Shown here: positions 1 through 51,544 of the stretch, piece after piece | Layout: each line of letters begins with the position of its first letter | Position numbering within the stretch: position 1 is the first letter of the stretch | Assembly (NCBI GenBank): GCA_021771025.1 | Contig: JAETPW010000013.1 | Location: forward strand, 1 to 51,544 | Origin: Clostridiaceae bacterium | Lineage (GTDB): Bacteria; Bacillota; Clostridia; TANB77; CAG-508 | Direction: 5' to 3' | Length of the DNA stretch: 51,544 nt | Position numbers and translations under genes: made by a program | The notes under the pieces: model-generated | What the model was told of the DNA's origin: nothing | The model's input: only the letters and a program-made list of their open reading frames with translations | Database searches by the model: none

Positions 1-171
1 ACGTATCAAGGCTCATTCAATCGTAGTAAATTAGTAGTATTTTGATGTGTTTAGCTCCTTGATAATGCCGATAGATACAGCGTTTTAGCGGATAATCAAA
101 TTTTTAGTGTGTTTTTATTACTAAAATGTTTATTTTTTTACTTGAATCGTGTTGTCATTTTAGTATATTTT

Positions 172-378
172 CTAATCTAGTTTTATCCTATCATCAATTT
201 CTTTTGCTTTTTTCTTTTCATTATCTTTAACATTTAAAATGGCTAAAGTAGCTAGAGTATCCCCTAGTTGCGTAAAAATTGCAGCCAATAATGATATTTC
301 TTCTTCTGTTTTATCTTTAGCAATACAAGCTGCTAAAGAAGAAATGATATTAACAAATTCACAAGGGTTTGGCCTCAA
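172..378 (-). CDS. Small conserved protein of unknown function
   Basis: A 68-residue protein with no signal peptide. Its centre is a helical, alanine/leucine-rich segment (about residues 8-50) containing EEEISLLAAIFTQLGDTLAT, followed by a charged lysine-rich tail. The central motif resembles a family of very short uncharacterised Firmicutes proteins (I believe DUF6774, from memory). No function is known to me. It lies 83 bp downstream of the large deaminase-like gene on the same strand and could be co-transcribed with it. Confidence 0.6.
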   Translation of the reverse strand: MRPNPCEFVNIISSLAACIAKDKTEEEISLLAAIFTQLGDTLATLAILNVKDNEKKKAKEIDDRIKLD

Positions 379-461
379 TGATCTTCACCTCATGTAATTG
401 TATGTAATTTTTTTTCTTTTTGTTTATTACCAAATAAAAAAGACCAAAAAGGAAATCCTTT

Positions 462-2987
462 CTAGCCTTTTGTTTCTCCAATTTCTGGATTATCTTCTAA
501 AATTCGATCGACAATGTTTTGCCTCATGTTGAAGGGAATAACATATCCTCCTAATGAATTGGCTTTTTGTCCTAGTGCTGGTGTTTCTTCGTTAACGTAT
601 ATTTTTGCTTTTCCTTTTCCGTTTTTTGCCTCTTGTACTAGGTTGGATACTGGTGAGTTTCCATCAAAGGCTACTACGACAGAGTTTCTTCTTTCAAAAA
701 TTTCGTAGTTGAAACTTTTGTATATTCCTAGTTCTTCGCTTTCTGTGGAAATACATACTCCATTTAGTTCTTGGTTTGTTAATAATTGTTCTTTTACTTC
801 TTCAGATACCATTTTAGGAATAATGGCATTGATTTCAAAATTTTTGTGGAGTTTTTTGCTGATGTCTATGATTGCTTTTTCGTATCCTTCCATTTTGTGC
901 CCAATAACAAAATAGGCTTTTTCATTGTTGACTTTTTGGATTAATTCGGTTAATATTTTTCTTCCTTCTTCGGTTAATACGGTTTCTCTGTCTTTGGCGT
1001 TAAAACTTCCTCCTGCTATGATGATGGGTACTTTATTTTCTGGTAGTTTGGTGATTTTTCCTTTTAAGACTTTTTCTGATTCTACTTTAGTGGTTAAGCG
1101 TAATTCTATTTTGCTTTCCTTACTTTTCTTTTCGTTTTCTGCTTCTTCTTGCAATATAGCTTCTCGAATGCTTCTTCCCGCTAACCATTTTTCAAATCGT
1201 TTACTTTTTTCTTCGAAATACTGACTGCTATGGGCTAAGATCGATTCTTCTACCTCACGCATTTTGCTAAAATCTTCATCTTCTAAGTTTAATAAATTAT
1301 GTAGAGCTAATTGTTCATCTATGGTGTCAATTCCATAAAATCCGCATCCGTCTGTTCCTTGTACACATTTAATTCCTTGTTTTAGGTACGTTTTTAATGG
1401 ATGTGTCTCTAATGAATTTAAGTTGTTTAGTCTAACGTTTGAGGTTAGTTGGAATTCTAATACGGCTCCTGCTTCTTTGATTTGTTTGATTAATTCTTTT
1501 CCTTTTTCCGAATCTAGTGGAGGGGTATATAACCCATGCCCAAGTCTGACAGGTGGCATTGTTTTTCCTTCTGGTACTGCTTCTTTTACGCATTGAATGG
1601 ATTTTGCTACATTATCACGTAAGCTATCGTTTTCCCCTGCGTGGATACGAATGGTAAATCCGGGGTCTTCTTGGGTGGCATAGTGAGTGATTTCTTTGAT
1701 GATTGGTTTTAATTCTGCAATGTCATTAATTTCTTCCCCTATAAAGTCACTTCCTACTACATAAGGATCTTTTCCTACGGCTTTTAGGACATCTAGGTTT
1801 TCTTTTAAATAATTACTATTTGTTTTTTGATCTTTAATGATTGTTAATGGAATTCTTCTGATGGCAATTAGATAACGGATTTTTACTCCTGTTTCTTGCT
1901 CTATTTTTGGTAATACTTCATGTGCTTCTTCTAATACTTCGATAGCTGGAGTTCCTTTTTTGGTTAAATCCGTGTTAGCTATTTCTACATAATTAATTCC
2001 TTGTTTTTGATAATCTCTGGCTATCCATAATAATTTGTCTTGCCTTAAATTGTTATTTTCGTATATACTTCCTGGTTTTCCATCTTCTCTCATTTTTTGT
2101 ACCATTTCTTTAATGTCTTTTTCGGGAATTTGGTTAATTTTTTCTTCTTCTAATTCGATTCTTTCTGGTGATGGTGTTCCTTTAGCAAATACATATCGGT
2201 AGATATATAGTTTTTCTAAGTTGGTGAAGACCGCCTGCCCATCTTTTAATATGGCTAAACTGGTTCTTATTTTTTTGATATTTTCTTCTGCATTTTCTTC
2301 ATTGTTTAGGATAAAGTCGGCAAAGTTGATGCTGGTGTTGTCATCTATTTTTCTGGTTAGGTATTTTCCTGTTAGTTCTGAATTTTCCCATTCTTTTTCT
2401 ACTTTTTCGCGTTGTTTCATGATCGCTTTTTCTTGTTTTGGGCTTAATTTTAGGTTTAGCTTTTTGATGTAGTAAAGTGGATAGTTTAGTTGATGTTTTA
2501 TGCCTAAAGCAATTAGTGCGTCTGGTGATAGGTTTGCATTCATATGGGTATGTAAATCTGTTCTAAATTTTGATTTTTTTAAAATATAGGATTTAACAAT
2601 GGTTTTTTCGATAGGAAGATTATATTCCTTTGTTTGAGACATTAATGTTTTGGTGATGGCTGGGATTTTTGCTTTGATTTCAATTCTGCCATCTTCATAA
2701 ATGTTGGCTATTTTGATTCCTCCTAGCCTAAAAATGTAGACTATTTCGTTATCTGCATTTAAGCAAGCAGGTAATGTTCCCGTTATGATTTTCATGTCTT
2801 TTTCATTTTTTACGGTTTCTACTTGGCATAATTTGGCTAAGTTGGTAATTAGGTTTCCTGTGTGATGGTTGGGCGTTTCTAAAATATAAGTTAGTTCATC
2901 TTCTTCTGTTTTGTATAAATTAACAATGATATCTTTTTCTTTATCTAAATAAAATTTTTCCATAAACTTTTTCATTATTTTTAGCAT
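462..2987 (-). CDS. Large adenosine-deaminase-family protein with SLOG-like C-terminal domain
   Basis: This 841-residue protein has metal-dependent adenosine/AMP deaminase signatures: HTH at 146-148 (zinc ligands), HAGE at 449-452 (third His and catalytic Glu position), LGHG at 482-485, TSN at 515-517 and GTDG at 544-547. Known adenosine deaminases have two consecutive Asp in the last motif; here the second is Gly547, so the substrate may differ. Residues 1-140 match nothing I know. Residues 630-650 are a charged linker. Residues 653-800 look like a Rossmann-type SLOG/LOG nucleotide-binding domain, beginning VPIIIAGGSF and later carrying a strand-turn around VVVAFDGNSP. At more than twice the usual enzyme length, it recalls the size of the RADAR deaminase RdrB, but no RdrA-type ATPase is nearby. 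The deaminase fold is secure; the SLOG call and the role are inference. Confidence 0.8.
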   Translation of the reverse strand: MLKIMKKFMEKFYLDKEKDIIVNLYKTEEDELTYILETPNHHTGNLITNLAKLCQVETVKNEKDMKIITGTLPACLNADNEIVYIFRLGGIKIANIYEDGRIEIKAKIPAITKTLMSQTKEYNLPIEKTIVKSYILKKSKFRTDLHTHMNANLSPDALIALGIKHQLNYPLYYIKKLNLKLSPKQEKAIMKQREKVEKEWENSELTGKYLTRKIDDNTSINFADFILNNEENAEENIKKIRTSLAILKDGQAVFTNLEKLYIYRYVFAKGTPSPERIELEEEKINQIPEKDIKEMVQKMREDGKPGSIYENNNLRQDKLLWIARDYQKQGINYVEIANTDLTKKGTPAIEVLEEAHEVLPKIEQETGVKIRYLIAIRRIPLTIIKDQKTNSNYLKENLDVLKAVGKDPYVVGSDFIGEEINDIAELKPIIKEITHYATQEDPGFTIRIHAGENDSLRDNVAKSIQCVKEAVPEGKTMPPVRLGHGLYTPPLDSEKGKELIKQIKEAGAVLEFQLTSNVRLNNLNSLETHPLKTYLKQGIKCVQGTDGCGFYGIDTIDEQLALHNLLNLEDEDFSKMREVEESILAHSSQYFEEKSKRFEKWLAGRSIREAILQEEAENEKKSKESKIELRLTTKVESEKVLKGKITKLPENKVPIIIAGGSFNAKDRETVLTEEGRKILTELIQKVNNEKAYFVIGHKMEGYEKAIIDISKKLHKNFEINAIIPKMVSEEVKEQLLTNQELNGVCISTESEELGIYKSFNYEIFERRNSVVVAFDGNSPVSNLVQEAKNGKGKAKIYVNEETPALGQKANSLGGYVIPFNMRQNIVDRILEDNPEIGETKG

Positions 2988-3367
2988 ATATTAGCTTTTT
3001 TAGCTAACATATTCCCCCTTTCACCTATTGGTAAATTTTGAATTACTTAGTCCTAAATGAATAACTAGTGTTTTTACCTTGATTTCTCTTTTAAGTAATT
3101 ACTCACTATTATAGCATAATAGTAAAGAATAATCAACACTTATGTTAACTTTTTATTTCTGTTTTTTCGTTCGTTAATTACTACTTTTTATCGTTTTTTG
3201 GCATAATCCTAACAACGGCTACGATCTATTAGCGGTCTAGGGATAACGGAGCTTTATTTTTATTTTTTCGATTACTTTTTTATGCAAAAACAGAACAGTA
3301 CCGTAAATAAATTTCTTATTCTCTTCTATTTTTCTTAAACTTTCATACATTGTTATGGGGTGTTAAT
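2988..3367. other. Divergent intergenic region, AT-rich
   Basis: A gap of about 380 bp between divergently transcribed genes that must hold both promoters. A short inverted repeat (TTAGC...GCTAA) lies at about 2991-3009, just upstream of the deaminase start. I could not choose a convincing -35/-10 pair, and I see no gene. Confidence 0.4.
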
Positions 3368-4417
3368 GTGTTTATTCGTTCATTTCATATTAAAATTAAA
3401 ATAATGGTTATCTCCCTTGTTCTTTTGTTTTCTTCTTGTTTTGCTTTTTATTTTTATTCTTTTGCTACTAATGAAGCAAAATCAAGTGAAGAAACCGAAA
3501 AAAAGGATTTTATTAAATGGGTAGATTTTAATGTTACGGCAGAGGCTATGCGTTTAACTGCTGATTTAGATATTCGTTCTCATACAGAAGGTCAGGACCC
3601 TCCCTATAATTGGATTGAATTATTGGCTTATTTAGCGTGTCAAAATGGTGGCAATTTTAAGCATTTCAAGGCAAATGATTTAGCGTCTTTAGTTTCTAAA
3701 TTAGAAGAAGGAAATACAATTTCTGAACTTACGGCTAATATGAAGTTTTACGATTATTATTACCAAAGTTATTCCGCTGTTCTTTCTGGTTTCCTTGGTT
3801 CTTATTCTACCGAAGTAGAAAATGATGAGGGAACAAAAACATTTCAAGACAAGTATGGCGTAAAAGCTTTTTTGCCAATTGCTAAAAACTATTCGTTTAG
3901 CCACTATGATGATTTTGGAAATTCTCGTTCTTATGGCTTTAAACGTACTCATTTGGGGAATGATTTAATGGGTAGTATTGGTACTCCTATTATTGCTGTG
4001 GAGTCTGGTGTGATTGAACATTTAGGATGGAATCAATATGGTGGTTGGCGTATTGGTATTCGAAGTTTTGATGGTAAACGTTATTATTACTATGCGCATT
4101 TACGAAAAAACCATCCCTATAGTGAAGGAATGGTGGAAGGAGCTACAGTTAAAGCAGGTGATGTGATTGGTTATTTAGGAATGACTGGTTATAGTGTTAA
4201 AGAAAATGTGAATAATATTAATGTTCCTCATTTACATTTTGGTATGCAACTTATTTTTGATGAGTCTCAAGTGGATAGTCCAAATGAAATTTGGATTGAT
4301 GTGTATCAAATTATTGAATTTTTACAGAAAAATCGTTCAAGTGTTATTAAGGGAAATGAAGAGACGAAAGATTATGTGAGAAAATATGATTTTATGGAAA
4401 ATTCTTTGGCAGAGTAA
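3368..4417 (+). CDS. Membrane-anchored M23 family metallopeptidase (LytM-like)
   Basis: A zinc endopeptidase that would cleave peptidoglycan cross-bridges outside the membrane. The start is probably GTG at 3368, a few bases after a GGGGTG ribosome-binding site; an in-frame ATG at 3350 has none. Numbered from that upstream ATG, a single hydrophobic signal/anchor spans residues 18-40. A region of unknown role (45-180) is followed by the M23 domain (190-300). All metal and catalytic residues are present: H201 and D205 in HLGND, H250 in YYAH, and H294/H296 in PHLHFG. It is therefore likely an active hydrolase rather than a degenerate SpoIIQ-type scaffold. It stands alone between the deaminase and the Spo0A-like gene. 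Confidence 0.9.
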   Translation: MFIRSFHIKIKIMVISLVLLFSSCFAFYFYSFATNEAKSSEETEKKDFIKWVDFNVTAEAMRLTADLDIRSHTEGQDPPYNWIELLAYLACQNGGNFKHFKANDLASLVSKLEEGNTISELTANMKFYDYYYQSYSAVLSGFLGSYSTEVENDEGTKTFQDKYGVKAFLPIAKNYSFSHYDDFGNSRSYGFKRTHLGNDLMGSIGTPIIAVESGVIEHLGWNQYGGWRIGIRSFDGKRYYYYAHLRKNHPYSEGMVEGATVKAGDVIGYLGMTGYSVKENVNNINVPHLHFGMQLIFDESQVDSPNEIWIDVYQIIEFLQKNRSSVIKGNEETKDYVRKYDFMENSLAE

Positions 4418-4482
4418 TTATCTATCTGAACATTTTGCGACAAAATATTAATTTATATGACTCTAATATTAGGGGATAGTTT

Positions 4483-4845
4483 ATGTTAAATATACTTATT
4501 ATAGAAGATGATCCTAATCAGGTAAAAAATTTGATTAATATTTTGTCACGCAATTTTTCAACAATTAGGGTTTTTAGTGTTTCATTTGATGGTAAGTCTG
4601 CACTTGAAATAATACAAAATAATGAAATTGATATAATACTTTTAGATTTAAAATTGTCAGAGATGTGTGGAATAGATATAGTAGATTTTATTGATTGTAA
4701 AAATTTATATAGGTATAAAAATTCCATTATTGTTTTTACAGGTGAGGTTTCTTTATTAAAACAAATATTACATTCAAAATATCTTTTCTCTTATTGTATT
4801 AAAGGAAATGGATATGATACTTTATTAAAAGTTTTAGAGCTTTGA
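4483..4845 (+). CDS. Spo0A-like regulator, receiver half
   Basis: A 120-residue CheY-like receiver domain. It has the acidic pair E8/D9, the phosphoacceptor D55 in ILLDLKL, T86 in VFTGE and K107 in CIKGN, so it should be phosphorylatable. The stop codon overlaps the start (TTG) of the next frame, which encodes a Spo0A-type DNA-binding domain. Receiver plus that domain adds up to about 245 residues, close to a normal Spo0A. Adding one T to the CTTTG run just before the stop would fuse the two frames. I therefore read this as the front half of one Spo0A-like protein, although translational coupling of two proteins is possible. The DNA is more A/T-rich than its upstream neighbour. Confidence 0.75.
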   Translation: MLNILIIEDDPNQVKNLINILSRNFSTIRVFSVSFDGKSALEIIQNNEIDIILLDLKLSEMCGIDIVDFIDCKNLYRYKNSIIVFTGEVSLLKQILHSKYLFSYCIKGNGYDTLLKVLEL

Positions 4846-5219
4846 TTAAAGAAAAACTCGAGAATAAATGTCATACTTTATTGAGCAGTAAAATAGATCA
4901 TGAACTAAATTACTTGAATTTTAACTTTTCTCATTGTGGTACAAAATATTTGAAAGAAACTATTATGGAAGTATATAAAATCAGAGACGATTTTAATGGT
5001 AATTTAGAAAAGAACATATTTCCTATCCTTGCCCAAAAATATAGTAAAAGTGTTAATACTATATATTGCAACATAAAAAACGAAGTTAAAAATATGACTA
5101 TAAGTTGTGATGAAACTTTATTAAATCAATATTTTGGTTCTTATTTTTTTATACAACCTAAAGTTAATGATGTTATTTTCACTATTTTAAATAAAATAAT
5201 AAAAAACCTAGCCATATAA
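4842..5219 (+). CDS. Spo0A-like regulator, C-terminal DNA-binding half
   Basis: A 125-residue frame that resembles the Spo0A C-terminal domain: the GTKYLKETIMEVY helix, then the ILAQKYSKSVNTIYCNIKNE helix-turn-helix region, and a final segment matching the end of Spo0A. Its only plausible start is a TTG overlapping the stop of the receiver frame, with no clear ribosome-binding site. This supports a one-base frameshift in a single gene. The sequence is divergent from classical Spo0A, so it may be a paralogue rather than the master sporulation regulator. Confidence 0.7.
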   Translation: MIKEKLENKCHTLLSSKIDHELNYLNFNFSHCGTKYLKETIMEVYKIRDDFNGNLEKNIFPILAQKYSKSVNTIYCNIKNEVKNMTISCDETLLNQYFGSYFFIQPKVNDVIFTILNKIIKNLAI

Positions 5220-5235
5220 TCAATATGGCTAGGGA
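5200..5235 (-). terminator. Rho-independent terminator
   Basis: An 11-bp perfect stem (CCTAGCCATAT / ATATGGCTAGG) with a 5-nt loop. On the minus strand it is followed by a T-rich run, so it ends the secreted-protein transcript. It overlaps the last codons of the plus-strand Spo0A-like gene. Confidence 0.75.
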
Positions 5236-5284
5236 AAATTAGAGATTTATGATAGTTAACGTTATTGCTGTTTTTGCATTGTTA

Positions 5285-5828
5285 TTAATTTTTTACAAAA
5301 CTTGAAAAATCAATTATTTCAATACTTCTGTAGTTTCCATTAGATGCACCTGTTGAACTTGCATCAAACCATATTTGAATAGGTCTATTGGCATAGCCAA
5401 GATCAATATAGTTTGTCGCCAGTATTGTGTTATGAAATGGCGAAGTAGTATCAGCAGCCTGTACATAAGTCTGGCTAATAATTTGTCCAGTTCTAGCATC
5501 TCTTACGTTTAATGTTAATTTTACATTTCCAAGGCCAGCATCATTGGATGCTTTTCTAAAAAGAATAATGAAATCTACATATCGACCAGCTGGAATTTTT
5601 ACTGGTGTTAAATTTGTATTGGTAAATGTAAATCCTCCAATGTTGTATGGCCCCCTAAAGGTAATACTTCATTTGGTCCTGCCCTCCGTACAGTTTCATC
5701 ATTCTCTAAAGCTTCTTCTGAAGCAGTTTCATTCATTTCTGCCGCATGTACTGGTGTCACAAACATAGTAGTTAATGACATTAATATTGCTAATGATAAA
5801 CAAGTGATACTAAATCTTTTTTTCTCAT
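5285..5828 (-). pseudogene. Frameshifted secreted protein of unknown function
   Basis: A strong AAGGAGG site precedes an ATG at 5828, but the reading frame needs two corrections. Extending an A7 run to A8 right after the start gives a classic signal peptide (MRKKRFSITCLSLAILMSL, then a cleavage-like VHA-A). Extending a G5 run to G6 near 5651 joins this to a frame of about 115 residues ending at 5285. The restored protein has about 181 residues: signal peptide, acidic linker, then a beta-rich domain of unknown family (for example GGFTFTNTNLTPVKIPAGRY). It lies downstream of an ECF sigma/anti-sigma pair and could be its target. Both errors are in homopolymers, so a sequencing or assembly error is as likely as true decay. 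Confidence 0.65.
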
Positions 5829-5950
5829 TGTTTTCCTCCTTGATGATAAAATCTCTAATTTTATATATCTAAAATCTTAAAAGATTTAGATATTCATGTT
5901 ATGAATATTTAAATTTTAACACGTAATTTGTTTTTTTTTATATAAAGGAA

Positions 5951-5973
5951 AAAAAGGAAAAATTAATTTTTCC
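5951..5973 (-). terminator. Probable terminator of the anti-sigma gene
   Basis: The palindrome GGAAAAATT-AATTTTTCC (5956-5973) is followed on the minus strand by a T run. It overlaps the stop codon of the anti-sigma factor. Confidence 0.5.
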
Positions 5974-7177
5974 TTTCTAATTCAATAATAATATCTTCTC
6001 CTTTATATTTTAAATATATTTTTAAATTTGGACTTGCTTCATATTTAGTTAAGTTAAATGTTTGCCAGTACGTTACTATTCCTGACATAAAATCATTTGA
6101 CGATCCACTATCTTCACTACTGTTTTTAGTAGGATAAAATTTTTTTCCATTTGATGTTTGTACATAAGGATCTGAATTAAAGATAGAACGATTTTCATTT
6201 TTTCCTTCTCTTAAATTTCTTAAATATTCGTCTCTAGCTTCATCTACTTTCTCACTAATCTTTTGATTTATTATTTCTTCAGTATCTTCTGGTTTATATA
6301 TAAGTTCCTCTTGAGTATTCAATGAAAATTTCATACATGTATCATACACAATTGCTTCTGTAACATTAATTTTAGGATTTGTACATGTTTTCATACTATA
6401 AACTATAGCATTCCTATTATAAAATATCTCTGGTATATCAGTTTTTATCCTCCAATTTCCATTTATTATTAATTTATTTTTACTATTTTCATTTTTTTCA
6501 ATTTCAATTTTATTAAAATATAAAGTTAATTTTTTACTTTTTGGAAAATGATTAGCATACAAATTGTATACTAAGTTAATTGAATTGCTCTGTAAATTTT
6601 TTTCTTTTATAAACCAGTTAGATCCACTATTCATATTATCATCATTAAAACTTTTATATTGCAATGATAAGTTATTCTCTTTGCAATATTGATTGAACAT
6701 ATTCTCATCTTCACAATAAATAATTTTGTTTTCTTCATCAACAATAATCATATCGGGTAAATATAGGTCAGAAATCTCATTTACTGCAATTTCATCTTTA
6801 AATTTTAAGTTTAAAGTAAAACTTAAATTAAAATCATCCATTATTAAATTGTCGATTTTTGTTTCTATATTATTTGATTGAATATATTCCATATTAGGCT
6901 GATATATGTATCCATTTTCAATTGCTGTATCTAATCCTTTACTGTTGTTGTTAAAAAGTTGTTGTAAATATACTGAAATATCTTTTGCAAAAACTACAGA
7001 TGTTGCAATAATAGTACAACAACAAGTTGCTAGGGAAAATTTAACTATTTTATTTGATAATGTTCTTTCTTTTTTATTATGTTCTTTAAGCGTTTTTCTA
7101 ACTGTTTTTTTATACTTCTCACTTAACTCTATGTCTTGTGTTAAAATATCTCTGATTTTTTGGTCTAATTCTTCCAT
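5963..7177 (-). CDS. Anti-sigma factor, DUF4179-type membrane protein
   Basis: A 404-residue protein with a cytoplasmic N-terminal region (1-47) that would bind the sigma factor, one membrane helix (about 48-66, with a CCC motif) and a large extracellular domain with the look of DUF4179 proteins. It starts with ATG at 7177 after a GGGGTG site inside the end of the sigma gene, a 13-bp overlap that implies translational coupling. By analogy with other ECF pairs it should hold the sigma factor inactive at the membrane until a signal is received. The signal cannot be read from the sequence. Confidence 0.8.
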   Translation of the reverse strand: MEELDQKIRDILTQDIELSEKYKKTVRKTLKEHNKKERTLSNKIVKFSLATCCCTIIATSVVFAKDISVYLQQLFNNNSKGLDTAIENGYIYQPNMEYIQSNNIETKIDNLIMDDFNLSFTLNLKFKDEIAVNEISDLYLPDMIIVDEENKIIYCEDENMFNQYCKENNLSLQYKSFNDDNMNSGSNWFIKEKNLQSNSINLVYNLYANHFPKSKKLTLYFNKIEIEKNENSKNKLIINGNWRIKTDIPEIFYNRNAIVYSMKTCTNPKINVTEAIVYDTCMKFSLNTQEELIYKPEDTEEIINQKISEKVDEARDEYLRNLREGKNENRSIFNSDPYVQTSNGKKFYPTKNSSEDSGSSNDFMSGIVTYWQTFNLTKYEASPNLKIYLKYKGEDIIIELERKN

Positions 7178-7707
7178 ACTTTTTCACCCCTATTTAATAA
7201 TTTTTTTTTCAATTTTATTTTTGCCCTTGAAATTCGATTTCTAATCGTACTTTCTGGCTCTCTCAAAATTTTAGATATTTGTTTTGTTGTTAAATTTTCC
7301 ATATAATACAGAATTAAAGCAATCTTTTCATTATAACTAAGATCATTTATCAGAATTTCAAAATCTAATTTATCAATTACTTCTTCATCGGTATTTTGGC
7401 TATATATATTTGTAATATTTGTGTCATTCCACTCGATGAAATTTTGCCTTTTGCACTTACTTTTATATAATTTGTTACATTTGTTAATTAGAATTTTGAT
7501 GGTCCATGTTTTAAAATATTCGTTTTTTCTTACTTTTTTTAAGTTCTTGAAAGCTTCAATTATAGTTTCTTGTACAACTTCACAAATATCATCTTCAGAA
7601 AAAAATCTCATTCTTGCAATTTTGTATAAGTCTTTTTCTATCATCATAATAATTTGAGTGAAAGCATCTTCATTCCCTTTTTTGGCTAGTTCTATTAATT
7701 CTTCCAT
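7165..7707 (-). CDS. ECF-family RNA polymerase sigma factor
   Basis: A sigma-70 family factor of the extracytoplasmic-function group, about 180 residues. Region 2 lies in the first half (DICEVVQETIIEAFKNLKK, then WTIKILINKCNKL). Region 4 is a helix-turn-helix near the end (LTTKQISKILREPESTIRNR). I chose the ATG at 7707 because it follows a GGAGG site; the frame extends 14 codons further upstream without one. The partner anti-sigma factor overlaps its 3' end. Such factors commonly control their own operon, but I found no clear ECF-type promoter. Confidence 0.88.
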   Translation of the reverse strand: MEELIELAKKGNEDAFTQIIMMIEKDLYKIARMRFFSEDDICEVVQETIIEAFKNLKKVRKNEYFKTWTIKILINKCNKLYKSKCKRQNFIEWNDTNITNIYSQNTDEEVIDKLDFEILINDLSYNEKIALILYYMENLTTKQISKILREPESTIRNRISRAKIKLKKKLLNRGEKVWKN

Positions 7708-7900
7708 TTTTCCTCCATTTTTAATACTAATATTCAATTGGTCATACATAAATTAGAGTAATATGTTTTACTTTTTTGTCTCATTTATCTTATTAAGATA
7801 AATAATTTTTAAATGATTTAATATTTTAAAAATATGTTTTTATGAACATTCTTTAGCAGAATAATTTTGGCTAATCAAAATAATTAACTATAAATTACTC

Positions 7901-7932
7901 AAAAAAAGACGGTTAGTGAATCGTCTTTTTTT
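7901..7932. terminator. Bidirectional rho-independent terminator
   Basis: The stem GACG/CGTC is extended by A7/T7 tracts around a 10-nt loop. It sits between divergent genes, just before the promoter of the small gene at 8044, and may insulate the two. Confidence 0.7.
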
Positions 7933-7937
7933 GTTTT

Positions 7938-7966
7938 TTGACTTTTGAGGTCAATTGTTGTATAAT
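7938..7966 (+). promoter_or_regulatory. Sigma-A promoter of the 8044 gene
   Basis: TTGACT at 7938-7943, 17-bp spacer, consensus TATAAT at 7961-7966. The predicted transcript has a leader of about 70 nt holding two hairpins: 7988-8005 (AAGTCTA/TAGACTT) and 8010-8023 (TTGCC/GGCAA). The ribosome-binding site follows directly. Confidence 0.8.
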
Positions 7967-8043
7967 TAGGATAGAAACTTTATATTTAAGTCTAGTTATA
8001 GACTTTAGCTTGCCATTTGGCAAAGACCCTTAGGAGGTAAAGT

Positions 8044-8307
8044 ATGTATTTGTATTTTGTCGCATTTAAAACAATTGAGCACGGTGGTTTTGGTAATATA
8101 ATTATATCTTTGGATGAAGAGATTACTAGCAAAAATTTTAAAAATTCATACCTAACCATGATCGAAACAATCGAACATGAAATGAAATGTAGCCATATTG
8201 CAATTATCAGTTATCAACTAATCCCTGATGAAAATACTGAGGAAAGACTGAGGAAAATACTGATGGAAGCCCTGACGAATATGTCTCATGAGTTTACTGA
8301 TAAATAA
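8044..8307 (+). CDS. Small conserved protein, possibly mobile-element associated
   Basis: An 87-residue soluble protein preceded by an excellent AGGAGG site. The N-terminal pattern (YFVAFKTIEHGGFGNIIISLDE) recalls short uncharacterised proteins of conjugative elements and phages in Firmicutes that begin YFVSY...GFGN, but I know no function. It stands alone with its own strong promoter and a leader with two hairpins. The C-terminal half is helical and charged, with no membrane segment. Expression seems certain from the signals; function is unknown. Confidence 0.75.
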   Translation: MYLYFVAFKTIEHGGFGNIIISLDEEITSKNFKNSYLTMIETIEHEMKCSHIAIISYQLIPDENTEERLRKILMEALTNMSHEFTDK

Positions 8308-8335
8308 GCCTGCCTCCACGGGGGCTTTTATTTTG
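8306..8335 (+). terminator. Weak terminator of the 8044 gene
   Basis: An AGCC...GGCT stem with internal CC/GG pairs, followed by TTTTATTTTG directly after the stop codon. Confidence 0.45.
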
Positions 8336-8393
8336 CTTTTTTATCTGGTAGTTCTTCACAAGTACTAATAATTAATTTTTTGACTTTACTTTC

Positions 8394-9533
8394 TTATTTT
8401 TTCCTTTTGCTAAACCAGTTCGTTACCAAAAGAAATCCGATGATAAATAGAATAATCATTCCTATATTCATTAAAAATGGTTGTGTACTTTCCCACGTGA
8501 TTTCTTCCATTGTTTTGATGTATTCATTGTTTTGAATGTACCAATAGGAAGGTAAAATATGCACTATTGTTAATATGCTATCTGGTAGCCATTCAACCGG
8601 TACAAATGATCCACATAAAAACGCACTTCCTAAGGAGATGACATTAGCTACTCCTGATATAGCTTCTTTATTTTGCAGAATACTTCCGATTAAGAAGGCT
8701 ATGGATAATGCACATATCGTGAAGATGAAGGAATTTATAGCATAGTATAACCCATGAAGGGTAAACATGACGTCTTTCACTAATATCATACTAATGACTA
8801 GATATACAGCCCATAGCGCAACACCTAAAACAATAATTCCTAAAAAATTGGCACGATTATAGTTTTTTGGTTTCATGGGGCTTACCATTGTTCTTTTTTT
8901 GATCATTTCCTTACGGAAACTGGACATAACCATTCCTACTACAAAGATACAGATGGCTAAAATGGAGTAATTAGCAAAATTAAAGTAGAAATTGGCTTGT
9001 GATAGTCCGTTATTATTGAGGTTTGATGTCATTTCTATGTTGATTTTTTGGTCTAGTGCTTGTTTTGTTTTTTCGATGATTTGATCTTCTTCTAGGTTGT
9101 TTTTTCGGTATGTGTCTGCTGTTTGTAAGTAATTGTTGGTAAGCATTTCTGCTAATGATGCTTCATAATTACCGTTAGACTGAATGATTAATTTTGGTTC
9201 TTTTCCTGCTAGCCAATCGGTTTGATAGTTTTCTGGTATCGTTATGATATAGCTCACTTCTCGGTAAAATAGAGCATCACTTAAGGCTTCTTCTTCTTGT
9301 TTTATGTCTTTGCGATTGGCGTTTTCCGTTAAGTATTGGGTTAATCCTTGGGTAATTCCTGAGTCTTTGTCTTGGTTGATGATACAAATATCTGGTTTGG
9401 TTATGGTAAAATCTGTACCTGTATCATTAGTGTTTAGGCTAAATGCCCCAAATATGACTAATATGGCGGTATATAAAATGATCATGACTTTATATTGTTT
9501 GAGTATTTTAAAAAAGTAGTTAAATACTATCAT
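8394..9533 (-). CDS. ABC-2 type transporter permease (second of pair)
   Basis: A 379-residue membrane subunit of an ABC exporter. One N-terminal membrane helix (about 17-33) is followed by a large extracytoplasmic domain (35-180) and five helices in the C-terminal half, ending in a basic KRKK tail: the ABC2_membrane_3 layout. It overlaps the preceding permease gene by 14 bp and completes the operon TetR, ATPase, permease, permease. The two permeases probably form a heterodimer. The substrate is unknown; exporters of this type move drugs, peptides or lipids. Confidence 0.88.
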   Translation of the reverse strand: MIVFNYFFKILKQYKVMIILYTAILVIFGAFSLNTNDTGTDFTITKPDICIINQDKDSGITQGLTQYLTENANRKDIKQEEEALSDALFYREVSYIITIPENYQTDWLAGKEPKLIIQSNGNYEASLAEMLTNNYLQTADTYRKNNLEEDQIIEKTKQALDQKINIEMTSNLNNNGLSQANFYFNFANYSILAICIFVVGMVMSSFRKEMIKKRTMVSPMKPKNYNRANFLGIIVLGVALWAVYLVISMILVKDVMFTLHGLYYAINSFIFTICALSIAFLIGSILQNKEAISGVANVISLGSAFLCGSFVPVEWLPDSILTIVHILPSYWYIQNNEYIKTMEEITWESTQPFLMNIGMIILFIIGFLLVTNWFSKRKK

Positions 9534-10704
9534 ATTTTTGCCTCCTTAATGCGATGGTGGATAGCGCAATGAGTACGATGGAAAAAATGATTAAACTAAT
9601 CACGTTAACCCAATAGCGTTCTAGTCCAGAGTAATAGTAAAGGGCATAAAATCCATCGGTAATCATACTGGCTGGGTTAATCTTGTTGACGATAGGTACA
9701 GCTGTGTCAATGATGTATTTCATGGTGATTCCCATCATTCCTGAGAAAAAACATCCGAGCATGGTAACGGCGATGAGGATTCCCATTTTGGTATCTTCTT
9801 TTCGTTTTAAGACTGTACCAACAAATACGCCTAAACTAAGCCCTGCTAAGGCTCCGACAAAGGCTAGTAAAATGATGGGGAATATTTTTTCTCCATAATC
9901 TACTTTAATGATCAATAAAGTAAAGGCAAATAGAAGCACAAGTCCTATTAGTTGAGCAACTAATGCTACTAAACTACTACTGATGATCATTTTCATTCGT
10001 TTTACTGGTGCAACACTTACTCTCATTCCCTTTGTACTCATGTTGGCTAATAGATTGTTAATGGCTGTCATTCCTAGTATGGCTCCATATAAACAGGCCA
10101 TAGCAATTAGGGTATAGTATTCGATCATGGTATAATCTAAGTGATTATTTTCGTTTTTTTGAGCCGTATAGGTTCCTTTTTCTTGTACAGATTGAAGCTC
10201 TTCATTAATTATTTTTTCTTGATCGATTGTGGTTATTCCTTGTTTCATTTGCTCTTCGATTTTTTGGGTGATTAGATCTACTACTATGTTTTTTTGTTTT
10301 TCTATTTCTTGAATGACATTTTGGAAGACGGTTTCTTCAATTCCACTTTTTTTCACTACTATTTTGGGTTCTTCCTTTTCTACGATTAGGTAGCCTGTTA
10401 TTTCTTCGTCTTCTAATAATTTTTTGGCTTCTTGTTCGTTTGCTGTGTAGTGAAGGGAAAATAGTCTGTCTTCACTATTTTCTTTTCCTAATGTTTCTAT
10501 GCTTTTTTGAAAAATTTCATCGTTATTCCATTCTTGATTTTGTACAATAGCTATGGGGAAAACGTCTAGTTTTTCGTCTTCTACTATGTTAGAAAAGGCA
10601 ATGTTGAAGAAAAATGCCATGATGATGGGAAAGGCAAATGTCCAAAAAATTAACATTTTATTGCGAAATAGACTTTTTAAGGCATAAGTAAATTGATGAA
10701 TCAT
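9520..10704 (-). CDS. ABC-2 type transporter permease (first of pair)
   Basis: A 394-residue permease with one N-terminal helix (about 17-36), an extracytoplasmic domain (40-190) and five helices from about residue 195 on, the same architecture as its downstream partner. The start codon comes within a couple of bases of the ATPase stop, and the end overlaps the next gene, so the genes are translationally coupled. Together with the ATPase it forms an export pump likely induced through the TetR-type repressor. Confidence 0.88.
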   Translation of the reverse strand: MIHQFTYALKSLFRNKMLIFWTFAFPIIMAFFFNIAFSNIVEDEKLDVFPIAIVQNQEWNNDEIFQKSIETLGKENSEDRLFSLHYTANEQEAKKLLEDEEITGYLIVEKEEPKIVVKKSGIEETVFQNVIQEIEKQKNIVVDLITQKIEEQMKQGITTIDQEKIINEELQSVQEKGTYTAQKNENNHLDYTMIEYYTLIAMACLYGAILGMTAINNLLANMSTKGMRVSVAPVKRMKMIISSSLVALVAQLIGLVLLFAFTLLIIKVDYGEKIFPIILLAFVGALAGLSLGVFVGTVLKRKEDTKMGILIAVTMLGCFFSGMMGITMKYIIDTAVPIVNKINPASMITDGFYALYYYSGLERYWVNVISLIIFSIVLIALSTIALRRQKYDSI

Positions 10705-10705
10705 A

Positions 10706-11644
10706 TTAATCCCTAAGCTCCTTTCCGGTTAGTTGTAAAAACACGTCATTTAGGCTTGGTTTTTCTGAGTAGATCCCGTCGTAGCTTATTTTTTCTTGTT
10801 TTAACCATTCTAGTAGATGAGTAAAATTGTTTTCTCCTTTTTGGAAGCTAATCATTAACTGATTTCCTTCATATTTTATTTCTTCTATGTTTGGGATTTT
10901 CTTGAGTTTTTCTTGCTTTTCTTGTGGCAAGTTTTCTACTTCTAAGGTTACTTTTTCTTCAATTCCGGCTAGTTCTTTTAGTTCATTTTTGGTTCCTTGG
11001 GCTATGATTTTCCCTTTGTCCATGATAATAATGCGGTCACATAGAATTTCCGCTTCTTCCATATAATGAGTGGTATATAATATGGTTGCTCCTTTATCAC
11101 GTAAAGCTTTGATTCCTTCTAATATATTGTTTCTACTTTGTGGATCTACAGCAACTGTTGGTTCATCTAAAAAGATCAATTTAGGTTCGTGGGCAATTCC
11201 ACAGGCAATGTTTAATCTTCTTAGTAATCCTCCGGATAGTTGTTTTGGGTAGAATTTTTTAAATTCTGATAAGCCTACAAATTCGATGGCTTTTTCTACT
11301 TTTTCTTTTCGCTCTTGTTTGTTGTTGATGTATAATCCGCAAAAATAATCAATATTTTCGTATACGGTTAATTCTTCGAATACGGCTACTTCTTGGAAGA
11401 TGACTCCGATATCTTTTTTGATGTCATAAGCATTTGGTTTCATCTCTTTTCCGAAAATTTTTATTTCTCCTTCATTCATCGTTAATAACGATAAGATACA
11501 ATTAATGGTGGTTGATTTTCCACTTCCATTTGGTCCTAAAAGCCCTAATATCTCCCCTTCTTCTAGGTTAAATGATAAATGATCTACTGCTGTTAGCTCT
11601 TTGTATTTTTTGGTTAGGTCTTTGACCTCAATTACTTTACTCAT
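10706..11644 (-). CDS. ABC transporter ATP-binding protein (DrrA/CcmA-like)
   Basis: A 312-residue ATPase of the exporter. Walker A is GPNGSGKST at 37-45, the signature is LSGGLLRRL in place of LSGGQ, and Walker B is LIFLDEPTVAVDP, followed by the switch His in TTHYMEEAE. The additional C-terminal domain of about 90 residues is typical of multidrug, antibiotic or bacteriocin-immunity exporters. It overlaps the TetR gene by 8 bp and directly precedes the two permeases. Confidence 0.92.
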   Translation of the reverse strand: MSKVIEVKDLTKKYKELTAVDHLSFNLEEGEILGLLGPNGSGKSTTINCILSLLTMNEGEIKIFGKEMKPNAYDIKKDIGVIFQEVAVFEELTVYENIDYFCGLYINNKQERKEKVEKAIEFVGLSEFKKFYPKQLSGGLLRRLNIACGIAHEPKLIFLDEPTVAVDPQSRNNILEGIKALRDKGATILYTTHYMEEAEILCDRIIIMDKGKIIAQGTKNELKELAGIEEKVTLEVENLPQEKQEKLKKIPNIEEIKYEGNQLMISFQKGENNFTHLLEWLKQEKISYDGIYSEKPSLNDVFLQLTGKELRD

Positions 11645-12215
11645 GGTTTAGTTCTCCTTTACTTTTTTCTTCTCGATATAAAGCATTAAATATATCGGTT
11701 AACATACTGGAAATCTGTTCTTCTGTAAATTGACAGGTTTGGGTGGCTAACATGGTGGCTAATCCATGGGTGAAAATCCATATTTTTAGATGGAACTCTC
11801 TTAATTGTTCTCCAGAAAATCCTGTTGCCTGGCTAACTTTTGTTTTAATGTCTTCATAGTTTTCATCATGAACCACAAATTCTTCTGCACTAATTTTATT
11901 TTTCCCCATCAAGATAATTTGAAATAGTTTTGGTTCTTCTTTGGCAAATCGAATGTAATTCATTCCCATAGCTTTGTATGGGTGTTCTTCTTTCCAACTT
12001 TCTTTTAGGTAATTTTGGTATGTTTCTTTGATTTTTACAATTAGTTCTTCCTTTAATTCTTCCATATTATTAAATTTGTGGAAGATTGGTTGAATGGAAC
12101 AATTTAACTTTTTAGCAATGGCTCTCGCGTTAATTCCTTCCATTCCTTTTTTTCTGACTATTTCATAGGCAGTTTGGATAATGGCTTCTTTTGAAATTCT
12201 AGTAACTGGTGGCAT
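11637..12215 (-). CDS. TetR/AcrR family transcriptional regulator
   Basis: A 192-residue regulator, the first gene of the exporter operon. The N-terminal helix-turn-helix (about 8-50) includes ARAIAKKLNCSIQPIFHKF. The C-terminal ligand domain resembles TetR_C-type WHG proteins (HLKIWIFTHGLATML). It very likely represses its own promoter, so an exporter substrate would act as inducer. A promoter is visible upstream at 12258-12286; no clear operator palindrome could be assigned. Confidence 0.88.
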   Translation of the reverse strand: MPPVTRISKEAIIQTAYEIVRKKGMEGINARAIAKKLNCSIQPIFHKFNNMEELKEELIVKIKETYQNYLKESWKEEHPYKAMGMNYIRFAKEEPKLFQIILMGKNKISAEEFVVHDENYEDIKTKVSQATGFSGEQLREFHLKIWIFTHGLATMLATQTCQFTEEQISSMLTDIFNALYREEKSKGELNHE

Positions 12216-12257
12216 TTTATTCCCCCTTTCTGTATCGTTTGTTATATATCTAATGTT

Positions 12258-12286
12258 ATCTTATCATGGGTGCCTTAATTTGTAAA
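12258..12286 (-). promoter_or_regulatory. Promoter of the TetR-ABC exporter operon
   Basis: Reading the minus strand: TTTACA (12281-12286), 17-bp spacer, TAAGAT (12258-12263), about 40 bp before the start codon. Confidence 0.6.
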
Positions 12287-12300
12287 TAGAAATTGGGCGA

Positions 12301-12326
12301 AAAAAAAGAGGATTATCCTCTTTTTT
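12301..12326. terminator. Terminator after the sdpI-like gene
   Basis: The hairpin AAAAAAGAGGA-TTA-TCCTCTTTTTT separates the SdpR/SdpI unit from the TetR operon. It is symmetrical and could work in both directions. Confidence 0.75.
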
Positions 12327-12888
12327 ACGATATTGCCATAATAAAGGTTACCATTGAAATAATAATTGCTATGATGCCGCCAATAACAAAGCTATATCCC
12401 ATAATTCTAGTATATCGTCTAAATGTTTTTTCGTCTTTTGGGATAGGGTGTATCATTTGATAAGAATCTCGGTAACTCATTTTGGGTATATAATTTCCTA
12501 ATAAGATAAATAATACTCCTAATAGTAGACCTATACTTTGGCCAACATATACGGTACTTCCTAGTTGTGCTTCAATCATAACAAAGTAAATTCCGACGCT
12601 CATTACTGGTATCATCCATTCAAATATGTTCATGATTTTTGGTCTTTTTTCTCTTTTCTTTGTGGTAATTCCTACAATACAAGCACACATGGTTTGTAAA
12701 GCAGCCATAAATAGTGGTATTCCAAATAGAGCATATTCTTTGTCTGCATATTGATCTGGTTGGTTATTCATATTGTAATGGATTGGCATTTGATCTGGTA
12801 ATTTTGAATAGACCATTGCTCCTAGCAGCATGGGTAAAAGACAGACGAATACGGTAATGATTAATCTTTTTTTATTCATTTTTTCCAT
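12325..12888 (-). CDS. sdpI: SdpI/DUF1648 family membrane protein
   Basis: A 187-residue membrane protein with about five or six helices. The N-terminal helix is followed by the DUF1648 signature (YSKLPDQMPIHYNMNNQPDQ). The C-terminal half matches the SdpI domain. In Bacillus subtilis SdpI gives immunity to the SdpC killing toxin and sequesters the repressor SdpR at the membrane. Its pairing here with an SdpR-like repressor in one overlapping operon (17 bp) supports the same arrangement. No sdpABC toxin genes are in the window, so the signal detected could be a foreign toxin. Confidence 0.85.
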   Translation of the reverse strand: MEKMNKKRLIITVFVCLLPMLLGAMVYSKLPDQMPIHYNMNNQPDQYADKEYALFGIPLFMAALQTMCACIVGITTKKREKRPKIMNIFEWMIPVMSVGIYFVMIEAQLGSTVYVGQSIGLLLGVLFILLGNYIPKMSYRDSYQMIHPIPKDEKTFRRYTRIMGYSFVIGGIIAIIISMVTFIMAIS

Positions 12889-13153
12889 GATTATCCCCTC
12901 CTAATTGATAAATCCAAACTAATACTTCTTCAAAAACAGATACGTTTAGTTCATAGTAAATAAAGTTTTTGTATTTTGTTTCTGTAATTAAATTAGCTTT
13001 TTTGAGCTGTGATAAATGATACGATACTGTTGCTCCTGTCAGGTCAAATTTTTCGGCTATCTCCCCTGCTGATTTGCTTTCTTGCTTTAGCATTTCTAAT
13101 ATGTTTCTTCTTACTGGATCAGATATGGCTTTTAATGTTTCTGACATTCCCAT
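12872..13153 (-). CDS. sdpR: ArsR-family autorepressor, SdpR-like
   Basis: A 93-residue winged-helix repressor close to B. subtilis SdpR in length and pattern (LKAISDPVRRNILEML, then GEIAEKFDLTGATVSYHL and FIYYELN). It lacks the Cys cluster of metal-sensing ArsR proteins. The start follows a GAGGTG site. Its promoter is flanked by two copies of ATTTAGA-N6-TCTAAAT, which are very likely its own operators. It overlaps the sdpI-like gene. Confidence 0.88.
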   Translation of the reverse strand: MGMSETLKAISDPVRRNILEMLKQESKSAGEIAEKFDLTGATVSYHLSQLKKANLITETKYKNFIYYELNVSVFEEVLVWIYQLGGDNHGKNE

Positions 13154-13174
13154 TGGTTATCACCTCTTTCTCGT

Positions 13175-13194
13175 ATTTAGAAATATTTCTAAAT
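13175..13194. promoter_or_regulatory. Operator 1 for the SdpR-like repressor
   Basis: A perfect 20-bp palindrome, ATTTAGA-N6-TCTAAAT, just downstream of the -10 box of the sdpR-like gene, where bound repressor would block transcription. Confidence 0.75.
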
Positions 13195-13196
13195 AG

Positions 13197-13225
13197 ATTG
13201 TATGCTTTTTGATTTCTTTTGTCAA
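13197..13225 (-). promoter_or_regulatory. Promoter of the sdpR-sdpI-like operon
   Basis: Reading the minus strand: consensus TTGACA (13220-13225), 17-bp spacer, TACAAT (13197-13202). It is bracketed by two matching operators. Confidence 0.85.
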
Positions 13226-13230
13226 TAGAT

Positions 13231-13250
13231 ATTTAGATTTTTTTCTAAAT
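13231..13250. promoter_or_regulatory. Operator 2 for the SdpR-like repressor
   Basis: A second ATTTAGA-N6-TCTAAAT site with identical half sites and a T6 spacer, just upstream of the -35 box. The two dyad centres are 56 bp apart. Confidence 0.7.
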
Positions 13251-13271
13251 TCTTTCTTCTAGCAAACGGAT

Positions 13272-13313
13272 AAAACAACTTTCACTAATCTTTTAGTGGA
13301 AGTTGTTTTTGCC
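13272..13313. terminator. Bidirectional terminator downstream of htrA
   Basis: The long stem AAAACAACTT(T)CACT / AGTGGAAGTTGTTTT is flanked by A and T runs, between htrA and the sdpR-like promoter. Confidence 0.7.
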
Positions 13314-13429
13314 CTTTCCTTATTTTGATTTATTATATCATAGGTAGACTATGTGCACAAGCGAAAATTTTAAAATCTTGTTTTTTATGTTACTGCTATT
13401 TAATTCTTTTGTGGAAAAATAGGTAACGT

Positions 13430-13486
13430 GTCCCTAAAAGGAAGTTTTTTTCGTTTTTGGACCCGTCCCCAAAAGGAAGTTTTTTA
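13430..13486. repeat. Short direct repeat at the htrA 3' end
   Basis: Two near-identical units of about 20 bp (GTCCCTAAAAGGAAGTTTTTT-like and GTCCCCAAAAGGAAGTTTTT-like) about 34 bp apart. The second abuts the htrA stop codon. Function unknown. Confidence 0.5.
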
Positions 13487-13945
13487 TTTCTTTCCTAAAA
13501 TCACCTTAATTTCACGATTAATTTTACCTCTACTAATTCTTAAGGTAACCTCATCATCTGGCTTTTTCTGATAAACGTATTCTCGCAGATCATTCATTGT
13601 ATTTAATTCTTTTCCATCAATACCTAAAATGATATCGCCTTCTTTTAATTCTGTTTGGGAAGCTGGTCCTTTTTCTGTGATTTGTGCTACATAGATTCCT
13701 TGCTTAAAACTTACTTTTTGGTCTAAGTAAGGGATTACTTCTTTGTCATAAGCATAAATCCCAATGGTGGCCTGAGTAAATTCTCCTGTTTCTTGGAAAC
13801 TTTCAATGATTGGTTTGACTACATTGATGGGTATAGCGAACCCTATCCCTTCTGCTGTTGAGATTTTTACTGTGTTGATTCCGACTACTTCTCCATTAGG
13901 GTATATTAATGGTCCACCACTATTTCCGAGGGTTAATCGTTGCAT
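13484..13945 (-). pseudogene. htrA: HtrA serine protease, C-terminal fragment after frameshift
   Basis: The downstream half of an HtrA/DegP-type protease. It begins inside the catalytic loop with GNSGGP (the active Ser) and continues through the end of the protease domain. A PDZ domain (about residues 55-150 of this frame) includes QTELKEGDIILGIDGKELN. The upstream frame runs on 26 bp past its start and ends in INPRK where INPGNSGGP is expected. Removing one base near 13926-13930 (CCTCGG to CCCGG or CCTGG) restores one open frame of about 375 residues. Either the gene is dead or the assembly has a one-base insertion. Confidence 0.85.
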
Positions 13946-14612
13946 CGGTTTGGATTAAATCTGACATATAGGATTGATTGTTGGTTTCTTCTATTTTTAT
14001 GGTTCTATTTTTGGCACTGATAATTCCTGAAGTAACTGTTCTTCTGAATTCAAATCCAATTGGATTACCAATCGCATAAACTGTTTCCCCTACACGAATT
14101 TGATTTGAATTTCCTAATGTGACAAAGGGAAGGTTTTGGGCTTTTATTTTCGTGATGGATAAGTCTAGGTCTGAATCGCTCCAGACAACAGTTCCTTCAT
14201 AGTTGTTTCCATTTTCTAAGGTGATATAACATCGACTATATCTTTCTCCGGTTACGTGTTCATTGCTTAGAATATAGCCGTCTGCTGTGACTATCATTCC
14301 GGTTCCGAGTCCTAGTTCTGCTTCATTGCTTTTGGACAATATTGAATTTCCTGCATTTTTTAATTTAGAAATTCCGACTACGCTTTGTGTCATTTCTTCA
14401 ATGGTATCTGCTACTGTTTTGCTTTTTTCTTGCACGTTTTCCACAGTTTGTTCTTCTGCTGTGGATTGTACTTTTTGGGCTTGATAATTTTCTGGTTTTA
14501 TTTCGATATTACTGTAGGTTACATAGAGAAATACTACACTGACCCATAGGATTATCCCAATCATTGCTGTTATGACTATTTTTTTGGCTTTATTTTTTCT
14601 TCTTCTTCTCAC
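13920..14612 (-). pseudogene. htrA: HtrA serine protease, N-terminal fragment before frameshift
   Basis: The front half of the membrane-anchored quality-control protease: a basic N-terminus, one membrane helix (about 11-32), a linker, then the trypsin-like domain with catalytic H119 (ILSNEHV) and D150 (SDLDLSITKI). It stops at residue 230, immediately before the catalytic serine loop, which is found intact in the overlapping -1/+2 frame. Both halves are otherwise well conserved, which suggests a very recent mutation or a sequence error rather than long-standing decay. Confidence 0.85.
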
Positions 14613-14670
14613 TATTTTGTCACCTCAAAATTAGTATTTCCGAATTTGTAGCTTTTAATCTTGCATGGCA

Positions 14671-14710
14671 GAAAAAGAATGAATTTTTCTACGAAAATTC
14701 ATTCTTTTTT
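14671..14710. terminator. Terminator-like hairpin upstream of htrA
   Basis: The stem AAAAAGAATGAATTTT / AAAATTCATTCTTTTTT around a 5-6 nt loop has A and T tracts on both sides. It probably ends transcripts from the acyl-CoA synthetase side. Confidence 0.65.
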
Positions 14711-14816
14711 GTTTATTCTTTATTTTTTATTGTTTGTTCTTTAATTTTTGTTCGGTTTCAACTATAGGTTCAGATTACAAAATCACTTTTTTCTGAGTAA
14801 CCAGAACGGTCGCACT

Positions 14817-15065
14817 TACTATTCACAGCCTTATTAATTGTAGAGAAGTGTAAAAAAGGAAGCTTAGCCAATGATAATCCTATTAATTTATACCTGACAG
14901 TTCCCTTTTGACCCGCGTTAGGCTTAAAACCCGATAACAGGCTTCTTTGTTAGGGACTTAAGGGTTTTAAAATGACCCTGCTATGGAAGGTTAAATGAAT
15001 AGGATTATCATTGGCTAAGCTTCCTTTTTTACACGGTTCCCCTTTTCTGCAAGCCGTGAATAGTA
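14817..15065 (+). repeat. Structured interspersed element, copy A
   Basis: A core of about 101 bp (14892-14992) is enclosed by a perfect 37-bp inverted repeat (14848-14884 with 14998-15034). The core begins with CTGACAGTTCCC and ends with GACCCTGCTATGGAAG. Inside it, TTAAAACCC pairs with GGGTTTTAA, and TAACA pairs with TGTTA. A further outer inverted repeat (TACTATTCACAGCC-like at 14817 with its complement at 15051-15065) makes it look like a unit with ends. It is intergenic, downstream of the acyl-CoA synthetase gene. Copies B and C share the core but not the stem sequence. Confidence 0.85.
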
Positions 15066-15122
15066 GCCGGTGGTTACCTCTTGATTGATGTAGTGACTAA
15101 TTATTTGCTCAGCTCAGCTTAA

Positions 15123-16853
15123 CTAATTTAATTTTTTTAATTCTTCATAACGTTTTACTTTTTGTGTGGTAGTTTTTACTAATTCTTCTGTGGTAATGGA
15201 GATTTTTTTGATGTGTTTGAAAATGGGTAAATTTTCATTGATTTTTTTAACTTCTTTCCAAAGGATTTCTTCGTATTCTTTTTCTGTTTTTTCTCCTAAT
15301 GTTTCTTTGATTCTTTCTGCATCATAGACAATTTTTGCACATAACATGGTATCTGTTGTGTCTTTATCTCGGCTATAGACTAATGATTCTACTACATAAG
15401 GAATTTTGTTGATTAAGAATTCAATTTCTTGTGGATATACATTTTTTCCGTTTTTTAAGACGATGATGTCTTTTTTTCTCCCTGTGATGTAGATGAATCC
15501 TTCTTCATCAATATAACCAAAGTCTCCTGTTGAGAACCATCCGTCTTTTAAGGCTTTTTTGGTTTCTTCTTCGTTTTCGTAATACCCCATCATTACGCTT
15601 GGTCCTTTTACGGTAATTTCTCCTACGCCTTCTTGGTCAGGATTTTCTATTTTGACTTCTAGGCTGGGAAGGGCTAATCCTACTGAGCCTGGTCTTTTTT
15701 CTTTGTCGGTTTCTGCTGAGATTACGGGAGATGTTTCGGTTAAGCCATAACCTTGTATTAAATCGATCCCTAAGTCTTTAAATCCGAGGATGGTATCTTT
15801 ATTCATTGGTGCAGCACCATAGAGAACTACTCTTAAATGTCCTCCAAAGTTGTCTAAAACTTGTTTGAAAATTACTTTTCGTAGGTCAATGTGGCATTTT
15901 AATAATGTATTCGATAGTTTGGTCATGGTTTTTATTAGTTTTGTTTTTCCTTGATCATCTATAGCTTTGATAATCTTTTTGTACATGGTTTCTAATACGA
16001 GTGGTACTGCTACAAATACAGATACTTGATATTCGGCTAAATTTTTTTGGATATGTTTTAGTCCATCGCAAAAGGCTACTGTTGCTCCACAATAAAAACC
16101 ATAAATAAAAGTGATTGTACATTCAAAGGTATGATGAATGGGCAAAAAGGATAGTAGTGTATCAGTTGGATAAATTTTTACCCAGCTGGCTATATCTGTG
16201 ATGTTACTGCATATATTTTTTTGACTTAACATTACTGCTTTTGGTTCATTTGTCGTTCCTGATGTAAATAGCATGATGCTCATTTTATTTTCGTCTATTT
16301 CAATGTTATCGTATGAGGTGTCTCCCTTTTCTATCAGTTGTTTGCCTTGATTAAGTAAATTATTAAGGGTTTCTATTTCTGGATCTTCTCTTTCGTCCAT
16401 ACAGATGATTAAATTTAGTTGATTGTCATGATTTTTTTTGCTTTCTTTGACTACTTCTATGTATTTTTCGTCACAAATAATTACTTCTGCTTCACTTCTT
16501 CTAATTAGTGTTGTTATTTCTTTGTCTGGTAACGCTCTATCTATTGGTACGATGACCATATCTCCACAGGTTACTGCTAGGTAGCTTATGCACCATTCAT
16601 AACGGTTGTTTCCAATAAGAACAACTCTTTTCCCTTGTAATCCTAAGGATAGTAGCATTGTGCTTAATGCTTTGATGTCTTTTCCTGTTTGCTCATAGGT
16701 TTTATTTATGTATTCTACTGGTTTGGCCATATAATCTTTTTTGTATTTATAGGCGATTTGATCTGCGTGTTGTTCACATGAATAATCAACTAGTTCCCTG
16801 TAGTTAATAACTTTTCTTGACTCGTATACTTTTCGGTTGGTGTTTTTTTCCAT
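15123..16853 (-). CDS. AMP-forming long-chain acyl-CoA synthetase family protein
   Basis: A 576-residue adenylate-forming enzyme that would activate a carboxylic acid, most likely a fatty acid, to acyl-AMP and then acyl-CoA. Visible motifs are the P-loop FTSGTTNEPKA at 196-206, YGLTETS at 369-375, STGDFGYID around 441-449, TGRKKD at 458-463 and the C-terminal catalytic Lys region (TTTQKVKRYEE). Its length and layout match COG1022-type ligases. It diverges from the NRPS gene across a 330-bp gap and is a good candidate to supply the acyl chain used by the NRPS condensation domain. That link is inference; a general lipid role is possible. Confidence 0.88.
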   Translation of the reverse strand: MEKNTNRKVYESRKVINYRELVDYSCEQHADQIAYKYKKDYMAKPVEYINKTYEQTGKDIKALSTMLLSLGLQGKRVVLIGNNRYEWCISYLAVTCGDMVIVPIDRALPDKEITTLIRRSEAEVIICDEKYIEVVKESKKNHDNQLNLIICMDEREDPEIETLNNLLNQGKQLIEKGDTSYDNIEIDENKMSIMLFTSGTTNEPKAVMLSQKNICSNITDIASWVKIYPTDTLLSFLPIHHTFECTITFIYGFYCGATVAFCDGLKHIQKNLAEYQVSVFVAVPLVLETMYKKIIKAIDDQGKTKLIKTMTKLSNTLLKCHIDLRKVIFKQVLDNFGGHLRVVLYGAAPMNKDTILGFKDLGIDLIQGYGLTETSPVISAETDKEKRPGSVGLALPSLEVKIENPDQEGVGEITVKGPSVMMGYYENEEETKKALKDGWFSTGDFGYIDEEGFIYITGRKKDIIVLKNGKNVYPQEIEFLINKIPYVVESLVYSRDKDTTDTMLCAKIVYDAERIKETLGEKTEKEYEEILWKEVKKINENLPIFKHIKKISITTEELVKTTTQKVKRYEELKKLN

Positions 16854-16925
16854 TCTCTTCCCTCTTTCTTTTTATTGTGTTAATTTTATCTTAAAACATT
16901 GTATTTGGCAATAGTTTTTTTGAAT

Positions 16926-16957
16926 TTAAAATGACCCTGCTATGGAAGACTAAATTT
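16926..16957 (+). repeat. Structured interspersed element, 3' fragment (copy D)
   Basis: A 32-bp remnant identical to the 3' end of the element core and start of the right stem (TGACCCTGCTATGGAAGACT, then AAATTT). It carries the GAC version of the closing pairs, as in copy B. The left half is missing. A small hairpin (GTGT-cggt-ACAC) follows. It lies between the acyl-CoA synthetase and NRPS genes. Confidence 0.7.
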
Positions 16958-17121
16958 GTGTCGGTACACGAATATCACCAACTCGTTCAGGCGGGCCTCT
17001 TCTTCCTTAAAAAATAATTTATTTAAATCAAACTTTCTTCTATTTACGATTTCACACTATCTTTTACTTTCGACACCATTTAACTTTTTATGATAAAAAT
17101 CTACTTTTTTACGCAAAAAAT

Positions 17122-17150
17122 TTGCAATTTTATTTCATCTTTTGTATAAT
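17122..17150 (+). promoter_or_regulatory. Promoter of the NRPS operon
   Basis: TTGCAA (17122-17127), 17-bp spacer, consensus TATAAT (17145-17150), about 40 bp before the NRPS start codon. Confidence 0.75.
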
Positions 17151-17190
17151 GACTCTAGTAAATTAATAATGAGAATAAAGGGTGAAAATT

Positions 17191-20100
17191 ATGGAAAAAA
17201 AGATGTACAACTTAACTATTCCACAAAAAAACATTTGGAATACTGAATTATTTTATCAAGGAACAGCCATCAATAACATTTGTGGCTCTGTACTTTTTGA
17301 ACCTCAGGTTAATTTTGAATTATTAAAAAAAGCCATCTATACCTTTATCCGTTCCCACGATAGTTTCCGTTTAAGATTTGTGATCAAAGAGGACATTTGT
17401 CAATACGTAGAGGATTTTTCTCCTTTTCCTATTGAACTACTAGAATTACAAGATGAAGCTGACTTTCATCAAGCTGAATCTTCCATTGCTAGTCATTGTT
17501 TTGACCCTCTAAAAACAAGTCTTTTTTATTTTACTTTATTTCGTTTTCCTCGTGGTAATGGTGGTTTTATTGTTAATATCCATCATTTAATTGCTGATTC
17601 TTGGACTTTGGGTCTTATTGCTAAAGAAATTACTGAAATTTATTCTAGGCTTGTTCAAGGTGTTTCTTGCGAAATTCCTTCCTATTCTTATCTTGATTAT
17701 ATTCAATCTGAACAAAAATATATCCATAGTTCCAAATATGAAGCAGATAAAATGTATTGGGATAATGTGCTTTCTTCTGTTCCTGAACCAGTAACTATGC
17801 CTTCTATTTTTTCTGAGAATAAACAAGATTTTACTTGTTTAGCTCATCGTGTGACTTATGTTGTTGAGGAAGAATTAATTTCACAAGTAAAATCTTTTTG
17901 TGATGAACATCGTATTTCCTTATATCACTTTTTAATGGCTATCTACTCTATTTATATTGGTAGAGTAAATCATTCTGATGATTTTATTGTAGGAACACCA
18001 ATTTTGAATCGAACTAATTATCGTGATAAACAGACTACTGGTATGTACATTACTACCTTGCCTGTTCGCGTTTCTCTTGAGGAGTCTTTGTCTTTTTCTG
18101 CCTTTGTGAATCAATTGGCTACTCAATTTGTTTCTATGTATCGTCATCAAAAATATCCTTATCAATCTATGTTACAGGAAGCTAGAAAGGATAATCCTTC
18201 TTTGCCTAATTTATATCATGTGCTTTTGTCTTACCAAATTACTAAAACAAAAGATGAATCAGATGTTAATTACTCGACTAATTGGGTCTTTAATGGTCAC
18301 ACTTCAGACGATATGGATATTCACTTTTTTGATTTAAACGATACCGGAAAACTTAATATCGCCTATGATTATCGTACTTCTAACTATACTGAGCAAGATA
18401 TTCAGGATCTTCATGAACGTATTATTTATCTAATTGAGCAAATATTACAAAAACCTTCTATTACGATAAACGATCTTTCTGTAACTCCCCCTCAAGAGTT
18501 AGAAGAGATTTTGCGTGATTTTAATTGTACAGATGCTTTATACCCTTCGGATAAAACCATGGTAGACTTATTTTGTCATCAGGTTTCTTTAACACCTGAT
18601 CACATTGCGATAAAATACAAAAATACTTCTATGACTTATGCTGAATTAGATAAAAAATCCAATCAAGTTGCTCATTTTTTGCGTACATTAGGAATTAAAC
18701 CAAATGACGTAATTGCTTTACGTTTGAATAAATCGCTAGAAATGATTACTGGTATTTTGGGTATTATTAAATCTGGTGCTTGTTATTTACCAATTGATTT
18801 GTCCTATCCGCAAACTCGTATTGATTTTATGCTAAAAGATAGTCATACTAAAGTTTTTTTAACTAACTTTGCTCATCGTGAAGAAATAGAAGTTTCTATT
18901 CCTTCGTATTTATTAGATTTCGATAATGAAGAAATATACCAAATGTCTGATTCTTCTTTACCTATGGTTAATTCTCCTGATGATTTATTATATATTATTT
19001 ATACATCAGGTTCTACGGGAACACCAAAGGGGGTAATGATTACTCATCGTAATGTTGTTCGTTTGATTAAGAATGATCATTTTCAATTTGATTTTGATTC
19101 TTCTGATGTTTGGACAATGTTTCATTCGGTTGCTTTCGATTTTTCCGTTTGGGAAATGTATGGCTGCTTATTATATGGGGGAACATTAATTCTTATTCCA
19201 GAAACAGTCGCTAAAGATCCAAATTTGTTCTTAGATTTATTGCGTAAAGAAAAGGTTACTGTTTTAAACCAAACGCCTACTTATTTTTATAATTTGTTAG
19301 ATTGTGAATTACTTAGAGATGATTCTTCTTTGTGCATACGTTATATCATTTATGGTGGTGAGGCATTAAAACCTAATTTGATTAAACCTTGGAAAGATAA
19401 ATATTCGTTTGTTAAATTAATTAATATGTATGGTATCACGGAAACTACTGTACATGTTACTTTTCGTGAGCTTGATGAACACGATTTATCTTTACCTTAT
19501 TCCAATATTGGAAAACCGATTCCTTCTTTAAAGGTCTATGTCATGGATGAAAATTTACATATTCTCCCTTTTGGAGTAGAAGGTGAGATGTGTGTTTCTG
19601 GTTTAGGTGTATGTAGTGGTTATCTAAACCGCCCTGAATTAAATGAAAGTCGTTTTGTGCCTAATCCTTATTGTCCTGAAGAATTGTTATATCGTTCAGC
19701 CGATAATGCAGTTTTATCACGTGATGGTAATTTATATTATAGAGGAAGAATCGATAATCAAGTAAAAATTCGTGGATTCCGTATTGAACTCGGAGAAATT
19801 GAAACAAAATTATTAAGACATCCTTTAGTCGAAAAATGTGTTGTTTTACCAAAGAAAGAAGATGAGAAAGATTCTTTTTTAGTGGCTTATGTTGTAGCAG
19901 ATGCTAGTGTTACTTCTTTGCTACTAAAACAATATATTTCTCAGCTGGTTCCTGAATATATGATTCCTAGTTTCTTTGTTTTTATGGAGGACATTCCTTT
20001 AACTAATAATGGAAAAGTTGATCGTAAACAATTATTAGCCCAAAAAATTGAACTGGCTCCTACTTCAACTTATTTTGCTCCTCGAAATGATTTTGAGAAA

Positions 20101-21507
20101 ACCTTCCAAGAAATATTAGAACAAACTTTACGTATTGAACGTATTGGTATTGACGATAATATTTTAGAATTAGGGGCAGATTCATTAACCTTAATGAAAA
20201 TTACCATTATTTTGTTAGAAAAAAATTATCTAGTTAATATTCAAGATATTTATGAATTGAAAACCATTCGTAATATTGGTGATAATTTTTATTATCATAA
20301 ACATCCTGATGTTAATGTTAATACTTTATTTGACCATAATCTTTATTATGACTTTGAACATTCTACCTCTTCACGTGAAGTACCAATGAAAAATGTACTA
20401 CTGACTGGTGCTACTGGTTATTTAGGAATTCATTTATTATATCATTTGGTTAAATACACGGATTCTACCGTATATTGTCTAATTCGTAGAAAAAATAAAG
20501 AAGATCCTGAGAAACGATTATATCGTAAACTATCTTTTTATTTTGGAAAAACGATGTTAGAATATTTAGGAACGAGAATCAAAGTCATTAATGCTGATAT
20601 AACTCTTCTTCATTTTAATTTATCTGACGTAGATTATGATCAGTTAGGTCATACAATTGATGTAGTTATTCATTCAGCAGCTCTTGTTAGTCATTATGGC
20701 AATAAAGATTTGTTCGAATTGGTTAATGTAACAGGAACGAAAACCATGATTGATTTTTGTCAGTCTTATGGAATTTACCTAAATTATATTTCTACCACTT
20801 CCATTTCTGCTGATTATTTAACCACAGGAGATAACCCTATTATCTTTGATGAACATAGCTTATATGTTGGTCAAAATTGTAATGCTAATGTTTACATCCG
20901 CAGTAAATTTGATGCAGAATATGAAGTATGGAAAGCCTTATCTTCTGGTTTAGTTGCTTCGGTTTATCGTTTAGGTAATATTACGGCTCGCCTTTCTGAT
21001 GGAAAATTTCAGGAAAATGATAAGCAGAATGCCTTTTTAAACCGTATGATTGCTTTTGCTAAATTGCAAATGATTCCTGAATCATTTGCTTATTTAACCA
21101 TTGATTTAAGTCCAGTGGATGTTTGTAGTGAGTTTATTGCTACCTTAATGAAATATGAATCTAGTTACCCAAAAGTTTTTCATATTTTTAATGAACACCG
21201 TATTTGTGTTTTGGATTTATTAGAGGATTTAAAGTCTTCTGGTGCTAATATTTCAGTTGTTCCTGATGATGTTTTTCATAATTATGTAGCAACTACCGAT
21301 ATGGAAGAGGCTATTTTAGGAATTATTAATGATTTAACGAGCGATTATGCAAAATATCACCATAATATTGATTTAAAACAAGATTTTACTTTATCTTATT
21401 TAAACCATTATGATTTAGCTTGGCCTGTTCTTAGTTCACAATATGTTAATACTTTTTTTAAAAAATATATAAATGGAGATGATTGTACGAATGAAACTAA
21501 ATTATAA
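17191..21507 (+). CDS. Nonribosomal peptide synthetase C-A-T-R, predicted threonine-specific
   Basis: A single-module synthetase of about 1438 residues; ATG 17191 follows a GGGTG site, with an in-frame GTG at 17182 upstream. Residue numbers count from that GTG. Condensation domain 10-430 has HHLIADS at 134-140 (catalytic His; normal final Gly replaced by Ser). Adenylation domain 455-950 has TSGSTGTPKG at 608-617. Aligned by eye to GrsA, the ten specificity residues are D653 F654 W657 N696 I723 G725 M749 V757 H758 K945, i.e. DFWNIGMVHK, the classical code for threonine. Carrier domain: LGADSL with S1001. Thioester reductase 1070-1440 has GATGYLG (1076-1082) and a YxxxK pair (Y1238/K1242). An N-terminal C domain without an upstream module implies an acyl or peptidyl donor in trans; reductive release implies an aldehyde or alcohol. 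Predicted product: N-acyl-threoninal or -threoninol. Confidence 0.93.
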   Translation: MEKKMYNLTIPQKNIWNTELFYQGTAINNICGSVLFEPQVNFELLKKAIYTFIRSHDSFRLRFVIKEDICQYVEDFSPFPIELLELQDEADFHQAESSIASHCFDPLKTSLFYFTLFRFPRGNGGFIVNIHHLIADSWTLGLIAKEITEIYSRLVQGVSCEIPSYSYLDYIQSEQKYIHSSKYEADKMYWDNVLSSVPEPVTMPSIFSENKQDFTCLAHRVTYVVEEELISQVKSFCDEHRISLYHFLMAIYSIYIGRVNHSDDFIVGTPILNRTNYRDKQTTGMYITTLPVRVSLEESLSFSAFVNQLATQFVSMYRHQKYPYQSMLQEARKDNPSLPNLYHVLLSYQITKTKDESDVNYSTNWVFNGHTSDDMDIHFFDLNDTGKLNIAYDYRTSNYTEQDIQDLHERIIYLIEQILQKPSITINDLSVTPPQELEEILRDFNCTDALYPSDKTMVDLFCHQVSLTPDHIAIKYKNTSMTYAELDKKSNQVAHFLRTLGIKPNDVIALRLNKSLEMITGILGIIKSGACYLPIDLSYPQTRIDFMLKDSHTKVFLTNFAHREEIEVSIPSYLLDFDNEEIYQMSDSSLPMVNSPDDLLYIIYTSGSTGTPKGVMITHRNVVRLIKNDHFQFDFDSSDVWTMFHSVAFDFSVWEMYGCLLYGGTLILIPETVAKDPNLFLDLLRKEKVTVLNQTPTYFYNLLDCELLRDDSSLCIRYIIYGGEALKPNLIKPWKDKYSFVKLINMYGITETTVHVTFRELDEHDLSLPYSNIGKPIPSLKVYVMDENLHILPFGVEGEMCVSGLGVCSGYLNRPELNESRFVPNPYCPEELLYRSADNAVLSRDGNLYYRGRIDNQVKIRGFRIELGEIETKLLRHPLVEKCVVLPKKEDEKDSFLVAYVVADASVTSLLLKQYISQLVPEYMIPSFFVFMEDIPLTNNGKVDRKQLLAQKIELAPTSTYFAPRNDFEKTFQEILEQTLRIERIGIDDNILELGADSLTLMKITIILLEKNYLVNIQDIYELKTIRNIGDNFYYHKHPDVNVNTLFDHNLYYDFEHSTSSREVPMKNVLLTGATGYLGIHLLYHLVKYTDSTVYCLIRRKNKEDPEKRLYRKLSFYFGKTMLEYLGTRIKVINADITLLHFNLSDVDYDQLGHTIDVVIHSAALVSHYGNKDLFELVNVTGTKTMIDFCQSYGIYLNYISTTSISADYLTTGDNPIIFDEHSLYVGQNCNANVYIRSKFDAEYEVWKALSSGLVASVYRLGNITARLSDGKFQENDKQNAFLNRMIAFAKLQMIPESFAYLTIDLSPVDVCSEFIATLMKYESSYPKVFHIFNEHRICVLDLLEDLKSSGANISVVPDDVFHNYVATTDMEEAILGIINDLTSDYAKYHHNIDLKQDFTLSYLNHYDLAWPVLSSQYVNTFFKKYINGDDCTNETKL

Positions 21508-23542
21508 AAAAGATCTTAGGCGTATTATCTTATTTTATTGGGCAGTTCCTATTTTAACTGCCCTTGTCCTATTCCCTTTATTACCCATCATTTTAAATTA
21601 CCCACCAGATAGTATTGATAATCAATTTCAACTAGAATTTGATGGCATTACGTATACACAACAGTATATCTTATTGGTATTTCTGATTATATTCTTTAGT
21701 TTGATTTTTTTGCTGATTCGTGTTTTTAAAATCAGTAAGTCTTTTTCTATTTTAGAAAAAAAATCTGACTCTCTTAGTAAAAAGGAAATCTCTGTTTTGA
21801 TCTTAAAAATACGTTCTTTTTGTATGAATACACCTTACTTATTGTATTTTTTAGAAATATTGGTTCCGCTTATTTTTTTACCGGTTACTTTTATGATTAT
21901 TAAAGCCTATCCGTTAACGATTATTAAAATATGTTTAATTTATTTATCTTTCTTTACTTTAGGCTCTGTTATTAGTCTTATCTTTTCTAAAAATCAATTT
22001 AGGCGTATTTTAATGGTTCTGCACGATAATTATACAGAAATTATGGATGATATCGAATTTGGCCTTGCTTCTCGCCGTAAAAGTGAGTTTAAATCATTAA
22101 CGAGTAAATTAATTTTACAATTATTTCCTCTTGTATTAATCTCTTTGATTATTACTTCTTTAGTCGGTTATGTACAAGCATCTACGCAAACAGGAGATAT
22201 TTATTATGAATCTTATCGTACGTTAATGGAAAAACAGTTCAATCATCCGTTTCGTGATCAGCAAGAAATGCGTGATACTTTAGAGGAAATTGGTTTTTTG
22301 AATGATGCTCATCTTTACTTTATGATTGATTCTTCTGGAAATTATATTACTTCTGATCATTCTGAATTACAACCATTTTTTATTAAGTATACATTAGAAA
22401 AATCCGTTTCCGAGCAAGGACGTACTTACGATTATTTTTGTTTAGATGTTGAAGGAATTGCTACAAAATGTATTACCTTAGATGGACAAACGTATTTTGT
22501 TGGTTATCTTTATAATACACAACAACCTCAATTTTTAAAATTTATCTTGATTTCTGATGTTATTCTATTTATGATTATTTTTGTTATTTTATTATATGTT
22601 TCGGCTTCTTTATCAAAAGATATTAAAGTAGTTACTAGTAAGTTAAATGAAATTGCTTCTGATAACCGAAATGAAATTCGACTTAATCATAATTTAGCCA
22701 TTACCTCAGAAGATGAGGTCGCTGATCTGGTTATGGCTTTTAATGTTACTCAGCGATTAATTAAACGTAATGTAAAACAAATTCATGAAAACCAAGACAT
22801 GTTAATGGAAAAAGAACGTTTAGCTTCACTTGGTCAACTAATTGGGGGAATTGCCCACAACTTAAAAACACCAATTATGTCCATTTCTGGTGCAGCCGAA
22901 GGGTTATCTGATTTGATTAAAGAATATAACTCCTCTATTGATGATCCTGATGTCAATTCTCAAGATCACCATGAAATTGCTAAGGATATGGCTAGTTGGG
23001 TAGAAAAGGTAAAAGAATATACTGGTTATATGTCTGATGTTATTACTGCTGTTAAGGGTCAAGCGGTAACGTTATCAGAAGCAGAAAATATTACTTTTGA
23101 TGTAGAAGAATTAGTAAAACGTATTGATATTTTAATGAAACATGAGTTAAAGAGTGCTTTAATTTACTTAAATGTAGAATTACATACTTCGGAAAAAACT
23201 TCTCTTCATGGAGATATTAATAGTTTAGTACAGGTAATTAATAATATGATTTCTAATGCTATACAAGCTTATGGCGGAAAACCGGAACAAACGATAGACT
23301 TTATTGTTGACCAGACTGACAGTCATCAATTAATGATTACGATTCGTGATTATGCCTCTGGATTACCTGAATCAGTAAAAGCTAAATTGTTTAAAGAAAT
23401 GATTACGACAAAAGGAAAAAATGGAACTGGACTTGGATTATATATGTCTTATTCTACTATTCGTGCTCATTTTGGAGGAGACATTACTTTTGAATCAGAA
23501 AAAGGAAAAGGTACATCTTTCCATATCATTCTTCCTCTTTAA
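21491..23542 (+). CDS. Membrane sensor histidine kinase
   Basis: A sensor kinase of about 683 residues overlapping the NRPS 3' end by 17 bp (ATG 21491 after GGAG; upstream in-frame ATGs exist, and numbering here counts from 21473). Several N-terminal membrane helices (18-42, 62-83, 122-145, 150-170, 212-232) are followed by an extracytoplasmic sensor (235-350), another helix (356-377) and a HAMP-like linker. The dimerisation domain has the phospho-acceptor H462 in GGIAHNLKTP. The ATPase domain has the N box NMISNAIQAY (591-600), DYASG and GTGLGL. Asn after the His, instead of Glu/Asp, is unusual but known in some families. Co-transcription with the NRPS suggests it senses the product or controls its use; its partner is probably the receiver/HD-GYP protein next door. 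Confidence 0.9.
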   Translation: MKLNYKKDLRRIILFYWAVPILTALVLFPLLPIILNYPPDSIDNQFQLEFDGITYTQQYILLVFLIIFFSLIFLLIRVFKISKSFSILEKKSDSLSKKEISVLILKIRSFCMNTPYLLYFLEILVPLIFLPVTFMIIKAYPLTIIKICLIYLSFFTLGSVISLIFSKNQFRRILMVLHDNYTEIMDDIEFGLASRRKSEFKSLTSKLILQLFPLVLISLIITSLVGYVQASTQTGDIYYESYRTLMEKQFNHPFRDQQEMRDTLEEIGFLNDAHLYFMIDSSGNYITSDHSELQPFFIKYTLEKSVSEQGRTYDYFCLDVEGIATKCITLDGQTYFVGYLYNTQQPQFLKFILISDVILFMIIFVILLYVSASLSKDIKVVTSKLNEIASDNRNEIRLNHNLAITSEDEVADLVMAFNVTQRLIKRNVKQIHENQDMLMEKERLASLGQLIGGIAHNLKTPIMSISGAAEGLSDLIKEYNSSIDDPDVNSQDHHEIAKDMASWVEKVKEYTGYMSDVITAVKGQAVTLSEAENITFDVEELVKRIDILMKHELKSALIYLNVELHTSEKTSLHGDINSLVQVINNMISNAIQAYGGKPEQTIDFIVDQTDSHQLMITIRDYASGLPESVKAKLFKEMITTKGKNGTGLGLYMSYSTIRAHFGGDITFESEKGKGTSFHIILPL

Positions 23543-23560
23543 CCGGTTGGTACACTAAGA

Positions 23561-23605
23561 GTTTGACTTTTTGTAAAAAAGAAAAAGTCAAACTTTTTTT
23601 GCCAA
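23561..23605 (+). terminator. Terminator after the histidine kinase gene
   Basis: The strong stem GTTTGACTTTTT / AAAAAGTCAAAC is followed by T7, ending the NRPS-kinase transcript. Confidence 0.85.
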
Positions 23606-23635
23606 TTTTTTCTCCATTTTTTTTCCTAAAAACTC

Positions 23636-23664
23636 TTGCTTTTTACATAACTTATTTATATAAT
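23636..23664 (+). promoter_or_regulatory. Promoter of the receiver/HD-GYP gene
   Basis: TTGCTT (23636-23641), 17-bp spacer, TATAAT (23659-23664). The gene is thus a separate transcript from the NRPS operon, with a GGGAGG ribosome-binding site. Confidence 0.75.
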
Positions 23665-23693
23665 GACAGTGATATGGAAAAGGGAGGTCTATC

Positions 23694-24755
23694 ATGAGAA
23701 AAGGCTTACAAAATGTCGAAAATACGGAAAATAAACAATATAGAATCATTGCTGTAGATGATGAAGAAGGAATTGTTGATTCATTATCTATCTTCTTAAA
23801 GCGTTCTGGTTATGATTTTACTGGTGTTACTGATCCTGTGGAAGCAATTGAACGTGTTAAGAAAGAACATTATGACTTAATGGTACTCGATTTTATTATG
23901 ACACCTTTCCATGGTGATCAAGTAGTTGAGGAAATTCGCAAATTTAATCAAGATTTATATATTTTGTTACTTACTGGTCATAAAGACTTAGCCCCTCCAC
24001 TAGAAACCATTAAACGATTAGATATTCAAGGTTATTGTGAAAAAAGTGATAAATTTGATCAATTATTATTATTAATTGAATCTGGGATAAAATCCATAAA
24101 ACAAATGAATGAGATTAAGAAAATTAATGATCGCTTGACCGACACTTATGAAAAATTAGAACAATCCTACTTAGAAAGTATCCAAACTTTACGTTTTACG
24201 GTAGAGGCAAAAGATATCTATACAAGAGGTCATTCAGATCGTGTTTCTGAATATTCTGTTTTGTTAGGGAAAAAATTAGGACTTCCCGATAATGATTTAA
24301 AAACCTTACAAATTGGTGGCTTATTTCATGATTTAGGGAAAATCGGTGTTCCTGATACGATTTTACAGAAAGATGCCAAATTAACGGACGATGAATATTC
24401 ACAAATAAAACAACATCCAAATATAGGTGTACATATCTTATCTCATGCCACTATTTTCCAAGATATTTTACCGATTGTAGAACATCATCACGAAAAATAT
24501 GATGGTACAGGATACCCTGGAAAATTAAAGGGGGAAGAAATTCCTTATTTAGCTAGAATTGCCGCTATTGCTGATAGTTTTGATGCGATGACTTCTCGTC
24601 GCTCTTACCGTGATTCACTTCCTATGGAAAAAGTTATTTCAGAATTGATGAGATGTAGAGGTACACAATTTGATCCGGAATTAGATGATGTGTTTTTGGA
24701 TTTATTGGAAAATCATTTTGAAGAGATAAAGGAAATTCAAGAGAAATATAACTAG
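23694..24755 (+). CDS. Response regulator with HD-GYP c-di-GMP phosphodiesterase domain
   Basis: A 353-residue two-domain protein. The N-terminal receiver (16-135) has the acidic pair in VDDEE and phosphoacceptor D66 (VLDFIM). A coiled linker (135-165) joins it to an HD-GYP domain (165-340) with the metal-binding HD pair H212-D213 (FHDLGKIGVPD), HHEKYD at 265-270 and GYP at 273-275. All hallmark residues are present, so it should hydrolyse cyclic di-GMP when phosphorylated. It follows the NRPS-associated histidine kinase, which is the likely phosphodonor, so the cluster could tie the metabolite or its signal to c-di-GMP control of surface behaviour. Confidence 0.92.
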   Translation: MRKGLQNVENTENKQYRIIAVDDEEGIVDSLSIFLKRSGYDFTGVTDPVEAIERVKKEHYDLMVLDFIMTPFHGDQVVEEIRKFNQDLYILLLTGHKDLAPPLETIKRLDIQGYCEKSDKFDQLLLLIESGIKSIKQMNEIKKINDRLTDTYEKLEQSYLESIQTLRFTVEAKDIYTRGHSDRVSEYSVLLGKKLGLPDNDLKTLQIGGLFHDLGKIGVPDTILQKDAKLTDDEYSQIKQHPNIGVHILSHATIFQDILPIVEHHHEKYDGTGYPGKLKGEEIPYLARIAAIADSFDAMTSRRSYRDSLPMEKVISELMRCRGTQFDPELDDVFLDLLENHFEEIKEIQEKYN

Positions 24756-24796
24756 GGAAAAAAGGGGGACGCCCTTTTCTTCCCTAGTTATTTTTT
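24752..24796 (+). terminator. Terminator after the HD-GYP gene
   Basis: The long stem CTAGGGAA...AAGGG / CCCTT...TTCCCTAG is followed by TTATTTTTT, overlapping the stop codon. Confidence 0.85.
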
Positions 24797-24957
24797 CCCT
24801 AGTCATATTTTGTTTAGACTCCTATTTCAGGCCCCCCTCTTATTTTAATTTAACTTGAAAAAAATAACTAAATACAAAAAAGGTACTATTTTTGTAAAGA
24901 AAACATAGAATACCATATAAAGTTTTGTAAAATTAATACAAAATGTATTAAAAATAA

Positions 24958-24986
24958 TTGATTTTTAATAAAAAATGGTGTAGAAT
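24958..24986 (+). promoter_or_regulatory. Promoter of the ATPase/RloB-like pair
   Basis: TTGATT (24958-24963), 17-bp spacer, TAGAAT (24981-24986). An alternative -10 (TACAAT) lies about 25 bp further down. The surrounding 150 bp is extremely A-rich. Confidence 0.5.
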
Positions 24987-25034
24987 AGTATAGAAAAGCT
25001 TAAAAATGATACAATATTATAGGAGGTTGATAAA

Positions 25035-26402
25035 ATGTTCACATATGTAAAAGCTAAAAACTTTAAATCATTAAAAGATATAGAGTTCAAATTAAATAAG
25101 ACAAAAGCAAAAACAAATCAATTGATATCTATATATGGTGAAAATGGAAGTGGAAAAACCAATATTGTAGAATTATTCAAGTTATTACAGCAATTAACCA
25201 TGTCAAGAGCAACAGATATTGCAATGAATAAACTGCCAAAAGAATTTTGGAAAATACAAGAAGAAATGTCAGATCAGTTACCAACAGAAATAACACAAAT
25301 TTTCCAATTATCATTTAATCTAAAAGAATATAGAATGTTAGATGAAGAAGAACCTACTGAAATTGAATATGGTTTTAAAATTAATAATAATAATGGATTT
25401 TATTATCTAAAATTTGATGATGAAATTAGAGAAGAAAAACTATATTATATGGCTGGAAAACAAAGAGCATATCTATTTCAAATAAAGAAAGAAAATAACA
25501 AAATTATTAAAAATTTAAATAAAAACATCTTTATTAATGAAAAATATAATGAAGAATTAATCGATGGAATTGATAAATATTGGGGGAAATATACTTTTTT
25601 ATCATTATTATCATTTGAAACAGTAGAGAAAAATCAAGATTATATCGATAATAATATAGCTAAAAATATGATTGATGTAATAGATAAAATTTGGTCAATG
25701 GTAGTACATGTTGATAAAGGTGCTTTAAAAATAATACCAGATAGTTTTGTAAAAGTCAGAAAATTAAACAATATACAAAAAGGAATGGTAAAAAAGGATA
25801 AGTTACCTGAAATAAAGAAATATGAAAATGTTTTAACTATATTTTTTACCCAAGCATATGCAGATATCAAAGAAGTTAAATACGAAATAGATGAAAAAGA
25901 GGACAGGATCCATTATGAATTATTTTTTAACAAAATGATAGGAGGAAAAATAAAGTCTATTCCTTCTAGACTTGAGTCAGATGGAACAAAAAGAATATTA
26001 AATCAATTTGATACAATCATTGGTTCACTATTAGGAGAAACCGTTATATTAGATGAAATAGATAATGGAATTCATGATGTATTAATGAAAAATATTATCA
26101 TGTCAATAAAGGATGAAATTACAGGACAGCTCATTATAACAACTCATAATACTCTATTATTAGAAACATTACCGAAAGAAAATATCTATATATTGTCAAC
26201 AGATTATCATGGAAATAAAACAATAAATTCTATAAAGGAATATGGAATCAAAATACAAAGAAATAATAATGCTCGTGATTTGTATTTTAAAGGTGTTTTT
26301 GGAGGAATTCCAACAACAGACTACATTGATTTTGAAGAAATAAAATATGCTCTGGAAGATTCTGAAAATAATGAGGAAAATGCTAATGGCGAGGAATCTT
26401 AA
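25035..26402 (+). CDS. AAA/ABC-type ATPase of a probable two-gene phage-defence module
   Basis: A 455-residue SMC/RecF-like ATPase with Walker A GENGSGKT (35-42), a long helical insertion, a signature-like RLESDGTKR (312-320), Walker B VILDEIDNG (337-345) and the switch His in TTHNT (369-373). This is the AAA_21/AAA_15 layout found in RloA, AbiL and related abortive-infection systems. It has a GGAGG site and overlaps by 17 bp a gene for a small TOPRIM-like protein, the usual partner. A-rich codon use differs from the T-rich NRPS region upstream, pointing to acquisition. No other defence genes flank it. Confidence 0.85.
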   Translation: MFTYVKAKNFKSLKDIEFKLNKTKAKTNQLISIYGENGSGKTNIVELFKLLQQLTMSRATDIAMNKLPKEFWKIQEEMSDQLPTEITQIFQLSFNLKEYRMLDEEEPTEIEYGFKINNNNGFYYLKFDDEIREEKLYYMAGKQRAYLFQIKKENNKIIKNLNKNIFINEKYNEELIDGIDKYWGKYTFLSLLSFETVEKNQDYIDNNIAKNMIDVIDKIWSMVVHVDKGALKIIPDSFVKVRKLNNIQKGMVKKDKLPEIKKYENVLTIFFTQAYADIKEVKYEIDEKEDRIHYELFFNKMIGGKIKSIPSRLESDGTKRILNQFDTIIGSLLGETVILDEIDNGIHDVLMKNIIMSIKDEITGQLIITTHNTLLLETLPKENIYILSTDYHGNKTINSIKEYGIKIQRNNNARDLYFKGVFGGIPTTDYIDFEEIKYALEDSENNEENANGEES

Positions 26403-26961
26403 TTATTGTAAAGGAATTGTAATAGCACATGGAAAAAGTGAACTTCTTTTAGCAGAGCATATCAAAAGTAACTTACATTTGCCTATAGAAATATATGCAG
26501 AAAGTAATGGAAAAACGAGCATACAAATAGATAGTTTAATGACAGTATTAGGAAATAATATTTTTAAACATAAAAGAGTATTTAACCAAAAATATGTAGT
26601 AGAAGAAGAAAAAGGAATATTAAAAAATTTTTCATTAATGCCAATAATGGACTTAGATGATACCAGTGAAGATAGAAAACAAAAATATATTTTAGGAGAA
26701 ATGTTTAAAAATCATTGGTTAAGTCCATACATAGTTCCCATTTGGAACAACAATAATTTAGATGAAGTATTACTAGATTTGAAACTTATCGACAAACTAC
26801 CAAATAATAAAGAGAAAGGAAAGCTGTATAGAGATTTGTTTCCAACAAATAAAGGTGAATCAGATATACAACAAGTTAAACATTTGATGAATATGTTTGA
26901 AAAATCAAATAAAACAAATATGCAAGTCTTTATCAAAAAATGCCTAGATAGTTGTTGCTAA
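26386..26961 (+). CDS. RloB/TOPRIM-like partner protein
   Basis: A protein of about 191 residues translated from ATG 26386 (GAGG upstream), inside the end of the ATPase gene. Pattern elements fit a degenerate TOPRIM/RloB fold: an N-terminal strand-glycine motif GIVIAHGKSE (RloB-type proteins have EGKTE), a central acidic strand LMPIMDLDD, and PIWNNNNLDEVLLD, which may correspond to the NPCFELWLL-type segment of RloB. The same order of ATPase then RloB-like gene is known from AbiL/RloAB abortive-infection pairs. By that analogy it would be the nuclease-like effector, though the first acidic residue of the motif is not conserved. Moderate confidence. Confidence 0.65.
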   Translation: MARNLNYCKGIVIAHGKSELLLAEHIKSNLHLPIEIYAESNGKTSIQIDSLMTVLGNNIFKHKRVFNQKYVVEEEKGILKNFSLMPIMDLDDTSEDRKQKYILGEMFKNHWLSPYIVPIWNNNNLDEVLLDLKLIDKLPNNKEKGKLYRDLFPTNKGESDIQQVKHLMNMFEKSNKTNMQVFIKKCLDSCC

Positions 26962-26983
26962 ATAATACTTTTATACCAAAGTA

Positions 26984-27168
26984 GCTCTGAACCAAGGTAT
27001 CTATAGTATTTTTTAGATAAATTTACGTCTGACAGTTCCCTAAGACTCACGTTAGGCTTAAAACCCGATTACTGGCTTCTTTGTTAGGGACTTAAGGGTT
27101 TTAAAAAGACCCTGCTATGGAAGACTAAATTTATCTAAAAAATACTATAGATACCTTGGGTTCAGAGC
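26984..27168 (+). repeat. Structured interspersed element, copy B
   Basis: The same core as copy A (27028-27125) is enclosed in a stem of about 43 bp (26984-27025 with 27126-27168). The stem is complementary except for a bulge and has a sequence unrelated to the stems of A and C. The closing pairs are GTC/GAC instead of ACC/GGT, a compensated change. It lies between the 3' ends of the RloB-like gene and tex. Confidence 0.85.
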
Positions 27169-27351
27169 GGACTCATTCCTCAAAGCCTTTATCCAGTAAT
27201 AGATAGTTTATAACGTATAAGTGAGATTATTGCTTGAGTTTTTATTTTATATTAAATTTTTACTCAAAGAAAAAATAGTAATTACTATTTAAGTAGTTAC
27301 TATTTTTTGTCTATTTTATCTTTCTTATCATTATTCATTAACCAAAATCAT

Positions 27352-29535
27352 TTAACATTTCATCGACAATCCAACTTTTTGTCTTTCTTCATCAATTTTA
27401 ATGACTTTCACTTTTACAATATCACCTACTGCTACCACTTCTGATGGATTCTTAATATATTTATCACTCATTTCTGAAATATGGACTAGTCCATCGTGTT
27501 TTACCCCAATGTCGACAAATGCACCAAAGTCAATGACATTTCTTACGGTTCCGGTTAAGATCATTCCTTCTTTTAGGTCTTCTAGTTTTAATACGTCTGA
27601 TCGTAAGATTGGTTTTGGCATATCTTCACGTGGGTCTCTTCCTGGTTTACTTAGTTCGGCGATGATGTCAGATAGTGTCATTTCCCCTATTTCTAATTCT
27701 TTGGCCATTTTGCTTACTTCGATTGTTTTTAGCTTTTGCCTTAGTTCGTCTAATTTTTGTTTGTCTTGTAGATCAGATACGTTAAAGCCAAGGCTGGTTA
27801 GTAGTTTTTCGGTTGCTTCATAGCTTTCTGGATGGACTGCTGTGATTTCTAATGGGTTGTCTCCGCCAAATATGCGTAGGAATCCTGCACATTGTTCAAA
27901 GGCTACTTTTCCTAGTTTTGGTACTTTTAGTAGTTGTTTTCTGTTTTTTAGTTTTCCGTTTTCATCACGGTATTTAACGATATTTTTGGCAATGGTGTTG
28001 TTGATTCCTGCTACGTAAGAAAGTAGTGATGGGGTTGCTGTGTTAACGTCTACTCCTACTTTGTTTACTGCTCCTTCTACTACTCCTCCTAAACTTTCGG
28101 CTAAGTTTTTTTGGTTAACATCGTGTTGATATTGCCCTACACCAATGGCTTTTGGGTCTATTTTTACTAGTTCTGCTAGTGGATCTTGTAGTCTTCTGGC
28201 TATGGAGATGGCTCCTCTGATGGATACATTGATGTCAGGATATTCTTCGGTTGCTAGTTTTGAGGCAGAATAGACTGATGCTCCTGCTTCACTGACGATT
28301 ACATAGTGTACTTCTCGTTTGGCTTCTTTGATGACGTCTGCCACAAACATTTCGGATTCTCGCGATGCTGTTCCGTTTCCGATGGCTATCATATCGATTT
28401 TGTCTTTTTCGATTAAATGTAATAATTCTTTTTTGCTTTTTTCTACGTCATTTTGTGGAGCTGTTGGATAGATGGTTGTGGTGTCTAATACTTTTCCTGT
28501 TTCGTCGATGACTGCTATTTTACAGCCGGTACGATAAGCAGGGTCAAACCCCATAACGGTTTTTCCTTTAATTGGTGCACCTAATAATAGTTGTTTTGCA
28601 TTTTGCCCAAATACTTTGATGGCTTTTTCTTCTGCTTTTTCGGTTAAGTCTGAACGAATTTCTCGGTCGATGGATGGTTCTATTAGTCGTTTATAACTAT
28701 CTAAAATGGTGTCTTTTATCATTTGGGTAAATTGCGTTTCTCCTTGAAGTATATCTCTTTCCATATGTACGATGATTTTATCTTCTGGTTTTTCGATTTT
28801 TACTTTTAATACGTTTTCTTTTTCCCCACGATTAATGGCTAGGATTCGGTGACTTGGGATCCATTTGATTGGTTCTTGATAGTCATAGTACATTTCGTAG
28901 TTTGATTTTTCTTCTTCGTCTATGGCTTTTGTGCTGATTAATGCTTCTCGGTAACACATGATTTTGATGGCTTTTCGATATTCCGGATTGTCTGAAATGT
29001 TTTCTGCTATGATGTCTAGTGCTCCTTGGATGGCTTCTTCTGCGGTTTTGACTACTTTATCTTTATTTTGTTTGTCCGCTTCCTCTAGTTTATCGATATT
29101 TATGTATTCTTTGGCAATTTCTTTGATTTGTCTAGTTTCTTTTTGGGCGATAATGATTTCGGCTAATGGTTCTAGTCCTTTTGCTTTTGCGACTGTTGCT
29201 CTGGTTTTCTTTTTTTGCTTATAGGGACGATAAATGTCTTCTACTTCTGCTAATGTTTTACTGATTGCTACGGCTTTTAGGATTTCATCGGTTAGTTTTC
29301 CTTGTTCGTCGATGGAGTGGATAACTTCCTCTTTTCTTGCTTCTAAGTTTCTCAGGTAAGTTAGTCTTTCGCCTAAGTCCCTAAGTGTTTCATCGCTTAG
29401 TCCTCCCGTTACTTCCTTACGGTAACGAGCAATGAATGGTATGGTATTTCCTTCATCAATTAACTTTATGGTTGCTTCTACTTGGCTTTCTTTGATATTT
29501 AATTCTTCTGCTATGGTCTTTCCGATTTGATTCAT
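27352..29535 (-). CDS. tex: Tex-family RNA-binding transcription accessory protein
   Basis: A 727-residue protein with the full Tex architecture: N-terminal helical region (1-190), YqgF/RNase H-like domain (about 330-440, with VMGFDPAYRTGCKIAVID), helix-hairpin-helix segment (LLSYVAGINNTIAKNIVKYR), and a C-terminal S1 RNA-binding domain (about 650-725, GMILTGTVRNVIDFGAFVDI). Tex binds nucleic acid and is linked to transcription and ribosome-stalling rescue. The length is normal. It sits downstream of the ABC-F gene on the same strand with a 30-bp gap, so the two may be one transcript. Confidence 0.96.
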   Translation of the reverse strand: MNQIGKTIAEELNIKESQVEATIKLIDEGNTIPFIARYRKEVTGGLSDETLRDLGERLTYLRNLEARKEEVIHSIDEQGKLTDEILKAVAISKTLAEVEDIYRPYKQKKKTRATVAKAKGLEPLAEIIIAQKETRQIKEIAKEYINIDKLEEADKQNKDKVVKTAEEAIQGALDIIAENISDNPEYRKAIKIMCYREALISTKAIDEEEKSNYEMYYDYQEPIKWIPSHRILAINRGEKENVLKVKIEKPEDKIIVHMERDILQGETQFTQMIKDTILDSYKRLIEPSIDREIRSDLTEKAEEKAIKVFGQNAKQLLLGAPIKGKTVMGFDPAYRTGCKIAVIDETGKVLDTTTIYPTAPQNDVEKSKKELLHLIEKDKIDMIAIGNGTASRESEMFVADVIKEAKREVHYVIVSEAGASVYSASKLATEEYPDINVSIRGAISIARRLQDPLAELVKIDPKAIGVGQYQHDVNQKNLAESLGGVVEGAVNKVGVDVNTATPSLLSYVAGINNTIAKNIVKYRDENGKLKNRKQLLKVPKLGKVAFEQCAGFLRIFGGDNPLEITAVHPESYEATEKLLTSLGFNVSDLQDKQKLDELRQKLKTIEVSKMAKELEIGEMTLSDIIAELSKPGRDPREDMPKPILRSDVLKLEDLKEGMILTGTVRNVIDFGAFVDIGVKHDGLVHISEMSDKYIKNPSEVVAVGDIVKVKVIKIDEERQKVGLSMKC

Positions 29536-29565
29536 TTTATCTTTCTTCCTCTCTTTCTTTTTTTA

Positions 29566-31149
29566 TTATTCCATTCCTAAATATTCATTATAACTAATTT
29601 CTCGGTCAATTACTGTTCCATTTTCTTTAATATCTAAGATTCTGTTCGCTACGGTTTGGCTTAGCTCATGATCATGTGAAGTAAATAGGATATTACCAGT
29701 AAATTTTTTCATGCCATCATTTACTGATGTTATGCTTTCCATATCTAGGTGGTTTGTTGGTTCGTCAAAGATTAAGAAATTAGCTCCTGATAACATCATT
29801 TTGGCTAATACACATCTTACTTTTTCTCCTCCTGAGAGAACGTTTACTTGTTTTAAAGCTTCATCTCCTGAAAATAACATTCTTCCTAAGAAACTTCTTA
29901 CGTAGGTTTCGTCTGGATCTTTAGAATATTGCCTTAGCCATTCGGTGATGCTTTCTTCTGAATCGAATAAATAATTATTGTCCTTTGGGAAATAAGCTGT
30001 GGTAATTGTGGTTCCCCAACTGATTTCTCCTTCGTCTGGCTCGATTTCTCCTGCGATGATTTGGAATAATACGGTTTTGGCCATTTCATTATCGGCTAGA
30101 AAAGCAATTTTGTTTCCTTCTTTTACGGTGAAGGATACATTGTCTAATAGTTTAATGCCTTCTACTGTTTTGCTTATCTTTTTTACGGTTAATATGTCAT
30201 TTCCTGGTTCTCTGTCTGGTTTAAAATCTACATAGGGATATTTACGGTTGGATGGTTTGATTTCGTCTAGTTCTATTTTTTCTAATGTCTTTTTTCTTGA
30301 GGTAGCTTGTTTTGATTTAGAGGCATTAGCACTAAAGCGAGCGATAAAGTCTTGTAATTCTTTCATTTTTTCTTCTTTCTTTTTATTTTGCTCTCTCATT
30401 TGTTTTAGGGCTAATTGGCTAGATTCGTACCAGAAGTCATAATTTCCGGGATATACTTTGATTTTTCCAAAGTCTACGTCTGCAATGTGGGTACATACTT
30501 TATTTAAGAAATAACGATCGTGAGATACGACAATGACAGTGTTTTCAAAGTCAATTAAGAAATCTTGTAACCAATTTATGCTTTTTAGGTCTAAGTCGTT
30601 TGTTGGTTCATCTAATAAAAGTACATCTGGGTTACCAAATAAACTTTGGGCTAATAGTATTTTTACTTTTTCTCTGGCTTCGATTTCTTTCATCATTTTG
30701 TAATGATTTTCTGGGATTATCCCTAGGTCATTGAGTAGCATAGCTGCATCTGATTCAGCATTCCATCCATCTAGTTCGGCGAATCTTTCTTCTAGTTTTG
30801 CTGCTTTCATTCCATCTTCTTCGGAGAAGTCTGGTTTATTGTAGATTTCTTCTTTTTCTTTCATGATGTCATATAATTCTTTGTTTCCCATTAATACGGT
30901 GTCCATTACCGTATATTCTTCGTAGGCAAAGTGATCTTGTTTTAGTACCGATAGTCTTTCTCCTTTTTCTAGACTAACATCTCCTTTGCTTGGTTCAATT
31001 TCTCCTGATAATACTTTAAGAAAAGTGGATTTTCCTGCTCCATTGGCTCCTATGATTCCGTAGCAATTTCCTTTTCCAAATTTTATATTTACGTCTTCAA
31101 ATAATACTCGTTTTCCAAACCTTACGGTTACTCCATTTGCGCTTAACAT
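29566..31149 (-). CDS. ykpA: ABC-F family ATPase, YkpA/YbiT subgroup
   Basis: A 527-residue soluble protein with two ABC domains and no membrane region. Domain 1 has Walker A GANGAGKST and Walker B VLLLDEPTNDLD. Domain 2 has LSGGEKVRC and FLIFDEPTNHLD, but its Walker A position (LADNEMAKT) is degenerate, as in B. subtilis YkpA. The linker contains the ARFSANASKSKQATSRKK stretch typical of this subgroup. ABC-F proteins act on the ribosome in translation regulation or antibiotic protection. YkpA-type members are housekeeping, so drug resistance is not implied. Confidence 0.92.
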   Translation of the reverse strand: MLSANGVTVRFGKRVLFEDVNIKFGKGNCYGIIGANGAGKSTFLKVLSGEIEPSKGDVSLEKGERLSVLKQDHFAYEEYTVMDTVLMGNKELYDIMKEKEEIYNKPDFSEEDGMKAAKLEERFAELDGWNAESDAAMLLNDLGIIPENHYKMMKEIEAREKVKILLAQSLFGNPDVLLLDEPTNDLDLKSINWLQDFLIDFENTVIVVSHDRYFLNKVCTHIADVDFGKIKVYPGNYDFWYESSQLALKQMREQNKKKEEKMKELQDFIARFSANASKSKQATSRKKTLEKIELDEIKPSNRKYPYVDFKPDREPGNDILTVKKISKTVEGIKLLDNVSFTVKEGNKIAFLADNEMAKTVLFQIIAGEIEPDEGEISWGTTITTAYFPKDNNYLFDSEESITEWLRQYSKDPDETYVRSFLGRMLFSGDEALKQVNVLSGGEKVRCVLAKMMLSGANFLIFDEPTNHLDMESITSVNDGMKKFTGNILFTSHDHELSQTVANRILDIKENGTVIDREISYNEYLGME

Positions 31150-31253
31150 GAGTGTTTTCCTCCTTTAACTTTATCGTTTGCATTATATCTCATTTTTGCT
31201 TATTTTTCAAGGGTTTTATTGATTTTCTTGTTTTTCTTGTTTTTTTGGTATCC

Positions 31254-31472
31254 GTGAAAAAAGAGAAGTTTGGTCAATGGTTCTAACAGTAATTTAACCT
31301 TCCATAGCAGGGTCTTTTTAAACCCCTTAAGTCCCTCACGAAGAAGCCTGTTATCGGGTTTTAAGCTTGGGCGCGGGTCTTCGGGAACTGTCAGGTATAA
31401 ATTACTGTTAGAACCATTGACCAGACTTCCCTTTTTTCACTACTCTACAATTTATACGGCTGTGAATGGTAA
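31254..31472 (-). repeat. Structured interspersed element, copy C
   Basis: A reverse-orientation copy. The core is closed by a stem of about 46 bp (31254-31299 with 31394-31440) with only a few mismatches. Outside the stem it shares with copy A the left flank (CTCTACAATT and GGCTGTGAAT blocks at about 31443-31466), showing that the unit extends beyond the hairpin. The stem differs from A at many positions but stays paired. It lies upstream of the ABC-F gene. Confidence 0.85.
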
Positions 31473-31479
31473 CAACTAA

Positions 31480-31707
31480 ATTACTCAAAAGTAGCTAAAT
31501 CATTGTCTAGTAGGATTTTTAGTAACCATTGACTATTTGTTATCTGATGATCTTTCAAGAGAATTTAAAAATTCTCTTGAAAAAAATCATTTAATCATAA
31601 ATAGTTATCCTTGTCTTAGTTTGATTTTCAAGAGTAACTCCTTGTCACGATAGAAATTTTATCGTGTTTAGCCCCCCTATCGCATGATAGGGGGGCTAAT
31701 TCTTTTT
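31480..31707 (+). ncRNA. Candidate small RNA ending in a strong terminator
   Basis: There is no coding frame here, yet there are three successive hairpins: 31553-31582 (TTCAAGAGAATTT arms), 31646-31666 (CACGATA/TATCGTG) and 31668-31699 (TTAGCCCCCCTATC arms). The last is followed by TTCTTTTT in the plus direction, a textbook terminator. No plus-strand gene lies upstream for it to terminate. A small plus-strand RNA is the simplest reading. No clear promoter was found, so the 5' end is open. Confidence 0.4.
31668..31707 (+). terminator. Strong rho-independent terminator
   Basis: A 14-bp stem with six consecutive G-C pairs, a GCAT loop and a T-rich tail. Its polarity is opposite to the flanking minus-strand genes. 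Confidence 0.8.
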
Positions 31708-31747
31708 CATAAAAAATATTTACCAATTAAAAGTAAACTCTTTATTT

Positions 31748-31936
31748 TTAATCATCAAATAACAATTTTATTCCCCAAAGTCCTGAAATACCAACTAATC
31801 CGTAAACAATTCTACTGATTATTGACATTTCCCCAAAAATGGTTGCTACTAAATCAAATTGAAATAGACCAATTAATCCCCAGTTGATCGCTCCAATAAT
31901 GATTAATACTAAAGCAATTTTATCTATTACTTTCAT
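31748..31936 (-). CDS. DUF378 family small membrane protein
   Basis: A 62-residue protein with two membrane helices (about 7-25 and 40-58) and the DUF378 signature GAINWGLIG in the first helix. It has a GGAGG site upstream. The family is widespread in Firmicutes (B. subtilis YuzA is an example), and its function is unknown. Confidence 0.9.
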   Translation of the reverse strand: MKVIDKIALVLIIIGAINWGLIGLFQFDLVATIFGEMSIISRIVYGLVGISGLWGIKLLFDD

Positions 31937-32124
31937 GATTTTTCCTCCTTATTTATTCCTTTTTGCTTATTCAACTCGTTTTTATTTTGAATTACTCATT
32001 GATAAGCAAATTGGTTTTCTTTTTCTTATTATTTCTTTTTTGGCGAAAATTATACATTTTTTGTTGAAAAAAATTTTTAACTATGATAGTTTATAAGTAA
32101 ATAAAAAGATGGGAGTGATTTCAA

Positions 32125-33432
32125 TTGAGAAGAAATGCTCGAAAAAATCAAAAAAAATCTTCTGTTTTCAGTCAAGTTTTATCTCTTCCTACAAAAGTTG
32201 TTGTTTTGTTTCTTCTTTTCGCTTTTTTATTGTTTTTGCTCATTTATGTGGGAAGTCGATGGTATAGTATGTCTTGTTCTCGCTGTGCTATTCAAAATGA
32301 TTTATCAAGTCTTTCTTCCCTTTCAGAAAATGGAGTCCAAGATGAATCAAAAAAGGAAACAAACGAAATTCAAAATTCGTCTAAACCATCCCCTACTACG
32401 TTTACTATGGCAGCTATTGGTGATGTGATGTGCCATAATACTCAGTATTGGGATGCTTATCAAAAAGAATCCGATGATTATGATTTTTTTTATGTGTTTG
32501 ATGATATTATGAATTATACGAAACTTCCTGATATTACGGTGGGAAGTTTAGAAACCAGTTTTGCTGGTAAGGAACGTGGTTATAGTAACTATCCTACTTT
32601 TAACTCCCCTGATAATTTGGCTTATAGTTTACGCAAGATTGGGCTTGACGTTTTGTCTACTGCTGGTAATCATTGTTTAGATATGGGATTTTCTGGTCTT
32701 TCTCGTACGCTTGATGTTTTAGATGATGCTTGTATTGCCCATGTGGGAACGAATCGCACACAGGAAGAACAAAATAAGATTCTTTATCAATACGTAAAAG
32801 GAGTTAAAATTGCTTTTTTAAATTATACTTATGGAACGAATGGAATTCCTATTCCTGAGGGGAAAGAGTTTGCTGTTAATTTGATTGATCGTGAGCTCAT
32901 GACTAAACAGATTGAGCAGGCGAAAAAAGAAGAGGCTGATGTTATTGTATCATGTATGCACTGGGGAACAGAATACCGAACTACGGCTAATGAGGAACAA
33001 AAAGAGTTGACTGATTTTTTATTTAGTCAAGGCGTAGATATTATTTTAGGAAATCACCCTCATGTGTTGGAGCCTATGGAAAAACGAAGTGTGACTTTAC
33101 CTGATGGAACGAAAAAGGATGGTTTTGTGATTTATGCTTTTGGTAATTTTATTTGTGATCAAAATGCTGAAAATACTAGAAATTCTATTATTTTGAATTT
33201 GAAAATCACCAAGCAAATTGATGGATCTATTACGATTGATCAAATTTCTTATACGCCAATCCATATGTACAAAAATCCTTCTCTTTCTCTTCGTAAATTT
33301 AAGGTTTTAGACATTCGCCGAACCATTGAAAATTACGAAAATGGTAGTGATACTTCTATTGGAAAAACGAAATATTTAGATTTAAAAAATCAGTTAACAA
33401 AAATTGAGACGATTCTTGGTGATAAATTTTAA
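32125..33432 (+). CDS. CapA-family (PGA_cap) membrane-anchored metallophosphatase-like protein
   Basis: A 435-residue protein that starts with TTG after GGGAGTGA. One membrane helix (about 23-47) places the rest outside the cell. The catalytic-type domain (90-390) has calcineurin-like motifs: GDVMCHN, SLETSF, TAGNHCLDMG, SCMHWGTEY and LGNHPHVLEP. The family is named after CapA of poly-gamma-glutamate capsule synthesis. No capB/capC genes are near, so a capsule role is not supported, and a general envelope role is more likely. It stands alone. Confidence 0.9.
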   Translation: MRRNARKNQKKSSVFSQVLSLPTKVVVLFLLFAFLLFLLIYVGSRWYSMSCSRCAIQNDLSSLSSLSENGVQDESKKETNEIQNSSKPSPTTFTMAAIGDVMCHNTQYWDAYQKESDDYDFFYVFDDIMNYTKLPDITVGSLETSFAGKERGYSNYPTFNSPDNLAYSLRKIGLDVLSTAGNHCLDMGFSGLSRTLDVLDDACIAHVGTNRTQEEQNKILYQYVKGVKIAFLNYTYGTNGIPIPEGKEFAVNLIDRELMTKQIEQAKKEEADVIVSCMHWGTEYRTTANEEQKELTDFLFSQGVDIILGNHPHVLEPMEKRSVTLPDGTKKDGFVIYAFGNFICDQNAENTRNSIILNLKITKQIDGSITIDQISYTPIHMYKNPSLSLRKFKVLDIRRTIENYENGSDTSIGKTKYLDLKNQLTKIETILGDKF

Positions 33433-33728
33433 GTAAGATAAATGGTGTACTTTTAAGGCTAACAAACATACTGTTTAACCCTTAAGCTTATTGAAAACAC
33501 CAATACAAATCAATGCTAAAGGGTTAAACTTATTTTTGAGACATCTAATCTAAGTAAGTTTTTACTATTTACAAATACGACGAAAGAAAAAAGAATCCGC
33601 AGTATTAACATAACAATTATATCATGAAATGATTGTCATATAAAGGTTTATGGGAACCTTTCAAAAACCTAAATAAATTATACAAGGAGAAATATGTTGG
33701 TTTTAACCACTAACATAGACTAGGAAAT
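33433..33728. other. Intergenic region with one hairpin
   Basis: An 11-bp inverted repeat (GTTTAACCCTT at 33473-33483 with its complement at 33519-33529) after the CapA gene may act as a weak terminator; the loop is 35 nt. Otherwise it is AT-rich with an AAGGAGA motif at about 33684. No gene seen. Confidence 0.4.
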
Positions 33729-34358
33729 ATGAATACCATTAAAAATATTATTTTTGATATCGGAAATGTCATTCTTAATTTTAATCTAGAAGATACTTTA
33801 CCTCACTTTACTTGTGATGATCATGAAAAAAATTTTATTGTAGATACTATTATTAATTCACCTGAATGGCTACAATATGCTTTAATTGATACTGGCTATA
33901 TCAGTAGAGAAGATGCTATTTCTATATTAGAAGATAGGACGAATCACAAACATGATGAGTTAATTGAAAAATTTTTATATGGGTATACTAAATACAGTAT
34001 AATTAATGAAAATGTGATTGCTTTAATGAAAAAGTTAAAAAATAATGGATATCAGATCTATTTATTATCTAATATTAATAAACATACCCATGATTCTATT
34101 CGTTCAAGTGAGTTATTTTCACTAGTTGATGGATACGTTTTTTCTTATTTAGAACATAAGGTAAAACCATATGAAAGTATTTATCTTGAATTATTGAGTA
34201 GGTATCAATTGGTTCCAAATGAGTGTTTATTTATTGATGATAAAAAAGAAAATGTAATAACGGCAAATTCTTTAGGGATATTAGGGAACTCTGTTTTACC
34301 CGATAATTTTACTAGTATTAAAAAATTATTAGAAGAATATGAAATAAACTATTCTTGA
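33729..34358 (+). CDS. HAD-superfamily hydrolase, YihX-like
   Basis: A 209-residue HAD-IA phosphatase. Motif I is FDIGNVIL (nucleophile Asp followed by IGN, as in YihX-type glucose-1-phosphatases and some dehalogenase-like proteins). Motif II is LLSNINKH, the motif III Lys is in HKVKPYESIY, and motif IV is FIDDKKENV. The helical cap lies at about 18-85. The substrate cannot be read from the sequence; small sugar phosphates are typical. It has its own terminator downstream, shared with corA. Confidence 0.88.
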   Translation: MNTIKNIIFDIGNVILNFNLEDTLPHFTCDDHEKNFIVDTIINSPEWLQYALIDTGYISREDAISILEDRTNHKHDELIEKFLYGYTKYSIINENVIALMKKLKNNGYQIYLLSNINKHTHDSIRSSELFSLVDGYVFSYLEHKVKPYESIYLELLSRYQLVPNECLFIDDKKENVITANSLGILGNSVLPDNFTSIKKLLEEYEINYS

Positions 34359-34367
34359 AAAAGTAAC

Positions 34368-34414
34368 AAAAAATTTGCCCAATCATGATGTTATTATGAT
34401 TGGGCAATTTTTTT
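34368..34414. terminator. Bidirectional terminator
   Basis: The stem TTGCCCAATCAT / ATGATTGGGCAA is flanked by A6 and T7, between the convergent HAD and corA genes. Confidence 0.88.
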
Positions 34415-34420
34415 GTTTCC

Positions 34421-35371
34421 TTAATTTAACATATCTTTTTTCTTAAGCCACCAAGTCACTACTAATGTTGTGATAATGGCAAAGAGTACCATGATGACAA
34501 ATCCAAATTTATTATATTGAAATGGTAGCTCTACATTCATTCCCCAAAAACTAGAAATCATAGTGGGAACTGCTAATACAATGGTAATGGAGGTTAATGT
34601 TTTCATGACCCCATTTAGATTGTTCGATATAATAGAAGCATAGGCATCCATTGTTCCATTTAGAATATCACTATATATTTTTGCCATTTCGATGGCTTGT
34701 CTATTTTCCGTGATGGCATCTTCTAGAATATCTTCGTCTTCTTCATATAATTTAATGATTTTTCCCCTCATGGTTTTTTCCATGACTAATTCATTGGATT
34801 TTAGCGAAGTTGTGAAATAAACTAGTCCTTTTTCTAAGCTTAATAATTTTAATAATTCTTTATTTTTCATGGAGTTTTTTAATATATATTCGGCAATTTC
34901 TGTTTCTTTATTAATTTGTTTTAAGTGCATTAGGAAATAAGATGAATTTAAATATAAAATTTGAAAGATAAATCTTGATTTTTTATAGGTTTGAAAATTT
35001 TTGATTTTTCGTTTTTCAAAATTTTCGATGATTTTATTTTTACGTAGTGAAACGGTAATAAAGAATTCATCTCTTACGACAATCATTCCCAATGGCATTG
35101 TTGTATAAATTTCATTTTCCTCATTTTTTTCGATGATGGGAACATCTACTACAAATAAGATGGTATTGTCATCGTCTTCTTGGTCAATACGTGCTTTTTC
35201 TTCGTAGTCTAAGGCATCTCGTATGAAGTCTTCTTGAATATTTACGCTTTCGCATACTTTTTTAATTTCCGCTTCTGATGGGTTAACCAGGTTTATCCAG
35301 CTTCCCGGCTTGAATTCTTTAATTTCTTCAAATACATTTGTTTCTTTATCTGTATGATAAATTTTTAACAT
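34421..35371 (-). CDS. corA: CorA-family magnesium/divalent cation transporter
   Basis: A 316-residue channel protein with a cytoplasmic N-terminal domain, long helices, two C-terminal membrane helices and the diagnostic GMN motif (FWGMNVELPF) between them. The last residues are basic (WWLKKKD). CorA forms a pentamer that imports Mg2+ and is gated by cytoplasmic Mg2+. The length and order are normal. It is monocistronic. Confidence 0.94.
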   Translation of the reverse strand: MLKIYHTDKETNVFEEIKEFKPGSWINLVNPSEAEIKKVCESVNIQEDFIRDALDYEEKARIDQEDDDNTILFVVDVPIIEKNEENEIYTTMPLGMIVVRDEFFITVSLRKNKIIENFEKRKIKNFQTYKKSRFIFQILYLNSSYFLMHLKQINKETEIAEYILKNSMKNKELLKLLSLEKGLVYFTTSLKSNELVMEKTMRGKIIKLYEEDEDILEDAITENRQAIEMAKIYSDILNGTMDAYASIISNNLNGVMKTLTSITIVLAVPTMISSFWGMNVELPFQYNKFGFVIMVLFAIITTLVVTWWLKKKDMLN

Positions 35372-35534
35372 TCATTTCACCCACCTTTATTTTTCCCTTA
35401 ACATTATTATTTTAACCTTTCTGTTTAATTTTGTCAATAGATTTGACTTTATTTGCATAATTCTCGAGTGATTTTTTCTTTTCTACTTGACAAATGTTTC
35501 TTTTTCGTATTATAATAATTTTGTTCTTATTTTT

Positions 35535-35610
35535 GCGCTATTAGCTCAGTTGGTAGAGCAACAGACTCTTAATCTGGAGGTCCTCGGTTCGAAGCCGAGA
35601 TGGCGCACCA
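35535..35610 (+). tRNA. tRNA-Lys (CTT anticodon)
   Basis: A 76-nt cloverleaf with encoded CCA. The acceptor stem pairs GCGCTAT with ATGGCGC, the D arm has AGCTCAGTTGGTAGAGC, the anticodon loop is CTCTTAA giving CTT, and the T loop is TTCGAAG. A terminator-like hairpin follows at 35619-35671. Confidence 0.95.
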
Positions 35611-35618
35611 GTTACATT

Positions 35619-35671
35619 GATTTTAGATATAAAATTGGATTCCTCAGTTTGCTTATCTAAAATCTTTTTTT
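35619..35671 (+). terminator. Terminator after tRNA-Lys
   Basis: GATTTTAGATA pairs with TATCTAAAATC across a 24-nt loop, followed by T7. Confidence 0.75.
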
Positions 35672-35734
35672 ATTATTTTCTAATAAAGAATAAAAAATAG
35701 AAAATACTGCGAATAATTTGAAAGTTGGTTGAAA

Positions 35735-36283
35735 ATGAAAAGTTTTAAAAGAGAAAATCTTCTATTTTCATTGTGTGGTTTAAATTGTTATCTTTGTCCA
35801 ATGTATCAAGATAAATATTGCCCAGGTTGTGGAGGAGGTCAAGGTAATCAATCGTGTGCTATTGCAAAATGTAGTATAGAAAAAAAAACTTATCAATATT
35901 GCTATGAATGTGAAAAATTTCCTTGCGAAAAATATAACAATATTGATAACTATGATTCTTTTATAACACATAAGCATAGATATAAAGATATTGAATTGGC
36001 TAAAAAAATGGGAATAGAAAAGTATAATCAAATTTTAAAAGAGAAAAGAAAATATTTAAAAATACTCTTGGAAAATTTTAATAGTGGTAGACAAAAAACA
36101 TTTTTTTATCTTGCTATTAATTTATTAGATTTAGAAGATATAGAAAATGTAATGCTTCAATTAAACAGAAAAGAAATTATGACAAAAGCTTTAAAGGATA
36201 AAAGTGAAATAGCTGTTAAACTATTTCAAAAAGTAGCACAGCAAAGAAACATAGAACTAAAATTAAGAAGAAAAGCAAAATAA
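35735..36283 (+). CDS. DUF3795 family cysteine-rich protein
   Basis: About 182 residues. The N-terminal half has a cysteine pattern typical of DUF3795 (CGLNCYLCPMY, then CPGCGGG, CAIAKC, CYECEKFPC), likely a zinc- or metal-binding module. The C-terminal half is helical and lysine-rich. Its function is unknown. ATG 35735 is preferred over TTG 35729; neither has a strong ribosome-binding site. It begins an A-rich stretch of plus-strand genes that looks acquired next to the tRNA. Confidence 0.8.
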   Translation: MKSFKRENLLFSLCGLNCYLCPMYQDKYCPGCGGGQGNQSCAIAKCSIEKKTYQYCYECEKFPCEKYNNIDNYDSFITHKHRYKDIELAKKMGIEKYNQILKEKRKYLKILLENFNSGRQKTFFYLAINLLDLEDIENVMLQLNRKEIMTKALKDKSEIAVKLFQKVAQQRNIELKLRRKAK

Positions 36284-36330
36284 AAGCAAGTAAATGATGA
36301 TGAACAAAAAACATTAACGCGCAGATAATA

Positions 36331-36489
36331 GTGGATATCCTTTCATTAACACAAGGAATACAACTTCAAAAATCTTCTACACTTGGACTTCCAATCGATT
36401 ATATCTTATTTTCATTTATACTTATGCTATTAATTTGCTATATGTACTATTATATCAGTAAAGAGAATAGTTTTTTAGCAAGCAATTAG
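36331..36489 (+). pseudogene. Membrane-protein C-terminal remnant or tiny membrane protein
   Basis: A 52-codon frame (GTG start, no ribosome-binding site) encodes one strongly hydrophobic helix (YILFSFILMLLICYMYYYI) before a short tail. It looks like the last segment of a larger membrane protein that has lost its front part. It lies between DUF3795 and the VOC gene. Confidence 0.35.
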
Positions 36490-36554
36490 TTGATAATTGC
36501 TTGTATTTATGTTATTATGCGTTACAGAAATAATAATTTATGGAGGAAATGAAG

Positions 36555-37013
36555 ATGAAATTGAAAAATCCTATGTTGGTTGTAACTGATATAAATAAGA
36601 CGGTTGAATTCTATAAAAAAGTTTTGGGTCTTCGTGTAATTATGGATTTTGGAGCAAACAAGACTCTAACGGGAGGTTTGGCTTTACAAACTGTTGAATC
36701 ATATAAAGAATTTATTGGTACGAATAGTATTTCTTTTGATGGTAATAATTTTGAGATTTACTTTGAAGAAGATAATTTTGATAAATTTTTAGAAAAATTG
36801 AAAGAATGTGAAGTTGAATATGTACACCCTGTTAAGGAGCATTTATGGGGTCAACGTGTAGTTCGTTTCTATGATCCAGACAAGCATATTATCGAAGTTG
36901 GAGAAAATATGAAAGTGGTTTGTAGGCGTTATTTAGATAGTGGTATGACACCAGAACAAGTTGCAGAACGTATGGACGTACCAATAAAATTTGTCAATGC
37001 AAGTATGCGATAA
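36555..37013 (+). CDS. VOC-superfamily (glyoxalase/bleomycin-resistance-like) protein
   Basis: About 152 residues forming the paired beta-alpha-beta-beta-beta modules of the vicinal oxygen chelate fold: PMLVVTDINKTVEFYKKVLG at the front and VVRFYDPDKHIIEVGE near the end. The short helical C-terminal extension (MTPEQVAERMDVPIKFV) is seen in some lyase-like members. The start at 36555 is chosen for its spacing to GGAGG at 36542; in-frame ATGs at 36540 and 36549 are less well placed. The substrate is unknown. Confidence 0.85.
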   Translation: MKLKNPMLVVTDINKTVEFYKKVLGLRVIMDFGANKTLTGGLALQTVESYKEFIGTNSISFDGNNFEIYFEEDNFDKFLEKLKECEVEYVHPVKEHLWGQRVVRFYDPDKHIIEVGENMKVVCRRYLDSGMTPEQVAERMDVPIKFVNASMR

Positions 37014-37229
37014 ATTACATTTTCAATAGTAAAAAATATCATAAATAGCTTGTAAATCTCCTAAAGGTATCTAGCAATTAGTTGTAAAGTGTTCACCAGA
37101 AATGATAGGTAGTTTAAGATTAAGCAAAGTTTTTTTACCTGCATATTATATGAACAAAAAACATTGGATTGAAATTTTATGAGATGGAAGTGTGGAAAGT
37201 GAAAAAAGTTAATTGATTTGAGTTATGAG

Positions 37230-37257
37230 TTGACTGAAAATTAACTTACCATATTAA
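37230..37257 (+). promoter_or_regulatory. Probable promoter of the vanR-like gene
   Basis: TTGACT (37230-37235), 16-bp spacer, TATTAA (37252-37257), directly before the GAAAGGA ribosome-binding site. Confidence 0.5.
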
Positions 37258-37274
37258 AATTAGAAAGGATAAGT

Positions 37275-37967
37275 ATGAGTAATATATTAATCATAGATGA
37301 TGAAAAAGAAATTGCTGATTTAGTAGAAATATACTTAAAAAATGAGGATTATAATGTTTATAAATATTATTCAAGTCAAGATGTTTTAAAAGATATTGAA
37401 AAGCTACCAATAGATTTAGCAATATTAGATGTTATGATGTCAGACATAGATGGTTTTTCACTTTGTAAAAAGTTAAGAGAAAATGGTTATACCTTCCCAA
37501 TTATATTTGCTACTGCTAAAATTGAGGATATAGACAAAATAAATGGACTTACCATAGGGGCAGATGATTATGTCACAAAACCATTTGAACCATTAGAATT
37601 GGTAGCAAGAGTAAAAGCCCAACTTCGCAGATACCAAAAATATAATACTACTAAAACAGAAGAAAATGTGATAGATTTTAGAGGAATTGTAATAAATAGT
37701 GATACCCACGAATTTTACTTTAATGAAGAAAAAGTAGACTTAACAAAAACTGAATTTGCAATACTATGGTTATTATGCAAAAATAGAGGTAAAGTTATTA
37801 AAAGTGATGAGTTATTTGAATATGTTTGGAAAGAAAAATACTTTGAAAAAGATAACAATACTATAATGGTACATATAAGACACTTGAGAGAAAAAATGCA
37901 CGATATTGGAAGAAAACCAAAATATATAAAAACAGTTTATGGGGTGGGATATAAAATTGAAAAATAA
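37275..37967 (+). CDS. vanR: VanR-like OmpR-family response regulator
   Basis: A 230-residue protein with an N-terminal receiver (phosphoacceptor D52 in AILDVMM; TAK and KPF motifs) and a C-terminal winged helix (about 130-228) including IMVHIRHLREKM. It closely follows the pattern of VanR regulators (LIIDDEKEIADLVEIYLKNE, then LTIGADDYVTKPFEPLELVA). It would bind DNA as a dimer when phosphorylated by the adjacent kinase. The kinase start overlaps its stop. The likely target is the vanY-like gene downstream. Confidence 0.9.
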   Translation: MSNILIIDDEKEIADLVEIYLKNEDYNVYKYYSSQDVLKDIEKLPIDLAILDVMMSDIDGFSLCKKLRENGYTFPIIFATAKIEDIDKINGLTIGADDYVTKPFEPLELVARVKAQLRRYQKYNTTKTEENVIDFRGIVINSDTHEFYFNEEKVDLTKTEFAILWLLCKNRGKVIKSDELFEYVWKEKYFEKDNNTIMVHIRHLREKMHDIGRKPKYIKTVYGVGYKIEK

Positions 37968-39078
37968 AAAGAAGAGAAGTTTATTATCAAAAATATTTGT
38001 TGAATTTTTATTTAGAGAAATAATTATAATAATAGCTATCTCATTAATTTTTGGATTGATTGCTTGGATAATATCAGTATTAGATTTTAACTGGATGTAT
38101 AAATTATCACATCAAACATATAGTGAGGCTATCAATTTATTTGACTTTGTATTTACAGGAATTACTCCATTTTTGATTATATTCTTAATATGGATAGGTT
38201 TATCAATCATTAATATATATGTTACATTGAAAAAAGTATTTACTTATATGGATGAAATAATTAATGCAACAGACAAGTTATATGACAAAAATGTAGAGTA
38301 TATAAAATTACCATCAGAATTATCTGATGTAGAAAAGAAACTTAATCATTTTAAAGTAGAATCAGAAAAGAATGAAAAACTAGCAAAAGAAAATGAACAG
38401 AAAAAAGACGAACTTATTGTATATCTTGCACATGACATTAAAACACCATTGACATCAATGATAGGTTATTTATCTTTACTAGATGAAATAGAGGATATGC
38501 CACAAAAACAAAGAAAGAAATATACAAATATAGCATTAGACAAATCATACCGATTAGAAGAACTTATGAATGAATTATTTGATGTTGCAAGATTTAATTC
38601 AGAACATATAATTCTAGAAAAAGAGGAAATAAGTATTAGTTTAATGTTAGAACAAATTATTGATGATTTTTATCCAATTCTAAATGAACTAAATAAAAAG
38701 ATAGAACTTAATGTAGAAACAAATATAAAAATATTGGCAGATCCAGACAAATTAAGTAGAGTATTTAATAATCTCATTAAAAATGCTATTCATTATAGCA
38801 AAGAAGATAGTGATATTACTATAAATGTAAGTAAAAGTCATGATCAAGTAATAATAGAAGTAATGAATATTGGAAAACAAATTCCAAAGGAAAAACTAAA
38901 TAGAATATTTGAAAAATTTTATCGACTTGATACATCAAGAACATCTAAAACAGGTGGTAGTGGTTTAGGTCTTGCAATTTCAAAAGAAATTATCGAATTA
39001 CATAATGGAATAATATATGCTACTAGTGATAAAGAAAAAACAAGTTTTATAGTTAAATTACCAATAGATGAAAATTAA
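37957..39078 (+). CDS. vanS: VanS-like sensor histidine kinase
   Basis: About 373 residues. The probable start is a TTG at 37957 after GGGGTGGGA, overlapping vanR by 11 bp; an in-frame ATG at 37939 lacks a site. Two membrane helices (about 28-48 and 73-95 from that ATG) enclose only a short external loop, as in VanS. A linker leads to the His domain (YLAHDIKTPLTSMIGYL, H165 from the ATG) and an ATPase domain (NNLIKNAIHYS, GGSGLGLAI). In known systems VanS senses glycopeptides or cell-wall stress. The ligand here is unknown. Confidence 0.9.
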   Translation: MKNKKKRSLLSKIFVEFLFREIIIIIAISLIFGLIAWIISVLDFNWMYKLSHQTYSEAINLFDFVFTGITPFLIIFLIWIGLSIINIYVTLKKVFTYMDEIINATDKLYDKNVEYIKLPSELSDVEKKLNHFKVESEKNEKLAKENEQKKDELIVYLAHDIKTPLTSMIGYLSLLDEIEDMPQKQRKKYTNIALDKSYRLEELMNELFDVARFNSEHIILEKEEISISLMLEQIIDDFYPILNELNKKIELNVETNIKILADPDKLSRVFNNLIKNAIHYSKEDSDITINVSKSHDQVIIEVMNIGKQIPKEKLNRIFEKFYRLDTSRTSKTGGSGLGLAISKEIIELHNGIIYATSDKEKTSFIVKLPIDEN

Positions 39079-39109
39079 GAAGAATTTAAGATTTTTATAA
39101 GAAAAAAAT

Positions 39110-39172
39110 AAAGAACAATCTAAGATAAATCAGTATAATTTACTTGTATTGATTTTAAGGTTGTTCTTTTTT
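39110..39172 (+). terminator. Terminator between vanS-like and vanY-like genes
   Basis: An imperfect stem (AAAGAACAATC...TTAAGGTTGTTCTTT) with a T-rich tail. The vanY-like gene therefore probably has its own promoter. Confidence 0.6.
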
Positions 39173-39215
39173 ATTATATAAAGTTAAGATTTAACTATAA
39201 AGAAGGAGGTAATCG

Positions 39216-39932
39216 ATGAAAAAAAATGGAAATGCTAATATGTTTCTACAATCTATTATTATATTATTAACAATTGCAGTAATAACTACAGTTGTATATA
39301 ATTTATTTGTTGATAGAGATAAAGAATCATCAAATAAAGAGTTAAACATATTAAATGTTCAGAAGAGTCCTATTTCTAAAAATAATGATACAAATTGGAA
39401 TTTAATATTAGTAAATAAGTGGAATAAAATACCTGAAAACTATAATGTTGATTTAGTAGAAGTGCCGGGAGGAGAAAAGGTGGATAAAAGGATATATGAA
39501 CCACTTATGAAAATGCTAGAAGATGCCAAAAAGAGTAATTTAGGAAGATATCCACTAATAGTATCAGGATATAGAACTGATGAAAAACAAAAAGAATTAT
39601 ATAATAGAAAAATTAGTGAATATAGAAAAAAAGGATATTCAAAAGAAAAGGCAAAAAAGGAAGCAGAAATGTGGGTCGCAGTTCCAGGATATAGTGAACA
39701 TCAACTTGGATTTGCTGTAGATATTAATGGAGAAACTTACGACATTTACTTATGGCTTAGATCAAATAGTTACAAATATGGATTTATTTTTAGGTATCCA
39801 GGAGATAAAACAGAGATTACTGGAACCGCAGAAGAAGTATGGCATTATAGATATGTTGGAATAGAAGTTGCTACTTATATATATGAAAACGATATTTGTT
39901 TAGAAGAATATTTAAAAATAAAAAATAACTGA
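39216..39932 (+). CDS. vanY: VanY-like D-Ala-D-Ala carboxypeptidase (M15B)
   Basis: A 238-residue enzyme with an N-terminal membrane anchor (about 10-28) and an extracellular M15 peptidase domain. Active-site motifs are SGYRTDEKQ, the zinc ligands in SEHQLGFAVDI, and the catalytic Glu plus third ligand in EEVWHYRYVG. VanY trims the terminal D-Ala from peptidoglycan precursors. It has a GGAGG site. Without vanH, a D-Ala-D-Lac/Ser ligase or vanX in the window, high-level glycopeptide resistance is not expected. A wall-remodelling response is more likely. Confidence 0.9.
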   Translation: MKKNGNANMFLQSIIILLTIAVITTVVYNLFVDRDKESSNKELNILNVQKSPISKNNDTNWNLILVNKWNKIPENYNVDLVEVPGGEKVDKRIYEPLMKMLEDAKKSNLGRYPLIVSGYRTDEKQKELYNRKISEYRKKGYSKEKAKKEAEMWVAVPGYSEHQLGFAVDINGETYDIYLWLRSNSYKYGFIFRYPGDKTEITGTAEEVWHYRYVGIEVATYIYENDICLEEYLKIKNN

Positions 39933-40295
39933 TATAATTTATTTATATTTTATATTATAATCATCACTACAACATTTATAACGTGTAAAGCTTCTTTATT
40001 TCTTGAATGTCTAACTCTCCCCTATGGGAAAAGCAAAATTATTTTTTTCAGATTTAAGGACAAGAGGGGATAATACTTTATAACGGAGCTGAATCGTAAA
40101 TCCAACTCTCCTATTAGGAATGACACATTTAGTTTTAGTCTGGTTATTGTCTTTTTGCTTTCAATTGAGTCTTATTTTTTACTTTTCTGTAAATTTATTG
40201 AAAACAGTTTATTTTTCTTTCTGTTTATCATATAATAACTACAGACGAATATAAATATATTTCTCTATTTTATTTTTCAATCAGGATGTGATTCT
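39933..40295. other. Intergenic region upstream of dapA
   Basis: 363 bp without a gene. A TATAAT box at about 40231 may be the dapA -10, but no good -35 lies 16-18 bp upstream. Two partly similar segments (CTAACTCTCCCCTAT and CCAACTCTCCTATTA) occur about 100 bp apart. I looked for a lysine riboswitch or T-box and see neither consensus. Confidence 0.4.
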
Positions 40296-41171
40296 ATGAA
40301 AAAAATTTTATTCAAAGGCTGTGGAACAGCTATTGCAACACCTTTTACTGATTCAGGTGTTAATGTTAAAGAATTTGCGAGGTTAATCGAATTTCAAATC
40401 CAGCAACAAGCAGATGCCATTATTGTTTGTGGCACAACTGGTGAATCTTCTACCATGACAAAAGAAGAAAAAGAGCAAGCTATACGCTGCGCGCTAGAAA
40501 CTGCAAATAAACGTGTTCCTATTATTGTAGGAACAGGTTCAAACAATACCGCTCAAGCAGTAGAGAATTCTAAGTTAGCAGAAAGTTTAGGAGCTGATGC
40601 TTTACTAGTCGTTACTCCTTATTACAATAAATGTACACAAGCTGGCTTAATCCAGCATTATCAAGAGATTGCTCATTCTGTTTCTATTCCTATTATTTTA
40701 TATAGTGTCCCTAGTCGTACAGGGGTTAACATTGAGCCTAAAACTTGTTTAGCTCTTTCTAAAATTCCTAATATTGTTGCTATTAAAGAAGCTAGTGGAA
40801 ATTTATCTCAAGTAGCCGATATTGCTCACCTTTGTGGTGATGAATTAACGATTTACTCAGGAAATGATGATCAAGTATTACCTATTTTATCTCTTGGTGG
40901 TCTTGGCGTTATCTCTGTTTTATCTAACGTTAAGCCTAAATTTACCCATGATATGGTCATGGATTTCTTAACTGGAGATATTGTATCTGCTAAGCAAAAA
41001 CAATTACAGGCTCTTCCTTTAATCCATGCCTTATTTTCTGAAACAAATCCAATTCCAGTTAAGTGTGCTTTAAATTTATCTGGTTATGATTTTGGTATTC
41101 CTCGTTTACCACTTACGGAAATGAGTTTGGAAAAACAAGAAACGTTAAACAATTTAATTTCTTCTTGTTAA
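40296..41171 (+). CDS. dapA: 4-hydroxy-tetrahydrodipicolinate synthase
   Basis: A 291-residue aldolase that condenses pyruvate with aspartate semialdehyde, the first committed step to diaminopimelate and lysine. Family motifs are CGTTGESS (T47/T48), Y136 in ILYSVPSRTG and the Schiff-base K164 in AIKEASG. The length is typical for the tetrameric enzyme. dapB follows 77 bp downstream, with a terminator-like hairpin between them. Its presence fits a meso-DAP or lysine peptidoglycan. Confidence 0.97.
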   Translation: MKKILFKGCGTAIATPFTDSGVNVKEFARLIEFQIQQQADAIIVCGTTGESSTMTKEEKEQAIRCALETANKRVPIIVGTGSNNTAQAVENSKLAESLGADALLVVTPYYNKCTQAGLIQHYQEIAHSVSIPIILYSVPSRTGVNIEPKTCLALSKIPNIVAIKEASGNLSQVADIAHLCGDELTIYSGNDDQVLPILSLGGLGVISVLSNVKPKFTHDMVMDFLTGDIVSAKQKQLQALPLIHALFSETNPIPVKCALNLSGYDFGIPRLPLTEMSLEKQETLNNLISSC

Positions 41172-41181
41172 TGTACTTAGG

Positions 41182-41228
41182 CTAAAACTATTTTTCTCTT
41201 TAGCAAAATAGTTTTAGTTTGTTTTTTT
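41182..41228 (+). terminator. Terminator or attenuator between dapA and dapB
   Basis: The 13-bp stem CTAAAACTATTTT / AAAATAGTTTTAG is followed by TTTGTTTTTTT. It may partly uncouple dapB expression from dapA. Confidence 0.75.
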
Positions 41229-41248
41229 AATCGAAAGGAGAATGAATT

Positions 41249-42004
41249 ATGTTAGAAGTCTTAGTTAGTGGTTGTTCTGGAAAAATGGGACAAGTCGTCT
41301 GTGACCTTGTAGAAAAGAGTGAATTTTTTGTCTTATCTTGTGGATTCGATGGTCAAAATAATGGTCAATTTGCCTTTCCGGTTTATTCTGACCCATCTTC
41401 TATTGCTGAACAACCAGATGTTATTATTGATTTTAGTGTACCAAAAGCTACACTAACTATTTTGCCCTATGCAGTTTCTCATCACATTCCCATTGTTATT
41501 GCCACAACCGGTTTTTCAGAACAAGAAATAAACTTAATCAAACAAGCAAGTCAAACTATCCCTATTTTTCAATCAGCCAATATGTCTTATGACATTAATT
41601 TAATGAAAAAATTAGTTACTTGGCTTGCTCCCTATTTAGCCGACACCGACATAGAAATCACAGAAACTCATCACAATCGAAAAATAGATAGCCCTAGTGG
41701 TACAGCCAATATGTTAGCTGAAACAATCAATCATGCGCTAAACGATACACACTTTTGTGAATACCATCGCCACGAAAAAAGAGAAAAACGTAATCCCCTA
41801 GAAATTGGTATGAACTCTATCCGTGGAGGAAACATTGTTGGTGAACACGTCGTTCAATTCTTCGGTGAATTTGAAACATTTGAAATTAAACACACCACCT
41901 ATTCCCGTGACGTTTTTGCTGAAGGAGCATTAAAAGCCACTAAATTTATTACCCAGCAACAGCCCGGATACTACACCATGGATGATATTTGTAAACTAAC
42001 TTAA
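41249..42004 (+). CDS. dapB: 4-hydroxy-tetrahydrodipicolinate reductase
   Basis: A 251-residue NAD(P)H-dependent reductase of the diaminopimelate pathway. The Rossmann motif is SGCSGKMGQ at the N-terminus. Further motifs are IATTGFS, SANMSYDINLM and the catalytic ETHHNRKIDSPSGTA (His-His and Lys). A strong AAAGGAGA site precedes it. It uses the product of dapA. The remaining lysine-pathway genes are not in this window. Confidence 0.97.
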   Translation: MLEVLVSGCSGKMGQVVCDLVEKSEFFVLSCGFDGQNNGQFAFPVYSDPSSIAEQPDVIIDFSVPKATLTILPYAVSHHIPIVIATTGFSEQEINLIKQASQTIPIFQSANMSYDINLMKKLVTWLAPYLADTDIEITETHHNRKIDSPSGTANMLAETINHALNDTHFCEYHRHEKREKRNPLEIGMNSIRGGNIVGEHVVQFFGEFETFEIKHTTYSRDVFAEGALKATKFITQQQPGYYTMDDICKLT

Positions 42005-42114
42005 CTAATGAATTACTTACTTAAAACTTAACTCATACCTCTCTCCAATCAATAACAATTCACATGGTAGTGACAATGCGGTCGTTCAAGAACTTTTTAA
42101 AGTTATTTTAATAG

Positions 42115-42150
42115 ATCCTGCCATGATATTTGATTTTATCAAGGCAGGAT
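42115..42150. terminator. Possible terminator after dapB
   Basis: ATCCTGCC pairs with GGCAGGAT across a 20-nt loop; the tail is only moderately T-rich. Confidence 0.4.
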
Positions 42151-42155
42151 TGTTC

Positions 42156-42341
42156 CTATTCTTTATTTCCAAGTAGCCAATCAATTACATTAAGTCTTTT
42201 AATTCCGTTATAAGTAGCTTTTGGTAAAACATCTAAAGTAAGTAAATATTTAGGATAATGGTCGGTAATTTTATTAAGTGGTCGTAATTCTCTTTCTAGT
42301 GTTTCTTCTGCTAGTAAAACGAAAAGTAAAGTTTTTGCAGT
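42156..42341 (-). pseudogene. Remnant of a DUF4143-type AAA ATPase (C-terminus only)
   Basis: A minus-strand frame of 61 codons without a start reads like the end of the ATP-binding/DUF4143 family. It contains HYPKYLLTLD and then GIKRLNVIDWLL before the stop, which is the family's conserved C-terminal signature. The AAA domain, about 350 residues upstream, is missing. A homopolymer-rich, partly palindromic stretch (GTTTTTGCA / TGCAAAAAC at about 42330-42355) marks the break. Confidence 0.65.
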
Positions 42342-42462
42342 TTATTGCAAAAACTTTATAAAAATAACATTTTTTTGCATAAATAATTACTTATTTATCA
42401 CTAGCAATAGTAACCCTAAGCATAATAGCATTGCAACATAGCTGGGGGGATTACTTAATGGT

Positions 42463-42512
42463 AAAAACCACATAAAACTAATAACACAAATTAGCTTTAT
42501 GTGGTTTTTTCA
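42463..42512. terminator. Terminator of the VanW-family gene
   Basis: The stem AAAAACCACATAAA / TTTATGTGGTTTTTT works on the minus strand for the VanW gene and on the plus strand as well. Confidence 0.8.
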
Positions 42513-42515
42513 TCT

Positions 42516-44453
42516 CTATGTTTGAGGATTCTCCCCCGCTGTATTCTGCGTTTCCGTATTATTCTGCTCCGCTGGTGGATTCGTTGTTCCTCCTGTTTCT
42601 TCTTTTGGTGGTTCTGTTGGTGTTTGTGGAGCCACAGGTTGTTCTGCTGGTTTTGTGTTTGTGTTTGCTCCACTTGCTCCTTTTGTTCCTTTTCGAATAA
42701 TTTTTTGCATAGCATCATAGGTGTCTCTTGATAATAATTTTTTAGAAATTACTTTTCCGTTTAACATTTTCGTTATATATGTTTCTGATTTTAAGCCATT
42801 AGCACCTTTTTGTTGTACTTGTTCTGTTCCTACTGGTAAAGTTGGATCTTCGATGTATCGAGTAGAAGTGGGAATTGTACTAATCGTTCTCGTTTCAAAA
42901 GAAAAAGTATACTCATTTTCTTCCTTAATTCCATATATTCCAATACTTGCCACTCCTCCACTAATAGATGCTTTAATTTTTACTGGATATTTTCGTGTAT
43001 TTTTGAATTTAAAATCAGTCATTCCATATACCACTGTTGCATCTCTTCCTGCTGGTAAATAAGAAGTCACAAATTGATGGTTTCTTCTTTCCGTAATTTC
43101 TAAATCAGCCAATAGCACTGCATTATATAAGGTAGAAGAAATTTGACAAATGCCTCCTCCTATTCCGTCAACTACTTGCCCATTCTCATATACTTTTGCA
43201 TTTTTGTAACCTGCTGCAATGGTTCTTTCCCCTAATGTTTTATTGTAGGAAAAAGTTTCTCCTGCTAAAATTACTTTATTATTTAGTTTTTGGCATGCTA
43301 GTTGTAAATTTGTGTTTCTATCCTTTGCTCCTGGGTCATAACGTGTAGTAAAGCTAGATAGTTTATCCGGAAAGGCTTCTGAACCAATATCATTAATGGT
43401 AACTTTTGGTTTCGTAATGGTAAGAGGAATCGTATATTCTGCTTTGTCTTCTGCTGCTAATATTTTTTTTGCTTCTTCTACGTTAAAGTCTACTCCTTCT
43501 ACTTCTTCAAATACAGTAAATGGATCTTTCGTATAATAAGCATCTTTAGCTTCTTTGTAAATTTCACTATGAATTTTATCTAAATCAATTGGTTCTGGCG
43601 ATTTTTGAATAACAGGAATTTCAAGGTAATCATCGGTTATTTTTTTATCGGCTAATCTTTCTTTTAGTCTAGCTAATAATGTTTCTGTGTCAATTTTTAT
43701 TCCTTCTTTTCCTTTTGTTACAATTAAATTATTACCTTCACGATAATAGCTTGATTCAATAACTACTCCCGGTAAATTTGTTCCTATATCTTCAATGGAT
43801 TGTTTTGCTGCTTGTTCGTTTATTGTCATTTCTACTTTGATGTCTACTTTTCCTGTTAACGCGAATAAGATTTGATAGTTATTGACAAAAATATTATTTG
43901 TTTTTCCATAATTCATTGCTTCGTCAATACTCTTATCAATGTTATAATTGGTTTCTATTAATGTTGGATTAATGGAAGATTCATACTCTTGATAACGAAT
44001 AGAAATTTCTTTTTCTTGTTTTTCTTGATAAATCGTCTCAATTTTTCCTTTTGCTTCTTCTTTACTTAAACCTGCTACTTCTATTCCTTCTATTTTTACT
44101 CCACTGGCTATTTTATTGTTGTTCATATTGCAAAGGGCAAAAATGGTTGAGAAAAATAAGGCAATGAAGAGGATGGATGCTATGATAATCCCTATTTTTA
44201 TGGCCTTTTTTTTCTGATTTGGTTCTTCCATTTGTTTTCTTTTTTGTTTCTGTTTTTTGTTTTTTTCTTTCATTGGTGTAAATTGAGCATAATCTGATTC
44301 AGATTGGTCTTGTGACATTATTTCTTCTTCTCGATTTACTGTTTGTTCTTTAGGTTCTGATTTTTCTTGATTTTCTAATTCATTTCGTTCTTCTACTGGT
44401 GGTAACTCGGTTGGATTTTCTTCTACTTGTTCTTTTAACTCTTCTTTATTCAT
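42516..44453 (-). CDS. VanW family membrane-anchored envelope protein with G5 domain
   Basis: About 645 residues, starting at ATG 44453 after AAGGGG (residue numbers count from an upstream ATG). The order is: a long acidic, Glu/Gln/Lys-rich cytoplasmic region (20-105), one membrane helix (106-128), peptidoglycan-binding-4-type repeats (135-370), a VanW domain (390-520, with YDPGAKDRNTNL, GETFSYN and GGGICQISSTLYN), a G5-like domain (535-605) and a low-complexity Pro/Thr/Asn/Glu tail. This is the layout of YoaR/VanW proteins with a predicted cell-wall role. VanW by itself does not confer vancomycin resistance. Confidence 0.9.
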   Translation of the reverse strand: MNKEELKEQVEENPTELPPVEERNELENQEKSEPKEQTVNREEEIMSQDQSESDYAQFTPMKEKNKKQKQKRKQMEEPNQKKKAIKIGIIIASILFIALFFSTIFALCNMNNNKIASGVKIEGIEVAGLSKEEAKGKIETIYQEKQEKEISIRYQEYESSINPTLIETNYNIDKSIDEAMNYGKTNNIFVNNYQILFALTGKVDIKVEMTINEQAAKQSIEDIGTNLPGVVIESSYYREGNNLIVTKGKEGIKIDTETLLARLKERLADKKITDDYLEIPVIQKSPEPIDLDKIHSEIYKEAKDAYYTKDPFTVFEEVEGVDFNVEEAKKILAAEDKAEYTIPLTITKPKVTINDIGSEAFPDKLSSFTTRYDPGAKDRNTNLQLACQKLNNKVILAGETFSYNKTLGERTIAAGYKNAKVYENGQVVDGIGGGICQISSTLYNAVLLADLEITERRNHQFVTSYLPAGRDATVVYGMTDFKFKNTRKYPVKIKASISGGVASIGIYGIKEENEYTFSFETRTISTIPTSTRYIEDPTLPVGTEQVQQKGANGLKSETYITKMLNGKVISKKLLSRDTYDAMQKIIRKGTKGASGANTNTKPAEQPVAPQTPTEPPKEETGGTTNPPAEQNNTETQNTAGENPQT

Positions 44454-44641
44454 GGTCAAAACCCCTTTTCTCTTTTCTTCTTTTATCCTACCATAAATTT
44501 GTTTTTTTGACAAGATTCTTATTTTTTTCCTGTTTTTTGGTCAATTTCCTTGAAGTGCTTACTAAATCTTATGTTCGTGTTTTTTAGTTATTCCTGTTTT
44601 GGAAAAAAAGACAAAAATTTCAAAATTTTTTGCAAAAATAC

Positions 44642-44670
44642 TTGAACATTGTAACTTTTAATATTATAAT
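44642..44670 (+). promoter_or_regulatory. Promoter of the CBM-protein gene
   Basis: TTGAAC (44642-44647), 17-bp spacer, consensus TATAAT (44665-44670), with AAGGAG about 25 bp later. Confidence 0.75.
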
Positions 44671-44704
44671 GTTACTAGCAAAAGATAAATAAGGAGAGAA
44701 AGAA

Positions 44705-45181
44705 ATGGAATTAACAAAGAATATTTTTTTCAACACGGATAAATTAATAGAAAATAGTAAAGTAAAAATCTCTTATACAGGTAAATTTTTTCAAAATAAT
44801 GCTGAGGAGGTCTTTCTTCATTATGGATTTGGACTTAACTGGGATCAAGTAGGTGATATCCAAATGGAGAAAACAGAACTTGGGTTTCAAGCTGAGTTAC
44901 TTCTTGGTGAAGGGGATTGCTTTAATTTTTGTTTTAGAAATAATGCCAATGAATGGGATAATAATGAAGGTCAAAATTATAGTTTTCCTTTGGAAAAAGT
45001 TCAGCATGAATTAATCGTTTTAGAAGATGAACCTGTTGCTTTAGGCAATGCGAGAAAGTTAAGAAGATCTTATTTATGGAGTAAAAAAATTCGTTTAGCT
45101 GTTTATAAAATTATTACGTATCTTCCTAAATTAATTTCTGGAAATTATAAAAAAAGAGCAACCGAAAATGAGTCTATGTAA
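44705..45181 (+). CDS. Starch/glycogen-binding module protein (CBM25/53-like)
   Basis: A 158-residue cytoplasmic protein. Residues 20-100 match the carbohydrate-binding module 25/53 pattern: a tyrosine strand (ISYTGKFF), LHYGFGLNWDQV, a GFQAELLL strand and the signature FRNNANEWDNNEGQNY. The tail (110-158) is strongly basic and helical (RKLRRSYLWSKKIR). No catalytic domain is attached. It may anchor something to glycogen granules, but no partner is visible nearby. Confidence 0.78.
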   Translation: MELTKNIFFNTDKLIENSKVKISYTGKFFQNNAEEVFLHYGFGLNWDQVGDIQMEKTELGFQAELLLGEGDCFNFCFRNNANEWDNNEGQNYSFPLEKVQHELIVLEDEPVALGNARKLRRSYLWSKKIRLAVYKIITYLPKLISGNYKKRATENESM

Positions 45182-45284
45182 ATTTTAGTTAGGAACTAAC
45201 TTGAAATTTTTATGAATGATGATAAAGAAGGTGTCCTAAAACAATTTTGGGTTAAATTTAAATGACACTTTCAAATTAAAATGA

Positions 45285-45342
45285 ATGAAAAAATAGAGAA
45301 TATTTTTCACTTTATTGGTGAAATATTCTCTATTTTATTTGC
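45285..45342. terminator. Bidirectional terminator
   Basis: The long stem AAAATAGAGAATATTT.TCAC / GTGAAATATTCTCTATTTT lies between two convergent genes. Confidence 0.85.
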
Positions 45343-45386
45343 CATTAAGTATTATTTTTTATCGGCTCATTACAGGACATTTTCTT

Positions 45387-46109
45387 TTAAAATAGTTTTT
45401 TTCCATCTGAAATATCAATAGCTAACTCTTTTGCTGTGCTTCCTTGTTTGAAGGGGTTTATTTTTTCTACGATTCCTTCACGCTTAAAATAAGTTCCTGT
45501 ACTTTTAAACCAAAATGTTTTTTGCGCTTTTTCACACTGGTTACGAATATCCAGTATCCATTCATAATCGCATACTCTACCATCTCTTCCATTTTCACCA
45601 CTTACTGTTACGTGATCTACTCCATTTAAATATGGTGATAAGTCTATTCTTTCAAGGATTGGTGAGCAAGCAATAAATCTTCTCTTTATGGGATAAGATA
45701 GAAAAAGGGGAAGGCGATAATCTGCTAGTTCTTGATTTTCAACGGTACAGCCGATATTCACATTGTCATAGCCCTCTCCCCAATCTTCTGGTAGTCCTAC
45801 CATAAATCTGTCAATTCGTTTTGTTATGAATAAAAAGTCTATGTTCTGCCTCTCTTTTATCATTGCCCAAACTTCTTTACGCCATTCATCTGCTTCAGGT
45901 AAGAAAAAATCCGTAGCAAAACAGGTAGCAAGAATTTTACCACCTTTTATGTTGTATTCATCTTTTTTATTTTTACGAATAGGCCAATCAAATTTATCCG
46001 TTTTTGTGATATTGTTTTGCCCATATCTTTTAGCATTTGGTCCATAAAAATAACAATTATCACAGCCTGCACTTTTTTGATAACATCCTGTCCATGGTTC
46101 CCAATTCAT
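45387..46109 (-). CDS. DUF5131 (phage Gp37/Gp68-like) protein
   Basis: A 240-residue protein beginning WEPWTGCYQKSAGCDNCY, the Cys-rich start typical of DUF5131, with conserved blocks FATDFFLPEADEWR, FLFITKRIDRF, NIGCTVENQ and VSGENGRDGR. Related proteins occur in phages and bacterial genomes. The Cys cluster suggests a metal or Fe-S site, but the activity is unknown to me. A ribosome-binding site (GGAAG) is present. Confidence 0.85.
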   Translation of the reverse strand: MNWEPWTGCYQKSAGCDNCYFYGPNAKRYGQNNITKTDKFDWPIRKNKKDEYNIKGGKILATCFATDFFLPEADEWRKEVWAMIKERQNIDFLFITKRIDRFMVGLPEDWGEGYDNVNIGCTVENQELADYRLPLFLSYPIKRRFIACSPILERIDLSPYLNGVDHVTVSGENGRDGRVCDYEWILDIRNQCEKAQKTFWFKSTGTYFKREGIVEKINPFKQGSTAKELAIDISDGKKLF

Positions 46110-46199
46110 CTAATCACTTCCTTTTCTATTATTATTGTAACCTACCTTGTAGGGCATAGTCAAGTAATGATGAAAAAAGGGTAAATTAACTAGTAGAAA

Positions 46200-46445
46200 T
46201 TAATCTGTACGGTGTGCGGTAATAATGGTATAACTAGATGCGTTAATCGTTATCCTAATATGATCTATTTCACAATACCAATTCTTTCCTCGTTTATTGA
46301 TATCACAATTCTTATCTAAAACTCTATTTTTACAAAATTCTACGACATCATTAGTATCTAATTTAAGATTTTTTTTGATTCTTTCTATCCCCATTTCTGT
46401 GGTATGAATTTTATTTATGTTTGCTAATAAAATTTCTTTATTCAT
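46200..46445 (-). CDS. DUF3781 family small protein
   Basis: An 81-residue soluble protein recognisable as DUF3781 from IHTTEMGIERIKKNL and the end KNWYCEIDHIRITIN...TIITAH. Its start overlaps the end of the tag gene by 8 bp, so the two are translationally coupled. The function is unknown. Confidence 0.85.
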   Translation of the reverse strand: MNKEILLANINKIHTTEMGIERIKKNLKLDTNDVVEFCKNRVLDKNCDINKRGKNWYCEIDHIRITINASSYTIITAHRTD

Positions 46446-47004
46446 TGCTATCTACTCCTCTAGATAAAAAACATTCTTTTTCATGCGAATAGATAATACC
46501 TATAGCTTGTAGATATGAATAAATAATGGTAGATCCAACAAACTTCATTCCTCGTTTTTGTAAATCTTGTGAAATGGTATCTGATAGTTCTGATGTTGTT
46601 TTATCTATCTCATTTATTATTTTTCCTTTGGTGAAGGTGGTTAAATACTCACTAAATGATCCAAATTCTTTTTGAATCTGTTTGATGATTTTACTATTAT
46701 TGATGGCTGCATTGATTTTTAGTTTATTTCTTATTATGTTTTTGTTGGATAATAACTCTTGTATTTTTTCGTTATCATAATGACTGACTTTGTCAATATC
46801 AAAATGATCAAATGCTTTTCTAAAATTTTCTCTTTTATTTAGTACACATTCCCAGGATAATCCTGCTTGGAAAGATTCTAATATCAGCATTTCATATAGG
46901 TATTGATCGTCCATATTTAGCCTACACCATTCTTCATCATGGTATTTTATATAAATTTGGTTTTTTAAATTGCACCATTTACATCTTACTTTATTGTCCA
47001 TCAT
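46438..47004 (-). CDS. tag: DNA-3-methyladenine glycosylase I
   Basis: About 189 residues. Tag removes 3-methyladenine from alkylated DNA. Family features are the N-terminal RCKWC with YHDEEWC, the substrate-pocket block LILESFQAGLSWECVL, MKFVGSTIIYSYLQAIG, and the C-terminal zinc pair in HEKEC. I chose ATG 47004 after GGAGAG; the next ATG (47001) is equally possible. It sits directly downstream of ogt, forming an alkylation-repair unit with DUF3781 behind. Confidence 0.95.
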   Translation of the reverse strand: MMDNKVRCKWCNLKNQIYIKYHDEEWCRLNMDDQYLYEMLILESFQAGLSWECVLNKRENFRKAFDHFDIDKVSHYDNEKIQELLSNKNIIRNKLKINAAINNSKIIKQIQKEFGSFSEYLTTFTKGKIINEIDKTTSELSDTISQDLQKRGMKFVGSTIIYSYLQAIGIIYSHEKECFLSRGVDSNE

Positions 47005-47087
47005 TTCTCTCTCCTTCTTTTTTGTCTTGGTAAAATTTGAATCGTTGTTATTTAGCATAGATGGGTGAATTCTTTTTTTACTTTATC

Positions 47088-47627
47088 TTATCTGGCTGTT
47101 CCTTTTTGGGGAATAAAAAGGTTTCTTAAGTTTACTTGTTCATGTTGTAGTAAAAATACTTTTTTATCTATACCTCCTGCATAGCCTGTTAGGCTTCCAT
47201 TTGTTCCTACTACTCTGTGGCAAGGGATAATGATAGAAATTGGATTGTGCCCAACGGCACCTCCCACTGCTTGAGCTGACATTTTGGTGATTCCTCTTTG
47301 CTTGGCTATTTCTTTTGCTATCTCTTTATAGGTGATCACTTCTCCATAAGGAATTTGACAAAGTATTTTCCATACGGCTTGTCTAAATTCATTTCCTATA
47401 GGATTTACGATTAATTGGTTTATGTTTGGTTTTTCATGATTAAAATATTGATCAAGCCATTTTTTTGTTTTTACTAATATTTCTTCCTTGTCGTTTTCTC
47501 TCATTTCTTCCTTTTGGTTAGCAAGATAATATTTTTGCCCCTGAATCCATAAGCCAATTAATTTATTCTCTTTACTTGCTATTAATATGTCTCCTAATGG
47601 TGATTGGTAATGTGCTGTATAAATCAT
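47088..47627 (-). CDS. ogt: Methylated-DNA-[protein]-cysteine S-methyltransferase
   Basis: A 179-residue suicide repair protein that takes the methyl group from O6-methylguanine onto its active cysteine, C136 in the PCHRV motif. The helix-turn-helix (IPYGEVITYKEIAKEI) and the following GGAVGHNPISIII are typical. It lacks an Ada regulatory domain, so it is the constitutive Ogt type. It is followed 83 bp later by tag on the same strand. Confidence 0.95.
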   Translation of the reverse strand: MIYTAHYQSPLGDILIASKENKLIGLWIQGQKYYLANQKEEMRENDKEEILVKTKKWLDQYFNHEKPNINQLIVNPIGNEFRQAVWKILCQIPYGEVITYKEIAKEIAKQRGITKMSAQAVGGAVGHNPISIIIPCHRVVGTNGSLTGYAGGIDKKVFLLQHEQVNLRNLFIPQKGTAR

Positions 47628-47723
47628 ATTTTTTACTCCTTAATGGTTAAACCTTTTATTTTTACCCTTAACACTTTTTACTATTTTTCATTTTCTTTAT
47701 TTAAGCTATCGGTAGTATCTATT

Positions 47724-48455
47724 TTAGGTTATTACCCAACCGCCATTGATGGAAATAATTTGTCCTGTTGTATAGCTGTCTTCTAATAACCATTTTACGC
47801 ATTTAGCAATTTCATTTGGTTCTCCTATTTTTTCTAGGGGTATTTCTTGCTTTATGGCTTCTATTTCTTCTGGTGAGAATTCATTATTCATTTCTGTATT
47901 TATCATTCCGGGAGCAATAGCATTAACTCGAATTCCCGATGGGCCAAGTTCTTTGGCTAATGCTTTTGTTAGGCCATTCATTCCTGCTTTTGTAATGGAA
48001 TACAATACTTCACAAGAACTTCCTACCATTCCCCAAATAGAAGAAATATTGATGATTTGCCCTTGTTTTTCATGGATCATATAGGGAATGGCTAATTGTG
48101 ACATGATGAAGGCAGAATATAAATTGGTGTTTATCATTTTATGCCAATCTTCATCTGTAATATCGGTTATCATCTTGCCATCTGATATTCCTGCATTATT
48201 AATAAGAACATCTATTTTTTTGTATTTTTTAATGGTAAATTCTACTAATTTTTCTGCCTCTTGTTTCTTTGATACATCTGCCCTAAATAAGTCAATTTCT
48301 ATTCCTTCTTTTTTTAATTCTTCTTGTAATTCTACGGCTTGGTTTAGTGAATGATTATAGTTAGCAATGACTTTTTTCCCGTTTTTGGCTAATGTCTTTG
48401 CTATTTCTCTTCCTATTCCTCTTGATGCTCCTGTGATAATGATAACTTCTTCCAT
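47724..48455 (-). CDS. Short-chain dehydrogenase/reductase, FabG-like
   Basis: A 243-residue NAD(P)-dependent SDR with cofactor motif TGASRGIGREI at the N-terminus, NNAGIS, the catalytic Ser region NISSIWG, YSITKAGM (Tyr and Lys) and the C-terminal ISINGGWVIT. It resembles 3-oxoacyl-ACP reductase paralogues. No other fatty-acid genes are adjacent, so it may have another substrate. Confidence 0.88.
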   Translation of the reverse strand: MEEVIIITGASRGIGREIAKTLAKNGKKVIANYNHSLNQAVELQEELKKEGIEIDLFRADVSKKQEAEKLVEFTIKKYKKIDVLINNAGISDGKMITDITDEDWHKMINTNLYSAFIMSQLAIPYMIHEKQGQIINISSIWGMVGSSCEVLYSITKAGMNGLTKALAKELGPSGIRVNAIAPGMINTEMNNEFSPEEIEAIKQEIPLEKIGEPNEIAKCVKWLLEDSYTTGQIISINGGWVIT

Positions 48456-48525
48456 TTATTTTCCCCTTTTTTCTTTATTTACTTTACCTTTTAGTTATAT
48501 GATATTATGTCATTTGTTTTTCAAA

Positions 48526-48587
48526 TGAAAAAAACATGATTACCATTACTTCTCTTCTAGAAAAGTAATAGTAATCATGTCTTTTTT
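48526..48587 (-). terminator. Terminator of the tRNA operon
   Basis: ACATGATTAC.ATTACTT pairs with AAGTAAT.GTAATCATGT and has a T run on the minus strand. It lies downstream of the three minus-strand tRNAs. Confidence 0.8.
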
Positions 48588-48645
48588 CTCTTTCCATAAA
48601 AAAAGCCAATAATTAAGAGTAACTCAAAACTATCGACCTTTATGA

Positions 48646-48722
48646 TGGAGCCACTTATCCGATTCGAACGGATGACCCTCGCATTACAAGTGCGATGCTC
48701 TGGCCAACTGAGCTAAAGTGGC
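48646..48722 (-). tRNA. tRNA-Thr (TGT anticodon)
   Basis: A cloverleaf with encoded CCA. The acceptor stem pairs GCCACTT with AAGTGGC, the anticodon loop is CTTGTAA giving TGT, and the T loop is TTCGAAT. Confidence 0.95.
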
Positions 48723-48728
48723 AAAATT

Positions 48729-48803
48729 TGGTGACCCCGACGGGAATCGAACCCATGTCTCCGCCGTGAAAGGGCGGTGTCTTAACCGCTTGACCACGGG
48801 GCC
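48729..48803 (-). tRNA. tRNA-Glu (TTC anticodon)
   Basis: A cloverleaf with encoded CCA. The acceptor stem pairs GGCCCCG with CGGGGTC, the anticodon loop is CTTTCAC giving TTC, and the T loop is TTCGATT. Confidence 0.95.
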
Positions 48804-48849
48804 TTAAATCAAAGAACTAAATAACCCGCCTAGAATTATTTAGTTCTTT

Positions 48850-48925
48850 TGGTGAGCTATCCGCGACTCGAACGCGGGACAACTTGATTAAAAGTCAAGT
48901 GCTCTACCACCTGAGCTAATAGCCC
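48850..48925 (-). tRNA. tRNA-Lys (TTT anticodon)
   Basis: A cloverleaf with encoded CCA. The acceptor stem pairs GGGCTAT with ATAGCTC, and the anticodon loop is CTTTTAA giving TTT. It is the first gene of a three-tRNA minus-strand cluster (Lys, Glu, Thr). Confidence 0.95.
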
Positions 48926-49056
48926 ATATACGCAACTCAGAACGCTTTTATATATTACTACACTTTTTGACATATGTCAATAGTTTTTTTGAAATTTTTT
49001 TGTTTTTTCTTTACTTTTCTGTTTTTTCATTTTTTCGTTCTTTTTTGCGTTTACTA

Positions 49057-49242
49057 TTAAGCATTAAGTTTTTCAATTACTTCTTCTACGTCAATTCCAT
49101 GAACGTTGCAAGCTTCTTCTAATGTTTCCATTTGAGATGCTGGGCATCCTAAGCAGTGCATTCCAATTTCTAATAAGATCTCTGCTTTTTCAGGTGCTAC
49201 TTCTAAGATTTCTCCTATGGTTGTCTCTTTATTAATTTCCAT
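49057..49242 (-). CDS. DUF1858 redox-disulfide domain protein
   Basis: A 61-residue protein consisting only of a DUF1858 domain: ITKETTIGEIL-type start and the CxxC motif in MHCLGCPASQ, then METLEEACNVHGID. Such small proteins are often associated with hybrid-cluster or other anaerobic redox enzymes. None is adjacent here. It has a good ribosome-binding site (AAAGGAGA). Confidence 0.88.
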   Translation of the reverse strand: MEINKETTIGEILEVAPEKAEILLEIGMHCLGCPASQMETLEEACNVHGIDVEEVIEKLNA

Positions 49243-49403
49243 GATGATCTCCTTTCTATTTATTTCTGGATTTTTCTTCCAAAATCTTACTTTCTCATTT
49301 ATTTTACCACATCTTTTGAAAAAAGTATAGACAATTTGGTAAATTTGTTATATTATTTATGACAACTTCACACTTTCTATTTTAACTAAAAGGTGGTGAT
49401 TTT

Positions 49404-49547
49404 ATTCAACATTTAGTTCATTTCTTTTTTATTTCATTGGGTATTCAATTATTTGTTTCGATCTATTTTCTTTATTCTTTTTTCGAAATTAAGGTTTTTC
49501 ATCATCAGCAAGGATCTAAATTATTACTCAAAAAAAATCATTTTTAA
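49404..49547 (+). CDS. Small membrane protein, non-canonical start (tentative)
   Basis: A 47-codon frame with one hydrophobic helix (LVHFFFISLGIQLFVSIYFL) and a basic tail (KVFHHQQGSKLLLKKNHF). A strong AAAGGTGGTG site lies 5-8 bases before an in-frame ATT; there is no ATG, GTG or TTG in a suitable place. It directly precedes the TraG-like gene, which shows the same arrangement. It is either a real gene with an ATT start or a decayed one. Confidence 0.4.
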   Translation: MQHLVHFFFISLGIQLFVSIYFLYSFFEIKVFHHQQGSKLLLKKNHF

Positions 49548-49564
49548 TTTTTTATTTTATTTTT

Positions 49565-51301
49565 ATGCTGGGAGGTGTTTTTATTTTAAAACATTTTTAT
49601 GGTTTTTTATGTTCAAGTATTTTGGTTTGTTTGTCTTATTGGATTATTTTTTCCTTTCTCGCTCCTTTACTTTCTGCTACTGAAGTTATTATTCCTTATG
49701 GTTTACATCCTTTTGATATCTGTCAAAAAAATCCTGATTTATGGGAATTACTTAAAATAGTTTACCGCATTACTTTTGTTTTTTCTTATTTTATACTTTT
49801 TTATTTGCTTTATCTTTTTTTCAGTAAATATTTTTCCCATTGGTATAAACGTTTTTTTACTTCACATTCTTTCCAAGATAAAAATGACTTAAATTATCGT
49901 TCAGATGAACTTAGTCTAGTAATTGGTGCCGATGAAACATCACAGAAATTAATTTTACTTCCTGAATCTGGCTTATATCAAAATTTTTTAATTACAGGAA
50001 CTATTGGTTCTGGTAAAACATCTTCTGCTATGTATCCATTTACTCGTCAATTTTTATCTTATAAAGCTCTTCATCGTGCTGATCCTATTGGTATGCTTAT
50101 TTTAGATGTAAAAGGAAATTATTTTCGTCAAGTAGAAACATATGCAAAAGAATTTCATTTGTTGGATGATCTAATTGTTTTGGGTATATCTCATCCTGTA
50201 TTTTATAATCCTTTGCATAAACCAAATTTGAAACCTGCTGTTTTAGCTAATCGAATAAAAACGGTGTTAACTTTGTTTTCTGAGAATAATTCTGAATCTT
50301 ATTGGCTTGATAAAGCAGAGCAAATCCTTACGGAATGTGTCAAATTGTGTCGTTTGTATAATTTTGGTTATGTAACCTTTTTAGAGTTACATAAACTCAT
50401 TACTCTTCCTTCTTATTTTAAGGAAAAAGTTCAATCTCTTCGTGACTCTTTTCTTCATTCTCGTTTTAATCAAAAAGAACTTTACGATTTAAATAGTAGT
50501 TTGGATTTTTTTCAAAAAGAGTTTGAACATTTAGATACACGAACAAAAGGAATATTAATTTCTGAAATTACCCGCATGACTAATTTATTTATTTCAGATT
50601 ATGACGTCCAATCTATTTTTTGCCCATCTAAAGAAAAATTAACTTTTTTCAGTTTTGAAGAAGTTTTAGAAAAAGGTAAAATTGTAGTTTTAGATATGAA
50701 TATATCTCAATATGCGTTACTTTCTAAAATGATTGCTGCTTATTTAAAATTAGATTTTCAGGCAGATGTTTTATCTTCTTTAGCTAATCAAAAAACTCAT
50801 AAATCTATTTTTATTTGTGATGAATACGATAAATATTCTACCAAAACGGATGCTGATTTTTTCTCTATTAGTCGAGAAGCAAAATGTATTAATATTGTTA
50901 GCACACAAAGTTATTCTTCCTTAAAAAATACGTTAAAAGATGATTCAACAGTAAAAGTTATTGTTCAAAATTTGATTAACAAAATTTGGTTTAGAACAGA
51001 TGATACATTTACCATTGAAGAAGCCCAAAAGCAGTTAGGGAAAGAAGATAAAGAAAAAGTCTCTCGAAGTATTTCAGAGAGCGCAAAAGAAACAAATTAT
51101 AATTATTTTACTCGTACTCTTAATTCTGATCATTCTAATATTTCTGAAACTTATAGTACTTTTATGCAAAATGATTATATTTTTGATACTAATTATTTCA
51201 CTCGAAAATTAGAAACGTTTTCGGCACTTACTTTTTTATCAGATGGATTTCATGTTTTAGAACCAAAAAAAGTATTGATGAAACCCTATTTTAAACATTA
51301 G
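49565..51301 (+). CDS. TraG/VirD4-like type IV coupling ATPase
   Basis: About 575 residues. Two N-terminal membrane helices (about 16-38 and 66-88) precede a cytoplasmic ATPase with Walker A GTIGSGKT (145-152), Walker B-type IFICDEYDKY (415-424) and VSTQSYSSL, which fits the TraG/TraM-recognition C-terminal part. Such proteins deliver DNA-protein substrates to a conjugation channel. The annotated ATG (49565) lies upstream of a strong GGGAGGTG, so the true start may be the ATT that follows it. No relaxase or other transfer gene is in the window; they could lie beyond the edge. Confidence 0.85.
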   Translation: MLGGVFILKHFYGFLCSSILVCLSYWIIFSFLAPLLSATEVIIPYGLHPFDICQKNPDLWELLKIVYRITFVFSYFILFYLLYLFFSKYFSHWYKRFFTSHSFQDKNDLNYRSDELSLVIGADETSQKLILLPESGLYQNFLITGTIGSGKTSSAMYPFTRQFLSYKALHRADPIGMLILDVKGNYFRQVETYAKEFHLLDDLIVLGISHPVFYNPLHKPNLKPAVLANRIKTVLTLFSENNSESYWLDKAEQILTECVKLCRLYNFGYVTFLELHKLITLPSYFKEKVQSLRDSFLHSRFNQKELYDLNSSLDFFQKEFEHLDTRTKGILISEITRMTNLFISDYDVQSIFCPSKEKLTFFSFEEVLEKGKIVVLDMNISQYALLSKMIAAYLKLDFQADVLSSLANQKTHKSIFICDEYDKYSTKTDADFFSISREAKCINIVSTQSYSSLKNTLKDDSTVKVIVQNLINKIWFRTDDTFTIEEAQKQLGKEDKEKVSRSISESAKETNYNYFTRTLNSDHSNISETYSTFMQNDYIFDTNYFTRKLETFSALTFLSDGFHVLEPKKVLMKPYFKH

Positions 51302-51354
51302 TTATTTTTTAAGTTAATTATTTATTTTACTATTTGTTTTATTATTTATTTTAT

Positions 51355-51544
51355 TATTTATTTTTATTATTTGTTTTTATTATTTGTTTTTATTATTTAT
51401 TTTTATTATTTATTTTTGTTATTTATTATTTATTATTTATTTTTATTATTTATTTTTATTATTTATTTTTATTATTTATTTTTATTATTTATTTTTATTA
51501 TTTATTTTTATTATTTATTTTTATTATTTATTTTTATTATTTAT
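51355..51544. repeat. AT-rich tandem repeat running to the window edge
   Basis: About 14 tandem copies of a 13-bp unit (TTTTTATTATTTA) with a few variants (ATTTG, TATTATT). It consists only of A and T apart from a few G. It begins just after the TraG-like gene and is cut by the end of the window, as seen at contig ends where assembly fails. Confidence 0.85.

Follow-up and report, generated by a model that had tools for sequence, protein, structure and literature searches.

A probable mobile hairpin family with a conserved core and self-matching arms in some gut-type Clostridia

The bcr1-type repeats of Bacillus cereus are mobile, intergenic and folded and are present in many copies, and the element described here resembles them in each of these features. 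In the excerpted account of QMITE2 of Coxiella (PMC10969869), MITEs are likewise short, multicopy and intergenic, with terminal repeats, direct repeats of 7 to 9 bp and the capacity to form hairpins. The element differs from them in having a conserved folded core, arms that drift in concert and a hairpin module that also sits in other frames or in none; furthermore, no parent insertion sequence was found. The REP, BIME and REPIN sequences associated with RAYT, as covered in extracts of two reports (PMC3733652 and PMC8266576), share with it a GTAG foot, head-to-head dimers and insertion within palindromes. However, the element is about 190 nt long against 20 to 40 nt for REPs in those extracts, has a 95-nt conserved core and occurs in two draft genomes with no Y1 match. 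GT pairing is also described in the first of these extracts as frequent in GTAG REPs (PMC3733652), whereas the element has no G-U preference. Finally, template switching is described, in the available part of one study, as creating and maintaining perfect stems by copying one half of a hairpin from the other, with several linked compensatory changes (Monttinen and Loytynoja 2022, PMC8794818). Closely matched stems with linked changes are also found here, although the hairpins in that part of the study lie in rRNA genes and microRNAs and those described here are mobile-repeat arms of 40 to 96 bp around a core of about 95 nt, with dozens of sibling copies.

The window analyzed is a 51,544-nucleotide stretch of a Clostridiaceae genome (contig JAETPW010000013.1), in which an earlier note had reported three copies and a fragment; all were present, with the cores of copies A, B and C located and fragment D partial. 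Copy A lies on the forward strand, with a type 1 left frame at 14815 to 14847 (CTTACTATTCACAGCC...GTAGAGAAG, counting the first arm base), a left arm of 46 bases at 14848 to 14893, a conserved core of 95 nt at 14894 to 14988 (R2, 99.8 bits), a right arm at 14989 to 15034 and a right frame at 15035 to 15066 that terminates in GCCGTGAATAGTAG. Its two arms differ by one mismatch when a small core-adjacent loop is excluded, and no target duplication was recognized at the ends of its frame. Copy B, also on the forward strand, is bounded by two copies of the target duplication AGATAGTT, at 26946 to 26953 and 27201 to 27208. Between them are a type 2 left frame at 26954 to 26983 (terminal repeat GTTGCTAAATAA, ending in AAAGTAG, counting the first arm base), a left arm at 26984 to 27028, a 94-nt core at 27029 to 27122 (R2, 105.5 bits), a right arm at 27123 to 27168 that is one base longer than the left, and a right frame at 27169 to 27200 (GGACTCATTCCTC...CCAGTAAT), with the last arm base supplying the C of CGG. 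Copy C is on the reverse strand, with its left frame at 31441 to 31473 (terminal repeat GTTACCATTCACAGCC at 31458 to 31473), left arm at 31395 to 31440, 95-nt core at 31300 to 31394 (R2, 94.6 bits) and right arm at 31254 to 31299; the arms have two mismatches, small loop excluded, and no right terminal repeat was recognizable. Fragment D, on the forward strand at 16923 to 16957, holds the 3' end of the core and the start of the right arm (...GACCCTGCTATGGAAGACTAAATTT) and scores 18.1 bits with R2 over 16879 to 16947. The arms of copies A, B and C are 45 to 46 bases long, and the folding energies of the window copies lie 9.7 to 11.8 standard deviations below those of dinucleotide shuffles. As had been noted, the pairs next to the core differ: copies A and C carry ACC/GGT, copy B has GTC/GAC, and fragment D, where only the right side is present, has GAC.

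The element is a genome-wide family, larger than was first reported. The 2.04-Mb source genome contains 84 matches at an E value of ≤3e-9, among 92 at ≤0.1; two of these probably derive from a single copy, each half lying at a different contig end. Relatives were found in 5 of 193 other sampled genomes of the genus (with the source genome, a patchy 6 of 194), and one genome sampled from a sister genus, G273, carries them as well. The carriers are thus seven in all, G000 (the source), G020, G058, G069, G198, G203 and G273, and the element is carried by some gut-type Clostridia. Using one exact gapped pattern, we found 15 stretches among GTDB contigs, every one titled Clostridia; one of these (L169) lies in G+C-rich DNA and is a false positive. 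There was no match in phages, plasmids or IMG/VR, the viral scan being made with one exact gapped pattern. No Rfam family reached the gathering score, and relaxed searches gave at the element only subthreshold microRNA models and an IRES, as expected of a long hairpin. A literature search, judged from titles and the openings of abstracts, found no description of such elements.

Many source-genome copies sit in a MITE frame with the ends GTTAC...GTAAC. These terminal inverted repeats are of two types. Of the 81 anchored copies, 38 had a recognizable repeat on both sides, although some of these calls are doubtful. Near-perfect target duplications of 7 to 9 bp (about 8 bp) flank 15 of the 38, a few of them T- or A-rich, compared with a mean of 0.5 and a maximum of 2 in 200 shuffles. 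Together with the dispersal of the copies and the Rfam result, these features support the earlier suggestion of a nonautonomous mobile hairpin. The junctions of the hairpin itself, marked here by hyphens, take the form (T/A)A-G...C-GG in 66 of 73 source-genome copies, and TA-G...C-GG was seen in 7 of 8 copies in G020, 3 of 3 in G058 and 4 of 8 in G198. GTAG or a variant thus forms the left foot, and CGG the right foot, of most copies in G000, G020 and G058 and of half in G198. Hairpin-deleted derivatives of the MITE frame exist, and in other species the hairpin module occurs without the frame or in other frames; neither the hairpin junctions described above nor the frame was observed in G069, G203 or G273. 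No transposase with GTTAC ends was recognized among the open reading frames of 16 additional stretches, all but one of which surround an end match, among the matches listed for an incomplete genome.

Arms of one copy nearly always match each other, while arms of different copies differ in sequence. In a subfamily of 21 copies, the arms mismatch within a copy at 0.93% of positions and diverge between copies by 27%, with a core divergence of 11%; three more subfamilies (17, 10 and 5 copies) agree with this pattern. The changes in the 21 copies are those that template switching would leave, linked in both halves and seldom one-sided, with 2,307 cells changed in both arms and 139 in one. Across 75 copies, the residual mismatches in 3,086 cells, leaving out five positions next to the core, are 22 G-U, 16 A-C, 16 transversions and 4 indels. 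G-U is not significantly favored over A-C (P = 0.42), and the counts become 26 and 23 once 23 copies from five other genomes are added. Among 33 aligned source-genome copies, 15 of 21 arm pairs changed on both sides, and the covariation score for the arms plus the core helix was 0.407, against 0.096 when shuffled, with 0 of 500 shuffles reaching 0.407. Matching arms of 38 or more are present in 73 of 81 anchored copies, plus one by eye; the outcome named in the earlier note as a refutation, copies across the genome with noncomplementary arms, was thus not seen. In G198, three of eight copies have aligned arms of 82 to 96 with one to four differences, extending beyond the usual boundary. One site is shared by G020:C10 and G058:C29, with orthologous genes on either side; the arms there differ and each pair matches, and this could represent two separate insertions. 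Core inversion, an occasional product to be expected of template switching, is rare, with one possible case by eye (C14:76275).

The core behaves differently from the arms. Although the sequence of its long-range helix P2 turns over, the main form of P2 pairs fully in each of the seven carriers, and from species to species this form differs through changes on both sides; in G273 it is CCAGAC/GTCTGG in 8 of 11 copies. Nine fully pairing P2 variants from five genomes, selected for full pairing, pair 9 of 9 with their own partners and a mean of 6.9 when swapped. Within the source genome, no core helix changed on both sides among 33 aligned copies; P2 covariation appears in comparisons between species. 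Some copies depart from full pairing, with one mismatch in 6 of 81 source-genome copies and no clear P2 in 5 more, and a G-U pair in 2 of 11 and a mismatch in 1 of 11 G273 copies. When 30 cores from different species were folded automatically, the result was only seven pairs and -2.33 kcal/mol, and a strict scan of these cores for stacked covarying columns found none. We attribute both results to slipped alignment, because MAFFT and RNAalifold lost the P2 register; P2 was therefore compared copy by copy. Pairing of GTTCCC with GGGAC as a pseudoknot was not established and, by eye, fails in G020. Taken together, these comparisons support a core that is a real fold, apparently selected as a folded strand. 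Selection on a folded strand had been proposed for the whole element, and this idea holds for the core, where one helix covaries across species, and is not the best reading of the arms, given the mismatch and cell counts above.

Because changed cells lie mostly in both arms and G-U is not preferred, we infer copying from arm to arm, and the arm pattern (27% versus <1%, no G-U preference) fits template-switch copying better than selection for RNA pairing. The arms nearly always match within a copy probably because DNA replication uses one arm as the template for the other. Replication would slip at the hairpin from one arm to the other and overwrite mismatches, and at times this would extend the palindrome into flanking sequence; the arms would thus drift together and only the hairpin shape would be inherited. 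Selection may act on the core fold, as RNA or single-stranded DNA, via a putative trans-acting factor that favors spread. In the source genome the hairpin would ride in a MITE moved by a putative DDE-type transposase, and in other species the same module would sit in different frames or be frameless. We therefore favor, as the probable reading, a multicopy mobile hairpin whose core of about 95 nt, with its covarying helix, is predicted to be recognized as a folded single strand, with arms of about 45 bp likely kept matched by template switching. Similar arm counts would be expected if selection favored a perfect DNA hairpin or if each transposition renewed one arm.

Could the whole structure, arms included, be a functional RNA family whose compensatory changes were fixed by selection for RNA pairing? 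Strong arm covariation, the core helix in seven genomes and a GA...GA that is invariant in the closing part of 30 aligned cores from six genomes would suit this idea. We nevertheless consider it doubtful, since G-U is not favored over A-C (22 versus 16), one-arm changes are rare, the arms are near perfect across 40 to 96 bp irrespective of sequence and Rfam gives no match at the gathering score. Improbable too is an element that regulates in cis from promoter regions and spreads together with its function, despite a left end that points toward the downstream gene 41:14 between codirectional genes of the source genome (P = 0.0004) and 9:2 in G273 (P = 0.07), where the distance from the core edge to the gene it faces is 60 to 73 nt in 7 of 11 cases. 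The element lies upstream of six gene groups in two or three species (metK, PFL-like, leuS, aspS-like, a PP-loop gene and a NifU-like gene), compared with three sites common to 3'-facing genes and two mixed. However, presence is patchy (6 of 194 genomes), no left-facing bias exists in G198 (2:2) or G069 (0:3) and the two aspS genes with the element upstream are not orthologues. The copy upstream of PFL in the source genome is probably an independent insertion, because it carries terminal repeats of its own and is flanked by a target duplication that has a single mismatch. Ahead of aspS is a putative T-box, recognized by its motif only, which the Rfam search did not report there. A bidirectional terminator was also set aside, as by eye A/T runs end the type 1 arms and not those of other types.

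An ordinary palindromic MITE with a core that has simply not yet diverged would account for the terminal repeats, the target duplications, the short noncoding copies and the hairpin-deleted derivatives. We rate it very improbable, because the core persists in different species and frames even though both sides of its helix are rewritten, and frameless modules occur in other species; for the core, cross-species pairing contradicts the undiverged reading. A REP/RAYT origin is unlikely, and an oversized GTAG-tagged REP or BIME moved by a RAYT (Y1, HUH) transposase has only a slim chance of being correct. The GTAG at the 5' foot of the hairpin, the mostly head-to-head close pairs (9 of 10) and the REPs described inside palindromes in the excerpted text (PMC3733652) point toward it. 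Y1_Tnp is present in G000, G020, G058 and G203, but we set this origin aside because there was no match in carriers G198 and G069, draft genomes in which absence is not absolute. Additionally, two arms of about 45 nt with a core of about 95 nt are unlike a REP palindrome of 20 to 40 bp, and the GTAG foot is absent from the G069, G203 and G273 copies. To our knowledge, HUH transposition leaves no target duplications. The earlier idea of a retron-like template gained no support either; six of six carrier genomes have reverse-transcriptase matches, 14 in total, and none of the 12 loci inspected contained a core-like sequence.

A bolder version of the mobile hairpin reading, which we offer tentatively, is that the core is a folded single strand of a new class, either RNA or single-stranded DNA, with its own recombinase or RNP. 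The arms would be rewritten in each round, the module would hop between unrelated MITE frames and the heritable unit would be the core sequence plus the hairpin shape rather than the arm sequence. Dozens of sibling copies in one genome each record how the two arms of an inverted repeat are kept alike, and real counts from them allow template-switch copying to be distinguished from compensatory selection. The core, a conserved fold unmatched in Rfam, is now open to covariance-model searches, and the arms caution that a repeat may show perfect stem covariation without selection on RNA pairing.

The window carries three copies and one fragment of a repeat with a core of about 95 nt (CTGACAGTTCCC...GACCCTGCTATGGAA) and arms of 45 to 46 bases on either side (cores of copies A and B at 14894-14988 and 27029-27122 on the plus strand, core of copy C at 31300-31394 on the minus strand, and fragment D at 16923-16957 on the plus strand). 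Each window copy folds 9.7 to 11.8 standard deviations better than its shuffles. A covariance model built from 33 copies was run against the genome (G000, 75 contigs); of the 92 matches with E ≤ 0.1, the 84 with E ≤ 3e-9 form the working set. Two of the 84, C28:1 and C45:1 (contig:position), lie at contig ends and resemble two halves of a single copy; the assembly is therefore probably broken within the element. Matching arms of at least 38 were present in 73 of the 81 anchored copies used for arm analysis, and the remaining 8 comprise C6:77386, which matches fully by eye, one copy at a contig end, and six with short or unlike arms. No Rfam family reached its gathering score for the element.

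Under strict filters, the element was detected in 6 of 194 genomes of the genus (G000, G020, G058, G069, G198, and G203). With a core-only model from the carrier species, 5 of 385 genomes were positive in an order-level sample that may lack G020 and G203, and G273, from another genus of the same family, had 11 matches, all those scored there. A pattern scan of GTDB contigs returned 15 stretches, every one titled Clostridia; 13 are titled with chicken, goat colon, or "Lapin," and one of the other two is a false match.

Across species, the core retains GACAGTTCC...GACCCTGCTATGGA with small changes only. Its long-range helix, P2, occurs in G000 as a main form, TTAAAACCC/GGGTTTTAA, and as the minor forms TTAAAATCC/GGATTTTAA and TTAAAAACC/GGTTTTTAA. 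The helix reads TTGAAAACC/GGTTTTCAA in G020 and GTCAAAACC/GGTTTTGAC in G069 and G203, G058 has the additional form TTGAAAATC/GATTTTCAA, and most G198 copies have TTCAAAACC or TTCAAAAGC, each with its partner. CCAGAC/GTCTGG is found in 8 of the 11 G273 copies; of the other three, two have a G-U pair and one a mismatch. When partners were swapped among nine variants picked for full pairing, own partners paired in 9 of 9 cases versus 6.9 on average after swapping. Of the 81 G000 copies, 61 have the main form and 7 one of the minor forms; a shorter perfect match occurs in 2 and one mismatch in 6, and a clear P2 was not found in 5. Automatic cross-species alignment and folding recovered P2 poorly. 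P2 is the evidence for selection on a folded single strand.

The arms were compared in the 64 of 81 copies whose arms, counted outward from the small loop, align without gaps over 38 positions or more; 53 of the 64 fall into four equal-length subfamilies. In the subfamily of 21, divergence between copies is 27% for arms and 11% for cores, and the two arms of a single copy differ by 0.93%; 2307 cells had changed in both arms versus 139 in one arm. The subfamilies of 17, 10, and 5 copies gave 1.8%, 2.2%, and 1.0% within copies and 36%, 42%, and 26% between them. Selection on RNA is expected to tolerate G-U and to purge A-C. In 75 G000 copies (3086 cells, omitting five core-adjacent positions and anything more than 50 further out), residual mismatches were 22 G-U, 16 A-C, 16 transversions, and 4 indels, and 23 copies of other genomes added 4, 7, 12, and 13, respectively. 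The split between G-U and A-C did not differ from even (P = 0.42 for G000; P = 0.78 with the other genomes added). The unlike-arm copies C50:119721, C50:145924, and C31:50589 were left out of arm counts.

Our reading is that the arms are kept matching by template-switch copying between them, because a switch from arm to arm would explain matched drift with few intermediates, would leave no wobble bias, and would extend palindromes beyond their usual boundary. This mechanism has been described for hairpins of rRNA and microRNA (PMC8794818). In G198, 3 of 8 copies have aligned arms 82 to 96 long with 1 to 4 differences. The G000 copy before aspS (C45:20226) has arms of about 63, the outer left part entering an apparent host T-box terminator; the relatives compared have a similar terminator and no element. 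These arms are T-rich with 7 differences, a modest case for palindrome growth. At L086:2850-3230, the element separates a T-box-like terminator from the start of aspS, which places it within the presumed leader mRNA, and it is absent in the relatives compared. At metK, G020 and G058 share both neighbors (protein identity, 85% and 82%) and have the element in the same place. Two separate insertions there are possible; the arms differ at several positions between the genomes yet match within each, with one G-U in G058, which suggests correction in place.

Two types of frame, GTTACCATTCACAGCC... and GTTACTGGTTAA..., each with matching inverted ends, enclose many of the G000 copies. Target duplications of 7 to 9 bp with at most one mismatch flank 15 of the 38 G000 copies with both ends recognized, versus a mean of 0.5 and a maximum of 2 in 200 shuffled-partner controls. 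Copy B has AGATAGTT on either side (26946-26953 and 27201-27208); no duplication was found at copies A and C, and the right end of C is lost. Solo frames also occur in G000, with the hairpin missing or only part of one arm left. Core-less short MITEs with type 2 ends lie at C50:27076-27153, C33:10654-10725, C56:33992, and C70:16049 of G000, and some such MITEs still carry the outer portion of one arm, as though the palindrome had been deleted. By eye, some G020 copies lie inside other long inverted repeats and some inside none, and no frame was seen around the G198 and G273 copies; the hairpin module is therefore not bound to a single frame. Among the 73 G000 copies with arms of at least 38, 66 have the same precise arm boundary, (T/A)A|G at the left end and C|GG at the right. 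TA|G...C|GG recurs, despite quite different arms, in G020 (7/8), G058 (3/3), and G198 (4/8), and was absent from G069 (0/3), G203 (0/1), and the 11 G273 copies.

Between co-directional genes, the left end points toward the downstream gene in ratios of 41:14 in G000, 9:2 in G273, 4:0 in G020, 2:0 in G058, 2:2 in G198, and 0:3 in G069. The element lies upstream of six gene groups in two or three species (PFL, leuS, PP-loop, NifU-like, metK, and aspS by Pfam, one member each scanned); by comparison, 3'-facing genes share three sites, and two further sites are mixed. These shared sites could reflect regulation, but the PFL-side copy in G000 bears its own target duplication, and repeated insertion into tolerant upstream regions therefore accounts for them at least as well.

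In the window, copy A lies upstream of an HtrA-like protease that seems to be divided between two overlapping minus-strand open reading frames (13484-13945 and 13920-14612; Trypsin_2, then a trypsin end plus PDZ); either the gene or the assembly may contain a frameshift. A nonribosomal peptide synthetase of 1441 amino acids (17182-21507, plus strand; adenylation domain over the cutoff, thioester-reductase-like end below it) is followed by a histidine-kinase-like and then a response-regulator-like protein. Directly ahead of copy B (25035-26961, plus strand), an AbiLi-like AAA_21 ATPase overlaps a 204-amino-acid protein with no family matches, possibly a two-gene defense module.

No retron-like neighbor was seen among 12 reverse-transcriptase loci in the carrier genomes, and a RAYT-driven element is set aside on present evidence (Y1_Tnp was not found in the G198 and G069 drafts). 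Ten copy pairs lie less than 1.5 kb apart, nine of them, including one in G198, head to head with left ends facing. Two G000 copies, C31:113679 and C59:27145, look chimeric by eye, with right-type frames on both sides, and perhaps derive from such pairs. The element recalls GTAG REPs (PMC3733652 and PMC8266576) in having a GTAG foot, in its head-to-head pairing, and in being inserted within palindromes. By this analogy, the element may therefore work partly like a GTAG REP without being one.
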